Source: Psococerastis gibbosa (lineage: Eukaryota; Arthropoda; Insecta; Psocodea; Psocidae). Taken from it: a DNA stretch of 64,000 nucleotides. Within the stretch, counting starts at the first letter, position 1; each line of letters begins with the position of its first letter. The notes beneath the pieces were generated by a model. It ran no database searches. It saw only the letters and a program-made list of their open reading frames with translations, and was not told the DNA's origin. Of this stretch, positions 1 to 64,000 are shown piece after piece. The DNA lies in assembly GCA_963971405.1 (NCBI GenBank), contig OZ020491.1:25104855-25168854 (forward strand), written 5' to 3'. The translations under genes and the position numbers were made by a program.

Positions 1-1188
1 GAGTGTAAAAATTCTTCTTCGTCTTCTTCGTCTTCGTCCTTGGCTGGTAGGCCATTTGACGACGTGCCGCATAGTATAATATAGAGCTGAGCCATCCCCT
101 CCTGTGTCTTAGTTCGCCTCCTTTTCGGTTTTCTGAGTTAAAAGCTGTTTCGTCCTTCTATACATCCCTAAGCTATCGCTATTCGCTCCCAAATAATTAC
201 ATACTTCATCAGGTTTTTTGAGTTAAATCTGCTTCTGCCTCCGTATGGCTATTTGCACCCACCCAAGTAATCAAGATTGCCAGTGTTTATGCTGAGTTAA
301 AAACGGATTCGTTGATAGTTCTCTCTCCCTAAGCAATGTCTATTCGCTCCCATTTCCAAAAAAGAAAAATGCTGGTACACCCGGACGATTCGCACGCCGG
401 TGGTGACTTGCTGAAAAATCTGTCATTTTAGCAAATGGGTAGTTAAAAAGCCACAGTCAACTTCAGAAGATTATTGACACTTGCGTGCAGCCGACCGCAC
501 ACCGGTGCCCGGTTTTCTATAGACACGCCCGGAACACGCGTGAAAAATCTGAGGAAGCGCGTCCAGAAATTGAATTGAAAACGACTTTATTGAATAAAAA
601 CAAAACAAAAGGCGAACAATAAGACTATAAAGTCTTCTTTTCATGCTAACAAACATATTGTATTAATATATAGATGCTCCAACCAATCAATCAATTTGTT
701 CCCATGCCAAATCATCCGTGATTCGGTGGACCGGGATTCGAATCGCCCGTGTGTACCTACTGGGCCTACGTTCTTCATCAGGTTTTCTGGTTCTCCCCTA
801 TAATATATGCTTCATCACACAAATTATATGTGATTTCACACTTGTAATTCATGCCTGGGCTGAGTTAATTCGATATGGCAGTTAATGTGCATTTGGTATG
901 ACGCCCAAAATCTCTAGATCAGGTTTTGCCGCGAATGGAATTAATATTCGGTAATTACGTAAGTGGTCCGTGCCAAGAATTTATCGATAGCGGATTACTT
1001 GATTACTTGGCTTCGGAGATGAGAGAATTTTGGTTTAGTAGCGTCTCGCTGAATTGTATTTGAGAGTGAAGTGTTACTGAGTCAAAGATATTCGAATCTA
1101 ACAACATCGACTTAGATATAAGGAAAAGACTTCTGAAAACTCTAGTTTGGATGGTGCATTTACGGACATGACAAAAAAAAAAGCTGGA
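1..1188. other. gene-free stretch with degenerate direct repeats
   Basis: I see no convincing coding exon here. Between about 120 and 350 there are three or four imperfect copies of a roughly 90-base unit with phrases like 'gagttaaaa' and 'tattcgctccca'. Around 720-770 a segment with 'gggattcgaatc' looks like the T-arm of a tRNA-derived repeat on the minus strand. Confidence 0.5.
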
Positions 1189-1428
1189 AGCCATTGAGTT
1201 GTGGTGCTACAGAAGAATCTTGAAAATCCCATAGGGACCACATAACCAACGAAGAAGAGCTCCACAGAATAAACGATAAAAGAGCTATTTTGGTCACCAT
1301 TTCAACAAGAAGAGGCAAATGGATGGGGCATATTCTGAGACGCGAAGGGCTCCTCAAGAACATCATTGAGGGTGTGGTTGAAGGTACCAACTCAAGAGGA
1401 CGACAGAGGAAGGAGTACCTAGAGGCCG
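1189..1428 (+). pseudogene. LINE reverse-transcriptase C-terminal fragment
   Basis: Read on the plus strand with one frame break near 1230, this gives ELWCYRRILKI, then DHITNEEELHRI, then RGKWMGHILRREGL, ending near NSRGRQRKEYLE. That order is typical of the region after the reverse-transcriptase domain of non-LTR retrotransposons (a Trp-rich block, a 'GH-LRR' block, then a 'RGRxR' block). The frame break and lack of upstream RT motifs make it a dead 5'-truncated copy. An S2 repeat follows immediately on the opposite strand. Confidence 0.75.
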
Positions 1429-1429
1429 C

Positions 1430-1652
1430 CTTACCAAGTTGAATCCAGCGGACCAGAGCAGGTTCAAAGATGCAGATAACTTGGTAGTGTGCACAGTGCC
1501 GGTAGGGAAACATGGTAGGACTGGTCACTGGTCACCTCCGAACTAATCGTGTGACTTCACTGTGGTTCGGAATCCACTATAATCAGGAGGTCCCCTGTCC
1601 TATGGGCCCACACCGTGGCCTGGGACTGTGTCCAACCATACTACTACTACCT
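1430..1652 (-). repeat. interspersed repeat family S2
   Basis: Minus-strand copy of a family also found at 8485-8740, 24010-24262 and 40205-40560, with partial copies at 13690-13868, 24440-24735 and 38248-38325. Shared blocks include 'ggattccgaaccact' and 'cggaggtgaccaggac'. No coding capacity is seen; it may be a SINE or the tail of a longer element. Confidence 0.75.
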
Positions 1653-1867
1653 AGAAGATGTCATGAAGGACCTAGGGTGCGACACCTATAAAGGATTGAA
1701 AAGGACCGCACAAAACAGATATGAGTGGAGGAGAAGAATACAACATTCGCTGCAAACCAATCCCTAGATTGCAACTCGAGAAGAAGAAGTTAGCGAGTAA
1801 CCACCTAAGTTGAGGGGTGCAGTCACTGGCGGTGCGGGTCAGTGTATTGGATTGTTTATTCTTCTTA

Positions 1868-2285
1868 AGGCGCCCATTCCACATACGTACAACGTCAATG
1901 AAAATTATGAAATTGAAGGACATTTCAATTTCTCATTGATGGGGGCCATTCCATATGTTTTTCAAAAATTGACAATTTTCAATTGAAGCGTATGCGCCAA
2001 ATTTTTGAAATTTGTTTCTTGAAATTGTATTTGTTTTCTTCGTCGCCTTATTATTTAATCCTTATTATAATTTTTATACAGAAATGCTTTCTTTTTAGAG
2101 AAATCAATTGAAATAGTTGTACTTGTCATATCACATGACGCCATATTTTAATTTTATATTGTTTGTGATTTTACTCTATTATCAATTGATCATTGATCAA
2201 TTTTAACAATGGCATAGAGTAAAATTGAAATGCCCTTCAATTTCATAATTATCATTGACGTTGTACGTATGTGGAATGGGCACCT
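1868..2285. mobile_element. MITE, AGGCG superfamily (type A, long form)
   Basis: The ends are inverted repeats: AGGCGCCCATTCCACATACG on the left and its near complement at 2250-2285 on the right. Inside, past a second layer, is the core module TGATCATTGATCAATTTTAA flanked by 'actcta' and 'tagagt', the same core found in the B, C, F and I elements. No transposase is encoded. Confidence 0.85.
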
Positions 2286-3329
2286 AAAGGCGACAACCCA
2301 TTGAGATTTACGTTTTCCATTGTTTTCCTCCCTGTCGCGTCCGACCGCAGTTCACATTTTATTTTGAAGCATAACGTGCGTCAATGACCCCCTTACGGGA
2401 GAAAGAGAAACTAAAAAAAATTGTTTTAAACTTTATACCCCATGTTTTTCTAAACGGGCTCTTGATTAGGGATGCTCACCGTGGTTGATGGTAAATTGGA
2501 AGAAGAGCAAAATAATTCGTCCGCAACTGCTGTGAACGTCTTCAGTGGAGGCGCTGAATGCTAAGGTTTTTCCTCGGCAGAGTCTACACCTATAAAGATA
2601 CTTACAGCAGTTGTGGATGAAACATCTGTTCTACATTTTCCAATTGCCCACATGCCCAGATAGTTCTTCTGCTTCAAGTTACAGCCAATGGCAGATCCAC
2701 GGGGGGGGGGGGGGGGCTCACGACCCCCTAAATAAGTAAATTCATAAAATACCTAGTAAAAAAATTGAATAAAACTCAACTTCTCAACCAAAAAAATTAT
2801 CTTTTAAACATACAAACAACTTGCGACACCCCCCCCCCTTTAATTTTTCACTGGATCCGCCCTTGGGTACAGCCGGCTGGCTGGTTGGCAGCAACATGTG
2901 ACATTGATAACTGCACTCCCCTCGATCCTGGCACGCCCTTTTCAGCTCCACATATGTACTAGCCCCCCTACATCTACCAATCTACCATCACTTGCTGCAG
3001 ATACTCCATATAGTTAGGTTCCTTCTTTTTGAGAAGTTAGGCTCCTAATATTTTATATAGGTATTGTTTGTTTCTCCTCGGACCATCGCTCATGAATACT
3101 CATTATACTGTTTTCTGGAGATATATGCTATAAGGCTTCAGGCATTATTTTTTAAAGTGCGTGTTGTAAGGTATACTGTACAGGTGTGGCCTTTAATCTG
3201 TGTGTCTTTTTTTTTTTTTTTTTTTTTTTATATAAGTTGGGGTACAGGTGTTACCTGTGTGCACTTAAGCCTATTGGCCTATTGTGCCCCCTACAACAAA
3301 GTATCTACATCACTTCTACATCACTTTCT
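2286..3329. other. gene-free stretch around a G-tract MITE
   Basis: No exon is recognised. Around 2530-2610 is a short repeat remnant ('cttcagtggaggc'), similar to 6570-6640. A 20-base T tract lies near 3209-3229. The open frames here are short and have no family resemblance. Confidence 0.45.
2690..2862. mobile_element. small MITE with GGATCC-type ends (copy 1 of 2)
   Basis: The element runs from GGCAGATCCACGGGG to CTGGATCCGCC, so the ends are short inverted repeats. A 16-base G run follows the left end and a C run lies near the right end. The interior matches 19551-19717 ('aaactcaacttctcaac' against 'aaactcagcttttcaac'). Two copies with the same boundaries support an element rather than chance. 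Confidence 0.7.
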
Positions 3330-3893
3330 CGAGGCCTATCTCCCTCACGAGAGCCAGGATCTTGAGGGGATTCAGAAGTGGTAGGTCTTTTACATGTAAC
3401 TGCAAGCTTTCCGAGCATGCTGCTCTTCTTCGTGCGATTGCATCGCATCGCATCGCAGGTCCTCCGCACCTTCATTGCAGAATCTGCAAGACTATAGTTG
3501 TCTCCCTAAGAGACTCCAGATATTTAACCCCAGGACCAAAGACGCCAAGGCCTGTTCTTGGTTTGGTACTTCCTAGCCTAGAGCCATCAGTATACCACTT
3601 GATTGTGTGACTATTGAGAATTCCTGCTGATTCGCAGCATTCTTTCATTGTCCCTAATATAGTTTCGAATTCCCTCCTAAAACAGTATTTTGGATGGATT
3701 CTATCGCTTGGCATATCCAGGCAGTGGTCAGACGTAGTCAGAGAGGCTGAGTCTCTCTTAATTGCCCTTCCACTCCTAGTAATGCCATTTCTGCAGAAGT
3801 TTCCACTGCAACATGGAGGGGTGGGAAGTCCAGTACTATCTCCATCTGTGTGTCTTGGTATATTGTTCTTGTTCTGGAATTTATTTTTCAATA
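3330..3893 (-). pseudogene. LINE RNase H region fragment
   Basis: On the minus strand an open frame of about 135 codons contains KWYTDGSRLGS, then GLGVFGPGVKY, the 'YTDGS' motif and following strand of an RNase H domain as found at the C-terminal side of many non-LTR retrotransposon polyproteins. Downstream (about 3420-3480) 'RFCNEGAED' precedes a short CGATG-type expansion that breaks the frame. The 48,700-48,960 fragment in the WASp gene carries the same RFCNEGAED block, so the two are copies of one LINE family. A MITE inserted at 3894 cuts its 5' side. Confidence 0.75.
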
Positions 3894-3925
3894 GGCGCCC
3901 ATTCCACATACGTCAATCGTCATTG

Positions 3926-3967
<42 letters not shown>

Positions 3968-4082
3968 ACGTTTTAGCAGACATTAAAGACATACTAAAAA
4001 TTCTGCTACCACGTCAATTTACGTCATTTTGACGTCATTTTTCAATTTTTCATTGACGATTGATGTATGTGGAATGGGCGCC
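3894..4082. mobile_element. MITE, AGGCG superfamily (type A) with A40 expansion
   Basis: The inverted ends are GGCGCCCATTCCACATACGT and the complement at 4050-4082. The middle has 'agcagacattaaagacat' and 'tctgctaccacgtcaat', the mid module shared by the superfamily. An uninterrupted run of about 40 A residues (3926-3965) stands where sister copies have only five, so a poly(A) expansion sits inside one arm. Confidence 0.88.
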
Positions 4083-4172
4083 ACAGGGAAAATTAGTCAG
4101 ACAGAGTGAATGTAGGGATTCTGAAGGCTCATGAAGTTAGTAAATATTTATTCTATGGTTTCAATCCTTTTT

Positions 4173-5000
4173 GCTTTCCAATTTATACGTAGTATAAGGA
4201 AAGTTTGGTGATGGTTGAAATTTTCGATTCCGAGATTTCAACGGATTTACACGTTTTGAGGTCCTAGGAACCAAAAAAACTGGTTTTCATGAAATGCCTG
4301 TCTGTCTGTCTGTCTGTTCATCGATTTCCGGGCAAACTACTCGGTCGAATTTGATGAAATTTAGCATGTAGGTTGACAAAAATCATACCTCGGGAGCGTT
4401 TTATTTTTAATTTGGGCCAACACAATTTAGGGCGGTTTTATTCTCAAAAAACTCCAAAAAAACGTCTAAATGAATTATTTCTCAAAAACGGCTCCAACGA
4501 TTTCTTATTAAATTCACTTATATTGTAGTAGTTATTATTGCCCCTTGATAGTTTGCTTCTAGGGGTAAAAAAATAAAACTAACTAAATTTTCATGAAAAA
4601 TGACTAAAAAATAATTTTTCTGCGGAACCTTTCTTTCGATAATTTCTACCTTCCGGCATGTTTTAGGTGTTTAAATTGAGTAACGAAACCCGGCAGGTTG
4701 CCTTCCCAGAAAATAATTTGGTTTTGTACAAAAAAGGTTTTTTTGAAGAAATGATAAAAAATTCACGCTCAAATGCATTGCGTGCCCTGCCAGTATTGCT
4801 GTGTGGTAATGTGTTGGTCTGACCTATCTAGAACTGACCTCACCTCTAGTGACGTCAGGTGGACAACCCCCCCCCCCCTGGGATATCCGAAATTTAACCA
4901 TAGGAAAATTATTTACCATGAAATTACTCATTTTCTCTATCTAATAATGTTGAGAAATTGGAAAGCATGTTCGAGTAAACTCGGACCGGTTCTTTTTTTA
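4173..5000 (+). repeat. R1 interspersed element, full length
   Basis: This is one of the longest dispersed repeats in the window (about 820 bases). It starts GCTTTCCAATTTATACGTAG, has a variable CTGT microsatellite about 130 bases in, a C/G homopolymer about 120 bases before the end, and finishes ATAAATTGGAAAGCATG followed by a hairpin CGAGTAAACTCG and 'gaccggttcttt'. Other copies: 9251-10436, 14640-14948 (-), 16165-17012, 36755-37571 (-), 41249-41811, 43147-43958 (-), 52037-53079 (-). The short inverted GCTTTCCAATTTAT ends suggest a non-autonomous DNA element, but the 3' tail beyond them is not typical. Confidence 0.85.
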
Positions 5001-5009
5001 AGCATAACC

Positions 5010-5160
5010 TTCACTCGTATTGATATCTGTACTTGGTTAAGTCATGCTTTCGCCTGTTTCATTGTGCCAATGGTAATCTTGTCTCAGCTTGTCCATTATC
5101 GCTTGTAGCCGGAGTCCGGGGACCTATGGGCCACACTATAAGTTGGCCTGGGTCCATAAA
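5010..5160 (+). repeat. interspersed repeat family S3
   Basis: Blocks such as 'tgtacttggttaagtcatgc', 'ttgtctcagcttgtccatta' and 'tgggccacactataag' recur at 29015-29258, 30695-30790 and 60515-60755, always on the plus strand. It abuts the end of the R1 copy. It has no coding potential and is probably SINE-like. Confidence 0.7.
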
Positions 5161-5295
5161 AAGACTTAAATAAAAAATAATATTAAATCATAACCATACG
5201 TGAAATGTTCCGAAGTGGATTCCCAAATTTAACCTTATTTGCTTACTAGCCTGCGATGTTCCCTCTGAGTCTATCTCAAAACTGACGAATTTATA

Positions 5296-5459
5296 AGGCG
5301 GGTATTCCACATACGTCAATCGTCAATGAAAAATTGAAAAATGACGTTTTAGCAGACATTGAAGACATACTAAAAATTCTGCTACCACGTCAATTTACGT
5401 CACTGTTACGTCATTTTTCAATTTTTCATTGATGATTGACGTATGTGGAATACCCCCTA
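5296..5459. mobile_element. MITE, AGGCG superfamily (type A)
   Basis: Perfectly paired ends AGGCGGGTATTCCACATACG and complement, with the mid module 'agcagacattgaagacat' and 'tctgctaccacgtcaa'. The whole 164 bases can fold as one hairpin. Confidence 0.9.
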
Positions 5460-5945
5460 AACAGTGCAGTCATTCCAATTTCTGCAATAGGGGGATTCAC
5501 TCTGTTGGTAGAACGTAGAAATAGAAAAATCGAAAAATAGCTCAGAGTGAGGATACCTCCGTACAACCGTAGAAATAGAAAAAGTTTTTAAGGCGCATTC
5601 TGTGGAGTAAAAATTGAAACTGTATACTACAAGGAACTACCAACAGGTGTGGGCGCTACGTTCTTGTCTTTTTGTCAGTTTGTTTTTGTTTTTGTTTTTA
5701 GCCGTGTAATTTGTTTTTGATTTTAGCAGGTGTTTTTTTCACTTTAAGTTTAAACTTATTTTTCATTACCTACCTACCTATGCCTAAATTAGGAAATACG
5801 TTGAAAGCCATCAACTTCCTCGCAGAAAAATGCAATGCAATGATGTGCGAGAATTTTGAAGAGGAGGAAGAAATACTAAGTTAAGCCATCGACGATATTT
5901 CTGTGGTCATGTCATTACGGTAGGCCTATAGCGTACGCTTTTGCA

Positions 5946-6191
5946 TTGGGTCTGTCCCTAAATCTAAGGAGTGGTGGACCAACGTGCTTCCGAGCCACGA
6001 GTCCACGACGAAATGTGCGGTTTAACATTTTCATGGGAGTTTTGCATTGGCCAATTGAAGAGGAAAGAAGAGAATTCGTCAATGCAAAAATTCACGAGCT
6101 GCCTCATTGTATTGGCTACTTAGACGGTTGTGGAGAGTTCCTACTCACGCAAACAAAATTATGCCATCAAAGCGCAAGATGTACAAGATAA
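5946..6191 (+). pseudogene. Harbinger transposase fragment
   Basis: An 81-codon frame contains LHWPIEEERREFVNAKI followed by LPHCIGYLDGCGEF. This matches the 'WP.eeer..ia..F' helix and the 'lP.ciGaiDG' strand carrying the first catalytic Asp of the DDE_Tnp_4 (PIF/Harbinger) family. The part after DG does not continue as a recognisable domain, and no second or third acidic residue region was found, so the gene is truncated. Its place within the 5489-7504 inverted repeats supports the assignment. Confidence 0.75.
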
Positions 6192-7193
6192 TACAGCCGG
6201 TACCAGAAAAAAGGAAGGCGCTCATGGAAACAGTTTTAAAGCTATGATGCAGCCTCTGTCAATTATAAGTATTTTATAGCTAGACCGTTCGTTCTCTTTC
6301 AATGATTGACTTACGCCAGCAGCATTAACAATTCGTATAAATAGTATCATAACTAATGTAAGCAAATTAAATAACTAATGTATTAAGGCCTATATACAAA
6401 GCAAATATGGTTCAATGTTTTATTGATTTGACAATAGAATAATAAAATAACACTTAAATTGTATCGAACGACACATTTTGAATTCAATATAATAACGAAG
6501 GCTTTCACGGTTGGAGTCTAATAAGGGGACACAAGAATCCGGGCTAATAGGCCGTGGTCGATTTCAAAGTAGGCTTCCAAATGTTTCGTCAACAACTGCG
6601 TACGACATCTTCAGTGGGGTTACGTACACCTATACTTCTAAGGTTGTATCGCGGAGGTATCGTAGCAACTGACTGACTGACTGGTGCTGTGGTGCAGGTA
6701 TGGTTCGGTGCGCAGGCGCTCTCGTTTCTGATTGGGTCGTTGGCGTCATTCTTTTTGTTGTTGTCTGGGCGGTTGGTTTCTGAAACAGAAAGAAAAACCG
6801 GTGATGTGTAGACCTAACTGCATTCAATAATGTAGAATCCATGCACCACACCAATATTATTATTCGTAGCAAAATTACTGAACGCCGTATTCCAATGTAG
6901 GCTACAGTAACTCCAAATTTCCTGCAGAATAGCCCTAAGGAATAATTTACCTACATACCCGAACAAATGCAAAAAAACACAGGCCATAAGGCATAAGTAC
7001 AGTACATACGTACTTCAAAGGAACGAAGTAGTTGTGTCTGCGGCTTTTTTAAGCGTAAAACTTACGTGTTAATAACAATCAATTGTAATCCTAATTCCTA
7101 GCATGTTTTGGCGATTTTCAGATGGGTATCAACAGCAAATAACGTAAGCAGCATATTCAATTTTGATATAAACACAAGCAACTTACCTCCAAA

Positions 7194-7313
7194 TTAAGTT
7201 TCTTGTACTTTGGCTATTAATATCTCGAGGAACTTATTAACAGCTTCCGCAGTCCACCTCTTGCTACATATTTCCTTCTGTTTTTTGTCGTTAATTTGTC
7301 TTGTACAACTCAT
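7194..7313 (-). pseudogene. Harbinger Myb/SANT-like ORF fragment
   Basis: A 39-codon minus-strand frame begins at ATG 7311-7313 and reads through KRWTAEAVNKFLEIL, resembling the first helix of the Myb/SANT-like DNA-binding protein that accompanies Harbinger transposases. It ends in a stop at 7194-7196, just before a good splice donor (GAG|gtaagt) on that strand. It could be a leftover first exon. The remaining Myb helices are absent. Confidence 0.55.
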
Positions 7314-7849
7314 TTTTAAAATTAAATAATTAAATATGAGCAATAAAAACAACAAATATGGTCGACCATTTGCTTTGTTTTTGATTCCCCAAGTAGTAGA
7401 AAGCCGTAGAAAGACACGATTAACACATGTCCTTATGGCATTATTTCTACCGTAGAAAAACTGTAGTTCTATTTCTACGTTCTACCAACAGAGTGAATCC
7501 CCCTAATATAAACACCCGAATGCCAAACTTATCAACTTCATCCTTGCAGTTAACAATACAAGCTAAAGGTGTTCTAAAAAGTGAACACATTGACCACTAC
7601 ACTATATGACGCTAATGACACGACACTCCTTCTCTGAGTCAACAAAATAACATTTTGATTTATCGGTATGGTGCTGAAGAATTATGCGACTTCGTTACTG
7701 TCGATTTAAATTTATGGCAGTAGCTCCAGCGCCAGAAACTGTTGTAATTCATTAACTGGAGTCTGGTTGGAGCGCCGTGGGTAATGAAGAGTTGATGGGG
7801 ACATGCCCTTGTAGATTGCAAAGATTGTCGAACGGTCTGTTGTTGCATG

Positions 7850-8022
7850 TGGGCCGTAGGGTACAGACTCCGACTTTATCCCGAAAGGTTGTTGGTTCAA
7901 GTCCCACACTTGCTCTGGCCATGCTTCGGAGGGCATGTAAAGCAGGGCTTTCCTAGATGAGTGTAAAAGAGGGCTTTATAGACTTAACTCCGCCAGGTTG
8001 GCTTAGTAATAGAACAAAAAGT
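7850..8022 (+). repeat. tRNA-derived SINE family S1
   Basis: The head has a pol III B-box-like segment ('ggttcaagtcccaca'). The body has 'atgcttcggagggcatgtaa' and the tail 'ggttggcttagtaatagaac'. Copies: 10874-10995, 19245-19440 (-), 28285-28480 (-), 30990-31175, 36285-36490, 57283-57440 (-), 62870-63070. Confidence 0.82.
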
Positions 8023-8484
8023 CAATATTTGTTTTTCGTGCGGTGGTTGTCGGGTGGCTACGCTATGGGGACTGTCTTCTTCTACTGATGCCACAATATC
8101 AGTGATTGGTTGGCAGTAACTACCTGCATATCATGCTCCAGCTCTCTCAGTCCTGCGCCTACCTCTTTAGCTCTTGTTACGTTCGAGCTCCTGCGTCCTC
8201 CTTCAGTTGATCCATGAATTCCTTCTTCGGCCGCTCTCTTCTATTGGTTCTTTCTACTGCGCCCTCAATGATACTGTGTACCAGAGTACTGGGACTATAG
8301 CGAAGTAAAAACAGCTATCTGAGCTAAGGAAATGGCGGAGGGACGCAATGTGAAACCTCAGTTAGGTTAGGGCTACGATACACAAGTTTGGACCTAAAAA
8401 AGGTCGTACTCTTCTCTTCGCTGTCGACCCACCAACATGTATACAGTATAGATGGGTAGGATATACAGAATATGATTTATATTT

Positions 8485-8740
8485 AGTAGTAGTAGTAGTG
8501 TTCGTCGGGTCCATAGAACGACCCCGACTTGAGTGTCCTACGCCAGCCCATAGGACAGTGGACCTCCTGATTATAGTGGATTCCGAACCACTAGGGAAAC
8601 ACAGTCACACGATTAGTTCGGAGGTGACCAGGACAAGTCCTACCATTGTCTCCCTACCGGCAGTGTGCACACAACCAAGTTATCTGCAGCTTTGAACCTG
8701 CTCTGGTCCGCTGGATTCAACTTGGTATGGCGGCCGGCTT
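8485..8740 (+). repeat. interspersed repeat family S2
   Basis: Near full-length copy beginning after a short TAG triplet run. It contains 'ggattccgaaccact' and 'ttcggaggtgaccaggac', and ends 'ttggtatggcggccggc', matching 24010-24262 throughout. Confidence 0.8.
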
Positions 8741-8782
8741 GATTATATGATATTAATTATAATTTTAATTATATTAATAATC

Positions 8783-9004
8783 TATGAAGGAAACTGCCCC
8801 CCCCCCCCTATGAATTTGCGATTGTAAAACTTCGGGTGTATAAAATTAAAATTGAAGTATATATACGCCGCAGGGGCAAGTGAGCCGATTGGTGCACATA
8901 AAAATATGGAGAAACCTTTCTTCCACATTATGACATTTGATTTTATACACCCGTAAGTTTTGCAATCGCAAATTTATAGGGGGGGGGGGGCAGTTAGCTT
9001 CATA
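8783..9004. mobile_element. MITE with C/G-tract inverted ends
   Basis: Left end TATGAAGGAAACTGCC followed by C10 and 'tatgaatttgcgattgtaaa'. The right end is the complement with G12 and 'ggcagttagcttcata'. The arms pair over about 60 bases around a central region near 8880-8920. Only one copy is seen here. Confidence 0.75.
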
Positions 9005-9250
9005 GAATACAGCGTGTGACAAACTGTGTAGGCTAATATTCTAGGAAGCTGGTACCTACGCTGAATGCTGATACAGGTCGTTGTAGTCGCCAGGTCGGCC
9101 TTGTCTACTCTGCATTGCCCCATGATCTGATCAGTCGTGGCGGGACAAGTTGTCGGGCGTCTGTTGTAGTTCGCACGCACTCCTTAGGATTTGTTGGCTT
9201 TACCGCGTATTGTACGCTGTCGCCGCGGTGAGTTGGGATTGATTGTTATT

Positions 9251-10436
9251 GCTTTCCAATTTATACGTAGTATAAGGAAAGCCTTGAGATTTCAACGGGA
9301 TTACACGGTTTGAGGTACCAGGAACCGAAAAAGTGGTTTTTACGAAATGTCTGTAGCTCTGTCTGTTTGTTCATCGATTTCCGGCCAAACTACTCGTTTT
9401 GCTTTTTTGCTTTCCAATTTATACGTAGTATAAGGAAAGCTTTGTGATGGTCCAAGTTTTGATTTCCGAGATTTCAACGGATTTACACGTTTTGAGGTCC
9501 CAGGAACCAAAAAAAGTGATTTTTACGAAATGTCTGTCTGTCGCTCTGTCTGTCTGTCTGTTCATCGATTTCCGGGCAAACTACTCAGTCGATTTTGATG
9601 AAATTTGGCATGTTGGTTCACAAAAATCATACCTCGGGACCTTTTTTTTGGGCGGGGGGGGGCTAACTCAATTTGGGGGGGTTTTATTCTCAAAAAATTC
9701 ACAAAAAAACATCTCAAAAAATTATTTCTCAAAAACGGCTCCAACGATTTCTTTTAAATTTACATATGTTGTAATCGTTATTAATGAAAATGTTCATAAA
9801 ATGAAATGCGGTGGGTCACTTGCCCCTTGATAGTTTGCTTCTGGGGGTAAAAAAATAAAAATAACTAAATTTTCATGAAAAATGAGTAAAAAATAATTTT
9901 TCTGTGAAACCTTTCCATCGATGATTTCTACCTTCAGGAGTGTTTTAGGTGTTAAATTGAGTAACGAACCCGGACAGGTTCCTTTCCAAACAAACTATTT
10001 GGTTTTGTGCAAAAAAAATGTGTTTGAGAAAATGATAGAAAATTCACGGTCAAATGCATTACGTGCCCTGCCACTATTGCTGTGTGTTAATGTGTTGGTC
10101 TGACCTAGATCTAGAATTTACCTCACCTCCAGTGACGTCAGGTGGACAACCCCCCCCCCCCCCCCCCCCCGGGACACCCGAAATTTTAACTATAGGAAAA
10201 TTATTTACCATGGAATTACTCATTTTCTATCTACTAATTTATAAATTGGAAAGCATGTTCGAGTAAAATCGGACCGGTTCTTTACTTGTTGCTTTGTGAT
10301 TTCAACAGAACTGCACGTTTTGATGTTCCAGGTACCCAAATGTTTTTTTCTTCGAAATGTAGGTTTGTTGGTAACTTGGTATGTCTGTCTTGTGGCTAAA
10401 ATAATCCACGTAATTTTGATTGGATTCTGGACATGT
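9251..10436 (+). repeat. three R1 elements in tandem
   Basis: An R1 5' fragment (9251-9408) is followed by a full R1 copy (9409-10285) and a degraded third 5' fragment (about 10286-10436, 'tttgtgatttcaacagaact'). The full copy carries a C20 tract near 10150-10170 and an open 60-codon frame at 9921-10103, also open in two other R1 copies. Confidence 0.8.
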
Positions 10437-10459
10437 ATAGTAGTGGTACGACCTCTTGA

Positions 10460-10640
10460 CTTTCACTTCTCTTCTTCCGGCTCTACAGCCCTTGGTGGGC
10501 TTTGGCCTGCTCGACAACACTCCTCCATTCTTCTCGGTTTTGCCCAACGCTCCACCATCTGGAGACTCCCAACTCGCGAAGGTCATTCTCTAACTCGTCC
10601 TTCCAGCGGTTTCTTGGCCGTCCTGGCAGTCTTGACTTTC
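10460..10640 (-). pseudogene. LINE ORF2 C-terminal end fragment
   Basis: The minus strand encodes GRPRNRWKDELENDLRELG, then VQNREEWRSVVEQAKAHQGL and a stop. This 'RPR.RW.D...', 'R..WR..V..A..H.GL' ending is the usual C-terminus of RTE/CR1/Jockey-like LINE proteins. A nearly identical copy is at 61505-61700, implying a recently active family. The plus-strand open frames over this interval are shadows. Confidence 0.75.
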
Positions 10641-10644
10641 ACTT

Positions 10645-10743
10645 AGGCGCCCATTCCATGGAATCGCCACCTAAGCCTTGAATGTCTGCTACCACGTCAC
10701 CGTTTTTGTAAATAGCCCTAGCCGGTCGGTGGAATGGGCGCCT
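10645..10743. mobile_element. MITE type B lacking its inner layer
   Basis: Starts AGGCGCCCATTCCATGGAAT and ends GGTCGGTGGAATGGGCGCCT. It keeps only the end of the inner element ('cgccacctaag') and the right outer arm ('gtctgctaccacgtcaccgt'), so it is an internal-deletion form of the B composite. Confidence 0.8.
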
Positions 10744-11953
10744 TATAAAGTTGTGGGTTCGAGTCATATACAGTATATGATAAAATAATTATAATCAACA
10801 TAATGCAAACAATATACATTTGTGATACAAAATACCGTGGACGCGGTAGGCTGTATGGCCCATGATATAATCACGACATTTTCTAGTCATACTTCGGAGG
10901 GCAAGTAAAGCAGGCGATCTCGAGCCTTCCTAGTTCATGAGTGTAATAGAGGGCTTACAGGCCTAACTGCGCTAGTTCTGGTTAGTACAAGAAGAAGAAC
11001 AGTAGGCCTAATTATTTATTTATTGTACTTTTTGAAGTTAATATAGTTTTTTTAGTACGACAAATCCACACCTGGAAGTGCATTGCATCTCATGCCATTA
11101 TGCATACAGTAGGTATTCCACACATCTGGGGGATGGGCAGAATTGCGTCACCATTGGTAGTGGTAAAAATGCTTGATTTACTTTTTTTTTTTTTTTTAAA
11201 CTGTAGCTGACTATCTGTTCAATCTTCAACACTTTCTGAGGCGCTCCAGTTTCATCGACATTACCCAGCAGTCGCCATGCTTTTATAACGTTAATAATGG
11301 AATTTTCTGGTATAGTTTGAATTAGAAAAATGGACCGAAACGGGATTCGAACCTGAGTCACCACCTTGCCGTTTTGGCACGCTGAGCACTGCGCCAAATC
11401 CGTCGCCGCCTTATTCTCCACGTCATCTCGTACTTGTGTGCTCAAGTGACAATGATGCACTCAGTGCAGGTTCGGACCGGTACTTTGTATCTACTAATAT
11501 CTCGCCTCCCATGTCTCTGAGCTACTTTAAGAAGAAGCTTACTGTTTCGATCATCACAAAGCTTTCCATAGAAGGATGTTTTAAATAAACTGGATGCGTA
11601 ACTTGGCACAATTATTATAAGCTAGTCATAGGCGAAACTTTCTCAAATTCAGGATTCAGGCAGCCATATGCACTGATATCGTCATTGCATGTTTACGTAG
11701 TCTTTCCCGTTCTAGAAAGAAAGAAAATTGTCTTCAAATTATTATTGTGGGCGAATTTTGGGCCCTTCGGCCCACTCTTACAATTTATTAACCCGCAATA
11801 TTTTTACAGAAATATTACAATATTACCGTACCACTACTCTGCATGTCTTGAAATGAAAAACGGCTTTATATTAGGCGAGCTTTAGCCCCGAATGGCTGCT
11901 CTACCAGCTAACCTAAAACCTGGTAGGCTGTTGCGAGCGTAGAAAAATAAAAA
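10744..11953. other. gene-free stretch with SINE pieces
   Basis: This contains a degraded S1 SINE (10874-10995) and a minus-strand tRNA-like piece at about 11336-11405 ('gggattcgaacctgagtc'). No full cloverleaf with paired acceptor arms could be drawn for that piece, so it is read as a repeat head. Nothing else is recognised. Confidence 0.5.
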
Positions 11954-12390
11954 CCTCGGAATCCAGGGACAGTCCATGAATATTTATAAAGATTTTGAAA
12001 ATGTGTTGTTAGTGGTATATAGAAAAAATGTTAAAAAAATTTTGCCCGCTCAATTTTTAACTACAGGGTGTGGCCGCATAACTTCCTCTTTTTGTAATGC
12101 ACGCCATTCGGTCGGTGGATGTCGTAGCGAAGTGTTTATGGTCTCGTTCGAGAGGTGGGGCTATACACTTTTGTCTTAGGCGTACTAAGATCAAAACATT
12201 TTTCTATATACTATTAAAAACACATTTTCAAAGTTTTTATAAATATATATTGACTGAATTCCGAGGCATTACTATTTTTGTTTGTTATTGAGAGCGGTCA
12301 AATTTTTTTATTAACATTTCTCTATGTACCACAAACAACACATTTTCAAAATTTTTATTAATATTCATGGACTGTCCCTGGATTCCGAGG
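11954..12390. mobile_element. MITE with CCTCGGAATCCAGGG ends
   Basis: The left end CCTCGGAATCCAGGGACAGT and its exact complement at the right end delimit 437 bases. The pairing extends inward ('catgaatattta', then 'gaaaatgtgttg' against 'caacacattttc'). No coding region is recognised. This is the only copy in the window. Confidence 0.85.
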
Positions 12391-12535
12391 TTTAACTATT
12401 TTTTTGTCTAATTGCACTCCACTATAACCTGAACGGTGGGAGCCATACCGTACCCTTACGTTAACTACCGTTAACTATAAATCAAATATCAGAGATAAGT
12501 ACCAACATAACAAATATCCAAGTCTTGCACATTGC

Positions 12536-12919
12536 AGCTCCCATTCCATCGACCGGCTGGGGCTATTTACAAAAACAGTGACGTGGTAACAGACATTCAA
12601 GACTTAGGCAGGGTTTCCACCGACCTCGCATTGCAGAATGCAAATGACATTGACGGAAATTAGAATTTTTCTTTTTATAGAAATCTATTAGAATGTTTGT
12701 ACTTAACATATCCCATGACGCCATTTTTTAATTTTAGTTTGTTTTTTTGTGATTTTACTGTATGATCATTGATCAATTTTAACTACGGCATAGAGGAAAA
12801 TAAACATTTCCGTCAATTCTGCAATGCGAGGTCGGTGGAAACCTCGCCTAAGCCTTGAATGTCTGCTACCACGTCACTCTTTTTGTAAATAGCCCTAGCC
12901 GGTCGATGGAATGGGCGCC
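12536..12919. mobile_element. composite MITE type B (outer plus inner)
   Basis: The outer arms (about 70 bases each, 'gaccggctggggctattta' and 'gacgtggtaacagacattc') enclose an inner element at 12606-12849 with its own inverted ends AGGCAGGGTTTCCACCGACC and the core TGATCATTGATCAATTTTAA. The outer-inner junction is the same as in the copies at 23038, 40871, 54029 and 54604. Confidence 0.9.
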
Positions 12920-13506
12920 ATAGCAGAACGGATACCTGGACCCCGTCAAAACTCTGTACTTAGCTTGTCCAGGCTATTTACCCAGCGAAATTTTGTGCAG
13001 GCTACACTAGCCGCCATATTGATAACGGTCTACAGCCACGTGATGGTTGCGAGTCCTTAATATGTTTATATGTCCATGCCTCCGTGTAAATATTATGAAA
13101 ACAAGTACACTGACGTATAAATAGGGAAGCAAAAATTGCTGCCATCTGTCGAATATGTAGGTATCTATCAAATTGTGCTTTCTCACAAGGCACGAACGTC
13201 CATGAACCATATATTATATCGTCGAATTAATGAGTCATTAGTTTCTGACTAGTTAAACAACAGTCTGTATGGTTTTGCTGCTATCTTAGCATGATTGTGA
13301 CCTTATGTGGGCCGTATTAGGTATTCGTGATAACTCATTACCATTCGTTTGTTACTTTAACAAAAGGTACCTTCAATTTCATTCATCGTGTCCTTCATCG
13401 CGGAGAAGCACAATGATAACGGCTGTGTTCAAAATGGTATAATCTCTGTTGTTATGTATCTATCGCGGAATAGTCATGAGGCCATACGACCATTCCGGCA
13501 TTTCAT
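12920..13506. other. no gene recognised
   Basis: Unique-looking AT-rich sequence. Two overlapping short minus-strand frames (near 13002-13210) have no recognisable motif and no nearby splice sites in a consistent phase. Confidence 0.45.
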
Positions 13507-14253
13507 CCAAGGCCGTAGGCAGGGGGGGGGGACTTATTGGGCAGATGCCCCCTCCCCCACCAGAAATGATAAGTTGAGAAATTAATAAATCTAGTACGGT
13601 TACATAAATACCTGTATGTCTTCCTCTGTAAATTACAAACTTTTCTGCTGGTAAAATCGTAAAACCCCACTATTTTTTCAAAAATCGGAAGTATTCCTCC
13701 ACTATAATCAGGAGGTCCACCCTGTCAGTCTCCTCCCCTTTCCCCCGAGGTGAAAGAGTCTGCCCTTAGGGTGCCTCATGTTTACAAACAGACTCACTCC
13801 TCCACCAGGCTGATATGGTTGCTTACAGCAGAAATGCTGAAAGCAGGCGTTAGAAACAACAACAACAACAGTATTCAATTATAAGCTTGGTGAAATCTAT
13901 ACTTTACTGCTGTTAAAATAGCTAAACCCCGCTATTTTGCACTAATATTTTCAAAATTATCCCCCCAGGGGAAACCCCTCTCTGAGTTAAATGCAATATT
14001 ATTTCTATGCAATCTAAACCGTCGTAATTAATAACATGATTTAGCCAGTATTTCTGCAAAATATTATTTGCCTGTGTCCGCACTAAAGCTAAATCCGCCA
14101 CTAAATTGACGTTTGATGCGTTTGATGTGCCTGTATGCTATCATAACCTCTAAACTAAAGAATACAATTGAGTGTTCATTTCAAAACAATTTACACTAAA
14201 TAGGATCACAATCACTTCAGCTACCCCCCAAAAAAATCCTGGCTACGGTCTTG
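13507..14253. mobile_element. MITE with CCAAGGCCGTAG ends, carrying an S2 insert
   Basis: Left end CCAAGGCCGTAGGCAGGGGG and right end CCTGGCTACGGTCTTG are inverted repeats followed inward by G and C runs. The same end sequence occurs at 63596-63833 and 63893-63960. A partial S2 repeat (about 13690-13868) and a short AAC triplet run lie inside, so S2 inserted after this element. Confidence 0.7.
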
Positions 14254-15294
14254 ATTCCATCAGCCTACTGTAGCGAGTAGCCTCACATAGGATAGCAAAA
14301 TATAATTTATGGAGAGGCATTGAACTCGTCGCATAAGATTACTATTGTGATCTAGCACATTTTTACGACTGTTCTTTGCTGCATTTTTACAGCTCCCTCA
14401 TTAAAGTTTGCAAGTTAATAATATAGTCTCGCTGGAGGTTATTTACTTTAATATTACATTTTTACGCTCATGCAGTAGCCTACACTCCATTGAACCAGTG
14501 GCGGGTACAGCTTTTTATTTTTGGGGAGGGTCAGCCCTAGAAATGCCGCCTCAGGTATATGGTATACAGAGGAGAGTATATGTAAATGAATATTTGAGGT
14601 ATATTAAAAATAGTTGGAGGCGTTTTTGAGATAAAAAAAATTCTAGCCCTTTTTGGATTTTTCTTTAGGGTGAAACCCCCCAAAGTGAGTTAGCTAAAAT
14701 AAAAATAAATGGTCCCGAGGTATGATTTTTATGAACCTACATGCCGAATTCCATGAAAATCCCCCGAGTAGTTTGTCTGGAAATTTACGAACAGGCAGAC
14801 AAGCAGATATTTCGTAAAACCTTTATTTTTATTTTTTATTTTTTTTCTGGGGTCTTAAAACGTGTAACTCCCCTGAAATCTCAAAATCGGAAATAACAAC
14901 CATCACAAAGCTTCCCTTAAACTACGTATAAATACTATGAAAGCAATAAAAACCTAAGCCGGAAGCTAAGCATTTAATAGCTTTATAATTTACCGGGCAC
15001 ATCGACGACCTTATAATAACATACTGCAGATGGACAGTAATGATGGGAAAATGGTTACTAAATCCTGATTGGCCAATTGAAGGACCAATCAAGCCATTGA
15101 ACAGCTTCTCTCTATATGGGTTGCAGCACTTAAAACTGTCTGAAAACCGCTCAAGGACGGTCTGGCCAGTATCCATAAAACAGTTATTGCCACTATTGGT
15201 TTATGAAGATAAATTACTGTACGCCCAAGTTTTAGCACTGGGGAATAACAATGAGGAAATTCAATAGTCGTTAAGAGAACATGTTACGTAGAAA
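14254..15294 (-). repeat. R1 fragment within otherwise unassigned sequence
   Basis: Positions 14640-14948 are the 5' part of an R1 element on the minus strand, recognised by 'ggtcccgaggtatgattttt' and ending 'actacgtataaatactatg'. The rest shows no exon or known repeat. Confidence 0.65.
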
Positions 15295-15612
15295 ATGAGC
15301 ACCCCAAATTTGTTGTTTTTATTGACTTTTTATTTTTTTATTGAAAAGCAAGTCATTAAAGATTTGGCTCTTGGAAGTTGTAGAAGACTATTTCATGCAT
15401 CATATAATAGGGAATATTAAAGTTTTGGTGCCTTAGTTCTTTCATAACTTCATAAATTTCGCGTATTCTGGGATTTTTGGAAGAACTACCAATTCAAAAA
15501 GTAAAAATACCCGATTATATGATGCACGAAGTAGTCTTCTACAACTTAGATGAGCCAAATTTTTAATGAGTTAATTAAATAAAAAATGAAAAGTATTTAA
15601 TTTTGGGGTGCC
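15295..15612. mobile_element. palindromic MITE-like element
   Basis: The left arm 'gcaccccaaatttg' with 'gatttggctcttggaagttg' pairs with the right arm 'caacttagatgagccaaatt' and 'ttttggggtgc'. The arms bracket 'gcatcatataatagggaat' and its approximate complement. Related arm sequence recurs near 36640-36660 and 37690-37735. Confidence 0.65.
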
Positions 15613-15729
15613 AAATATAAAACAAATTGGAGTACCTCCACTACGCGTTGATTTTGATCCGATATATAATAATAAGAAGAATAAATTCTTTATTTCTTGA
15701 ATTTATATTATTTCCATATCTTAATGCTG

Positions 15730-16020
15730 AAGGTGTGGGGGAAATTTAAACAAAAAAGGGGCACCCACACCTACAACACGAGGCAAAGGGGACACCTTGT
15801 AAGGCCAGCGCAACGCACAGCTAAGTGTGAGCGACTGGATCCTATACTACAAGGTTACGCCTACCTTAGAAAACTCCTGATTGAACTGAGAGTGGTGAGA
15901 AATGCTACTAATACCCTTAAATTGCTTAGAGACCATCTCTTCGAGAAAGCTTTCTACACTGTCACTGAGGCACTCAAGGGCCACTCCGAGGGCCAGGTAC
16001 CTTACCGCGGGCCGCAGGTG
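15730..16020 (+). pseudogene. LINE C-terminal tail fragment
   Basis: The frame reads HTYNTRQRGHLVRPAQRT, and further on LRDHLFEKAFYTVTEAL before the stop. The 'YNTR...L..P..RT' block followed by 'LP-like ... F...L' helices is the common C-terminal tail after RT domains in CR1/Jockey/RTE-type LINEs and DIRS-like proteins. No RT motif lies upstream, so this is a 5'-truncated copy. Confidence 0.6.
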
Positions 16021-16164
16021 TAAAAAATGAAAGAGCATGAAAATTAACAAGGATATATTTTAACTTAATGAGAACCATGAAACCTTTTTATTATTTTCTT
16101 CAACCGTTTCTATAATTTTAAGATTCTCCTAGCAGCAGGCTATTCGCAGAATTTTTAATTTTTT

Positions 16165-17012
16165 GCTTTCCAGTTTATACGTAGTATAAGGAAAGCTTTG
16201 TGATGGTCGAAATTTTCGATTCCGAGATTTCAACGGATTTACACGTTTTGAGGTCCCAGGAACCCAAAAAAGTGTTTTTTACCAAATGTCTGTCTATCTG
16301 TCTGTCTGTCTGCTCATCGATTTCCGGGCAAACTACTCGGTCAATTTGTATGAAATTTGGCATGTAGGTTCACAAAAATCATACCTCGAGTTCAATTTTT
16401 TTTATTTTGGGCTAACTCAATTTGGGGGGGGGGGGTTATTTTCAAAAAACTCCAAAAAAACGTCTAAAAAAATTATTATTTCTAAAAAACGGCTCCAACG
16501 ATTTCTTTTAAATTCACATACATTGTAGTCGTTATTAATGTAAACAAAATGCGGGGGGTCGCTTGCCCCTTGATAGTTTGCTTCTGGGGGGGGAAAAAAT
16601 AAAAATAACTAAATTTTAAGGAAAAATTACTAGAAAGTAATTTTCTGCAAATCCTTTCTATCAATGATTTCTACCTTCAGGAATGTTTTAGGTGTTAAAT
16701 TGAGTAACGAAACCGGACAAGTTGCTTTCCCAAAAAAAGTATTTGGTTTTGTGCAAAATTTTTTTTTTGGAAAATGATAGAAAATTCACGATCAAATGCA
16801 TTGCGTGCCCTGCCATTATTACTGTGTGGTAATGTGTTGGTGTGACCTATCTAGAATTTACCTCACATCCAGTGACGTCAGGTGGACAACAACCCCCCCC
16901 CCCCCCCTCCGAGATATCCGAAATTTAACCATAGGAAAATTATTTACCATGAAATTACTCATCTTCTCCATCTACTAATTGATAAATTGGAAAGCATGTT
17001 CGGACCGGTTCA
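16165..17012 (+). repeat. R1 interspersed element, full length
   Basis: Starts GCTTTCCAGTTTATACGTAG and ends 'aaattggaaagcatgttcgg'; the 3' hairpin is partly lost. It has the CTGT run, a G9 tract and a C14 tract at the usual places. The 60-codon frame seen in other copies is shifted here. Confidence 0.82.
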
Positions 17013-17433
17013 TGTCAGTTAGGCCGAGGGCCACATCAAAAAGAGCCGCGGGCCATAGCTTGGGGATGGCTGATTTAAACGAACAGAATTACTGTTCTAC
17101 ATTTCGACATGCAACACCATTTGGCTACAGTTCTTGAACATCTTCCTTGGGGCTATCACACCAATCTTTTTTGTACAATTTAATAAAGGGTTAGTAGGAC
17201 TTCTATTGTCTGCTGTTTTAATAGTCATTAGAGGCATGGACCTTCCGTCAGTCATCCTCAGGATGATGGGAGTAGCACCCCTCCCGAAACGTCGCCCCCT
17301 GCCCCTGACAATGGGCAATTGTTCGATGACTATAAGGCCCATGCCTCAAATGACTATTCAAACTGGCTGCAATTTTTTAGCCTTTTCCTCATATCCAGTA
17401 TATTCAATCACTACTATTTCTTTTTTTTTTCAG
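17013..17433. other. 5' flank of the M6PR-like gene
   Basis: Contains a short hAT-like end remnant ('gagccgcgggccatagcttg', 17034-17060) and a LINE-tail-like stretch ('cctcaggatgatgggag', then 'cgaaacgtcg') at 17250-17300. A strong polypyrimidine tract and CAG at 17431-17433 precede the start codon, so at least one untranslated first exon probably lies further upstream. I could not locate it or a promoter. Confidence 0.5.
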
Positions 17434-17434
17434 A

Positions 17435-17533
17435 ATGATTATGCGGCGTTTGGTTTTGTTTTTCTTCCTGAGTCTGACAGATGCCTTTCACCTGGCCGAA
17501 GATAAGGACAACTCCGTTCAAAAAGACTCAAAT
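17435..17533 (+). CDS. M6PR: M6PR-like coding exon 1 (signal peptide)
   Basis: 33 codons, phase 0 at the end. The exon is preceded by a T-rich tract and CAG (17431-17433), with one base (A 17434) before ATG. A second in-frame Met is codon 3. The donor AAT|gtaagt is strong. The hydrophobic run LVLFFFLSL followed by TDAFHLAED suits signal peptide cleavage near residue 17-21. Confidence 0.7.
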
Positions 17534-20500
17534 GTAAGTACTGCCAGTTTCCGCATTCCTGAAATGAGCGAAAAATGCGGAAACCCGTGTGAAACGTATA
17601 GAAGGGGACACTCCTACTTCGACGTCGGATCTATTCTGAACGAGCCCCTAAACCTCTATATGATTTGCTTGCAGAAGCAGGGGATCAATAGAAAAACTCT
17701 GGATCCGCCATATTTAGGTCTTAAACTTTCGCGCCAAATGAAACTCAATAGTTTTCTTATGGTAACCCAAGATTTTTAAAACAAAAACATTTATCTTTAA
17801 TAAGGCGGCTATTCCACCGGCGATTTTACTTCATTTTTGATTTTGTCATTGACGTTTGTTTTGTTTTAAGGAGACTATTATGTAGATACTTAAATTATCT
17901 ATTATAAATTAAGTTATAATATGGCAGCAGGCATCATTAATAAGTCTCTACCATATTATAACTTAATTTATAATAGATAAGTTAAGTACCGTATCTACAT
18001 AATAGTCTCTTTAAAACAAAACAAACGTCAATGACAAAATCAAAAATGAATTAAAGTCGCCGGTGGTAGGTGGAATTGCCGCCTAACTAATGTTTTATTT
18101 TAACTTAATGTTTTTCTTAGGCGGTAATTCCACCGACCTCATTTTTCATAATGCACGTGACATGACGTGGTAGCAGACATAATTAATAAGTCTGCCATAT
18201 TTTAAGGAGACTATAATGTAGATACTTAACTTGTCTATTATAAATTAAGTTATAATATATTGTTTGTTGTAATTTTGAACATGAAGAGGAATAAGGCATT
18301 AAGAGAGAATTGGTTTTCTAGCTCTCCTGAAAAGTAAGGTCAAACGGAGATGGTGCCTTGAGACTTTAGGCGCGGCTCGGATTTGCAAACAATAGAAGCT
18401 CAGAACCGCCTAAATTCGTACGCACATTGTTTGCGATATGACGATGTCTTTAAAATATACACACAGCCTACGTGCTTTCAGAGGTGACATTATGGTCCAA
18501 TCGGACAACCACACTAAGTTTTTTTTTGTTTTAGAAAAAAGTCGAATTTCACAGGAAATATCCATTGTGTACCTATCAAATATGTCGTAGCCCTTATTAA
18601 AAAATGGTTGCAAAGCATTATTTTATGTGCCTGCCTATTGGCCACAGTTATTGTACTTCGTCTGTTAAATAATAACGGATTGTGAAGTCGAGAGGCATAG
18701 GAGTTAAGAGCAAGCTGGCTGACCACATTGGCCACCCCTGATTCACCCTAAAATAGGTTGGTCTATATTTATTATTTAAGTTAATACCTACTTTAAGTGA
18801 CATAGATTTGATCTATTCAATTGATAGAGGAATATTTTATGCATATTACTACGACGATTTATTTGGTTTTGACCTAGGGGGTTTTCCGTGAAACTGATAA
18901 CCAACAGAGATTTACCGAATTATGGAGTTCATGGAAAAATAATACCAACAAAAATTAAAAACACTTCATAACAGGTTGTATGAAATAGTCCTCTAGCAAT
19001 TGAGTGGACCAAATCTTTATAAATTTAAGTATTAACTTAAGTAAAAAATATAAACTAACCTGATTCAGGCTGATCCAGGGGTGGCCAATGTATACGGCCA
19101 GCATCCTCTTAACAAACTGTGGCCAATCGGTGTTAGTGACGGCCACATTTCTAATAATGACAGCAATCTATTTTTCCTGTGAAATTTTTCTTAATGAAAA
19201 AAAGGATAGTGTGGCTTGACATAAATAAATAAATAATTACTTCTTGTTCTATTACTAAGCCTACCTAGCGGAGTTAGGGCTACAAGGCCCTCTCTTACAC
19301 TCAAATAGGAAGGCCCGAACCGGCTGCTTTACAAGCCCTCCGAAGCATGGCCAGAAAATGTAGCAAGTCTGGGACTCGAACCAGCCACCTTTCCAGTGAA
19401 ACTCGGAGTCCACAACACTACTCTACATGTCCTGACTACCAATACCACCGCTGGATACATGCTCCTAATCCTAAATGTGTGCCGAGTTTCAATTTAAATA
19501 CTTGTACCTCAGCTAAAATAAAACAAGAACAAAATGAGGGTTTAGCGAATGGCGGGGGGGGGGGGGGGGTGTCGGTCACGGGGGTCATGACTCTTATTAA
19601 GTTAATTCATAAGATAGTTAAAAAAATAATAATTAAACTCAGCTTTTCAACAAACAAATTACCTTATAAACTTACACAACTTGTGACCCCCCCATAAATG
19701 TTCCGCTGGATCCGCGCTTGGGTTTAGGTACGCCTGAGAACTAAAGGAGGTTGCTCGCTTTTGAGCACAGCATTTGGTCAGCAAGGTGCCCCCTTAACGG
19801 TGAAGTTAAGTTACCCATTGTTGAGTTGGAGGGACCAGGGCTGGATTCAGAGGCGGTCCCAGACCTCATGAAAGGGGGAGGCACTTGTCAAAATTTTTCA
19901 AAAATAGGGCTGAAATATTGGGGTTTTACTCATTTTGAGTGCAGTTAGCACTTGGATTTTAGAGGCAAAGAATATAACTGCCCTCCAAAGGGGGGGGGGC
20001 AATTGCCCGCAGTGCCGGTCGCTGCGTCCGCCTCTGGCTGGATTAACCATCCCTGGGCCTTAGGCAATGAAATTGGTGGTCCCCTCCCCCCCTCTATGGG
20101 CTCTACGTCTGAAGTCTTACTAGGTAAGGTGACTAGCATTGCAACTAATAATACTAAAAACAAACTATGCATCATATTTTATTGATATTAAAGTTTTGGC
20201 GGGAAAACTTTCTGCTTTAAAAATTTTAGTTTTACAATATTATGAAAAGCACATTTTTCAAGGTATTATGAAAAGTTTTGAAAAATTACGTATAAATTAA
20301 CTTTTTAAACAAATTTGTGGGCCCTAAGGCGGGGATTCCACCAACGTCAATAGTAATATTAAATGTTTTTTGACGTGGTAGCAGACAGTTTTAGACTGTC
20401 TAAAAATGTCTGCTTCCACGTCAAAAAACATTTAATATCACTATTGACGTTGGTGGAATCCCCGCCTTAGGCAGTTGTCTAGTGCCGAGTAGTGACTAGT

Positions 20501-23500
20501 GCGTGATCCGGCACTAGGAGGGACCAGGACCGACGCATTGTTTTAATTTAACATATAACTTCCATATGGAACCTATCTATTATGTATTTACATTTTATTT
20601 CTAGGAAGAAAGCAGTGAGTGGGTACATGCTCCCATAGTGTATGACAGTGAAGAGCTGCAATGGCTAGAAGAACTGTCGCCCGTGCCTGCGCACGACCAC
20701 AGGGGCGACAGCGAGACCTACCAGTGGCTGGATGACGACGTGGTCCAGAAATTAAAGCCCATTGACGAAAGCCAGGAGCTTATAACATTGCCGGGTGGCT
20801 GCGAACTCACCAAGACGCAATATCAACAGCTGAAGGACTTTCGGAAGGATGTGCACTATGTACAAAAATGGTAGGTAGCCTTTTGTAACTGTAATCAATA
20901 GATTGGTTAAAAAGAGCTTTTTTCGCCACATGAACAGATAAAAGAACCTAATATTAGAGACCAAACTACGTTATTCCACCGTTTAGGTGGCTATTCCACT
21001 TGTCAATAACCCGTCATTTGCGCATTAAAAATTGATGAGATTTTTGTTTTACTCTATGACATTCTCCATTTTAAATTCCTCGTGTTAAAACTGATCAATG
21101 ATCATAGAGTAAAACCACTCGTTGCAGACAATAACAAACTGAAATTATACAATGGCGTCTTCTAGAGATGATAAATCATTTAAATTAATTTCTTGGGAAC
21201 GAACAAATTATTTCGTAGTTTAAATCATAAAATTTCTTGTAGATTATGAAATTAAAAGAAAGACGGCGGGCAAACTTACAAATTTGGAAAAAATTGAAAA
21301 CAAAAATGATCAATTATTGAAGACAAGTTGAATGAGGTGTAAAAATATGAATGCAACATTGATGATATTTCCGTCAATGACATCAAAAATGAAGAAAAAC
21401 TGGCAAGTGGAATAGCCGCGTTAGTACATATTAACTTATTCTAGGGGTTAAAAATGTAAACTAAACAATTTTGAATAGCATCACTTTCCAATTTTAAAAT
21501 TAGGCTATCTTGTTTACATTTTTAATCCCAGGTTATAAGATTAAAAATTACCTATTGCCATAGTAGGGCGTAGGCCCGCTGAGGAGCCTCAAGCGGTGCC
21601 GGAATCTTGTTGGACCTTCAAGAATGGTGGCATGTTAATGTGTTCCCATTCGTTCTATGTGTGGACGTGTGGTATGGAGGGATGGACGTTGACCCGAGCT
21701 AACATAAGGCACTATATACCCGGGTATTGTCATCCGCCATTTGTATCCCATATTTCCTATATGGTAAGTATTGTAAGAAAATGTAAAAGATTGAAAAAAA
21801 CGAATACACGTTTTAGTATTTTATTTATTATTAAACACTTCCCTAATGAGGTTCTGTAGGGACAGTTTTGGTCACTAGGTTCGCTGACGACAAACCGATA
21901 TCCATATTATTCAAAATGGCCGCCGTTTGCATGCGAAAACTAAGCTCTTAGCATCTAATTAATTCTTTTAATATTTTTTAAAATATTTTTACTATGCCTG
22001 GACCTTATTTCGCAGCATATAATTTAATATATATATTCTCCATGATTTATAGAAAAATATCACTTTAAAATAATACGTAATTAAAAATCATTTTAAAATA
22101 TTAGGCTATTGAGGCTTATGGAAAAATCAACGCTTTGATATCATAGCATCTGGTGCTGCCATCTACAAAATGACGCCACAAATGAACCCCATTGCTGGTA
22201 GCACGTTTTTTTAAAAATAATAATAAAAAAACAACGATACATTTCTAAAAATAAATAGGTAAACACCCAATGCTTGGCTTATACACCAGACTTATAATGG
22301 ATACAATATGGCGGATGACAATACCTGTCTAATATAGAGCCCTAATGGAACAGAATCAGTGCATTTGAAATGTGGGCATGCACACGAATGTTGCACATAT
22401 CCATCTTGTTCCTAATGCAGAGGTCCAGGGGCGAATGGATGCAGAAGCTTAGTTGCTGCTGACGACTAAGAAACTAACTAACTAACAAAATAGGGAATAG
22501 AAATAGAAATTAACTTCCATGACAAACAACAAGTGTATATAATATACCACCAACACACACACACACACACACACCACTACATTTTCAAATTCATTATATC
22601 TGTAAACTGCATGCATTGTATTGTATTTAGGATATTGTAAAAATTTCTACCCTAAAACGGGCCTAGCCCATAGGGAAAAGTGACAAAAAGTGTATAAAAT
22701 TGTATTTGGAAATATATTTTGATTGGTTGATTGATTGAAACAACTAATTTGTTTTTGTTTGGAGTATCCCAAGCGTGCTCTGCACTTAGGTAGCGTTTCC
22801 ATTGACCTCGTTTTGCAGAATGCACATGACATTGACGTGGTAGCAGACATTGTTGTTGTTGTTGTCTTGAGGTGTTTTCAGGCGTCGACTTTTCAGTCTT
22901 TACTCTGATATCTTGTATTTCTACAAAAGAAATTAATTTATAGTTCCGGTCTTTGATAACACTTTTAAAATAGACATAAAATGATTAAATGTGCATAAAA
23001 TGTTATGACTAAAAATGATGAAATGATCATAATACTTAGGCGCCCATTCCATTGACCGGCTAGGGCTATTTCCAAAACGGTGACGTGGTAGCAGACACTC
23101 AAGACTTAGGTATCGTCTCCACTGACCTCGCATTGCAGATTGCAAGTGACATTGACGGAAATGTTTGTTTTTCTTTTTATAGAAATCTATTAAAATGTTT
23201 GTAATTAACGTATCCCATGAAGCCATTTTTTAATATTACTTTGTTTGTTTGTGATTTTATTGTATGATCATTGATCAATTTTAACTATGGCATAGAGGAA
23301 AATAAACATTTCCGTCAATTCTGCAATGCGAGGTCGGTGGAAACGCCACCTAAGTCTTGAGTGTCTGCTACCACGTCACCGTTTTGGAAATAGCCCTAGC
23401 CGGTCAATGGAATGGGCACCTTAGCAGACCTTAAAGACTTAATAATGATGTCTGCTACCACGTCAACGTCATGTGCATTCTGCAAAACGAGGTCAATGGA

Positions 23501-26500
23501 AACGCCGCCTTACCTGTGGCCAGTATGTCAAGTAACCTATTATAAAATTTTCTTTTACTCTTAATTAGGCTGGGCATTGACGATTATCTACTTTGTTGCA
23601 GTTACTGTCATGAAGGGAGCGTGTATTGCAAGTTGAAGAAAAGCGGTAGTCATGTGCAAGTTACATGAAGAAACTAAATATTTTAAATTAAGACTGCGTC
23701 TGCGACGAAAAGGAACTAGCTACCTCAAGCAATTTTTCACTTTTAATGAGACAAACCATGGCCGCTTTTATGACGCCATCAGAAAACAATTTATCAACTG
23801 ACATGGATTCAATTATGATCAATACATTTTTTGAAAGTTTCCCTACTTTCATTATTTTCATTTATTTCATGCAATGTTACTGTATGTACACTAAGGTGTG
23901 CCCCTTTTATATATTTGAAAACTAAGCCAAGTACTTACTAATTTTAAATCTTATGGAAACCTAAGCGATAGTCGTACTGGGAAAACGGAAACCGCATAGG
24001 CAAATAAGGATTTAACAGGGGTAGTAGTAGTATGGTTGGACACAGTCCCAGGCCGCGGTGTGGGCCCATAGGACAGGGGACCTCCTGATTATAGTGGATT
24101 CCGAACCACTTGGGAAACACAGTGAAGTCACACGATTAGTTCGGAGGTGACCAGGACAAGTCCTACCATGTTTCCCTACCGGCACTGTGCACACTACCAA
24201 GTTATCTGCATCTTTGAACGTGCTCTAGTCCGCTGGATTCGACTTGGTAAGGCGGCCGGCATTTAACAGGGGTATTCACTGTGTTTGGTTTACGGTAAGG
24301 GAAAGTAGGAAACTGAGGTAAGATGGAAGAATAGGACTACAGTCTACAGTTTTTATATTGGAAAAATGATGCGATAAGGAAACCTGTTTCCCTAACATTT
24401 CCACTTTACCCGACCCACGGGCCAACCACGGCCAACGGCCTTACCATGTTGAATCCGCAAGAACAGAGCATGTTTCAAACTGCGAGAAACTTGGCAGTAT
24501 GCATAGAGGAGGACATGGTAACGCGCTGAGACTATACCAGTCAGTCTACGTGCGTGGCGATTCCTGGTCACCTCTAATTAATCGTGTGACTTTACCATGT
24601 TCCCCAACTGGTTCGGAATCCACTATAATTAGGAGGTCCACCCTGACAGACAAGAGTGCCCAAGTTAACAAACAGACTCATTCCCCCCGCCAGGCTGCAG
24701 GGTTCCTTAAAGCAGGCGTTGGAAACAACAACAGATTGGGTAAGTGCACTTGAAAGGACTCGAAAACTGTCATATTTGTTGCTTTTTTATTTTTAAAAAA
24801 ATGACCTCTGCGCCTTGCGATAGAAATTTAAAAAAAAAAAAAAAACTACAAAAAGCCAGAGGTGGCAGATGTTCTTAAGTTAATAGCCAAAGGCAACGAA
24901 ACTTTGGAAGTAAAATTTAAGTTGGGTGTACTTTTTTTTATTCCTGTGTTTGGCTGAGGTATGCTCACGCTCAGTTGTTTCTCAATTTTCCCTTTTCTAG
25001 TGATTTCTACATATTACCCCTACTACTTCTAATAGAAAAGACAGGAAAAATTCAGTGTTTTAAAAGGCAATTTTTAAATTTTGGCGCGGTGTATTATTTG
25101 TATTAGCAAATTTTGCGATAGTACATGAGTACAGTAACAACTAACAAGACAACAAGTATTTTAAGTAACAGTAAAATAAATTAAATAATAGTCAACAATC
25201 AATAATTCATTAATAATAATTAATAATTATAATAACTATTTGAAAAAGAAAAGAAGCGACGCCGTCTACGACGAGCCGTAATTTAAATCTTTCAATTTAA
25301 ACCTAAATCATGAGTGAAATCAATAATTTACCGTTCGAATTGATCCGGCTCATCTTTTCGAAACTTCCTTTATTTCATCAAAAAACCGCCAGCCTCGTTT
25401 GTAAAAGATGGCGAGAAGTGTTTTTTTCCCTTTCAACCAGCCATACAATTGTTGTCAAAGATTTCTCAACGATAGAAGAGGTTTCGATGCAAACATGTTT
25501 TGGCACGATTACGTCACTACGGTTGGTACTTAAAACTCCTTCTGATTGGCATAATGACGAGCATGCAATACAATTTTGGAAGAAGTTTGGACATAACATT
25601 AAATCATTATGTATTGACTGTTTGAGTGAGAATGGTAGTTGTTTAGTCCCTCGTATGGTTTTTGAAAACTGCCCCAATCTGTCAAGTCTTCAGGTGATTA
25701 TACACGAACACTACCAATACTATCCGTGTTCGGAAGAGAATTCTTCAGATGACCTGGTTTTCCCCAACTTGAGGCATTTTGATACCAACAGCTGCTGCAG
25801 GAATTTCACGGTGGGAACTTTGCGTTCAGCGGTAAATTTAGAAACTCTTCGATTAAGGCATCATGACCATATTTGGTTTGATACTTTTGGAAATGATTTT
25901 TTCCAATGTTTGAAGAGCAAAAAGTTTAAATTAAAAGAATTTGCCCTTTCAATTCGAGGTGTGACAATAAATGAAAAGTATATTTCTTCTCTCTTAAATA
26001 CTCTTGGTGCGGAACTTTTAGATCTAAATCTTCATGGATGTAAAATGTTGGATGACAGTGGATTAGCTGTGATTGGGCAAAATCTGACCAATCTGACTAA
26101 AATTGCATTTCACATCAATTCTCGAATTTCTCAACAAGGTCTTTTAATTTTATTCGAAAGATTGAAAAATCTTAAACGTCTGTCTCTTCAGGTAGATGTT
26201 TTAGAATCCACTGCCTTGACTTCTTTGCACCCTTTACTGAAATTGAATAATCTGCATTTAGCAGGACTAAGATTGGGTAACGGGTTTAGACCAGATAGAC
26301 ACTCTGAAATGTTATTTCAAAATACTTTATTGCAAATGACTCATTTAGAAAAATTGTGCTTATCCCAATCAATAATTTACGATGAGTGTTTGTGTATTAT
26401 ATTGAATAATTTGCCTAATCTAAAATGTCTTGAGCTTCTCGATTGCCCCTCACTAACTCAAGTTACTCTATTGAATATATGTGCGGTTAATCTTTGCCTA

Positions 26501-29500
26501 CAATCTCTCTCAATTGCTGCCTGTCCAGGTATAAGAGGCTGTGGCATTGAAATCAACGCTTTGAGTGATTTAAAATATTTAGTTCTTTCTATGTTCGATT
26601 TTGGCCAAATGGCCTCTTTAAAATTAGACAAGTTACGAGTTTTAGGTATCGTTTCCAACGCAATTTTTACAGAACTTGCACAATACAGAAATTATCCCAT
26701 TGAATTCGCACTTAATCCCACATTTAAAGGATGCCAGTCGTTAGAATTAGTTTTCTTCACAGGTGATGTTGAGTTCTGCTTTGGGCGGGACTTTATTCAT
26801 ATTGGTTTAGCTCAAGTTCGTACTATTAATCGTTACATGGAAAATGAATTCCCAACTAAAGCTTGGAGTACTGGAAGCATAGACGGTAGTCAGTGGAGTA
26901 CTATGCCGCTTTTCACAAAGTATTAATAGCATATCAATATCAATTACTTCCTATTGTGTGTTTTTTAGTAGAGAAAACAGAAAAGTGTGTAGAACTCCTA
27001 TTGGTTTCATTGTAATGTATGAATACAGCTCTATTCTATTCAATTATAACCAACACTCAATAGCTTGATATAGCTGTAAAAAAAATATTTTAAACTTTCA
27101 GGCCCTCATAAATATTAACGCTAATAAGTGAAATAACATGAACATTAAATTTCCTGCCTACGTACAATCTCGTGTTCGCTGTTCCTTGATTTATTGATCT
27201 TTTATATTTTCCATTGAGAGAAAATACAAACTAGCAAATTAGTTTGCAAACAATTTGACTTTTCATAAAATTAAGGTATATACTTAGAGTTGATGTTGGG
27301 ACGTGAAAAGAATAATTGTGAAAAAGAAATTAACCAGGAAAAGTCTCCATCAACACTAGACTTTGCTCAGCTGGTAGTTGTTAGGCGGCTATTCCACTTG
27401 TCAATATTTGTGCATCAATAATTGATGAGATTATAGTTTAAGGAGACTATTATGTAGACACTTAACATATCTATTATAAATAAAATTATAATATAGTAGA
27501 GACTTATTATTGATGTGCAAATGACGGAATATTGACAAGTGGAATAGCCGCCTTAGGAGAATACAGTTAATTCCATTCCTGAAATTAACATAATTTTTAA
27601 CATTGGTTGTTCAGTAGACTAGAGCTAGGCTACTACGTTAATATAACTTATACTTTGTTGTTGCAATGCTGTGGGATGTTGATATACAATAGGTAATAAT
27701 TTAATAAACTTGTGGGGACCACATTTTATGTTCAACTATTTTGGAGGCATTCGTTAACAAGAAACAGACTGTTACTTAGGCTATAATTCCACTTGCCAAT
27801 TTTCTTCAATGATTGATGAAATTTTTTTTACTCTAAGTCATCTCATCAATGATTGATGCACAAATGACGGAATATTGACAAGTGGAATAGTCGGCTGAGC
27901 TACCTGGCCACACGCTATTTCCCAGGATTGGAATGCCACTAGAACTCTCTGTGACTTCTTTTTATAAATTCTCATTCAAATTTCTTTTTAGGATATTTCT
28001 AGTACCGTACAACAATATTGATTTTTAACATTTCAGTAAGAGTTCAGTTACCAGCCCATAGAACAACATGATACTATATCGCGACTTCGGAAGAAAAAGG
28101 ACAACTAAATCGATCAATTTACAGAATTGAATTACATTTTTTTTTATAACGAACTACCTGGCAGTTTTACCAAATACAACTACCCTCACGCGGAAAATAT
28201 ACACACTACATTAACGCTGATTTTCTAACAAAATACAGATTAAAAAAAAAAACATATTTTAGCGTTATTAAATAAAAAATATTGACTTTTTTCGTTCTAT
28301 TACTAATCCAACCTAGCGGAGTTAAAGCCCTAGCTCTTACACTCAACTAGGAAGACCCCGGGACCGCCTGCTTTACATGCCCTCCGAAGCATGGCCAGGA
28401 AATTTAGCAAGTGTGAGGTGTGGGACTCGAACCAGTCGGAGTCTGTACGGTACATTATGTTGTTATGTGGTACAGACTGTCCTGGTGCCGCTTGTCCATG
28501 GTATTAAGTCGAAATCGACAATTTTTGAGTTGTTTTTCTTCTTTTGAAGTAGCGATGTGTACCAGCTTCAGCTGGTGGCAACATTATTTACTAGTAACCT
28601 TAACTCGAGTCTGGTGTATCAAGATTCTCATTTAATGTTTTAAATACCTACTTTATGTATTTATATATACAATGCTACGTTATTCCCATGTTCTGATTTA
28701 GAGAGAAAAGAGTGGAATACAAACAAGTGTTATAATACTAGTTGAAATTGTTGTTTTATTAGACTAAGCTAGCTAAATCGTTACGGTACCTATCCTACAA
28801 ACTATTATCTAATTTTATAATTGCTGTCACAGGGCCCTTGTCGCACATTCTAAACAACCTCTTCTAACATTCCTCGAGAAGGAGCGTGCGGTTGTAAGTA
28901 TAATAACAGGTCAACTATAGGCCTAATTGTGACTGTTTTGAGCTAGCAACAAGGGCCCTTACTGGCCATACTGTGACCGCAAAATACCTGAACGGACTAG
29001 CCCCGATGTAGTACGCTTGACTCGTATTTGTACTTGGTTAAACCATGCTTTGGCCTGTCTCATTGCGCCAATGGTAAGCTTGTCTCAGCTCGTCCATTAT
29101 TGCGTGTAGCCGTTGTAGGTTCACATATCGAAAACGTATACCTAGCCTACCAGTTTTCCAATGTCCAAAAATTCATACGGAAACCATACAAATAATGTCC
29201 GAAATCCATGGGGTCGTTGGCCCACTTTTAAGTAGGCTTAGGTCCATAAAAGTCCTTCAGGAAATACAACTTGGTACATCGTGCTACGACTGCAGGCATA
29301 GCGTCATAACAATAGGATAAATTACCTAACAAACTGAAGAATACAAATGTCTGAAATCCATGGGGTCGTTGGCATTGGACCAATGGGCTACTATAAGTAG
29401 ATCTAGGCTCATAAAGAGGACGTTACCGGTATTATTATGTAGTAAAAGTGTCTCTGCCATAGTATGCTCCGTACCGGTAAGTCTATATATACAATATATC

Positions 29501-32500
29501 TAAAAAAAACACCTCTGAATCCTCTGTTTTGAGTAACTTCAATAAGTTTTGGACGTTGTAGAAGAATCAAAAAGCGCAGGGCTTATTTGGGAAACTCTAT
29601 TAATTCTAAGCCAGTGGTTTCCAAGAGTTCCAACTGGTGGTCCGCAAGACCCTGGGAAATGATGGTCCGTGAGAATGCCTGCAGTGACTTGTGAGTTGCT
29701 ATTAACAAGAACAATAAGCCGAGAATACAACAACTTGTAAAAAAGACGGGTGACCAAGTTTCACATTAACTTTGTTGTATACCGGTACATTCAAATCATA
29801 CTGGAGGCTAAATATTGTCATAGGCTATTCTTGAAATTCTTCGATTTCTTACACGAAAAATAATAATAAAAAATTCATCAATCCATATTCCAGTTTCAAC
29901 TTCGACCATTATTTTCGGATATTCTGATCGCCTCCCAAAGTAATCAAATGATTAGCGATGATAACTTCGAGGCTTTATCCTTTTTCATTGTTCCTGTGAG
30001 CAAGATAATGTGCAACAAACATGCTTTTGATAGTTCTAAAAGTTAGTGTTACAAAGGAAATTAATTAATTTGAATAATGGCGCACTATTTACGAAAGCAA
30101 ACTTTGCCACTGCAAAAGAATGTTTTGACATTTTTAATTTTTATGGTTTTGTTTATATTTACAAATGGCGCCGCTAAATTCTGTCAGTAATTTTTTTAAA
30201 TTATTTTCAATCATTATTGGTTTACCTACTGCCCTTTCATTGTGCAAACCAGATAGCCTAGGTCCACCATTAAATAATAATGCAGAGGTTGATGCCCTGA
30301 GTCGCATTGCATTGCTTCATAACCTCAAGTAAGCATTATAATTTTGTATGTTAATATAATGCAGGCTAATCGTGTGTTCAAATTAATGTATCCGCTGTCA
30401 CTGCATCTCATATACAATATGAAATGGGCTGATTTCTATTATAGATTCATTTTACTTATTTCCGAAATCCTTAATTTCAGGTGGGAATGGGACTCATATG
30501 CACTCTCCATCTGTTTTGACGAGTTATGGAACCACAAGCTGGCCGGCGCAGTATGGAAAAGCTCTGCTGGTGATATCGTTTTAGGCCGTGTAAATAGGAC
30601 TCATGCCCTTACCGGTGGTACGAATTTTCAATATACCTACCGTAGTTATTGTTTGACGGCATCTTTAACCAGACTAGTGGGACCAGTCAAATCGATGGCT
30701 CATACCTGTTCTTGGTTAGGTCACGCTTACGACTATGGCGTTGTCAATGATGAGGCTCGGCTTGCTCATTGTCGCTTATAGCCGATGTTTGTTGACATCG
30801 AGGGCGTAGACCGTTGTCTTTCGTCGGTGGGTCGAGTGTCACGGCTGGATTGTTAGGTAGGTGGGCAGCGTCCATCTTAGGATCGTCGAATAGAGGGCAC
30901 GCTTCTGGTGGAAAGACCCAAATGCGATACAGATGACTGGCTGGGTAGTCGTGACCAGTCGTGGTTCAGAATGCCACGACACCTACGAATTTTCAAGACA
31001 TGTAGCGTCATGGTACGGACTCTGACTTTCACCCGAAAGGTTGTTGCTTCGAGTCTCACACTGGCTACATTTTCTGGCCATGCTTCGCAGGGCATGTAAA
31101 GCAGACGGTCCCGGGCCTTCCTAGTTGAGTGTAACTAACTCCGTTAGGTTGGCCTAGTAATAGAAGCAACAGCAAGTCCTGCTTTATTTAATTTTCATTA
31201 CGTCCAATTAATTATTTACCAAATGGTTTGATTTCAGATTCATTTGTAATGCTGGAATATCGAGGTGGGGATCACTGTAATATTTCAGGCCGTAATGTTA
31301 CAGCTAACTACACCACAGAATTGTACATTGTATGTAACAATCACCACACTGGTGAAGTAAGTATTATTTTATTTATTACGTCTTTTAAAAGGCTTACTTA
31401 GCGGAGGTTGGAGGAAGCAGGTCCACAAGGTAGAATCGGCAGATCAAGGACAACCCTCGAGGAAAGAATTGAACAACTCGCCGGAGCAAGAGGAAAAACA
31501 AGCTCAAGGCATCAGCGTCCGACTGGGGCGACTTCGAGAAATCGGTACGGGGAGACCCCCTCACGCTGCGTACGCGGCACTAACCGGGAAGAAGAATAAG
31601 ACAAAGCTTTCCTTATACTACGTATAAATAGGAAAGAAATAATATTGCACCATTGCCATTAAACTTTTTACATTTTTCTGTTCCAGTTTTCGCCGAAGTT
31701 TCTTGAGTTATCCGGGTGTACCGCTAGATTTGAACTCCAGACGCCTATCCTGTGCCCTCCAGAGAGGCCACCAGTTGCGCCTCTGATCTTTGGCTGGATT
31801 TTCTTCATGTTCTCCCTCTACTGCCTGTTTGGTATCATTTATAAGCGGTTCGCCATGCAAGCGAGAGGTCGTCAGCAGCTGCCTCACTTCAGTTTTTGGA
31901 GCCGAATTGGTCGCGGTTGTTCGGTAATTAACGACTTCGGTGGCAATGTGGTAGCGTGCTTGTTCGTGTGCGAGTCTCTACACACCTTGCGGTCGGAGAC
32001 GTGTCGTAACTCGACACAAGTACCTATTAGGTTACTTAGTGAGGCGACTGAAGAGGTTACGGATACATTCATTAAATTGTTTGTATGCGTTTAACTTTTT
32101 TATTAAAAAAAAAAAAAAAAAATTATTTATCATTGCATAGCCCAACAGTTTCCCCGGAATATTTCCGTCACATTTTCAAGGCGAATGTCACGTTTCCTCG
32201 ACAATGACTCTTATTACAAAGGAATTAGCTCAAGGAAATAAAATATACAAATAAAAATAAATCTTTGAATTGAAGTCTTGCCATACAATGTGCCAAGTTT
32301 AATCAAAATCGGATAATATCTACGGAAGTGTTTCCTAAAATGGATATAAGCCCTACTTACATATATACATATGTATCCGGAAGTTGAAGATTGGTCGCCG
32401 TCTCAATAGGTAAATGAATCTCCCTAAAATACATAGAAATATTTCTATTTCCCATTATAAGAAAGATAACTTATGCAATAATATTACAGAAAAAGTTATC

Positions 32501-34085
32501 TTTATTATAATGTGTTCAAAAGATTGCAATTTCCCGTCTAAATTTTAAATTATTTTTTCCCTGGGAAACTCCTGCACCATTTATTTCCTATTTGAAGTTA
32601 AACATGCAAAAATTAGAGATAAATAGGTAGTTAATGTCTGCGTTTAGTTATGACATGTCTTCTATCGTATGGTGTGGAGATACTCGCATAAGTAAGAGCA
32701 AGCTGCCACCACTACGCCAACGAATGAGTGGAAAATTAGTTTTAACCTCAGGGCTAATTTAAGGTAATTAATTTATCCTGTGCCTGCAGTCGTAGAACGA
32801 TGTATCATGTTTTATTTACTGAAGTACTTTTTTTGGGCCTAGGCCTACCTGAAGTGGTCCATTGGTCCCTTGTCCATCGTCTATTGTCTATCGGCTATGC
32901 GTCATCCGCCATGTTGTATCCATTATAAGTCTGGTGTATAAGCCAAGCATTGGGTGTTTACCTATTTATTTTTAGAAATTTATCGTTGTTTATTTATTAT
33001 TATTTAAAAAACGTGCTATCAATTAGGGAAGTGTTTAATAAAAAAAATACTAAAACGTGTATTCGTTTTTTTCAAGATTTTTCAACCTTTTACTTTTCTT
33101 ACAATACTTACCATATAGGAAATATGGGATACAACATGGCGGATGACAATACCCGGGTATATAGTGCCTTAATAAAAAAATAGAAAATAGCGGCAAAGTA
33201 AAAACAAATGAACAATTCAACAAGCAGGGTTGACATCAAAATACAGGCGCAGTGCGTTCTGCGCACTTGACCTTGGCTCCCTTTCAATGTAAATAACTTA
33301 ATTTTGACCGTATTGACTATTGGCAAGAGGCACCCGCTTAGACTGGAAAATAACATTTAGCTGCATCATTACATGCATGCTGATCTTTTTGAATTTCCGT
33401 GAAATTCTCCAATAAACAGTGTGAGTTTCACACATGCCCTTTATACTAGACATAGTGTTGCCAATAACTTTCAACTTCTTTGAGCATTTTAAACAATCGC
33501 CGAAATTCAGAGCCGTCAAGGTTTTTAATGCTTTGCCAACGGAAATTAAAGACAGTATCATACTGAGTTTTCCAAAATTTAAAATAATTACGAAAAAAGT
33601 TAGTTATAATATGCCATTTTCTGAATTGAAAGATATTTTGACTAGTTTATCTAAAAAATAAATATAAATAAATAATAGATTCTAAGATTTTTTATAGTGT
33701 ATTCGACTTTTCTCTCTCTCCGATTTAATTACAAAGATTGTTATGTATTGTTTTTGTGATAATTATAAGGGCCACAACAATGATCATTGATCAATTTTAA
33801 CGATTGCATAGAGGAAAATAAACATTTCCGTCAATTCTGCAATGCGAGCTCGGTGGAAACGCCACCTAAGTCTTGAATGTCTGCTACCACGTCACCGTTG
33901 TTGGAAATAGCCCTAGCCGGTGAATGGAATGGGCACCTTAATAAATACTCAACTCAATACTTAAATAACTATGTTTATTGTTTTGATTACAGGATGCATG
34001 TAACTGGGCATGCCGGTGTGAAGAGGAGACCATTAGTAGTTGGGACCCTTCCGACGATAGGGACGATGCTTTATTGAGACCTTAA
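17435..34085 (+). CDS. M6PR: cation-dependent mannose-6-phosphate receptor-like protein (7 coding exons)
   Basis: A type I membrane receptor that in vertebrates sorts lysosomal enzymes from trans-Golgi to endosomes. Joined exons 17435-17533, 20605-20870, 30257-30328, 30481-30617, 31238-31356, 31687-31923 and 33993-34085 give about 340 residues (human protein 277). In order: signal peptide MIMRRLVLFFFLSL; an acidic region to about residue 120 without clear counterpart; a P-type lectin (MRH) domain, about 122-255, with landmarks YALSIC, LGRVNRTH, VMLEYRGGDHC and IVC matching vertebrate YIFRVC, VGRLNETH, IMLIYKGGDE and ISC; a membrane segment (about 263-283); and a tail with LPHFSFW and a final acidic dileucine DRDDALLRP, a DxxLL GGA-binding motif. 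Ungapped comparison does not place the vertebrate ligand residues Gln66, Arg111, Glu133 and Tyr143 on equal residues. Intron 2 contains an F-box gene. The family call is strong; the N-terminal exons are less sure. Confidence 0.85.
17803..18084. mobile_element. MITE, AGGCG superfamily with long perfect palindrome (type D)
   Basis: Ends AGGCGGCTATTCCACCGGCG and a complement at 18055-18084. Within, arms of roughly 60 bases (17868-17935 and 17951-18016, beginning TTTTAAGGAGACTATTATG) pair around a short loop. It lies in intron 1 of the M6PR-like gene, about 270 bases from exon 1. Confidence 0.88.
18118..18260. mobile_element. half MITE, AGGCG superfamily
   Basis: Starts AGGCGGTAATTCCACCGACC, continues with 'tgacgtggtagcagacat' and then the left arm of the 17803 element's palindrome ('ttttaaggagactataatg'). 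No right half is seen, so it is a truncated copy with a different terminal module. Confidence 0.75.
18726..19090. mobile_element. MITE with CATTGGCCACCCCTG ends
   Basis: CATTGGCCACCCCTGATTCA at the left is matched by TGATCCAGGGGTGGCCAATG at the right, giving about 20-base inverted ends around 365 bases. No coding capacity is seen. The flanks carry further degenerate copies of 'gtggccaat' (19120-19150). Confidence 0.75.
19245..19440 (-). repeat. tRNA-derived SINE family S1
   Basis: Minus-strand copy with 'ctactaagcctacctagcgg' at the tail side and 'gggactcgaaccagcc' at the head (B-box complement). It lies in intron 1 of the M6PR-like gene. Confidence 0.8.
19551..19717. mobile_element. small MITE with GGATCC-type ends (copy 2 of 2)
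   Basis: Second copy of the 2690-2862 element: a long G run at the left, the shared interior 'ttcaacaaacaaattacctt', then 'gtgacccccccataaatg' and 'gctggatccgc' at the right. Confidence 0.7.
20327..20467. mobile_element. MITE, AGGCG superfamily (type E), near-perfect hairpin
   Basis: Ends AGGCGGGGATTCCACCAACG and an exact complement. The mid module 'tgacgtggtagcagacag' and its complement 'ctgcttccacgtca' surround a tiny loop. It lies 137 bases upstream of coding exon 2 of the M6PR-like gene. Confidence 0.92.
20605..20870 (+). CDS. M6PR: M6PR-like coding exon 2 (acidic N-terminal region)
   Basis: The acceptor is 'tttatttctag' and the donor ATG|gtaggt; 88 codons plus two bases, all open. GC content is clearly higher than the flanks and the sequence is rich in Glu, Asp and Trp (EWVHAPIV, ELQWLEEL, YQWLDDDVV). 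I find no domain. A cysteine in GGCELTK could be the first lectin-domain cysteine. Confidence 0.7.
20985..21421. mobile_element. MITE, AGGCG superfamily (type F)
   Basis: Ends AGGTGGCTATTCCACTTGTC and 'ggcaagtggaatagccgcg'. It contains the core 'ctgatcaatgatcatagag' and a long AT-rich interior. It lies at the start of intron 2 of the M6PR-like gene. Confidence 0.82.
21706..22345. mobile_element. MITE with GTATTGTCATCCGCCAT ends (copy 1)
   Basis: AAGGCACTATATACCCGGGT with 'attgtcatccgccat' at the left, and 'atggcggatgacaatacctg' at the right. The second, shorter copy at 32895-33170 shares both ends and the flanking 'ttaaacacttccctaa' and 'ataaataggtaaacacccaa' blocks, in inverted order. Confidence 0.75.
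22553..22574. repeat. AC dinucleotide microsatellite
   Basis: Eleven uninterrupted AC units. Confidence 0.95.
22788..23510. mobile_element. triple-nested AGGCG-superfamily composite
   Basis: The outermost layer has ends AGGTAGCGTTTCCATTGACC and the complement at 23490-23510, with 'gacgtggtagcagacatt'. Inserted in it is a type B composite (23038-23421), which itself contains its usual inner element (23108-23351). The outer layer is interrupted at its own mid module, so the B composite landed in an existing element. Confidence 0.88.
24010..24735. repeat. two S2 repeats in opposite orientation
   Basis: A near-complete plus-strand S2 copy (24010-24262) is followed after about 180 bases by a minus-strand relative (24440-24735) sharing 'cggaatccactataatta' and the 'ccccccgccaggctg' end block. 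They lie in intron 2 of the M6PR-like gene, upstream of the F-box gene. Confidence 0.75.
25310..26926 (+). CDS. F-box/LRR protein, intronless, nested in the M6PR-like gene
   Basis: 538 codons without a break, the longest frame in the window. The N-terminus NLPFELIRLIFSKLPLFHQ, then ASLVCKRWREVFF (about residues 6-44), is a clear F-box, which in this class binds Skp1 in SCF ubiquitin ligases. From about residue 115 onward leucine-rich units recur (for example LETLRLRHH, LLDLNLHGCKMLDDSGL, LTNLTKIAFHI, LKNLKRLSLQVDVL, LEKLCLSQS, LPNLKCLELLDCPSLTQVTL), in the pattern of FBXL proteins where LRRs hold the substrate. The C-terminal 60 or so residues show no LRR. I cannot assign an orthologue. The ATG context is 'aaatcATGag'. 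The gene lies wholly inside intron 2 of the M6PR-like gene on the same strand; lack of introns suggests a retrocopy origin, but no flanking poly(A) or direct repeats were found. Confidence 0.92.
   Translation: MSEINNLPFELIRLIFSKLPLFHQKTASLVCKRWREVFFSLSTSHTIVVKDFSTIEEVSMQTCFGTITSLRLVLKTPSDWHNDEHAIQFWKKFGHNIKSLCIDCLSENGSCLVPRMVFENCPNLSSLQVIIHEHYQYYPCSEENSSDDLVFPNLRHFDTNSCCRNFTVGTLRSAVNLETLRLRHHDHIWFDTFGNDFFQCLKSKKFKLKEFALSIRGVTINEKYISSLLNTLGAELLDLNLHGCKMLDDSGLAVIGQNLTNLTKIAFHINSRISQQGLLILFERLKNLKRLSLQVDVLESTALTSLHPLLKLNNLHLAGLRLGNGFRPDRHSEMLFQNTLLQMTHLEKLCLSQSIIYDECLCIILNNLPNLKCLELLDCPSLTQVTLLNICAVNLCLQSLSIAACPGIRGCGIEINALSDLKYLVLSMFDFGQMASLKLDKLRVLGIVSNAIFTELAQYRNYPIEFALNPTFKGCQSLELVFFTGDVEFCFGRDFIHIGLAQVRTINRYMENEFPTKAWSTGSIDGSQWSTMPLFTKY
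27383..27553. mobile_element. MITE, AGGCG superfamily (type F ends, D core)
   Basis: Ends AGGCGGCTATTCCACTTGTC and exact complement. The interior carries the module 'aaggagactattatgtaga' of the 17803 element rather than the GATCATTGATC core, so end and core modules are combined differently. Confidence 0.88.
27778..27896. mobile_element. short MITE, AGGCG superfamily (type F)
   Basis: Left end 'aggctataattccacttgcc' is degraded; right end 'attgacaagtggaatagtcg'. Only about 120 bases. The central 'tcatcaatgattgatg' is palindromic. Confidence 0.75.
28285..28480 (-). repeat. tRNA-derived SINE family S1
   Basis: Minus-strand copy with tail 'ctactaatccaacctagcgg', body 'tacatgccctccgaagcatg' and head 'gggactcgaaccagtcgg'. 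Confidence 0.8.
29015..29258 (+). repeat. interspersed repeat family S3
   Basis: The longest S3 copy: 'tgtacttggttaaaccatgc', 'gtctcagctcgtccattatt', then 'ccgaaatccatggggtcgtt'. The last block appears again at 29340-29415 as a partial direct duplicate. Confidence 0.75.
29607..29680. mobile_element. hAT-type transposon end remnant
   Basis: CAGTGGTTTCCAAGAGTTCC with 'aactggtggtccgcaagac' resembles the CAGTGGTTCTCAA...GGTCCGC ends of Charlie-like hAT elements. The other end is not found nearby. Confidence 0.45.
30257..30328 (+). CDS. M6PR: M6PR-like coding exon 3
   Basis: A 72-base exon, acceptor 'caaaccagatag' and donor CAA|gtaagc. The phase joins exon 2 to make a Cys codon and exon 4 to make Lys. 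It encodes LGPPLNNNAEVDALSRIALL. Using the AG four bases upstream would create a stop, which fixes the acceptor. Confidence 0.65.
30481..30617 (+). CDS. M6PR: M6PR-like coding exon 4 (lectin domain, first half)
   Basis: Acceptor 'ttaatttcag'. The donor GGTG|gtacga was chosen over the nearby G|gtggta because it keeps the spacing between GRVNRTH and MLEYRGG equal to the vertebrate protein. It contains WDSYALSICFDELW and an N-glycosylation site NRT. The open frame runs on past the donor into intron sequence but loses similarity there. Confidence 0.8.
30695..31175 (+). repeat. S3 and S1 repeats in M6PR intron 4
   Basis: An S3 copy (30695-30790, 'ttgctcattgtcgcttatag') is followed by an S1 tRNA-derived SINE (30990-31175, head 'gttgcttcgagtctcacact'). 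Both lie between M6PR-like exons 4 and 5. The frame that runs out of exon 4 continues into S3 by chance. Confidence 0.75.
31238..31356 (+). CDS. M6PR: M6PR-like coding exon 5 (lectin domain, middle)
   Basis: Acceptor 'tttgatttcag', donor GAA|gtaagt. Encodes SFVMLEYRGGDHCNISG and ends YIVCNNHHTGE. There are three N-glycosylation sequons (NIS, NVT, NYT) and the two cysteines expected at this point of an MRH domain. Confidence 0.85.
31600..31643 (-). repeat. R1 terminal fragment
   Basis: 'aagctttccttatactacgt' is the 5' end of an R1 element on the minus strand. It lies 44 bases before exon 6 of the M6PR-like gene. Confidence 0.7.
31687..31923 (+). CDS. M6PR: M6PR-like coding exon 6 (end of lectin domain, membrane span)
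   Basis: Acceptor 'ctgttccag', donor TCG|gtaatt, 79 codons in phase 0. Encodes the last two lectin cysteines (SGCTARFEL, PILCPP), the membrane segment around FGWIFFMFSLYCLFGIIY and the tail start RFAMQARGRQQLPHFSFW. The tail block parallels vertebrate RLVVGAKGMEQFPHLAFW. Confidence 0.9.
32895..33170. mobile_element. MITE with GTATTGTCATCCGCCAT ends (copy 2)
   Basis: Begins 'gcgtcatccgccatgttgta' and ends 'atggcggatgacaatacccg' with 'ggtatatagtgcctt'. It is a shorter version of 21706-22345. It lies in the last intron of the M6PR-like gene, after a gene-free 0.97 kb stretch that contains an A18 tract at 32104-32121. Confidence 0.75.
33430..33661 (+). pseudogene. LINE C-terminal tail fragment
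   Basis: The frame reads FRAVKVFNALPTEIKDSI and ends KDILTSLSKK. The 'a.k.fN.LP..i......F...lk..L' pattern is the usual C-terminal tail of LINE proteins. It is short, 5'-truncated and intronic. Confidence 0.55.
33779..33938. mobile_element. 5'-truncated type B composite MITE
   Basis: Starts in the core (TGATCATTGATCAATTTTAA), runs through the inner right end ('ggtggaaacgccacctaag') and the outer right end ('ggaatgggcacct'). The left half is gone. Confidence 0.85.
33993..34085 (+). CDS. M6PR: M6PR-like terminal exon (cytoplasmic sorting tail)
   Basis: Acceptor 'ttttgattacag', 30 codons and TAA. Encodes DACNWACRC, which continues the GC..CDF-type palmitoylated region, and ends DDRDDALLRP. A truncated MITE ends only about 55 bases before this exon. 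Confidence 0.9.
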   Translation, partial: DACNWACRCEEETISSWDPSDDRDDALLRP

Positions 34086-34401
34086 CTGCATTCCAACGTT
34101 TGCCAATAAATTGGCTCCTATTTATTAGTAAGTATGGCAATGTAATGGTAATGTTTCCATTAGTAATTTTTGAATTTACAGCAACACAGGTAAACCATGG
34201 GCCCTATAATCGAGAATTGACCCCCAAATCCGAGGAAGGTATTTCGCCACATTGCTTTTGTTGTATTTCTGTATGCAAGTTATCCATTTTGGTAATAATT
34301 TTCTTATTTTTGTAGGTTGTTGTGACATTCCTGGAATTTTCTCTAGTCAGTGGCTGTTCAAGCGAATTAATGTTTTATTTGTTCATTTTTATTCAATGCC
34401 G

Positions 34402-34407
34402 AATAAA
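34402..34407 (+). terminator. probable polyadenylation signal of the M6PR-like gene
   Basis: AATAAA stands 317 bases after the stop codon, followed about 15-20 bases later by the TG-rich stretch 'attgcgtgtatgtgt'. It is the first canonical signal in the 3' flank. Confidence 0.6.
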
Positions 34408-34562
34408 GTATTGTATTGCGTGTATGTGTAAACCAATGAATCATTGTAGCTTAGGTACCTGGAGCCCTGGCTCCTAGCCATGCTGCATGTGTTAAACGGA
34501 GGGTAACTTATGTACTTGAAATCCTTCGTTAACCGAAATTAGAGGAGTTCGAAAAATCTGGG

Positions 34563-34645
34563 GTTGGCAGGATTCGAACCCACGATCTATGCCTTGCCCG
34601 GGCATCATCTTAACAGCTGGTCCACAAGCAGGCTCAAGTACAGAG
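34563..34645 (-). repeat. tRNA-derived SINE family S4 head
   Basis: On the minus strand this reads as a tRNA-like fold with anticodon stem ATGCC/GGCAT and T-arm 'cgtgggttcgaatcctgcc', closely matching the cloverleaf at 58730-58801. The acceptor arm pairs imperfectly. Confidence 0.65.
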
Positions 34646-34824
34646 TTTGCTAAATCCTCTACTTATACCATGCTCTTCTGTCATTCGAGAAAATGGGTTG
34701 TTGCAAAAATACAGTCTACTTCAGAACCCAGACACCGCGCTGGACTGACGCTAGTGCATGATTTTCCAAACTAGCGTCAGCTCAACCCGGGCTCGTCGAA
34801 GTAGCCTACTGTGTTCTTCTTACT

Positions 34825-34975
34825 TTTATGCCTCTTCTAGCGAAGATTGGCGATTACCAAGGTAATTTGTACCTTGGAAACAGCTGCGCTGAAAAGGGAA
34901 GTGCTCTTGCTGAACCACTGCCGCAACTTTTTCGTACCAGAATGTTCTTTTTCTGCCAGTCCTTGGTGGGTTAGT
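34825..34975 (-). pseudogene. LINE ORF2 C-terminal fragment
   Basis: Minus-strand sequence matches the parts at 61290-61500 and 62540-62735. The shared reading (RRTSWLKNLRQWFGKS, then LFRAAV.KVQIAM) is a common segment near the C-terminus of LINE polyproteins. The copy here is the most diverged. Confidence 0.55.
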
Positions 34976-36284
34976 CAGGTAAGCGTAAGTTCTGCCACAT
35001 CTGGAACTTTCTCCGCAGCGTCTTCCCCTTCTCCGGTTTCTGGGAAAATTTTATGTTTCGTCCTGCCTCTGGATATAAGGTAGTAGGAAAACTGAAAATA
35101 ATTTTTGTGGAGTGACAGGAATGAAATCCACATCGCCAAGCCATCACATCGTCTGTCTGGCATGCCACTCCAACACATTAGCTTGGTTGCCTGTGCCCCA
35201 ACATCAAGCTCAGCACTCCAACATCGTCGTTCGGCCTGTTGGATAGCTGCCGCAAATCGCAATGGAATCGGAAGGCTCGGTATGGTCAGCCTAATAGATT
35301 TGTGGCAGGATCAATCGGTGGTAGTAAACTATAAATAAATATATTAAAATTAACCCTAAAGATATTAGAGAAATAATTCGTATTTCCCACCTGTTTTCTG
35401 GCAGCAAATGTACATAGCAGAAGAAACTTTGCTATTAAAAATGTTTGAAAAGTTTAAAAATGGCGTCTAAAAATATTTTGACGTTGACTTGTATATAACT
35501 TTCTCTTATTTTTCTTAATTAATAACACGCTTAAACGAGAATGGTAAGTCATAATTTGATATTTATCACTTAAGAAATATTTGGACTAATTGTTTCAAAA
35601 CTCCTGCTTTGCGCTGCAAGGCTAAGTAGGCGGCGAATTGAAATTATATAGGCCTACCCTCGTTCTAGTTGCCCTGTCTGCGTACAGCAATTTTGTGATA
35701 AACTATGAAAGTGCTGAGGGAAATTAAGCAATTAATGGTTGGAAGAAACGAACCTGGTACGATTTTATCAATTCAGTTTGGATTTTGGTGGGCCCAAGAC
35801 TTGTATTCAAACGTCCTTGTTCCATGCTAATCAAGTGGGTGTGTTGCATGTATTCATTAAAATCCGCACTCTGCTGCCTTATCATTAGATAATTCTTGCT
35901 TTCTTATTTTATTATTGCCTCTGAACACGCATTTTCCCCATGTATAATTTGACAGTTGCTGACAACTTTTCTTACAACACAACAGGTGCACTTGCACAGC
36001 TAAATGTCTAGATGATTTTAAATCCTACACCACACGTGAATTTATGCATCATCCTTTGCATCCCTATTTTAGACTGTATAAACATAGTGGGCTAAGTCTT
36101 AAAGCAATTATTACTATTGTCTGAGATAGTAGAAAACAACATACCTTATCCCTGCCTTAATCCTAGCCCAGGCATGTTCGTTTACTGCGCCACTTAGTCT
36201 GGCGTGGGCCCGTGGCTAGGACGGTTTATCGAAGGCAATCAATATTTTTCAGCTGTAGGGTTTGCTTCGGTAGACTGTTCACTA

Positions 36285-36490
36285 TGATACCTCAGGACAT
36301 GTAGACTAGTGGTACGGACTCAGACTTTCACCCGAACGGTTGTTGGTTCGAGTCCCACAGTACCTACATTTTCTGGCCATGCCTCGGAGGGCATGTAAAG
36401 CAGGCGGTCCCGGGTCTTCTTAGTTGAGTGTAAGAGAGGGCTTATAGCCCTAACTCCGCTAGGTTGGCTTAGTAATTGAACAAAAAAAGT
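36285..36490 (+). repeat. tRNA-derived SINE family S1 (best-preserved copy)
   Basis: The A-box-like 'tagactagtggtacgg' and B-box 'ggttcgagtcccac' lie at tRNA spacing, followed by 'cggagggcatgtaaagcagg' and 'ggttggcttagtaattgaac', and a short A run. Confidence 0.85.
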
Positions 36491-36754
36491 CCTTATTTAT
36501 TTATTTATACCTGTAAATTTTCCAATAGAATAAAGAATTTTTCCTGCCTCCTAAAGGAATTCAGTTAACGAGTTTACGTCCCGTATGAAATTGGCAGCCC
36601 GAAATTTAATACTGCTTATTTTTAATTTAATCTTCATGCATCATATTATAGGGTATTATTGATTGTTAGTTTTGTGGTTTTTCTATGGTGTCTATTTTAC
36701 GTGAAGTTTTAGCCCTCAATCATTTTTATGAAAAAGCTACGGTGCCAATAATTA

Positions 36755-37571
36755 AAAGAACCGGTCCGAGTTTACTCGAACATGCTTTCCAATTTATCAA
36801 GTAGTAGCCAGAGAAAATGAGTAATTTCATGGTAAATAATTTTCCTATAGTTAAATTGCAGGCTTCTCGGAGGGGGGGGGGGGGGGGTTCCACCTGACGT
36901 CACTGGAGGTGAGGTAAATTCTAGATAGGCCAGACCAACAAATTACCACACAGCAATAATGGCAGGGCACGCAATGCATTTGACCGTGAATTTTCTATCA
37001 TTTTTTCAAAAACATTTTATTGCACAAAACAAAATAGTTTTTTGAGAAAGCAATCTGTCCGGTTGCGTTGCTCAATTTAACACCTAAAACATTCCTGAAG
37101 GTAGAAATCATCGATGAAAAGGTTTCACAGAAAAATTATTTTTTAGTCATTTTTCATTAAAATTTAGTTATTTTTATTTTTTTACCCCCAGAAACAAACT
37201 ATCAAGGGGCAAGCGACCCCCCGCATTTTGTCAACATTAATAACGACTACAAAATATGTGAATTTAAAAGAAATCGTTGGAGCCGTTTTGGATAAATAAT
37301 TTTTTTAGACGTTTTTTTGGAAATAAATTGAGATAGCCCTAAATAAAAAAAAATGGTCCCGAGGTATGATTTTTATAAACCTACATGCCGAATTTCATCA
37401 AAATCGACTGAGTAGTTTGCCCGGAAATCGACGCACAGACAGACAGACATTTCGTAAAAACCACTTTTTTGGGTTCCTGGGACCTCTAAACGTGTAAATC
37501 CGTTGAAATCTCGGAATCGAAAATTTCGACCATCACAAAGCTTTCCTTATACTACGTATAAATTGGAAAGC
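36755..37571 (-). repeat. R1 interspersed element, full length
   Basis: Minus-strand copy from 'agaaccggtccgagtttact' to 'acgtataaattggaaagc'. It has a G16 tract at about 36871. It sits inside another AT-rich repeat: sequence on both sides ('gcatcatattatagggtatt' and 'caataccctatagtag') resembles the palindromic element at 15295-15612. Confidence 0.85.
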
Positions 37572-40204
37572 AATACCCTATAGTAGTTTTCTAGACCACG
37601 ATAGGATGACATCTGGAGCACTTTGTTTATTCGAAAGATGCATCAGCGGAACACCGGGTTTATATGAATTTAAAAATTGTTCCAAATGTCATCCTGTACA
37701 ACTTAAATGAGCCAAATCTTCAATAACTTGCTTAGTAATGATAGATTATATATAAAATCGTCTCCTTTGTAACTTTGTAATATTTTGAACACATTGTAAT
37801 GTGAGTTAACTTTGTAAAATATTACATAAAAACACAAAAATACAGTATATCATCACGACCGCTTTCGATATATTGTCATTCTCAAGTGAGCAGATGAAAC
37901 TTAAAATAAAAACAAGTAATTGCAAGTTATAAATAAATAAATAAATAAACGTTTATTTGCAAACAGACAAAGTCCAATAATATGCAAATTATAAACATTA
38001 AGTCACGTTGTAAATATAAATAAAAATACATTGTATATACGATCCTGCTGCCAACTGTCATTATAATGTGATAGATGATCCGTACTCGCCTAAATGGCAT
38101 TGGGCACCTACAAATATTGTAATTTTCGCTATTGTTTATTTGATTAATTAAATGAATTATTATTATAATATTATTAGTTAATTAAATAAAAAGTATTAAA
38201 TTGCGGGCTGCAAATTTCTAAATTTTCGAAATCATTTATTTATTTAAGTCTGCCCTTAGGGTGCCTCAAGTTAAAGACTCACTCCCCCCGCCAGGCTGAC
38301 TGGGTTGCTGAAAGCAGAAATGCTCCAATGTAAATTTCTTTATTTATCTCTACATTCCTTCCATTTCTACAATCATCAAATTTTGGCATCAATTTGCCCA
38401 TTTCAAAATAAGGGGTACTTTTGCTTGTAAAACAAGCCACAATCAAACCAAAGGCATTCACATCTAACTCCGCTGGTGACAAGTAGCACTGCACTTAAAA
38501 TAAATAATACAATATTTTCCTTTTCACAACTGTGGCCACTCAGTGTTGGTGGCGGCCCACCACATACTGTATTTCAAATGCATCAAAATGTGCAGGGTCT
38601 TTTCTTCACTCTACTGAGTCCTTAATGATAACTCTATGCGACCGATTTTGTATAAAAAGCTGTTAGAGAGGTGTTCGAGTCTCATATCCACAATGTTCGA
38701 AATTGATCAAGTGAAATGGCTATTTACAATACTTCCGAAACATGGAAGTCTACCGACAATAGTATCCGGCGTAATGGGTGGCTGGCTTGTTATCTAGTTT
38801 GTCCAGTACTTGTCTATGCAATTTGCAATGAGGCTGGACAGGTACTGTTTTTGCATACTATTGAAAACGACGAGAGGCATGCATTTAATTAATTTACAAC
38901 AAATAAAAAATTATACGCAATTATTTTACATTGCCAAAATACAGAAAATAATGTGTGCCAACTATGGCAATTTTTTAATTTTTTATTTGTAGTTTTTTTT
39001 TTTGTTAAATGGGCGGATTGGTATATTAGTTGAGGTGCTCGTTTATTGTGGTAACGTTAGGTGCAAGGTATTGGTATTATCTTGCATGAGACTGCTTCCA
39101 GTTTCTCTTCAGGAAGTTGCCGACTTGAATTTCCTTTCTTTATAGTAAAGTAGGCGTTTCTCAGTCTTTCCCGGTGCATCGTGTGAGAGACTAGAGAAGG
39201 CCAGGTAAATTTATTGTGATTTTGTTATTTAATGTGGCTGCTTATTTTTTGGTTATAAATAAGTCCCCCCTACCACCAATTTATGTAATATTCTGTTGAT
39301 TTGTTATAATAGTGTAAATTAGTTTATTATTATAGAGAGAATAGTAAAATAAACATTAGGTTGAACTTCTAATATATCGTAAATAGATCTTCTTTTGCTT
39401 CTGCATCAATTTGGTTAATATTGAAAAATAATAATAAATAAAAATAAGCCTACCCCTGGGCGATGTTTATCCCAAACTTCGTGAGAACGTCTCTAAGAAA
39501 ACTTTGTTTTTTAGCAACTTTATTGATGGCAGCTGTATGTATAGGATGCATATCACTTATAAAATTCACAAGTGTTTGGCTATCCCTGGTAATCAAGCTC
39601 CTTTAAACGCAAAGCACGATTTGTTTTGGAATCCTGGTTGAAATTGTATGCATTTCTTTTATTTTTTTATTTCTTCATACGTCATTCTTGATGTTATTGT
39701 TCCATTGGAACTGCTGGTAGTCGGATCCCTTTAATTTTATTCTGCATTAGTCCAGAACAGTTCTTATGCGTGGTTGACTGATCCCATGGGCCAGCTATGA
39801 ATTACTTCCCACACAACAGGTGTCTTATGTTTTACATAATGTAATTATAACAATCTTGAGAACATCCGTGTGAGGAGAAAGACAAGTTTCAATGAAGCCA
39901 ATCTAGTTGTAGTCCTTTAGTTGTGGTCGGGTACTGAGTTGATAAACTTGGCTTTATTTCTTCCTTGTAAGTAATGTTCATGGGATTATGGAATGAAAAG
40001 AGGTGCTTGGTTCGCGTCCTTGCGGCATTTACTGCGCATGATTCGGGGAGATTGTAAAGCTGGCGCTCCCGGGTCAATGGGCCATCCCAGTTGAGTGTAA
40101 GACAGAGCTCCCAGGTGCCGATTTGATTGTCTCCATTATTTCTAACTTTTAAGTAATGCTGTTTGGATTAGAGAATGAAAAGAGGTTGTGGGTTAGCGTC
40201 CTAA
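37572..40204. other. gene-free AT-rich stretch
   Basis: Contains a partial S2 block (38248-38325) and a variant tRNA-like SINE around 40020-40110. Short AAAT runs lie near 37930. No exon is recognised. Confidence 0.5.
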
Positions 40205-40560
40205 CCTGTTGTTGTCTCCCACGCCTGCTTTTAGCATTTCTGCTTTAAGCAACCCTAACAGCCTGGCGGGGGAGTGAGTCTGTTTGTTAACTTGAGGCAC
40301 CCTAAGGGCAGACTCTTTCACCTCGGGGGAAAGGGGAATTGACTGACAGAGTGGACCTCCTGGGGGAACATGGTAAAGTCACACGATTAAATCGGAGGTG
40401 ACCAGGACTGGACAAGCACTTAGACTGACTGGTATAGTCTCAGCAGGTTATCATGTCCCACCATGTCCCCCTGCCAGCGCTGTGCGCACTACCAAGTTTG
40501 CCACAGTTAGAAACATGCTCTGCTCTCATGGATTCAACTTGGTAAGGCCGTTGTTCACAT
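40205..40560 (+). repeat. interspersed repeat family S2, extended copy
   Basis: Begins 'cacgcctgcttttagcattt', includes 'ccctaagggcagactctttc' and 'cggaggtgaccaggactgg', and ends 'gattcaacttggtaaggc'. It shows that the partial blocks at 13745 and 38255 belong to the 5' part of S2. Confidence 0.75.
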
Positions 40561-40870
40561 CCTAAACTTGTCCATACTTCAGAGAACATGTAAAGCTGGC
40601 CACCCCGCAGTGGCGGAGCGTGGGATAATTGCGAGTGTAATGCTTGCAAATATTTGTTTATGTCGTTAAAGTTAAAAAAAAAAAGAAAACACGCATCACT
40701 TTTTTTTGCATGTTCTATCTAAAGTAAAACATTTGAATTCTAAAGTGACGAGATTCTTAATTTTCTTAGACTGCGTTTATAACATCATGCTCTTACAATC
40801 TTATTGGCTCGCGAGTCGCGGTTTCCTATAGATTTCAATGAAGCTATCAATACATTCTAAGGATTTGTTA

Positions 40871-41248
40871 AGGCGCCCATTCCACCGACCGGCTAGGGCT
40901 ATTTACTAAAACGGTGACGTGGTAGCAGACATTCAAGACTTAGGTGGCGTTTCCACCGACCACGCATTGCAGAATGCAAATGACATTGACGGAAATTAGA
41001 ATTTTTCTTTTTATAGAAATCTATTAAAATGTTTGTACTTAACATATCCCATGGCGCCATTTTTTAATTTTAGTTTGTTTGTTGGTGATTTTACTGTATG
41101 ATCATTGATCAATTTTAACTATGGCATAGAGGAAAATAAACATTTCCATCAATTCTGCAATGCGAGGTCGGTGGAAACCCCGCCTAAGTCTTAAATGTCT
41201 GCTACCACGTCACTGTTTTTGTAAATACCCCTAGCCGGTCGGTGGAAT
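40871..41248. mobile_element. type B composite MITE, right end deleted
   Basis: Left outer end AGGCGCCCATTCCACCGACC is intact, and the inner element (40942-41185) is complete. The right end stops at GGTCGGTGGAAT, eight bases short, exactly where a 5'-truncated R1 element starts. Confidence 0.88.
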
Positions 41249-41811
41249 AAAAAACGTCTAAAAAAATTATTTCTCAAAAACGGCTCCAACGATTTCTTTT
41301 AAATTCACATATATTGTAGTTGTTATTAGTGTTAACAAAATGCAGGGGGTCGCTTGCCCCTTGATAGTTTGCTTCTGGGGTTAAAAAAATAAAAATAACT
41401 AAATTTTAATGAAAAATGACTAAAAAATAATTTTTCTGCGAAACATTTCTATTGATGATTTCTACCTTCAGGCATGTTTTAGGTGTTAAATTGAGTAACG
41501 AAACCGGACAGTTTGCTTTCCCAAAAAAATATTTGGTTTTGCACAAAAAATGTTTTTTTGAAGAAATGATAAAAAATTCCCGCTCAAATGCATTGCGTGC
41601 CCTGCCAGTATTGCTGTGTGGTAATGTGTTGGTCTGACCTATCTAGAACTGACCTCACCTCTAGTGACGTCAGGTGGACAACCCCCCCCCCCCCTGAGAT
41701 ATCCGAAATTTAACCATAGGAAAATTATTTACCATGAAATTACTCATTTTCTCTGTACTAATTTTGATAAATTGGAAAGCATGTTCGAGTAAACTCGGAC
41801 CGGTTCTTTTT
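41249..41811 (+). repeat. R1 element, 5'-truncated
   Basis: Starts mid-element ('aaaaacgtctaaaaaaatta') and runs to the normal 3' hairpin end. The 60-codon frame (41455-41637) is open here. Confidence 0.85.
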
Positions 41812-42215
41812 CAATGTTTTGTTGCACTCAACTCAGTCAACCGATGAGGCTGCAGCAGATTTTGCCGTTTAAAGTCGGAACCATAGTCCATTGGCTTAAC
41901 AAAAACACCCATTCTTCCCCCAATCCAGCAAGCTAACCTGGCTACGCAATTCGCCGGTGTCTAGCTTCCTCAAATTTTCTTTTTGTCTGCTGTGCCTCAC
42001 GAAATTGAGTCCCACGAGCCGGCACCACGAAAGTAACCTTATTACACCGTTGTCGAAGATTTTATCTCGGAAGCTCAGTAGCAACAGCTGCTACAATCAT
42101 CCAAGTCTGCCTAATGCCACTGATGATTTCACCGCAGCTGTTGACGAAACGTTTTTAATTACGTTAATCATTTTCTTACTCCATCATCTGACTCACGTTT
42201 TCTTTTTTTTTACAG
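41812..42215. other. WASp 5' flank / probable 5' UTR intron
   Basis: Ends with the polypyrimidine tract 'ttttctttttttttacag' that forms the acceptor of the first WASp coding exon. At 42118-42160 'ctgatgatttcaccgcagct' with 'gacgaaacgttt' looks like a LINE-tail remnant. No upstream exon or promoter could be fixed. Confidence 0.45.
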
Positions 42216-42485
42216 ACTGTGGCGATGAAAAAGGGCGGGGAAGACATCAAGCCGTCCAATCTGCTGTCGCGCGAGGAACACAACATGTTGTACACCCTTG
42301 TTGGCACAAGATGTCAATCTATGTCCACGACGGTTGTACAACTGTTCTTGACGGAAGGCCCCGATCATTCACAATGGCGTCGAAAGGACGCGGGGGTATT
42401 GTGTTTTATCAAAGACCATCTGCGCCGCTCGTACTTCTTCAGATTGTTCTGTCTCACCAGACGGATACTCCTCTGGGAACAGGAA
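42216..42485 (+). CDS. WASp: WASp exon 1 (WH1, N-terminal half)
   Basis: Acceptor 'tttttttttacag' at 42215, donor GAA|gtgagt. The in-frame ATG at 42225 (GCGATGAAA) is taken as start, leaving nine bases of 5' UTR in this exon; if an earlier coding exon exists these read Thr-Val-Ala. It contains CQSMSTTVVQLFL and the WH1 block RSYFFRLF. The 178-codon frame from 41957 is in another frame and is a shadow. Confidence 0.9.
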
Positions 42486-45400
42486 GTGAGTAATGTCAGT
42501 TATGTATTAGATTTAATTTTTTAGTACTCAGTATTTAGTTTATTTTCCAGATTACAAAATAGTATATAGTATTTCATCCTTTACCCCAAGGCAACGCCCG
42601 TGCGCGGTTGTTATACCTAGCTACAAAGCAATGTTTAAATTCATATGCATAAATGCAGTCAAATAAAATACAAATGGAACAATGGGTAAAGGTTCAGTTT
42701 AGCTACCCCTAACAAAATCATAAAATTTTATTTCCTGGCGATTCCTTAGTTTCAAAGAAGTCCTTCTGTTAAAAAATTAAAGGTCTGTCAAGAATAGTTT
42801 TTTAGTTACATCAAATCAAAAGTGTACTTTTTTAATATTGAACGTTGGAGTGCGGTGATATTTTTATTTACAAATTTACCTTTAAAATGTTTTGGGCCCA
42901 TTATTGCTATTTTTTATGTATGCGTGCCTGGTTTTTTAATTTTAAATTTATTTACTTTAAATCATCATTCCCATACTTTATTAAATACCTAAATAAATTA
43001 TTACACGTGTTCTCATTTTGCAGTTAGATATAGGCCGCATGGAAGGTTAATTTCCCAAACGAATGCAAATCTATTTTGAATTATTATTGAATAGGCATTA
43101 TCTTGCCATGAGTAGGTAATTTTCCTTCCATGCGACTAAAATAATAAAGAACCGGTCCGAGTTTACTCGAACATGCTTTCCAATTTATCAACATTAGTAG
43201 ATAGAGAAAATGAGTAGTTTCATGGTAAATAATTTTCCTATGGTTAAATTTCGGATATCTGAGGGGGGGGGGGGGGGGGTTGTCCACCTGACGTCACTAG
43301 AGGTGAGGTCAGTTCTAGATAGGTCAGACCAACACATTACCACACAGCAATACTGGCAGGGCACGCAATGCATTTGAGCGTGAATTTTGTATCATTTCTT
43401 CAAAAAAAAATTTCTTGTACAAAACCAAATTATTTTCTGGGAAGGCAACCTGCCCGATTTCGTTACTCAATTTAACACTTAAAACATACCTGATGGTAGA
43501 AATCATCGATTGAAAGGTTTCGCAGAAAAATTATTTTTCATTCAGATTAAGTTATTTTTATTTTTTTACCCCCAGAAGCAAACTATCAAGGGGCAAGCGA
43601 CCCCCCGCATTTTATCAACATTAATAACAACTTCAATATATGTGAATTTAAAAGAAGTCGTTCGAGCCGTTTTTGGGAAAGAATTTTTTTAGACGTTTTT
43701 TGCCGTTTTTTGAGAATAAATTGAGTTAGCCCCAAATAAAAAAAATGGTCCCGAGGTATGATTTTTGTGAACCTACATGCCGAATTTCATCAAAATCGAC
43801 CGATTAGTTGGCCTGGAAATCGACGCACAGACAGACAGACAGACATTTCGTAAAAACCACTTTTTTGGGTTCCTGGGACCTTACAACCGTTGAAATCTCG
43901 GAATCGAAAATTTCGACCGTCACAAAGCTTTCCTTATACTACGTATAAATTGGAAAGCAATAAACAATGAAGGCATCATGGTTGCGTGGGAGGTTCATGT
44001 CTCAATGAAACCAAAATAGTATAGAAATCCAGTCATGGCGTCAAATTCCGATGATTTGATTGATCAGGCAGGGACCCATTGGCTACCTGGTATAGAGCCC
44101 AGGGGGAGGTAGGAATAAATTTTGAGCGGTTTATTGGTTTGACGGGTTAAAAACTACAGGCACGTCCATGATTATGAAGGACTAATTAGAAAGTCTAGAG
44201 CTGGGTACGGAAATGGTAATGAAGTGTGAAGCAACATATGGAGTCCAAAATAATAATGGGAAATTGCCATGTACAATGCTTTCCCCGTGCGTTAACCTTT
44301 GTCGTTCCTGCAGCCTGATCGAGGCGATTATAATACCGGGGTTAGATAAATACCCTAGGATTATAACTGTAAACAAACAAATTTTGAATAGCACTTTCCA
44401 TTATAAAATTATCTTGTTTACATTTTTATTACCAGGGGATTAAATAAATACCGGTATTTAATACCATGTCACGTGATGGGATTAATTCAATTGTTTAAAA
44501 TAAAAGACAAGCAAATTTCAGATTTTTTTTTTTAATTTTTGATGTTGGTGATCGTTGCAGTGCTAAGCGCGGAAAATTCAAATTTAAACAATTGAATTAT
44601 CTTCAGCTATATTTTTGGTGGGTTTCTTCATTTTTTCTGCCTTAGATTTAGACAAATTATTTATAATCCTTAATATATTAATTCAAAATATTATAACTTG
44701 TTTATTTCTAGGGCGATGTGTGTTTATATTTGCTATTTATATTTGCTACGGCAGCGTCGGGTCAGTTCAGTTGGTTAGCATTGCCAACATCACAATTTAA
44801 AAATTCTGAAATTTGCCTTTCATTTATTTTAAACAATTGAATTAATCCCATCACGTGACATGGTATTTAATTAACCCCGGTATTATAATCGCCATGATCA
44901 CGCTGCAGCTGCTTGGAACAATGCAATTGCAACAATGTAGTTGTGTCATTAGTGTCGCTTGGGAATTTCTTTGTCCCCTTGCAGTTTCATTCAACATACA
45001 ATACAGTAGGTCTGTCTAGTTTCTAATCAAAAGATATCTAGCAGATACAAACTAAAACAATTAAATTCCGCAGAAAGGCAAAGGTTCCCATCATAATTTC
45101 CTTTCTGTCCAGTCCTGAACAGTTCTTTTAATCTTTAGTTCTGCTTCTCAGTTTCTTGTTACAGGTGTTCTAAAATTAATGTCTTATAAGGCGGGGTTTC
45201 CACATACGTCAATCGTCAATGAGAAATATGGTTTTGACGTGGCAGCAGAATTTTTAGTATGTCTTTAATGTCTGCTAAACCTTCAATTTCACATTTTTCA
45301 TTGACGATTGACGTATGTGGAATCCCGCCTTAGGTGACCCTCGCATGTGACTGAAGCAACTTCTGTTTGACTGATTGTTTTCTGTATTTTCAGGTTTACA

Positions 45401-48400
45401 ACGATATGGAGTACACAGCGCCCAGAACGTGGCTGCACACATTCGAAGCAGAGTCTTCCATGGCTGCCTTTAATTTTGCTAGTGATGACGAGGCTGAAAA
45501 GTTTAAAAATACCGTTCATAATCAACTGGTTGCTAAACGACAACGTAGAGTTGGTGAGTACAGTATTATACATTTATTTTATTGGGGGCAATTCCACCCA
45601 CAGTCGCCCCCATCTGGCGCTCCCTGAACGGGCTGAGGCCGCTCCCTTTTTGCAAAACAACGGCAGATGGGGCTTTCCTGCTTTAGGGACGCTAAGTAGG
45701 CCTAGGTCCATAAAATGTCCTTCAGTGGACTGTATTTATATAAAGTATAAGAATAATAATGGCTGGAGTTACCACACTCTGGTGTACTCTGAAGAGAAGT
45801 GTTGAAGGGCCCTTTTCTTCTTTCTTGAACCGGGGTAGGGGCGCACCAGAGGGGAATCACTTGACTTATGGTGGCTCCATCGGCCCGTGAGGACCTCTCG
45901 CTGTTGCACCAAGCCCCTCCAAAGCGCGCGATTCTCCGCTAACTCCCTCCATGTGGGGAATCACTAGTATAAATTAAAACAATAATAATATTGCAACAAT
46001 TGAAATATTATAGGAAAAATAAAGGGAATTCAATAATGATGCAACAGTGATCGTTCTCAACTCTAGACTGATTCAAACATGGCCCTCATCAAAGGCCCAG
46101 TTGAAACCAGTTGCATGCAATTATTGGAGATTATTACTACTATTAACATTATTTATATTATTGAAAACTGTGTTACAATTTTATTACAGGCTAAAGAATT
46201 TAAATCTATTTTTTCGCAGATCGACGCTCCCGTGCTTCTCTAGGTAGCAACGACGTAGTACAAGGGTCTATGCCTAATTTACCTACTGCGACAACGACAT
46301 CCCTGAATGGGCCTTCGTATAACAAGCATCATAGAAGCACATCATCAGGTATAGAAAAATTGAAGTCTCCGGTGAAAGATGGCATTAGTCGCTTTTTTTT
46401 CAAGCTCCAGATTTTACTCATGGAGGAAGGTGCTATCTTTTACATACGATACATTTGAAGGGTGCGGTAGATGAAGATTAAATAAATAAATAAATAATCA
46501 TTTATTTCCAAACAGACCTAAAAGCCCAATATGATGCAAATCAGATTGTAGTACGGACGGTAAAACAATAGAAAATCTCTTTTAACCCAATATAATAACC
46601 TTACGGTCAAATAAAATCAACAATACATAATATCACAATACTGAAAAGAAATTAAGAATTAGTTTGGTTAGTACTTAGATCTAGAATTAGTCTTAAGTAT
46701 GATCAGTGGTAGAAAAAGCAGAACAAGGCAGAACAATTAAAAAGAAACGAAAAGCGAAATCTTGTACAAAATGTTTGTATGTGGAGGACATGACGTGGAA
46801 CTATGCAACCATTTGTTAAACCTTTATTTCGGGCCCCCAGCATACTTCAGCTGTAAGTTGCACCCCCCCCCCCTCCCCCATGCATGTAATCCTACAGTAT
46901 AACTAAAAAATACTTCGCCATTTTCAATAAACTAGGGATGTTAGGCGCTGGAGTTAGCCACTGCACGCGTCGTCACTTGCATCAAAACTGAAAACGAGTT
47001 GGTCCACGCGTAAATAATTAACCTATTATCTGTACTCGGTTAAAAGCTATTCAATAAAGTACTTAATTGTAGAGTCCTTGAACTACTAATTCAAAATTAT
47101 GTACTTGTAATTTTAAAAACAAAGAAATGTAGTTTTCTGTATCAGTTTTAAACACAACTTATTTTTTAACAAAACTTTTGAACCCCCCTTCAAGCTTCCA
47201 TGGTGTCTTCTGCCCCCCCCCCCCCCCCACCCCCTTGGGGTTGTGCCGCGGTCCCCAAGTTGAGAATCACCGTCGTATACCTTTAAACTGTACCTCTGTT
47301 GGATGCAATTTGTTGTTGTTGCTGTTGATTGCCTGTTGTTTCTTGGTGACTCAGTGCAGATCTTGTCTTTATAATTGAAACATTGAATTGAAGGCTATCC
47401 TACGGGTGTAGTAGATTCAATGTGAAATATTTTACCGTTCTCAATTCTCACAGGTGGAGCTGCGAAGAAGAAAGACAAAGGAAAGATAAAAATTCGGAAG
47501 GAGGATATTGGACTGCCAAAGGACTTCAGGCACGTGAGCCATGTGGGCTGGGACCCCAATAAAGGTTTCGATGTCGATGTCGACGCCAATGAAGATCCTT
47601 TTATCAAGAAGTTCTTTGAAAAGGTAAAAATATCATGCTTAAGAGATAGGTTCTGCAGACCTAGTACCAACGGAAGAGAATAACTTACTAGGGAGGAAAT
47701 TATTTAAATATGGCGGTTTAGTTTAACCCGCTCCAAAGCAGACGACATTCAACTGTTTAGTCATGAGCCCAAGATATGTTCTACCTTTGTCTAGCCTAGA
47801 GTTTCGCAGCGATTCACAGGTGTGCGAATCTTTGGTGGTTACCGGGCCTTAACCAACTTGTATCCTAATTTGCAGGCTGGAGTGTCAGAGACGCAACTCA
47901 AGGACAAAGACACCCGGCAATTTATATACGACTTTATTTCGCGCAATGGTGGTCTGGACGCTGTGAAGGAGGAAGTGATTCCTGTAGCTCCCACCAGAGC
48001 GCCTCCTGTGCCTTCTAGAGCCCCGCCACCGCCTTCTAAAGCAGCGAACGTCAACCAAACGTCTTACAAGCCGCGGCCGCCCGCTAATGTCGCACAGCCC
48101 AGAACCGCACCTCCTACTCCAGGTAACATTTCAAATGTAATCGATAAAAGGCGCCAGTGATTCGCATGGCTTTGGCCTATCATCCCGGACTCTACTGCTT
48201 CATCACTTGATAAATTGTGGAAAGCCGAGTTCATACAAGAAAAATATTTGCAACTATGTTTTTTTTGAATACATAAATAATTATTGTATTTATAAGGAGC
48301 CGTTAGTCATTGTTCATTGGCAGTCTCTAATGTATGTTTTTATTTTAACAATAATGTAAAATGGTTCCAGGTGCTCAACAGAGGACAGCCCCTCCACCGC

Positions 48401-49982
48401 CTCCTCCCCCTTCCATGGTGATACCCCGACCACCAGTCAGCCAGGAGATGAGAGGTCAGGCCCCGGATGTACCTGGTGCACCAGCGCCTCCCCCTCCTCC
48501 TCCCCCCTCTTCTGAGCCTGTGCCTACGCCTGTCCCTCCTCCCGAAGACAATCGCTCCGCCCTGCTGGCGGCCATCAAGTCTGGGAGAACGCTGCGGCAT
48601 GTGGAGGTGGAACAGCGATCTAGCACTGGCAGTGACTCGAGAGGCGACCTGCTGGATGAGATAAGACGTGGAGTCGAGCTTAAAAGTGTACGTAACAAAT
48701 AAACATATTGTTTAGTAAGGCTCTGGGAAGCCACCAGCGCAAAAGAGCCCAAGTATGCATTCATATGAACAAGAGAGATCTGCGAGTGATCACAGAATTC
48801 CTCTCTGGGCATTGCAACTTGATCGGAAATCTGACTAACATAGGTGTCAGAGAGTCTAGAGCATATAGATTCTGCAATGAAGGAGCGGAGGACCCCGAGC
48901 ATATCCTCCTTCACTAGGAAGAAGAGCAGCATGCTTGGGATGCTTGTAGTCCTGGCTCTCCTGTGGGAGGAAGGCCTCGAGGAAGTGATGTAGATACTTT
49001 GTTGTTTATATAATAGGCCCAATAAGCTTAAGTGCACACAGGTAACTCCTGTAATCGAATTAATTCAAATAAAAAAAGGCTCGGAGACTGTGGTTCTGCA
49101 ACAGCCCAACAGCGCTTATTCCACCAACCAATAGTGATAGTAAATGTAGTATTGACGAAAATTTGAATTTTACTCAATGCCATAGTTAAAATTGTTCAAT
49201 GATCATAGAGTAAAATCGCGCGCTGCAAAAAAATAACAAACTAAAATGGCGTCATGGGATATGTTAAGTACAAACATTTTATATTTTATTGTTTATAAAA
49301 CAATTTTCATCAATTAAACAGATCGGATTCGGATCTCCTACTATTATTAGGTTTTATTAAAAATAATAAGTGTACAAAGAAAACAAATACAAACAAAATT
49401 TCAAAAAACAAATGCTACAAATTTCAAAAATTTGGCGCATACGTGTCATTAAAAGAAAAGTGATCAATAGTTGAAAAAACCAGTGGAATGGCGTGTATCA
49501 ATGAAAAATTCAAATTTCCGTCAAAACTACATTTACTGTCACTATTGACGTTGGTGGAATAAGCGCCTAAAGTCCGGTACCCACAGACGATTCAGTTGCC
49601 AACGATCCGCTGAGAAATTTGTCCCGTTAGAAAATGCCACGCTTCCTACGATCAACCATAGAAATAAGCATGATTCAAAAAATATCTTTGGCACGCTGGT
49701 AGGTCCTATATGTATTACGTCTAAGGGACAATTTTTTCCCAAATAAATAAAAAATCTCGCGGCACGTTAACAGTTTTTAAGCAAATAGGAAGATGTACAA
49801 TTGTATTTGTTAAACGGTTTCAGGTGCAGCCAAACGAAAAACCTACAGGTCCATCGCTTCCGGCGGAAGGTCTCGCAGGGGCTCTGGCCAGAGCATTGGC
49901 TGAGAGGAACAGGGCCTTCCACAACAGTGATTCCGACAGTGAAAGTAGTACTGCCGATGATGATAGCGAATGGGAGGAGTGA
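42225..49982 (+). CDS. WASp: Wiskott-Aldrich syndrome protein homologue (7 coding exons)
   Basis: A nucleation-promoting factor that, when opened by Cdc42-GTP and PIP2, binds actin and Arp2/3 to start branched filaments at membranes. Exons 42225-42485, 45394-45553, 46220-46348, 47454-47623, 47876-48122, 48371-48687 and 49824-49982 give about 480 residues (fly and human N-WASP about 500). In order: WH1/EVH1 (about 13-138; LLSREEHNMLYTLVG, SYFFRLF, LLWEQE, ALNFA-like AFNFASDDEAEKF); basic patch KKKDKGKIKIRK; CRIB IGLPKDFRHVSHVGW (202-216); proline-rich region with two P7 runs; two WH2 motifs (SALLAAIKSGRTLRHV and GDLLDEIRRGVELKSV); central helix LAGALARALAERNRAFH; acidic end DDDSEWEE with the Arp2/3-binding Trp. 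All joins keep phase. An upstream coding exon cannot be excluded. The identification is secure. Confidence 0.95.
43147..43958 (-). repeat. R1 element, full length, in WASp intron 1
   Basis: Runs from 'gaaccggtccgagtttactc' to 'acgtataaattggaaagc' with a G18 tract at about 43263. The 60-codon frame is open on the minus strand (43324-43506). Confidence 0.88.
44314..44910. mobile_element. nested palindromic element with CCTGATCGAGGCG ends
   Basis: Outer ends 'cctgatcgaggcgattataa' and 'attataatcgccatgatcac' pair. An inner pair 'atgtcacgtgatgggattaa' with 'aattgaattaatcccatcac' brackets about 330 bases. A shorter relative without the inner layer lies at 52342-52505 and a fragment at about 21430-21535. 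Confidence 0.78.
45189..45330. mobile_element. MITE, AGGCG superfamily (type A), 63 bases before WASp exon 2
   Basis: Ends AGGCGGGGTTTCCACATACG and the complement. The mid module has 'gacgtggcagcagaattttt' and 'tctttaatgtctgct'. A near-perfect hairpin close to the branch-point region of intron 1. Confidence 0.9.
45394..45553 (+). CDS. WASp: WASp exon 2 (WH1, C-terminal half)
   Basis: Acceptor 'ctgtattttcag', donor GTTG|gtgagt. Encodes VYNDMEYTAPRTWLHTFEAE and ends NQLVAKRQRRV, the last helix of the WH1 domain. Confidence 0.93.
46220..46348 (+). CDS. WASp: WASp exon 3 (linker)
   Basis: Acceptor 'tattttttcgcag', donor TCAG|gtatag. Encodes a Ser/Thr-rich linker RRSRASLGSNDVVQGS to HHRSTSS. It has no domain, and phases match on both sides. 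An AAAT run follows at 46481-46496. Confidence 0.85.
46800..47275. mobile_element. degenerate hAT-like element in WASp intron 3
   Basis: The right end 'ccgcggtccccaagttgaga' with 'atcacc' resembles the standard hAT end read outward. A C18 tract precedes it and a C9 tract lies near the left (46862-46872). The left end is too decayed to fix. Confidence 0.45.
47454..47623 (+). CDS. WASp: WASp exon 4 (basic region and CRIB)
   Basis: Acceptor 'tctcaattctcacag', donor AAG|gtaaaa. Encodes AAKKKDKGKIKIRKEDIG followed by LPKDFRHVSHVGWDP, the PIP2-binding patch and Cdc42-binding motif (consensus ISxPxxFxHxxHVG). Confidence 0.95.
47876..48122 (+). CDS. WASp: WASp exon 5 (autoinhibitory segment and proline-rich start)
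   Basis: Acceptor 'cctaatttgcag', donor CCAG|gtaaca. Begins AGVSETQLKDKDTRQFIYDF and continues NGGLDAVKEEV, the GBD segment that folds onto the central region. It then turns proline-rich (APTRAPPVPSRAPPPP). Confidence 0.93.
48371..48687 (+). CDS. WASp: WASp exon 6 (proline-rich and both WH2 motifs)
   Basis: Acceptor 'aaaatggttccag', donor AGT|gtacgt. It carries two P7 runs and the WH2 motifs. The donor lies inside the second WH2 (LKS|V), the same place where the family motif continues in exon 7. Confidence 0.92.
48700..48960 (+). pseudogene. LINE fragment in the last WASp intron
   Basis: A frame reads KRDLRVITEFLSGHCNLIGN, then ESRAYRFCNEGAEDPEHILLH and a stop. The 'L.GH..l..hL...g......CRfC....E...H.L..C' pattern is the segment after RNase H in LINE polyproteins. 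It shares RFCNEGAED with 3330-3893. It starts about 20-30 bases after the exon 6 donor. Confidence 0.75.
49111..49568. mobile_element. MITE, AGGCG superfamily (type I)
   Basis: Ends 'agcgcttattccaccaacca' and 'gacgttggtggaataagcgc'. Contains 'atgccatagttaaaattg' with 'atgatcatagagtaaaa', the core module in reverse order relative to B elements. It lies in the last WASp intron. Confidence 0.85.
49824..49982 (+). CDS. WASp: WASp exon 7 (central and acidic regions)
   Basis: Acceptor 'taaacggtttcag', 52 codons and TGA. Begins VQPNEKPTGPSLPAEG, then LAGALARALAERNRAFHNSD, and ends STADDDSEWEE. The last codons form the first bases of a repeat unit that recurs three times downstream. Confidence 0.95.
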   Translation: MQPNEKPTGPSLPAEGLAGALARALAERNRAFHNSDSDSESSTADDDSEWEE

Positions 49983-50555
49983 TGGTACGCCATTTTGCTT
50001 CAAATCAGTGTTGAAGCGTGCTATGAACAACAGCAAAATTTTCCTGCACTGGTGATATATTTGAGAGCCGTCAGGAAAATTCTTTCATAATGCAACAGAA
50101 CGCCTGCAGCATTCTGAGCGTAACAAATTATTACGATGAACGGGCGTGGTATGAACAACAGCAAAATTTGCCCACAGTAGTAAAACCTGTGAGGAAGGAA
50201 CAGTTTTTCACAATACCTCAGTAATACCAACAGTCCAGCAGACTGAAAATGGGAGGAGTGATGGTTCGCGTTTTTGCTTTAAATCAGTGTTGAAGCGTGC
50301 TATGAACAACAGCAAAATATTCTTGCACTGGTGATACTTGTGAGAGCCGGAAGGAACAGTCTTTCAAAATACATCTGTAACACCAAGAGTCCAGCAGACT
50401 GAGAATGGAAGGAGTGATGGTACGCCTTTTTGCTTCAAATCGTCTTGAAGCGTGCTATGAACAGCAGCAAATTTTCTTGCACTAGTAATCCTTGTGAGAG
50501 CCAACAGGAAGTCTTACACAATGCAACATAACTGCTTCCTAGTCTTTTGCTTTCA
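49971..50555 (+). repeat. degenerate tandem repeat starting in the WASp stop region
   Basis: Four units of about 110-175 bases: 49971-50140, 50141-50249 (lacking its start), 50250-50404 and 50405-50555. Units 1, 3 and 4 begin TGGGAGGAGTGATGG (or with one change), which in unit 1 is Trp-Glu-Glu-stop of WASp. Shared later blocks are 'gaagcgtgctatgaacaaca', 'cttgcactggtgata' and 'cagtccagcagactgaaaat'. The array would be in the WASp 3' UTR. Confidence 0.88.
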
Positions 50556-51423
50556 GCTTGTTTACCTTGGAGGACCGGATATGGGTTTCTTTATGTGACT
50601 CGAGAAGTCTTCTTCGGGTGCCACATAAGCTAAGTTATCGGTAAATGCTTCCATTTTCAATTAATACATCCTTTGTTTCCATTGATCGAAGTTTAATTTT
50701 TGTTTTGAAGGTCTGTATTCTGGATAAGCTAAGCTCGTGAAATCTGCTGTACATCTTGTAAAAGCACTCAAATTTCTGTAAGCCTTTACTGAAATTGAAA
50801 CTAACGATATACTTTGTTTCTTCTAATACCATAAGCATACATTAATATCATCGAACAAACTTTGAAACGTTTGAATCTTAGACCATAATATAATACTCTA
50901 GGCACTGTATGTGAAAGTTGGAGCACCAACATTATGTTTATCTTTTGCCAGCGGATGAGGTCATAGCCCAGATTTATGTTGGCAAAAGATCTATTTGTTC
51001 ACCAGTTGCCTACAACAGAGACTTTGCTGCGAGGTAACCTGGTCACCCGAGTGTTTGCCAGTGTGTGACGTCATTTTATGTTGGTCCCTCGGAAATTTTG
51101 ACGTGGCGTGTACGTAGAGTATTATATGGTGAAAGTTTTAAATTATAGAAAAATATTTATACTGCAGAAAAACAACAAGTAGGTATTAATGAACCGAGAT
51201 GTAGCATGTAAAAATCTGTCTTCATGCCCAAAACTGCAATAAATATGATATAGGCTGCAACTGTTATTAACATGCAATAAATAGCCGCAGATGTTGCAGC
51301 TCAAGTTTCAAAACAATTCACAGGATATTAAGAATATATATTAATATATGAACCCTATCCCCTTCCTTGGCCGCGGCATTACTGACTCCCCATAGCGGGC
51401 TTTGCCAGTTAAGGGGTTTCCTT
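50556..51423. other. WASp 3' flank, no gene recognised
   Basis: AT-rich sequence. The first canonical AATAAA after the WASp stop is near 51238, which would make a long 3' UTR; a nearer non-canonical signal may be used instead. Confidence 0.45.
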
Positions 51424-51794
51424 AGGCGGAGTTTCCACCGATCTCTCATTGCAGAATGCACATACGTTGACGTGGTAGCAGACATTCAAGACTTAGGCGG
51501 GGGTTCCATCGACCTCTCATTGCAGAATGCAAATGACATTGACGGAAATTTGAATTTTCCTTTTTATGGAAATCTTAACATATCCCATGACGCCATTTTT
51601 TAATTTTAGTTTGTGATTTTACTCCATGATCATTGATCAATTTTAACTATGGCATAGAGTAAAACAAAAATTTCCGTCAGTGTCATTTGCATTCTGCAAT
51701 GAGAGGTCGGTGGAAACCCCGCCTTTATTAATGATATCTGCTACCACGTCCACGTATGTGCATTCTGCAATGAGAGGTTGTTGTAAACCCCGCC
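51424..51794. mobile_element. nested MITE, AGGCG superfamily (type C in C)
   Basis: Outer ends AGGCGGAGTTTCCACCGATC and 'gaggttgttgtaaaccccgc' with mid module 'gacgtggtagcagacattc'. An inner element (51495-51724) has ends AGGCGGGGGTTCCATCGACC and the core TGATCATTGATCAATTTTAA. Outer and inner share the same terminal family, unlike type B composites. Confidence 0.88.
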
Positions 51795-52036
51795 ATAACT
51801 GCAACTGGAAAGATATTGTTAAAGCCAGAAGCGGCTATCGTTGGGCTTTTGTTTACTACTTCTGTCCTCCTACAGTATATTCTGTCTTTGATCGGATTCT
51901 GTGCATTGCATGTTGAGTAGGGTTGTTTTCAGTTGATCTGAATCAGTTCGTTGGGTTAGGTAAATAAAAAAATGTTTTTGTGTGCAACTGAAATCGGTAG
52001 AAAGAAGTCTATCTCGTAATGTGACACAACTATAAT

Positions 52037-53079
52037 AAAAGAACCGGTCCGAGCTTGCTAGCGCACATGCTTTCTTATGTTCAATTAGTAGATAGATAAT
52101 ATATAATTCCATAGTAAATAATTTTACTAGCGTTCCCTCGGATCTCTCGACTTCCCCTATCCCAAATCACTGAATTGATCGATGGGATTGCGTATTATAG
52201 AACGGGCAGACCAATACATTACAACACAGTAATAATGACACAGCGAATTTTCCATAATTTCTTAAAAAAATAATTTTTGACCCAAAACCAAATCTTTGTT
52301 GGAAATGTTTGTTAGTTTTGTTAGGTACACCTAAAACATACCTGCAGCCTGATCGGGGCGTTTATAATACCGGTATTTATTTAATCCACTGGTAAACAAG
52401 ATAATTTTATAATGGAAAGTGCTATTCAAAATTTGTTTGTATACAGTTATAATCCTAGTGTATTTATTTAACCCCGGTATTATAAACGCCTCGATCAGAC
52501 TGCTGAAAGTGGGAAGGTTCCACAGAAAAATAATTTTTTAGTCATTTATAATGAAAATTTAACCAAATTATCGAGGCGCAAGCGAATAACCATTGCGTTT
52601 TGTTAACATTATAATAGCGACTACAAGAAGTGTGAATTTAAAAGAAATCGTTGGAGCCGTTTGGAGAATTTTTTTTTAAATAGTTTATTTTGAGTTTTTT
52701 GATGATAAAACCCCCCAAAATTGAGTTAGCCCAAAAAAAAATTGTTCCAAGGCATATGATAATTCTAATACATGCCAAATTTAATCAAAACCCACCGAGT
52801 AGTTGCCCGCAGTCCGCAAATCGATGAACAGACAGACAGATATTTCGTAAAAATCACTTTTGGGTTCCTGGGACCTCAAAAGGTATAAATTCATCGGAAT
52901 CGGACATTTTGACCATCACAAAGTTACACTGCGAAGAAAGATCGCCGGAGATATAAGAAGTTTAGGACTGTGTGGAAACACTGCTGTCGTGCCGCCTACC
53001 CTCCATGAGGATAAGGCGCGGTAAAAGTAAGTAGCCTACAAAGCTTTCCTTGTACTACGTATTATAAATAGAAAAGCAA
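52037..53079 (-). repeat. R1 element, degraded, with two insertions
   Basis: Runs from 'agaaccggtccgagcttgct' to 'actacgtattataaataga'. It is interrupted by the palindromic element at 52342-52505 (ends 'cctgatcggggcg' and 'cgcctcgatcag') and by about 110 foreign bases at 52927-53037 next to its 5' end. Confidence 0.78.
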
Positions 53080-53479
53080 TAACATGTCCTTTACAGTTGT
53101 CTAGGTCCTATCCAGATAGGGAATGCAGTTACGCAGAGAGCAATTTACTGGACTCATCAATACTTAAAGTTTCAAACCTTTGCCGCTATTTTTAGTTGCG
53201 AACAGCATGTATTTTTTTTAATAAACAACAAAATGGCTACCATTTGTTGACAGTTTTAGACACAGACAAACGCACGCGGGTCGCGGGTTGTAATTTGCCA
53301 ATTAAAATTGACTGGTTTTATTTATATTTTCCGGTAAGTAGTACGAGTATTTTATAAAATGCACAAACGCAGGCAACAGAAATGATTACAGTCAGTAATA
53401 ATGCAATAATGAAGACCCATCATAGCCAAAAGTGAATCCATAGGAATTACTATTCCCTGCTTTGGACATTGCTGGTAAG

Positions 53480-53875
53480 TAAATTCAATTGATGATTGTA
53501 CAAGGGATGCCCCGAAGGACCTTTAATGCAGTGGTTTCCCGTTGCCTTCTGCATCCTTATGCCGTTGACTCCTCTGTTGAATTCTTCCGCCTTTAGGGAG
53601 CTTTTTCTCTCCCATGGACAAAAGGGTGCCCATGCCCTAGCTCCAAGGAGCTAGGTGGGGGATCTTTAACCGGACCCCACTCGGTACTGCTTGGTCGGGG
53701 ACTGCTTATTCATCTTATTCGCAGCTAACCATCATATCTGATGGCCGTTCACTATCCGCCACCTGTGACCCCACTAGTAGCTTGCAGTTCAGCCCTAGCA
53801 ATCATCATGAGCGAAATTTCGCTCAAATGATCGCCAATCTTCAACGTTGAAGGGGCACGAGAAGAAGAAGAAGAA
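53480..53875. repeat. dispersed repeat shared with 62283-62392
   Basis: Positions 53692-53799 ('tggtcggggactgcttattc', 'tatccgccacctgtgacccc') match 62283-62392. The upstream part ('ggagctttttctctcccatg') is present only here. A GAA triplet run follows at 53862-53876. Confidence 0.6.
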
Positions 53876-54028
53876 GGAATTCAATTGATCAATTCCGTAA
53901 ATGTTACTTTCTTTGGTGGCTTCACGTACGATACTAGTTAAAGTTAGTAGCCTATTACTTACTTTGTAGGCAACTTTAAACGACGATTCATATAATTTGC
54001 CCCAAGAGCATGCGCGACACCTTGCATA

Positions 54029-54422
54029 AGGCGCCCATTGCCTATTCCACCGACCGGCTAGGGCTATTTACAAAAACGGTGACGTGGTAGCAGACATTCA
54101 AGACTTAGGTGGCGTTTCCACCGACCTCGCATTGCAGAATGCAAATGACATTGACGGAAATTAGAATTTTTTCTTTTTATGGAAATCTATTAAAATGTTT
54201 GTACTTAACATACCCCATGACGCCATTTTTTAATTTTAGTCTGTTTGTTTGTGATTTTACAGTATGATCATTGATCAATTTTAAATATGGCATAGAGGAA
54301 AATAAACATTTCCGTCAATTCTGCAATGCGAGGTCGGTGGAAACCCCGCCTAAGTCTTGAATGTCTGCTACCACGTCACCGTTTTTGTAAATAGCCCTAG
54401 CCGGTCGGTGGAATGGGCGCCT
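54029..54422. mobile_element. type B composite MITE (most complete copy)
   Basis: Outer ends AGGCGCCCATTGCCTATTCC (with a small 'cctatt' duplication at the left) and GGTCGGTGGAATGGGCGCCT. The inner element is at 54107-54351. The outer arms pair over about 75 bases. Confidence 0.92.
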
Positions 54423-54603
54423 TAGTTCTGGAAAGATGGGAGTAATAGCTACCTAATGTATTCTGTTGACTGTGGCATACTGTTCAATTAAGTGTTACAC
54501 GGCCAACAGTCATCTTACAAATGATATTATAATATGCAAATGCTTGGCGTAGGCTACAACACTGTACCTTGTAAACAAGGTATAAATTAATAAAGCTTCG
54601 TAT

Positions 54604-54983
54604 GGCGCCCATTCCATTGACCGGCTAGGGCTATTTCCAACAACGGTGACGTGGTAGCAGACATTCAAGACTTAGGTAGCGTTTCCACCGACCTCGCATT
54701 GCAGATTGCAAATGACATTGACGGAAATGTTTGTTTTTCTTTTTATAGAAATCTATTAAAATGTTTGTAATTAACATATCCCATGAAGCCATTTTTTAAT
54801 TTTAGTTTGTTTGTGATTTTACTGTATGATCATTGATCAATTTTAACTATGGCATAGAGGAAAATAAAATTTCCGTCAATTCTGCAATGCGAGGTCGGTG
54901 GAGACGCCACCTAAGTCTTGAATGTCTGCTACCACGTCACCGTTTTTGGAAATAGCCCTAGCCGGTCAATGGATTGGGCACCT
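54604..54983. mobile_element. type B composite MITE, second neighbouring copy
   Basis: Same architecture as 54029-54422, only 181 bases away and in the same orientation. The inner element is at 54674-54912. The outer ends carry the 'attgaccgg' variant shared with the 23038 copy, so it is a separate subfamily and not a local duplication. Confidence 0.92.
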
Positions 54984-55001
54984 ATTGGAATGTGACAAGC
55001 T

Positions 55002-55352
55002 CAGTGCCGGATCAACCCTTATGGGGTATGAAGCCCACCCAATTTCATGGCCCCCCCTACCAACAATTTTTCATAAAAAAGAGAAAACCCTAGTTGGCTG
55101 CCTTAACCGTTCAGCTTTCCTTTCAATATTTTTTTTTTTTTTTTTGCCAATAGTGAACAGAACAGCATAAAAAACATAAATTAGTGCCACTTTTCCCCGC
55201 CGATTTCTAAAGTTTTAATAGTTTTACTTTTATTTTTAGAAATTTTCAATGAAATGATTTTTTTTGCTTGGGTGTATTAGGGGGGGGGGGCATTTTCAAC
55301 GGATTTTGTGTGGGGGTCCTAAGGCCTGGGCCACATGGTTAATCCGGCACTG
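55002..55352. mobile_element. non-autonomous hAT element with 8-base target duplication
   Basis: Ends CAGTGCCGGATCAACC and GGTTAATCCGGCACTG are inverted repeats starting with the hAT CA-G. The 8-base direct repeat GACAAGCT flanks both sides (54994-55001 and 55353-55360). There is no coding region. It contains T19 and G10 tracts. The intact target duplication points to a fairly young insertion. Confidence 0.92.
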
Positions 55353-55774
55353 GACAAGCTCGACAATTATAATAAACATTTTTAGAGTGAACGTTTTCCT
55401 TCTAAAAAATAGACAAGACTAAAGGTTTTTTCTTAATGAAGGTCGAGGAATTCGATCCTCTTTTCTTAGCTCAGTTAGCAGAAATGAGTCCTATTTTGCT
55501 TCGCTACGACCCACGTCCGGGTTCTCGCAGCTGCGCAACCGCTTAGCAACCGTCCGACACAATCGCCAACTCCCCTCAAACCAGCTTTGCTTTCTGACAG
55601 GTTTAAGCGATCTCTTGCGTGTACATAAGTCATAAACACCATTAATCATAGCAGTATTATTGTAGCAGTATATTAGGAACCTGAATAGGTTTATATACAC
55701 TATAGGAATGGCTGCATCCTTGGACCGTATTTTTTCCTTCCTCGCTTTCATCACAAAGAGGGGTCAGCGATACG

Positions 55775-55925
55775 GAATGTCCAATAAATTGTAGTATTAC
55801 ATGGTATATATAACACTGACATTAAATTAACTTTGGTTGAAGAGGTAACCTCCTCGTTATAACCCAAATTAGGTTAGGCGTAGATCGTGGGCTCGAATCC
55901 CGCCAAGCCCAGTTTTTTCCATATC
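55775..55925. repeat. rearranged S4 SINE
   Basis: Tail sequence in reverse orientation ('acattaaattaactttggtt', 'gaggtaacctcctcgttata') is joined to the 3' half of a tRNA-like head in forward orientation ('taggcgtagatcgtgggctc', 'gaatcccgccaagccca'). The 58725-58925 copy has head and tail in one orientation, so this is an inverted junction. Confidence 0.7.
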
Positions 55926-56495
55926 CTCTAATTTCGGTTATACGGAATGTTCTCTTCCACTGAAGAACCAGTAGAATCCGGGTTGATCGACCACGGCCCA
56001 TCAGCCGGGATTCTACTGGTTCTTTATTCGGCTCCGGTCGTGAAAGCCATTGCAGTTACATTGATTTCTTCCACTCTTTGCGATTCTGTGCTTCGGCTGC
56101 AGTTGCTCCTACAAGTCTGAGGTCTTGGCGGACCTTTGCTTCTACCGTCAGCCTGCCTGGGCCGTCCTCGTCTTCTTCTTTCCTCAGCTTCGATATGTTT
56201 TATCCGCCTTATCAGGTCATCTAGCGGCCTTCTTTCGACGTGGCCTCACCATGACTGCGGTCGTTCCCGGGCTTTATCGACTATGCTAGCTGTCTTCATT
56301 TCAGCTCTTATTTCGTCGTACTGGCGTCTATCAGCTAGTGTGAAGTAAGTAGGTAGAATAAGATGGGCGTAGACGGCAAGCGTGGAAGCAAAAGACCTTC
56401 TAGGTCGACGCTTATAGGAACTCAAATGAGTAGGCCCCACGAAGGAAAAAAAAAAAAAAAAAGTAGGTAGAAATAATTTTTTTTATAAATTTCAG
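55926..56495. other. unassigned stretch, likely decayed LINE
   Basis: The interval 56050-56345 is GC-richer than the flanks and has matching-length frames on both strands, but no motif I can name. An A18 tract lies at 56445-56462. Confidence 0.4.
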
Positions 56496-56714
56496 AAAAT
56501 TTACGTTCTGACGCAACACCCCTACTGCCTCTTATCAATAACAACTGAGCAGCAGCGAGGAATCTCGTATCACAGTGACCTGCGCTCTACAACTCTGTCC
56601 CGTGCTGGATCGAACCAAGAGGCAAGCTCGCGATGGCCTACTCAGTCGACACCGGGTGCTACCACGAGGCACATGGTGGACATTCGCGATTATTCTAAAG
56701 TAGTGTTAGTGTAG
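56496..56714 (+). other. possible orphan 3' coding exon
   Basis: After a good acceptor (T-rich tract, 'aaatttcag' at 56495) one frame stays open for 72 codons to TAG: it begins KIYVLTQHPYCLLSI, has SDLRSTTLSRAGSNQ, and ends VDIRDYSKVVLV. Base composition is richer in GC than the flanks and the other two plus frames close quickly. A donor-like AAAAG|gtaaga lies at 56747-56754. I recognise no family; a hydrophobic C-terminus could be a PDZ ligand. The minus strand has 'ggttcgatcc', a pol III B-box, so a tRNA-derived repeat is the main alternative. Confidence 0.35.
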
Positions 56715-57282
56715 TGCGGGGATCGGCTCTCAGCGCTAAAACGAAAAGGTAAGAATTTTTTTTTCATCTGTTATATTGCTGAAAAAAATTAGTTAAATTT
56801 TTTACTGTGAAATTGGAGTCTTTATGGTAGATAGAAAGATGGTAGTTTATAGTTAATTGCTTCTGTGACGGTTCCAAAGTTTCCAGTAACGTTTTTGGCA
56901 AATAAATTGTTTTTTTTTGGTGTAACCTACATGCACTAGAAAAATGTCCCCAAATTCCAGCATTCAAGGACGCGGCCGACTCAGCACATCCCTGAAGAGG
57001 AAGGGACTAAAATTCGGGATTGGAGTAGAACAAGGATTTTTTTTTTAAACCAAACTAAATTCAATTTTGACGCTTTTTGGGATTCCTCCGTCGATCATCT
57101 AGTCTATGATTAAAAGGCCTCATGATTTGTTCTTGGCTTGGGGTAACTTCATGCTGTGGATCTGTTATATATAATATATGATATTGTTGATTGTAGATAA
57201 AAACTAACATTATTCAAATGCCTCTTCTATTGAAGATTGGCAATCAACATGGCAATTGTAGCTAAATAAAATAAATAAATAA

Positions 57283-57440
57283 TTACTTTTTGTTGTTTCT
57301 ATTACTAAGCCAACCTAGTGGAGTTAGGACTATAAAGCCCTCTCTTACACTCAACTAGGAAGGCCCGGGACCGCCTGCTTTACATGCCCTCCGAAGCATG
57401 GCCAGAAAATGTAGCCATTGTGGGACACAAAAGAGTGCCC
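57283..57440 (-). repeat. tRNA-derived SINE family S1
   Basis: Minus-strand copy: 'ctactaagccaacctagtgg', 'gggaccgcctgctttacatg' and 'ctccgaagcatggccagaaa'. The head is truncated. Confidence 0.8.
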
Positions 57441-58724
57441 TGCACAGAAAATAGTGTGTTTTTCGCTTATCCCGGCACAAACTATCTGTTCAGTCACCAT
57501 TATTACGCGCTTCCATCTTCACCACGAGGAGGTACGAATAAGGGATTTTCGCGTTTTCGCCTCTGAGACCAAAAGGCGTTACTCAAAAGCTCAGCTACTT
57601 TGAAGAACTTACATTCCAAGTGTTAATAGAGAACATTAATTGGAAGGTGGGGGGTACAGACTAGACATAAAATGAAAATTTTGTTTTGGGTCTACGCAAC
57701 TCCTTCACCGGCAGGGGAAAACGCGGCTTCTGGCCGCTGGACATGTTGCTCGCCTGAACATCCCAAACAAAAGACCTCAGTTAAAGAATGGGAATCCTCT
57801 GTTTAGGCCTAAACCCGCAATGGGTGGCAATTTTTATTAAGAAAACAAATATTAATACATAAAAGTGGCACCATAAACTGTACCTATATCGTTAGTGGTT
57901 TTTTTCTCTCTTCTTTTTTTTTAGAATTTTTACAGCCATTTTTTATCGCATTTTCCTAACATTCTGAACGGTTTTAAATTAATAGGGGGCCCCAGCATGG
58001 GTTAATCCTATGTTAGTTTAGGTTAGTTAGTTTAGTTAATTTCTTACATCTGTGACCCACCGAGGTGGGATAGACGGCGTTCAATATAAAGTACAACTAG
58101 TACTACCTACACATTTAATGATTCAATCAATTTAAATAAAACAATATTGCCAAAGGCAATCGTTATAAGCGAAGGTATTGACTGCTGTAGTCTGTCAAGA
58201 GATGGGGGTTTTGTAATCACCCCAATCTAAATCCCAGTACTCATTTAAACTGTATAGAGGGCCATCCTTCAATTTCCTGTCAATAGCTGCTTTAAACAAC
58301 GGGAATTTCATTGTCATTGGGGCCCCCTTACCACCAATTAATATAATACGCTGTTGACCTGTTGTATATTTTTATATTATTAAATATCTTACTGCATAAT
58401 GTATGTACCTTTGAAATGCCTTCAAGTTTCGGCATTCGTTTCAATGAAAGCCTATTGGTTCTAGAGTGTGTATTCCCTAATTAATGTGGTACCGTACCTA
58501 TTAAACATTCAGTCAAGGTGACTCAGTGGTCAACTGCAGTGACTAATAATATACGAATAAGTTTTCTAGATGAAAAGGAAAATAATAATTTTTGTGATTT
58601 TTTTTTGCAAACAAATAATTTAGGTAATAGGTTAATAAATATACAAATGAAGTGGCTTGAGTATACAATTTCATTGTACATCAAGTGATTATTGATAAGT
58701 AGAGGATTTGGCATTTACTGGACT
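57441..58724. other. no gene recognised
   Basis: AT-rich sequence with a T-rich stretch at 57895-57925. The small open frames show no motif. Confidence 0.45.
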
Positions 58725-58925
58725 TGTCGGGGCTTGTGGTCCAGCGGTTAAGACGACGCCCCGGTTAGGCGTAGATCGTGGGTTCGAATCCCGCCAAGCC
58801 CAGTTTTTTCCATTTCCTCTAATTTCAGTTATAACGAGGAGGTTACCTCTTCAACCAAAGTTAATTTAATGTCAGTGTTATATATACCATATAATACTAC
58901 AATGTAATAGTTAGTATTCGTTAAA
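58725..58925 (+). repeat. S4 SINE with complete tRNA-like cloverleaf head
   Basis: Positions 58730-58801 fold as a tRNA: acceptor GGGCTTG/CAAGCCC (7 of 7 pairs), D arm with GTC/GAC, anticodon stem ACGCC/GGCGT, loop CCGGTTA, T stem GTGGG/CCCGC and loop TTCGAAT. The base before the would-be anticodon is C instead of the universal U33, and the sequence continues into a tail shared with 55775-55925, so this is more likely a SINE head than a working tRNA gene. Confidence 0.75.
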
Positions 58926-60151
58926 ATGTGTAGATAATGAATAGCCCCATGTAATATTGTTTCCAGTGAAGGGTTTTTTTGAAGTTTTTTTGGGGAGGCA
59001 GTTACAATTGATTGACCTAAATACACGGAAGTTACTGAATCGGAACGAAGATGGGTTTGCTGTGGCTTGATGCAATCATTTGTAGTCTTTCCAATAGTTA
59101 TGTAATGATACCTTCGATTATGATGAATGAATGAATGATTTTTTCCGATTCTTCTAAAAAAGGTTATTGTATATAGTCTTAAATTAAGTGAATTTTGAGA
59201 AACTTTCTATCATATCAGCTAGCAACAGATTTTTAAAATTATTTCGTCCTATCCTCCAGAAAAAAAAAGTTTGCACACACGAGCGAAAAAACCGGAACAA
59301 GCATTGTCCGGTCAAACATTTATTTTTTTACCGGACAGAGGTACGAAAAACTGGACTGTCTGGTGAAAAACCGGACACCTGGCAACCCTATCCTAAACCC
59401 TAATGAAAGTTATAGTGCTCTTACACGCCTCTCGTATATCCAGAAGGTTTAAGCAATTGAAGAGGCTGAGAGAGTGCTCCTTGTTATTGCATCATCCTTT
59501 CTCATTTTTTTGATTATTGCACAGTATTAACACCTCTTTAGAAGATTCAACAAAATTAAAAAAAAATAAGTATTCACACCGCGTCGAATCGATGTTAATG
59601 TTGTAATTTAACCCCCGAGTTAGAAACGTTAATTAGGGGTGAAAGGACTCCACCCCCACGGTCTGCTGTTCGATTAAAATTCAATTCACTGGAAATAACT
59701 ATCGTAGAGCCCTAAATGTGATGTCATAGGTAGAAGAAATGTTCCTATACATTTAAATAGATTAGATGTGAGTGTGACCGTCACTACCATGATTTGGCCG
59801 CCATTTAGTACTCTTTGGACTTCTCATCCTTATTGCCCTTTATTTTTTGCAACTTAAATAAAATAACTGTGACCGATCGGTACACTAGTGACATCTTCTT
59901 CCTTTAATACCTCTTGTATTGGAGTTTGGCGATCATCATGGCAATTTGTACCTTGGAGACACAGTTTTCGAACTCCTTCCTCCGTACGCTCACGCCAACC
60001 GATTTTTACAATATGCATATGCAAGTTTGATATTAGGCGCATATCAACAAATGTATAGGCACATTTTTTAAAAGGGATATGACATTTTTGACAGCTCTAC
60101 GATTGATATTTTTAATGAGAGATTTGACTTTTACACTTGTAAATCTTCATC
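58926..60151. other. no gene recognised
   Basis: AT-rich. A LINE-end-like fragment on the minus strand may lie at about 59905-59985 ('cgatcatcatggcaatttgt'). Nothing else stands out. Confidence 0.45.
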
Positions 60152-60473
60152 TGGCGGGGTTCCCACCGACCTCTCATTGCAGAATGCAAAGACATTGACG
60201 TGGTAGCAAACATTCTAGACTTAGGCGGGTATTCCACCGACCTCTCATTGCAGAATGCAAATGAAATTGACAGAAATTTTTGTTTTACTCTGTGCCATAG
60301 TTAAAATTGATCAATGATCATGGAGTAAAATCACAAACAAACTAAAATTAAAAAATGGCGTCATGGGATATGTTATGTACAAACATTTTAATAGATTTCT
60401 GTAAAAAAAAAAATTCAAATTTCCGTCAATGTCATTTGCATTCTGCAATGAGAGGTCTGTGGAATACCCGCCT
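60152..60473. mobile_element. type C MITE with only the left half of its outer layer
   Basis: Outer left arm 'ggcggggttcccaccgacct' with 'gacgtggtagcaaacattc' leads into a complete inner element (60223-60473, ends AGGCGGGTATTCCACCGACC and complement) whose core is inverted relative to the 51495 copy. No outer right arm follows. Confidence 0.85.
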
Positions 60474-60514
60474 TACCTATACTCTCTAAACTAATCCCCA
60501 TGCACAGAATCTAA

Positions 60515-60755
60515 CCGACTCGTATCTATACTTGGTTAAGTCATACTTTCGCCTGTTTCATTGCGTTAATGGTAAACTTGTCTCAGCTTGTCTATTATCG
60601 CTTGTAACCGGTGTTGGTTGACATCAAGGATGTGTGTACTAGTTTGCCAATGGCCAAAAATTCATTCGGAAGCAATACGAACAATTTCCGAAATCCATGG
60701 GGTTAGCATTGGACAAGGGATCTATGGGCCTATAAGTAGGCCTGCGTCCATAAAA
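60515..60755 (+). repeat. interspersed repeat family S3
   Basis: Full-length S3 copy: 'tatacttggttaagtcatac', 'cttgtctcagcttgtctatt', 'ccgaaatccatggggttagc', 'ataagtaggcctgcgtcca'. Confidence 0.75.
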
Positions 60756-61289
60756 AAATTAATTAAAAAATTGCATTACTCATCTAACGGACCATAAGAT
60801 TTTATTATTAAACAAGTTCATTGGGCTCAGTAAATTAGCCTAAATGTGCATTATACCGTATGATGTTAACTTAAAACCTTTTAATATTTTAATATTTTGT
60901 AAATTTTGTCGGGGATTTCATCATTCATCTTAATAAAGTTTGGCCATCTTTCAAAAGTAAAATTGCATTTCAGCGAGGTTTTATTGCAGCTAAAATGCAA
61001 TTAAGATATGCCTGGTGCACGAAGAGCTTCCACCCAATTACAGTTAATGGAAATGCAATGTAAATTATGTGTGACCGATTGGATTCAAACATTTATTAAT
61101 TAAGGCAGTGGCGGCTGGATCTTTTCAGAGAATATGAAATATTTTGGCCTCCCAAAGGTTAATAGAGAATTTGGACTATTTGATCGGAAGGTCGAAGTTC
61201 AAAAATTCGAGACTCGGCACGCCTGCCGCTTACCCGTAGTACTAGTATATAAAAGTAGGGGTAGGGGAAAGCGTGGGCTTCTTAATATG

Positions 61290-61700
61290 CTTCATCTAGC
61301 GAAAGTAGGCTATTATCATGGGAATTTGGACCTTAGCTGCTCTGAAAAGGGAAGTCGTGCTCTTACCAAACCACTGCCTCAGGTTTTTCACCCAGGATGT
61401 TCTTCTTCTGCCGGGGTTCACTCTGTCCTTTTATCTTCCCTTGGAGTATTACATGCAGAAGGCGATCCTTTTCGATCCTCAGCACATGTCCGAAGTATGT
61501 TCTCTTCTTCTTCTTTCTTCTTCCGGCTCTACAGCCCTTGGTGGGCTTTGGCCTGCTCGACAACACTCCTCCATTCTTCTCGGTTTTGCACAACGCTCCA
61601 CCATCTGGAGACTCCCAACTCGCGAAGGTCATTCTCTAACTCGTCCTTCCAGCGGTTTCTTGGCCGTCCTGGCAGTCGTCTTCCCGACGTTCCACGTAGC
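61290..61700 (-). pseudogene. LINE ORF2 C-terminal region, two blocks
   Basis: Block 61505-61700 on the minus strand encodes GRPRNRWKDELENDLRELG to the stop after AKAHQGL, almost identical to 10460-10640. The neighbouring block 61290-61500 encodes a 'RRTSWLKNLRQWFGK'-like segment shared with 34825-34975 and 62540-62735. The two blocks belong to the ends of two different LINE copies lying side by side. Confidence 0.65.
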
Positions 61701-61749
61701 CAGTTTTAATTCCAAGGAAGCTCGTTTGTTTTGCGGGGGTCGTCGTCTA

Positions 61750-62400
61750 GTTCCGGTATAGTTGTTCCGAGGCGTGTCTTGAGTCATCGCAACTTGGGTT
61801 TTTTTACGGTGTTAGGTCGTCGGCCTTACGCCCAACCTCTGCCAGAGGATGGGGGTGTTGATTTCGGGGTACCCAGCCCCTAGGTGATCGCCTTCTCTTC
61901 GGCTGGGAGTCTCACCCGCCCCTTCGCAGTACACCATTCGTGTGTTGCTCATTGCCGTTGGCCCTTTAGGGCTCTTCCGCCACTGAGTTGGATGACAGCC
62001 CTGCTGCCGACTGACATCGCCTTCAAGAGACTCTCACTTCTCTTCCCCTTAGGCTATGCTGTGTTCCGAGAGGATCTTCTGCATACTCAGCCGTTGAAGT
62101 TGCATCTCCTCCAACGCCGTTGTATCCATTGTCCATCTCTTCGTGCAGCGCGGGGGGGCAACACCTATTTAGTGGCGGTGTTACTCGCCACGTCACGATG
62201 GTTTCTAAGATCTGTGAGGGATTTGTTAGTAAGTGCATTGCCCAGTGCACTTACCACCTCAACCTCCACCATCGCCACTGCATGGTCGGGGACTGCTTAT
62301 TCAGTATATTCGCAGCTAACCACTATATCTAGTGGCCGTATCACTATCCGCCACCTGTGACCCCGCTAGTAGCTCGCAGTTAAGCCCTAACCCGAAGTAT
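61750..62400. repeat. dispersed repeat region including 62283-62392
   Basis: The final part matches 53692-53799. The rest is GC-richer with long but mutually overlapping frames on both strands and no named motif, consistent with decayed retroelement sequence. Confidence 0.45.
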
Positions 62401-62539
62401 GTTAGTTTCCGTTTCTTAACAATCAGCAGCAGCTCGACTTCTGTATCCATTCACCTACGGACCTCGGCATTGCTGACATGATATCTCCAAGATATGCGCA
62501 TCATTCGTCACATTTCAAATTCACTGATTCTGTTCTTCA

Positions 62540-62735
62540 TAGCTTGGATCAATGTCCAACTTCTAGCGAAGATGAGCGATCATCACCTTGGACCTTGCAG
62601 ACTGCTGCTCTCAAAAGCTCTTGCCAAACCACTGCCGCATGTTTTTCAACCAGGATGTTCTTCTTCTGCCGGGAGCCCTCAATCTTTATATTTGCCCTTG
62701 GATTATAATATGCAGTAAGGGATATTTTTCGTTCC
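62540..62735 (-). pseudogene. LINE ORF2 C-terminal fragment
   Basis: Parallel to the 61290-61500 block ('gatgttcttcttctgccggg', 'ccaaaccactgccgca'). On the minus strand this gives the Arg-rich RRTSWLKN-like segment. Confidence 0.55.
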
Positions 62736-62869
62736 TTAGCACATAGACAAAGTATGCTAGTTTCCGTTTTTTAACCGTCATCAGCACTACCAACCAAACC
62801 GCTAGCTGTTCGCTGCTGGCCCGAACATCTATTAGATTTGTCAGATGTTGCACTACAGGTCTACTCAGG

Positions 62870-63070
62870 TCTTGTAGAGAAGTGGTACAGACTCCGACTT
62901 TCACCTGAAAGGGTGATGGTTCGAGTCCCACACTGGCTACATTTTCTGGCCATGCTTCGGAGGGCATGTAAAGCAGGCGGTCCCGGCTCAGCCTAGTTGA
63001 GTGTAAGGGAGGGCTTTACAGCCCTAACTCCGCTAAGTTGGCTTAGTAATACAATAGAACAACAAAAAGT
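62870..63070 (+). repeat. tRNA-derived SINE family S1
   Basis: Well-preserved copy: 'gtggtacagactccgacttt', 'ggttcgagtcccacactggc', 'cggagggcatgtaaagcagg', 'gttggcttagtaatac', then a short A-rich end. Confidence 0.85.
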
Positions 63071-63595
63071 CAAGATTTTTTTAAATCTACTTACTTACTG
63101 TCGTCTGTTGTCCCATTCCGTGTAGGTGTAGGGGGGGGGGGGTGGATAAGGCACTGATTCATTATATTGATAAATCTCAACACGCTGACTGCTTTCAGAA
63201 GCAGCCATCTGCCAATACATGTGTTTAGGCTTAGTAAAACATAAGTCGAAATGAGTCTGACACTGTCGCCACTGCATAGAATTAAATTTAATTAAAATTA
63301 ACGTTTCATTGAGAGTTGATGTAAATAGAATGACAATATGCATCTGCATCAGGCGACACCGACCTCTACCGTACTGTCGAGTCTCTTGGCTTAGTATCCA
63401 AACAACGAATTGCGCCAATTATTATCAAGTCCGAACAGCAAAAGAAATTAAAGTGGCGTTGGGTCTGTGCCAAATGAAATCGGTTTTTAGCTGAAGGCTC
63501 CATGGAACAAGAGGGTGGAAAAATTCAATTGTCTCTTGTGTAAAACGTTGCGCTGTTCTGGTTTTATTGGTAGAAAAAAATTGTGGTTGTGGATA

Positions 63596-63833
63596 GGGCA
63601 GGCCCGTAGCCAGCCCCCCCCCCTTCGAAATTTCTTGGCTTTATACTAGATTGATTTGAGCTATCCCAGACGTGACTTTTATTACATATTGTACTAGAAG
63701 CTCGCAGTACCCCCCCCCCCCCCCCAATTCCATGACCTTTCTCTAGGTTGACTTAAACTTTCCAGACGTGTGACTTTTAATACATATTGTACCAGAGCCC
63801 CCCCCCCCCCCATAAAAATTCTGGTTACGGGCC
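63596..63833. mobile_element. MITE with CAGGCCCGTAGCCAG ends
   Basis: CAGGCCCGTAGCCAGCCCCC at the left and 'tctggttacgggcctg' at the right are inverted repeats next to C runs. The interior has an internal direct repeat: 'gacttttattacatattgta' and 'gacttttaatacatattgta', each followed by a long C run. Confidence 0.75.
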
Positions 63834-63892
63834 TGACATTACTACCCATATAGCTGCCTGAAGATTAAGTAAGGACTGGACTGGAGGGGCAA

Positions 63893-63960
63893 GGCCGTAG
63901 CCAAGGGGGGGGGGGTTCATGGGGGTTCCCCCCGAAAAAAAATCCTGGCTACGGCCTTGG
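63893..63960. mobile_element. miniature MITE of the same end family
   Basis: Only 68 bases: 'aaggccgtagccaagggg' faces 'aatcctggctacggccttgg', with G runs between. It is essentially two ends joined together. Confidence 0.75.
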
Positions 63961-64000
63961 ATAGGGGCCCTCTACCCTGACTTTATTACCACAAATTCAT

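Follow-up and report, generated by a model that had tools for sequence, protein, structure and literature searches.

Nesting and the swapping of ends and middles among Tourist-like hairpin elements probably explain most of a modular MITE pattern in Psococerastis gibbosa

The 64,000-nucleotide stretch of DNA analyzed here (the window) contains many short inverted-repeat elements that share their outermost ends and differ within. Nesting, together with the swapping of ends and middles among hairpin elements of a known type, explains most of this modular pattern. On the best interpretation, the elements are Tourist-like PIF/Harbinger MITEs, running from GGCG....TTCCAC to its complement and inserted at a TWA target. 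We consider it probable (roughly 0.75) that grading of the terminals, nesting, exchange and the rewriting of arms, taken together, generated the layers of these MITEs. Our working names (B, C, A, A', G, H, F, J, K, L, 'D core', 'middle') come from this analysis or from an earlier sequence-only reading, and none is derived from a database.

We count 23 instances of AGGCGN{0,6}TTCCAC over the two strands of the window, where shuffling predicts 0.14 (100 shuffles, maximum 2). The sequence-only reading had reported many elements with AGGCG(..)TTCCAC ends, which is borne out, and the terminal strings, middle string and two cores that it named are all present in the window. Its AGGCG start needs correction: the ends are indeed shared, but conservation starts at GGCG, the preceding A being part of the flanking TWA. 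We set out 20 stretches of the window as elements or fragments, as follows (strand given where assigned).

1868..2285: A'-type MITE of 418 bp, core D (TGATCA), member of a homogeneous family; flanks TAA/TAA
3893..4083: A-type MITE carrying the middle module and an extended run of A
5296..5458: A-type MITE that includes the middle module; flanks TAA/TAA
10645..10743: B composite reduced to its left outer tip, which adjoins the right inner tip, followed by the right outer arm
12529..12920: B composite with damaged left end; inner C-type D-core element 12606-12849
17803..18084: H-type MITE, AAGGAG core around a piece of middle module, extra CTACCAC near the right end; flanks TAA/TAA
18119..18290, + strand: one-ended, with L-type terminal, middle module and AAGGAG core; no right end found, end approximate
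20327..20467: short G-type MITE that includes the middle module and folds as a hairpin with z -20.3; flanks TAA/TTA
20985..21421: left arm F-type, right arm H-like, TGATCA-type core; flanks TTA/TTA
22784..23510 (host stretch 22740-23510): C-type element split by composite 23038-23421 (flanks TTA/TTA) and other DNA
27383..27553: F-type MITE whose core is AAGGAG; flanks TTA/TTA
27778..27896: short element of F type; flanks TTA/TGA
33740..33938: B composite, right part only, left part missing
40871..41256: B composite lacking the right tip; inner element 40942-41185
45189..45330: short MITE with unlike arms, left A(gt), right A'; sibling of L010 5367-5507; flanks TAA/TTA
49110..49568: G-type MITE of 459 bp that carries the D core
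51424..51796: C-type composite retaining an asymmetric loop; inner element 51495-51724, in a site whose empty type occurs 421 times elsewhere
54030..54422: B composite with a few bases interrupting the left tip; inner element 54107-54351
54603..54985: B composite with changes at both tips; inner element 54674-54912
60152..60473: half composite in which only the left side has an outer arm (C-type); inner element 60223-60473

Thirteen outer pairs have both ends, being those of 12 of the 20 stretches plus the composite 23038-23421 inside 22740-23510. The remaining eight (10645, 12529, 18119, the host 22740-23510, 33740, 40871, 54030 and 54603) are truncated, one-ended, interrupted or damaged at one end. 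Outer pairs span 117-457 bp (n = 46 outer pairs), and all three of the elements that were folded form hairpins with z between -12 and -20. Over the 409 Mb genome AGGCG(..)TTCCACC gives 30,131 exact ends, against 91 for the reversed control. The elements thus have the short length, terminal inverted repeats and high copy number of Tourist-like MITEs, and are apparently non-coding as well. Genome-wide there are 1751 + 1757 D-core ends, 9086 + 9153 middle-module ends and 1194 + 1200 AAGGAG-core ends (control 0), and the inner segment of the A' family gives 452 + 478 matches with at most two mismatches. A scan of viral contigs for the middle module gave 0 matches. Loci L009-L028, used below, were chosen around matches.

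The TWA target is seen in the flanks. TWA lies on both sides of 36 of 55 local pairs, with the consensus C-TWA, element, TWA-G. The two copies are identical in 22 of these 36, which is not significant (p = 0.24). Among 95 short elements in the first 18 Mb of contig C1, 57 have identical TWA and 30 are mismatched at W; the other 8 carry C or G there. Identity in 57/87, compared with 43/87 expected for independent flanks (p = 0.0026), excludes full independence of the two flanks as the source of the W mismatch, which the local pairs alone do not. This excess, and the TAA duplicated at a nested insertion described below, correspond to the 3-bp TWA duplication of Tourist-like MITEs. It is highly improbable that the elements belong to a different superfamily, for instance piggyBac (TTAA) or the Tc1/mariner Stowaway MITEs (TA), with target base preferences that mimic TWA. 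The TAA/TTA flanks of 20/95 short elements could be taken for a 2-bp duplication of TA on either side of AGGCG..CGCCT, but such an origin is at odds with the excess of identical 3-bp TWA and with the nested TAA. We dropped both candidates because the flanks are 3-bp: the consensus C-TWA/TWA-G is not TTAA on both sides, as a piggyBac MITE requires, and the nested insertion duplicates three base pairs where Stowaway would duplicate two. The 7-bp duplication of Galileo (P superfamily) was rejected too, as comparison of the flanks of 55 pairs gave no diagonal longer than 3 bp.

A transposase element with related ends also speaks against another superfamily. The element at L046 encodes MADF and DDE_Tnp_4, has TTA/TTA flanks as its duplication and a terminal inverted repeat AGCCGCGTCTCCACCAACCGAAC, and its ends are related to those of the MITEs. 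Profile searches found at least 150 DDE_Tnp_4 matches (220 candidates, 150 scored) and at least 113 MADF matches (210 candidates, 150 scored). Exact MITE ends around a transposase gene were found at none of ten loci (L029-L032 and L045-L050) of 4.4-5.3 kb each. Short hairpins of the form GGCG(N4)TTCCAC .. GTGGAA(N4)CGCC, lying in TWA, would presumably be mobilized by the MADF-plus-DDE transposases of the genome. The A' D core MASCDMTSTTILIDFSKKKAFLYKNYNKD resembles the start of a MADF domain by eye; Pfam gave no match at E up to 10, and we therefore do not rely on this resemblance.

The composite of middle module and TGATCA core is a nested insertion. The loop occurs in an empty form in 421 copies (228 + 193; reversed control 0), and 12/12 empty-loop copies that were fetched are solo MITEs. 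The filled loop reads ATTAATAA, insert, TAGGTCTTG at L051 and ATTAATAAA, insert, TAAGTCTTG at L014 (window 51495-51724), with TAA duplicated around the insert. The sequence-only reading had explained this combination by exchange, which is not needed given a nested insertion whose empty loop survives 421 times. The loop of a short MITE received a D-core element at a TWA, after which the composite was amplified as a unit. The loop flanks of the composites have been made symmetric in two opposite ways: among 25 inner pairs, 19 are symmetric one way and 1 the opposite way, 3 are still asymmetric and 2 have a single outer arm. The 2.5-kb stretch between two D-core ends at L051 consists of several MITEs and contains no long element.

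The terminals had been described as discrete modules, and this stands in part. Intermediates link B to C terminals with a largest step of 6 edits in 34, and A to G with a largest step of 7 edits, where 2000 shuffled pairs differ by 19.8 edits on average and by 13 at minimum. Both are therefore graded series, while F and H stay apart at a distance of 13. Inside TTCCAC, a block of roughly 30 nt has diverged stepwise. Together with the nesting of the composites, this partial grading is what might be expected if mutation and sequential insertion with target duplications had built everything, with no exchange at all. We regard that as unlikely, for in our data sequential insertion with target duplication accounts for the composites only.

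There is also a conflict between terminals and interiors. We typed the first 100 D-core and the first 100 middle-module termini listed, all from the start of contig C1. Among the matches listed, the D-core termini comprise 84 C-type, 13 A/G, 2 K/L/J and 1 unassigned; the middle-module termini comprise 63 B, 23 A/G, 8 K/L/J, 5 B/C intermediates and 1 C. A/G and C terminals thus stand before both interiors, and a given terminal does not always carry the same core. Among these listed matches the 13 A/G terminals of the D core lie 0-5 edits from an A/G terminal of the middle module and 11-14 edits from a C terminal of the D core, one 31-nt terminal is identical in 2/100 D-core and 3/100 middle termini, and the C terminal of solo MITEs L040-L042 is identical to 17/100 D-core termini. 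The A' terminal likewise has identical copies before the D core and before the middle. Divergence and nesting alone would require parallel evolution of these identical or nearly identical 30-nt A/G, C and A' terminals before unrelated interiors. Nor would they account for the switch point between D core and middle, TTGACG, where no duplicated target is seen, or for L052, in which the left arm is A-type, the right arm G-type, and the two are joined inside the shared middle. Further elements with unlike ends are L044 and the one at window 45189; there are four local mixed-arm pairs, with weak type assignment in 2/4. Exchange between terminals and interiors is real, and it has the features of the exchange proposed for Galileo: the same interior is combined with the ends of several subfamilies, and some copies have ends that differ from each other.

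Exchange alone, acting on discrete and freely interchangeable terminals, middles and cores, is very unlikely to suffice, even though A/G and C terminals occur with both interiors and two cores are found with F ends. The B-C and A-G series are graded, the composite is nested with its empty site, and combination is not free, since B terminals precede the middle in 63/100 cases and the D core in 0/100 among the matches listed. The proposal of module exchange therefore holds insofar as terminals and interiors are not locked together, and fails for the composites. Its example, TTGTCAATA ends with different cores, is sound as regards the cores (TGATCA-type at 20985, AAGGAGACTATTATG at 27383), but only the left arm of 20985-21421 is F-type and the right is nearer to H (distance 0.30).

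On our reading of combined grading, nesting, exchange and arm rewriting, recombination or conversion within shared blocks (TTCCAC, TTGACG and the middle hairpin) would give an interior new ends. Template switching within the quasi-palindrome could then rewrite one arm from the other, making the two sides alike, and its reach may include the target duplication. Similar correction may lie behind the W mismatch in 30/87 short elements. We inspected by eye whether W mismatch goes with arm identity and make no claim of such a link. Arms of the same element are the closest pair in only 13/71 cases, so concert between arms is not general. A further suggestion is tentative: a lineage might keep its hairpin interior while the ends recognized by transposase are repeatedly replaced, through recombination in the middle, unlike ends, and arm-to-arm template switching that includes the target duplication, with the palindromic TWA flanks as its trace. 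If so, one interior could follow successive transposase families. To our knowledge, how MITEs acquire interiors unlike those of their autonomous partners and stay mobile as transposases change is poorly understood. Here a single genome that has tens of thousands of ends preserves intermediates, unlike-ended elements and empty sites together, which makes nesting, exchange and arm correction separable and countable. Other hairpin MITEs could be examined for a simple trace, the palindromic TWA flank.

Rice mPing, with Ping and Pong, is described as Tourist-like PIF/Harbinger with a 3-bp TWA duplication, in a superfamily whose members use two proteins (PMC2836001). Our elements resemble such MITEs in being short and abundant, with terminal inverted repeats and TWA; they differ from that description in being layered hairpins over nearly their full length, with composites that multiply as units and frequent W mismatch. 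The arms of inverted repeats become alike by quasi-palindrome template switching in accounts from yeast (PMC8604942, PMC3820800); here it is only proposed, for MITE arms and perhaps target flanks. In carrot, DcSto elements carry DcSto2 or Tourist-like insertions, MITE within MITE, with TA or TTA duplications (PMC3695323), whereas here a nested composite grew into an abundant family with both sides made symmetric. In the report on Galileo of Drosophila mojavensis, some copies carry terminal inverted repeats of two subfamilies, with sequence exchange proposed as the cause, and a single central region occurs with those of three (PMC3573991). The principle of one interior with several end types is therefore already published. 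Galileo as reported there belongs to the P superfamily, with long terminal inverted repeats, a 7-bp duplication and 170 copies studied; the present elements are short, PIF/Harbinger-like and present in tens of thousands, and nesting contributes to them as well.

Ends of the form AGGCGN{0,6}TTCCAC occur 23 times in the 64 kb window, against a mean of 0.14 after shuffling, and 20 stretches of it were laid out as elements or fragments. A scan of the assembly (409,210,807 bases in 68 contigs) for AGGCGN{0,6}TTCCACC gave 15,066 + 15,065 matches, with 43 + 48 for the reversed control. Beyond the window, the local sample takes in 20 pieces of contig C1, 200 kb in all, picked around matches (L009-L028); rates from these are not genome averages. 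The window also contains the following features.

4161-4998, 9286-10240, 16153-16979, 36869-37573, 41249-41764 and 43143-43701, both orientations: dispersed repeat (CTGTCTGTC runs, C tract, GTGACGTCAGGTGGACAA), at least six places
30992-31144, 36291-36443 and 62864-63016: third repeat family, with GGCCATGCTTCGGAGGGCATGTAAAGCAGG or close variants, 84-88% identity to the reference copy
25307-26926: 539-aa open frame whose start carries an F-box (PF00646, 1.3e-8)
58730-58802: tRNA-Thr, anticodon GGT (ARAGORN prediction)

W is the notation for A or T in the PIF/Harbinger target. The flank consensus of 55 two-ended elements is C-TWA/GGCG .. CGCC/TWA-G, and TTA or TAA flanks both ends in 36 of them. 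PIF/Harbinger transposition generates a 3-bp TWA target duplication (PMC2836001). We call these elements Tourist-like MITEs because of their TWA flanks, their length (117-457 bp for 46 outer pairs) and the fold z-scores of three of them (-20.3, -12.0 and -20.1).

Composites, in which a short MITE carries a D-core (TGATCA) element within its loop, have 71-bp outer arms enclosing a complete C-type D-core element. The empty loop, AAGACTTAWTAATGATRTCTGC, has 228 + 193 matches in the genome (reversed control 0), and all 12 copies fetched are two-ended solo MITEs lacking the insert, most with C-like ends. One such solo MITE, L044 (C2:28693660-28694080), has unlike tips, GGCGCAAAGTCCAC vs GGCGGCGTTTCCAT. 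When filled, the loop reads ATTAATAA, insert, TAGGTCTTG in L051; ATTAATAAA, insert, TAAGTCTTG in L014 (window 51495-51724); and ATTAATAAA, insert, TTAGTCTTG in L025. These loops show a TAA duplication that has since undergone minor changes, and the composites are nested insertions. Among 25 tabulated inner pairs the asymmetric loop is kept in 3, the ATTCAAGACTTA side is on both ends in 19 and the ATTAATAAA side on both ends in one (L023), and in 2 just one side has an outer arm. In most copies of the group with the ATTCAAGACTTA side on both ends the original TAA/TAA is now TTA/TAA. The 384-bp B composites differ from each other by a few edits. Read most simply, a single insertion was followed by spread of the composite and by symmetrization in two opposite ways.

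The terminal types (A to L, our labels or those of the sequence-only reading, drawn from no database) form a continuum in part. The 157 local termini gave 114 distinct 34-nt subterminal sequences; in their minimum spanning tree B (CGACCGGCTAGGG) is linked to C (CGACCTCGCATTGC) by steps of at most 6 edits and A to G by at most 7; C, L, K and G require steps of up to 12, and F and H reach the remaining types only at 13. Shuffled pairs (2000) had a mean distance of 19.8 and a minimum of 13. The B-to-C intermediates are composite outer arms in the local sample.

Exchange between terminals and interiors, proposed in the sequence-only reading, is real, besides nesting. D-core ends (TTCCACN{26,42}GACGGAAATTT) number 1751 + 1757 in the genome (control 1 + 1) and middle-module ends (TTCCACN{24,42}GACGTGGTAGCAG) 9086 + 9153 (control 0). 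Terminals were classed for the first 100 listed of each, all on C1. The D-core terminals were C 84, A/G 13, K/L/J 2 and none 1; those of the middle module were B 63, A/G 23, K/L/J 8, B/C intermediates 5 and C 1. In these C1 listings, each of the 13 A/G terminals before the D core has a middle-module A/G terminal 0-5 edits away and is 11-14 edits away from a C terminal with D core. One identical 31-nt terminal is shared by 2 D-core and 3 middle-module termini, and 17 of the 100 D-core termini match exactly the C terminal that solo MITEs L040-L042 carry. Locally, an A' terminal is identical ahead of both interiors; for C, G and F the nearest cases differ by 4, 4 and 6. The switch point is TTGACG (GAAGG in A'). 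Arms of unlike class occur in 4 of 46 local pairs; window 45189-45330 and L010 5367-5507 are siblings counted as one event, and the calls at window 17803 and 20985 rest on weak assignments. In L052 the left arm is A-type and the right arm G-type, with the junction in the common middle.

W is identical at both ends in 22 of 36 TWA-flanked local pairs (p 0.24 vs one half). Short-element patterns matched 918 + 873 times with outward TTA and 936 + 1000 with outward TAA (reversed controls 0), and intersecting these listings across the initial 18.1 Mb of C1 gave 95 elements: 57 have identical TWA, 20 are TAA/TTA, 10 are TTA/TAA, and in 8 one end has C or G at W. The 57 exceed the 43 of 87 expected under independence (p 0.0026). 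W nevertheless differs in 30 of 87, where about 4 would be expected if A-T changes had half the frequency of changes to C or G. This is far beyond point mutation, and the explanation that follows is a hypothesis. Quasi-palindrome template switching homogenizes inverted-repeat arms (PMC8604942); it would overwrite one arm with the sequence of the other, at times reaching the TWA flank, which would produce the excess of palindromic flanks. An element's own arms form the closest pair in only 13 of 71 cases, which speaks against arm copying as a general rule. Transposition is proposed to use GGCG..TTCCAC ends that form a compatible pair, so that a nested composite could move as one, and chimeras would form where shared blocks recombine or undergo gap repair.

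Profile matches in the genome include at least 150 DDE_Tnp_4 places and at least 113 for MADF; as judged by eye, about 19 of the MADF matches listed have a listed DDE_Tnp_4 place no more than 5 kb away. At the ten transposase loci read, no GGCG..TTCCAC ends surround the gene, and MITEs with such ends adjoin three (L031, L045 and L050). L046 (C2, 50.587-50.590 Mb) combines a MADF gene (5.8e-17), DDE_Tnp_4 in two pieces (3.9e-7 and 0.026), TTA flanks on both sides and a TIR, AGCCGCGTCTCCACCAACCGAAC, similar to the MITE end AGGCGGCGTTTCCACCGACC. This element supports the PIF/Harbinger superfamily, not an exact partner. Equal scores and 384-aa open frames are shared by many DDE_Tnp_4 places, suggestive of a young family; L029 (C1:11897900-11902400), the sole copy read, lacks GGCG..TTCCAC ends.

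Searches of open-access papers, surveyed mostly at listing level, turned up no single PIF/Harbinger-like MITE set that combines nesting, exchange and symmetric flanks. Comparable cases in print include insect PIF elements that carry transposase and MADF genes (PMC9710019), carrot MITEs nested with target duplications (PMC3695323) and Galileo, where one central region lies between TIRs of three subfamilies (PMC3573991).
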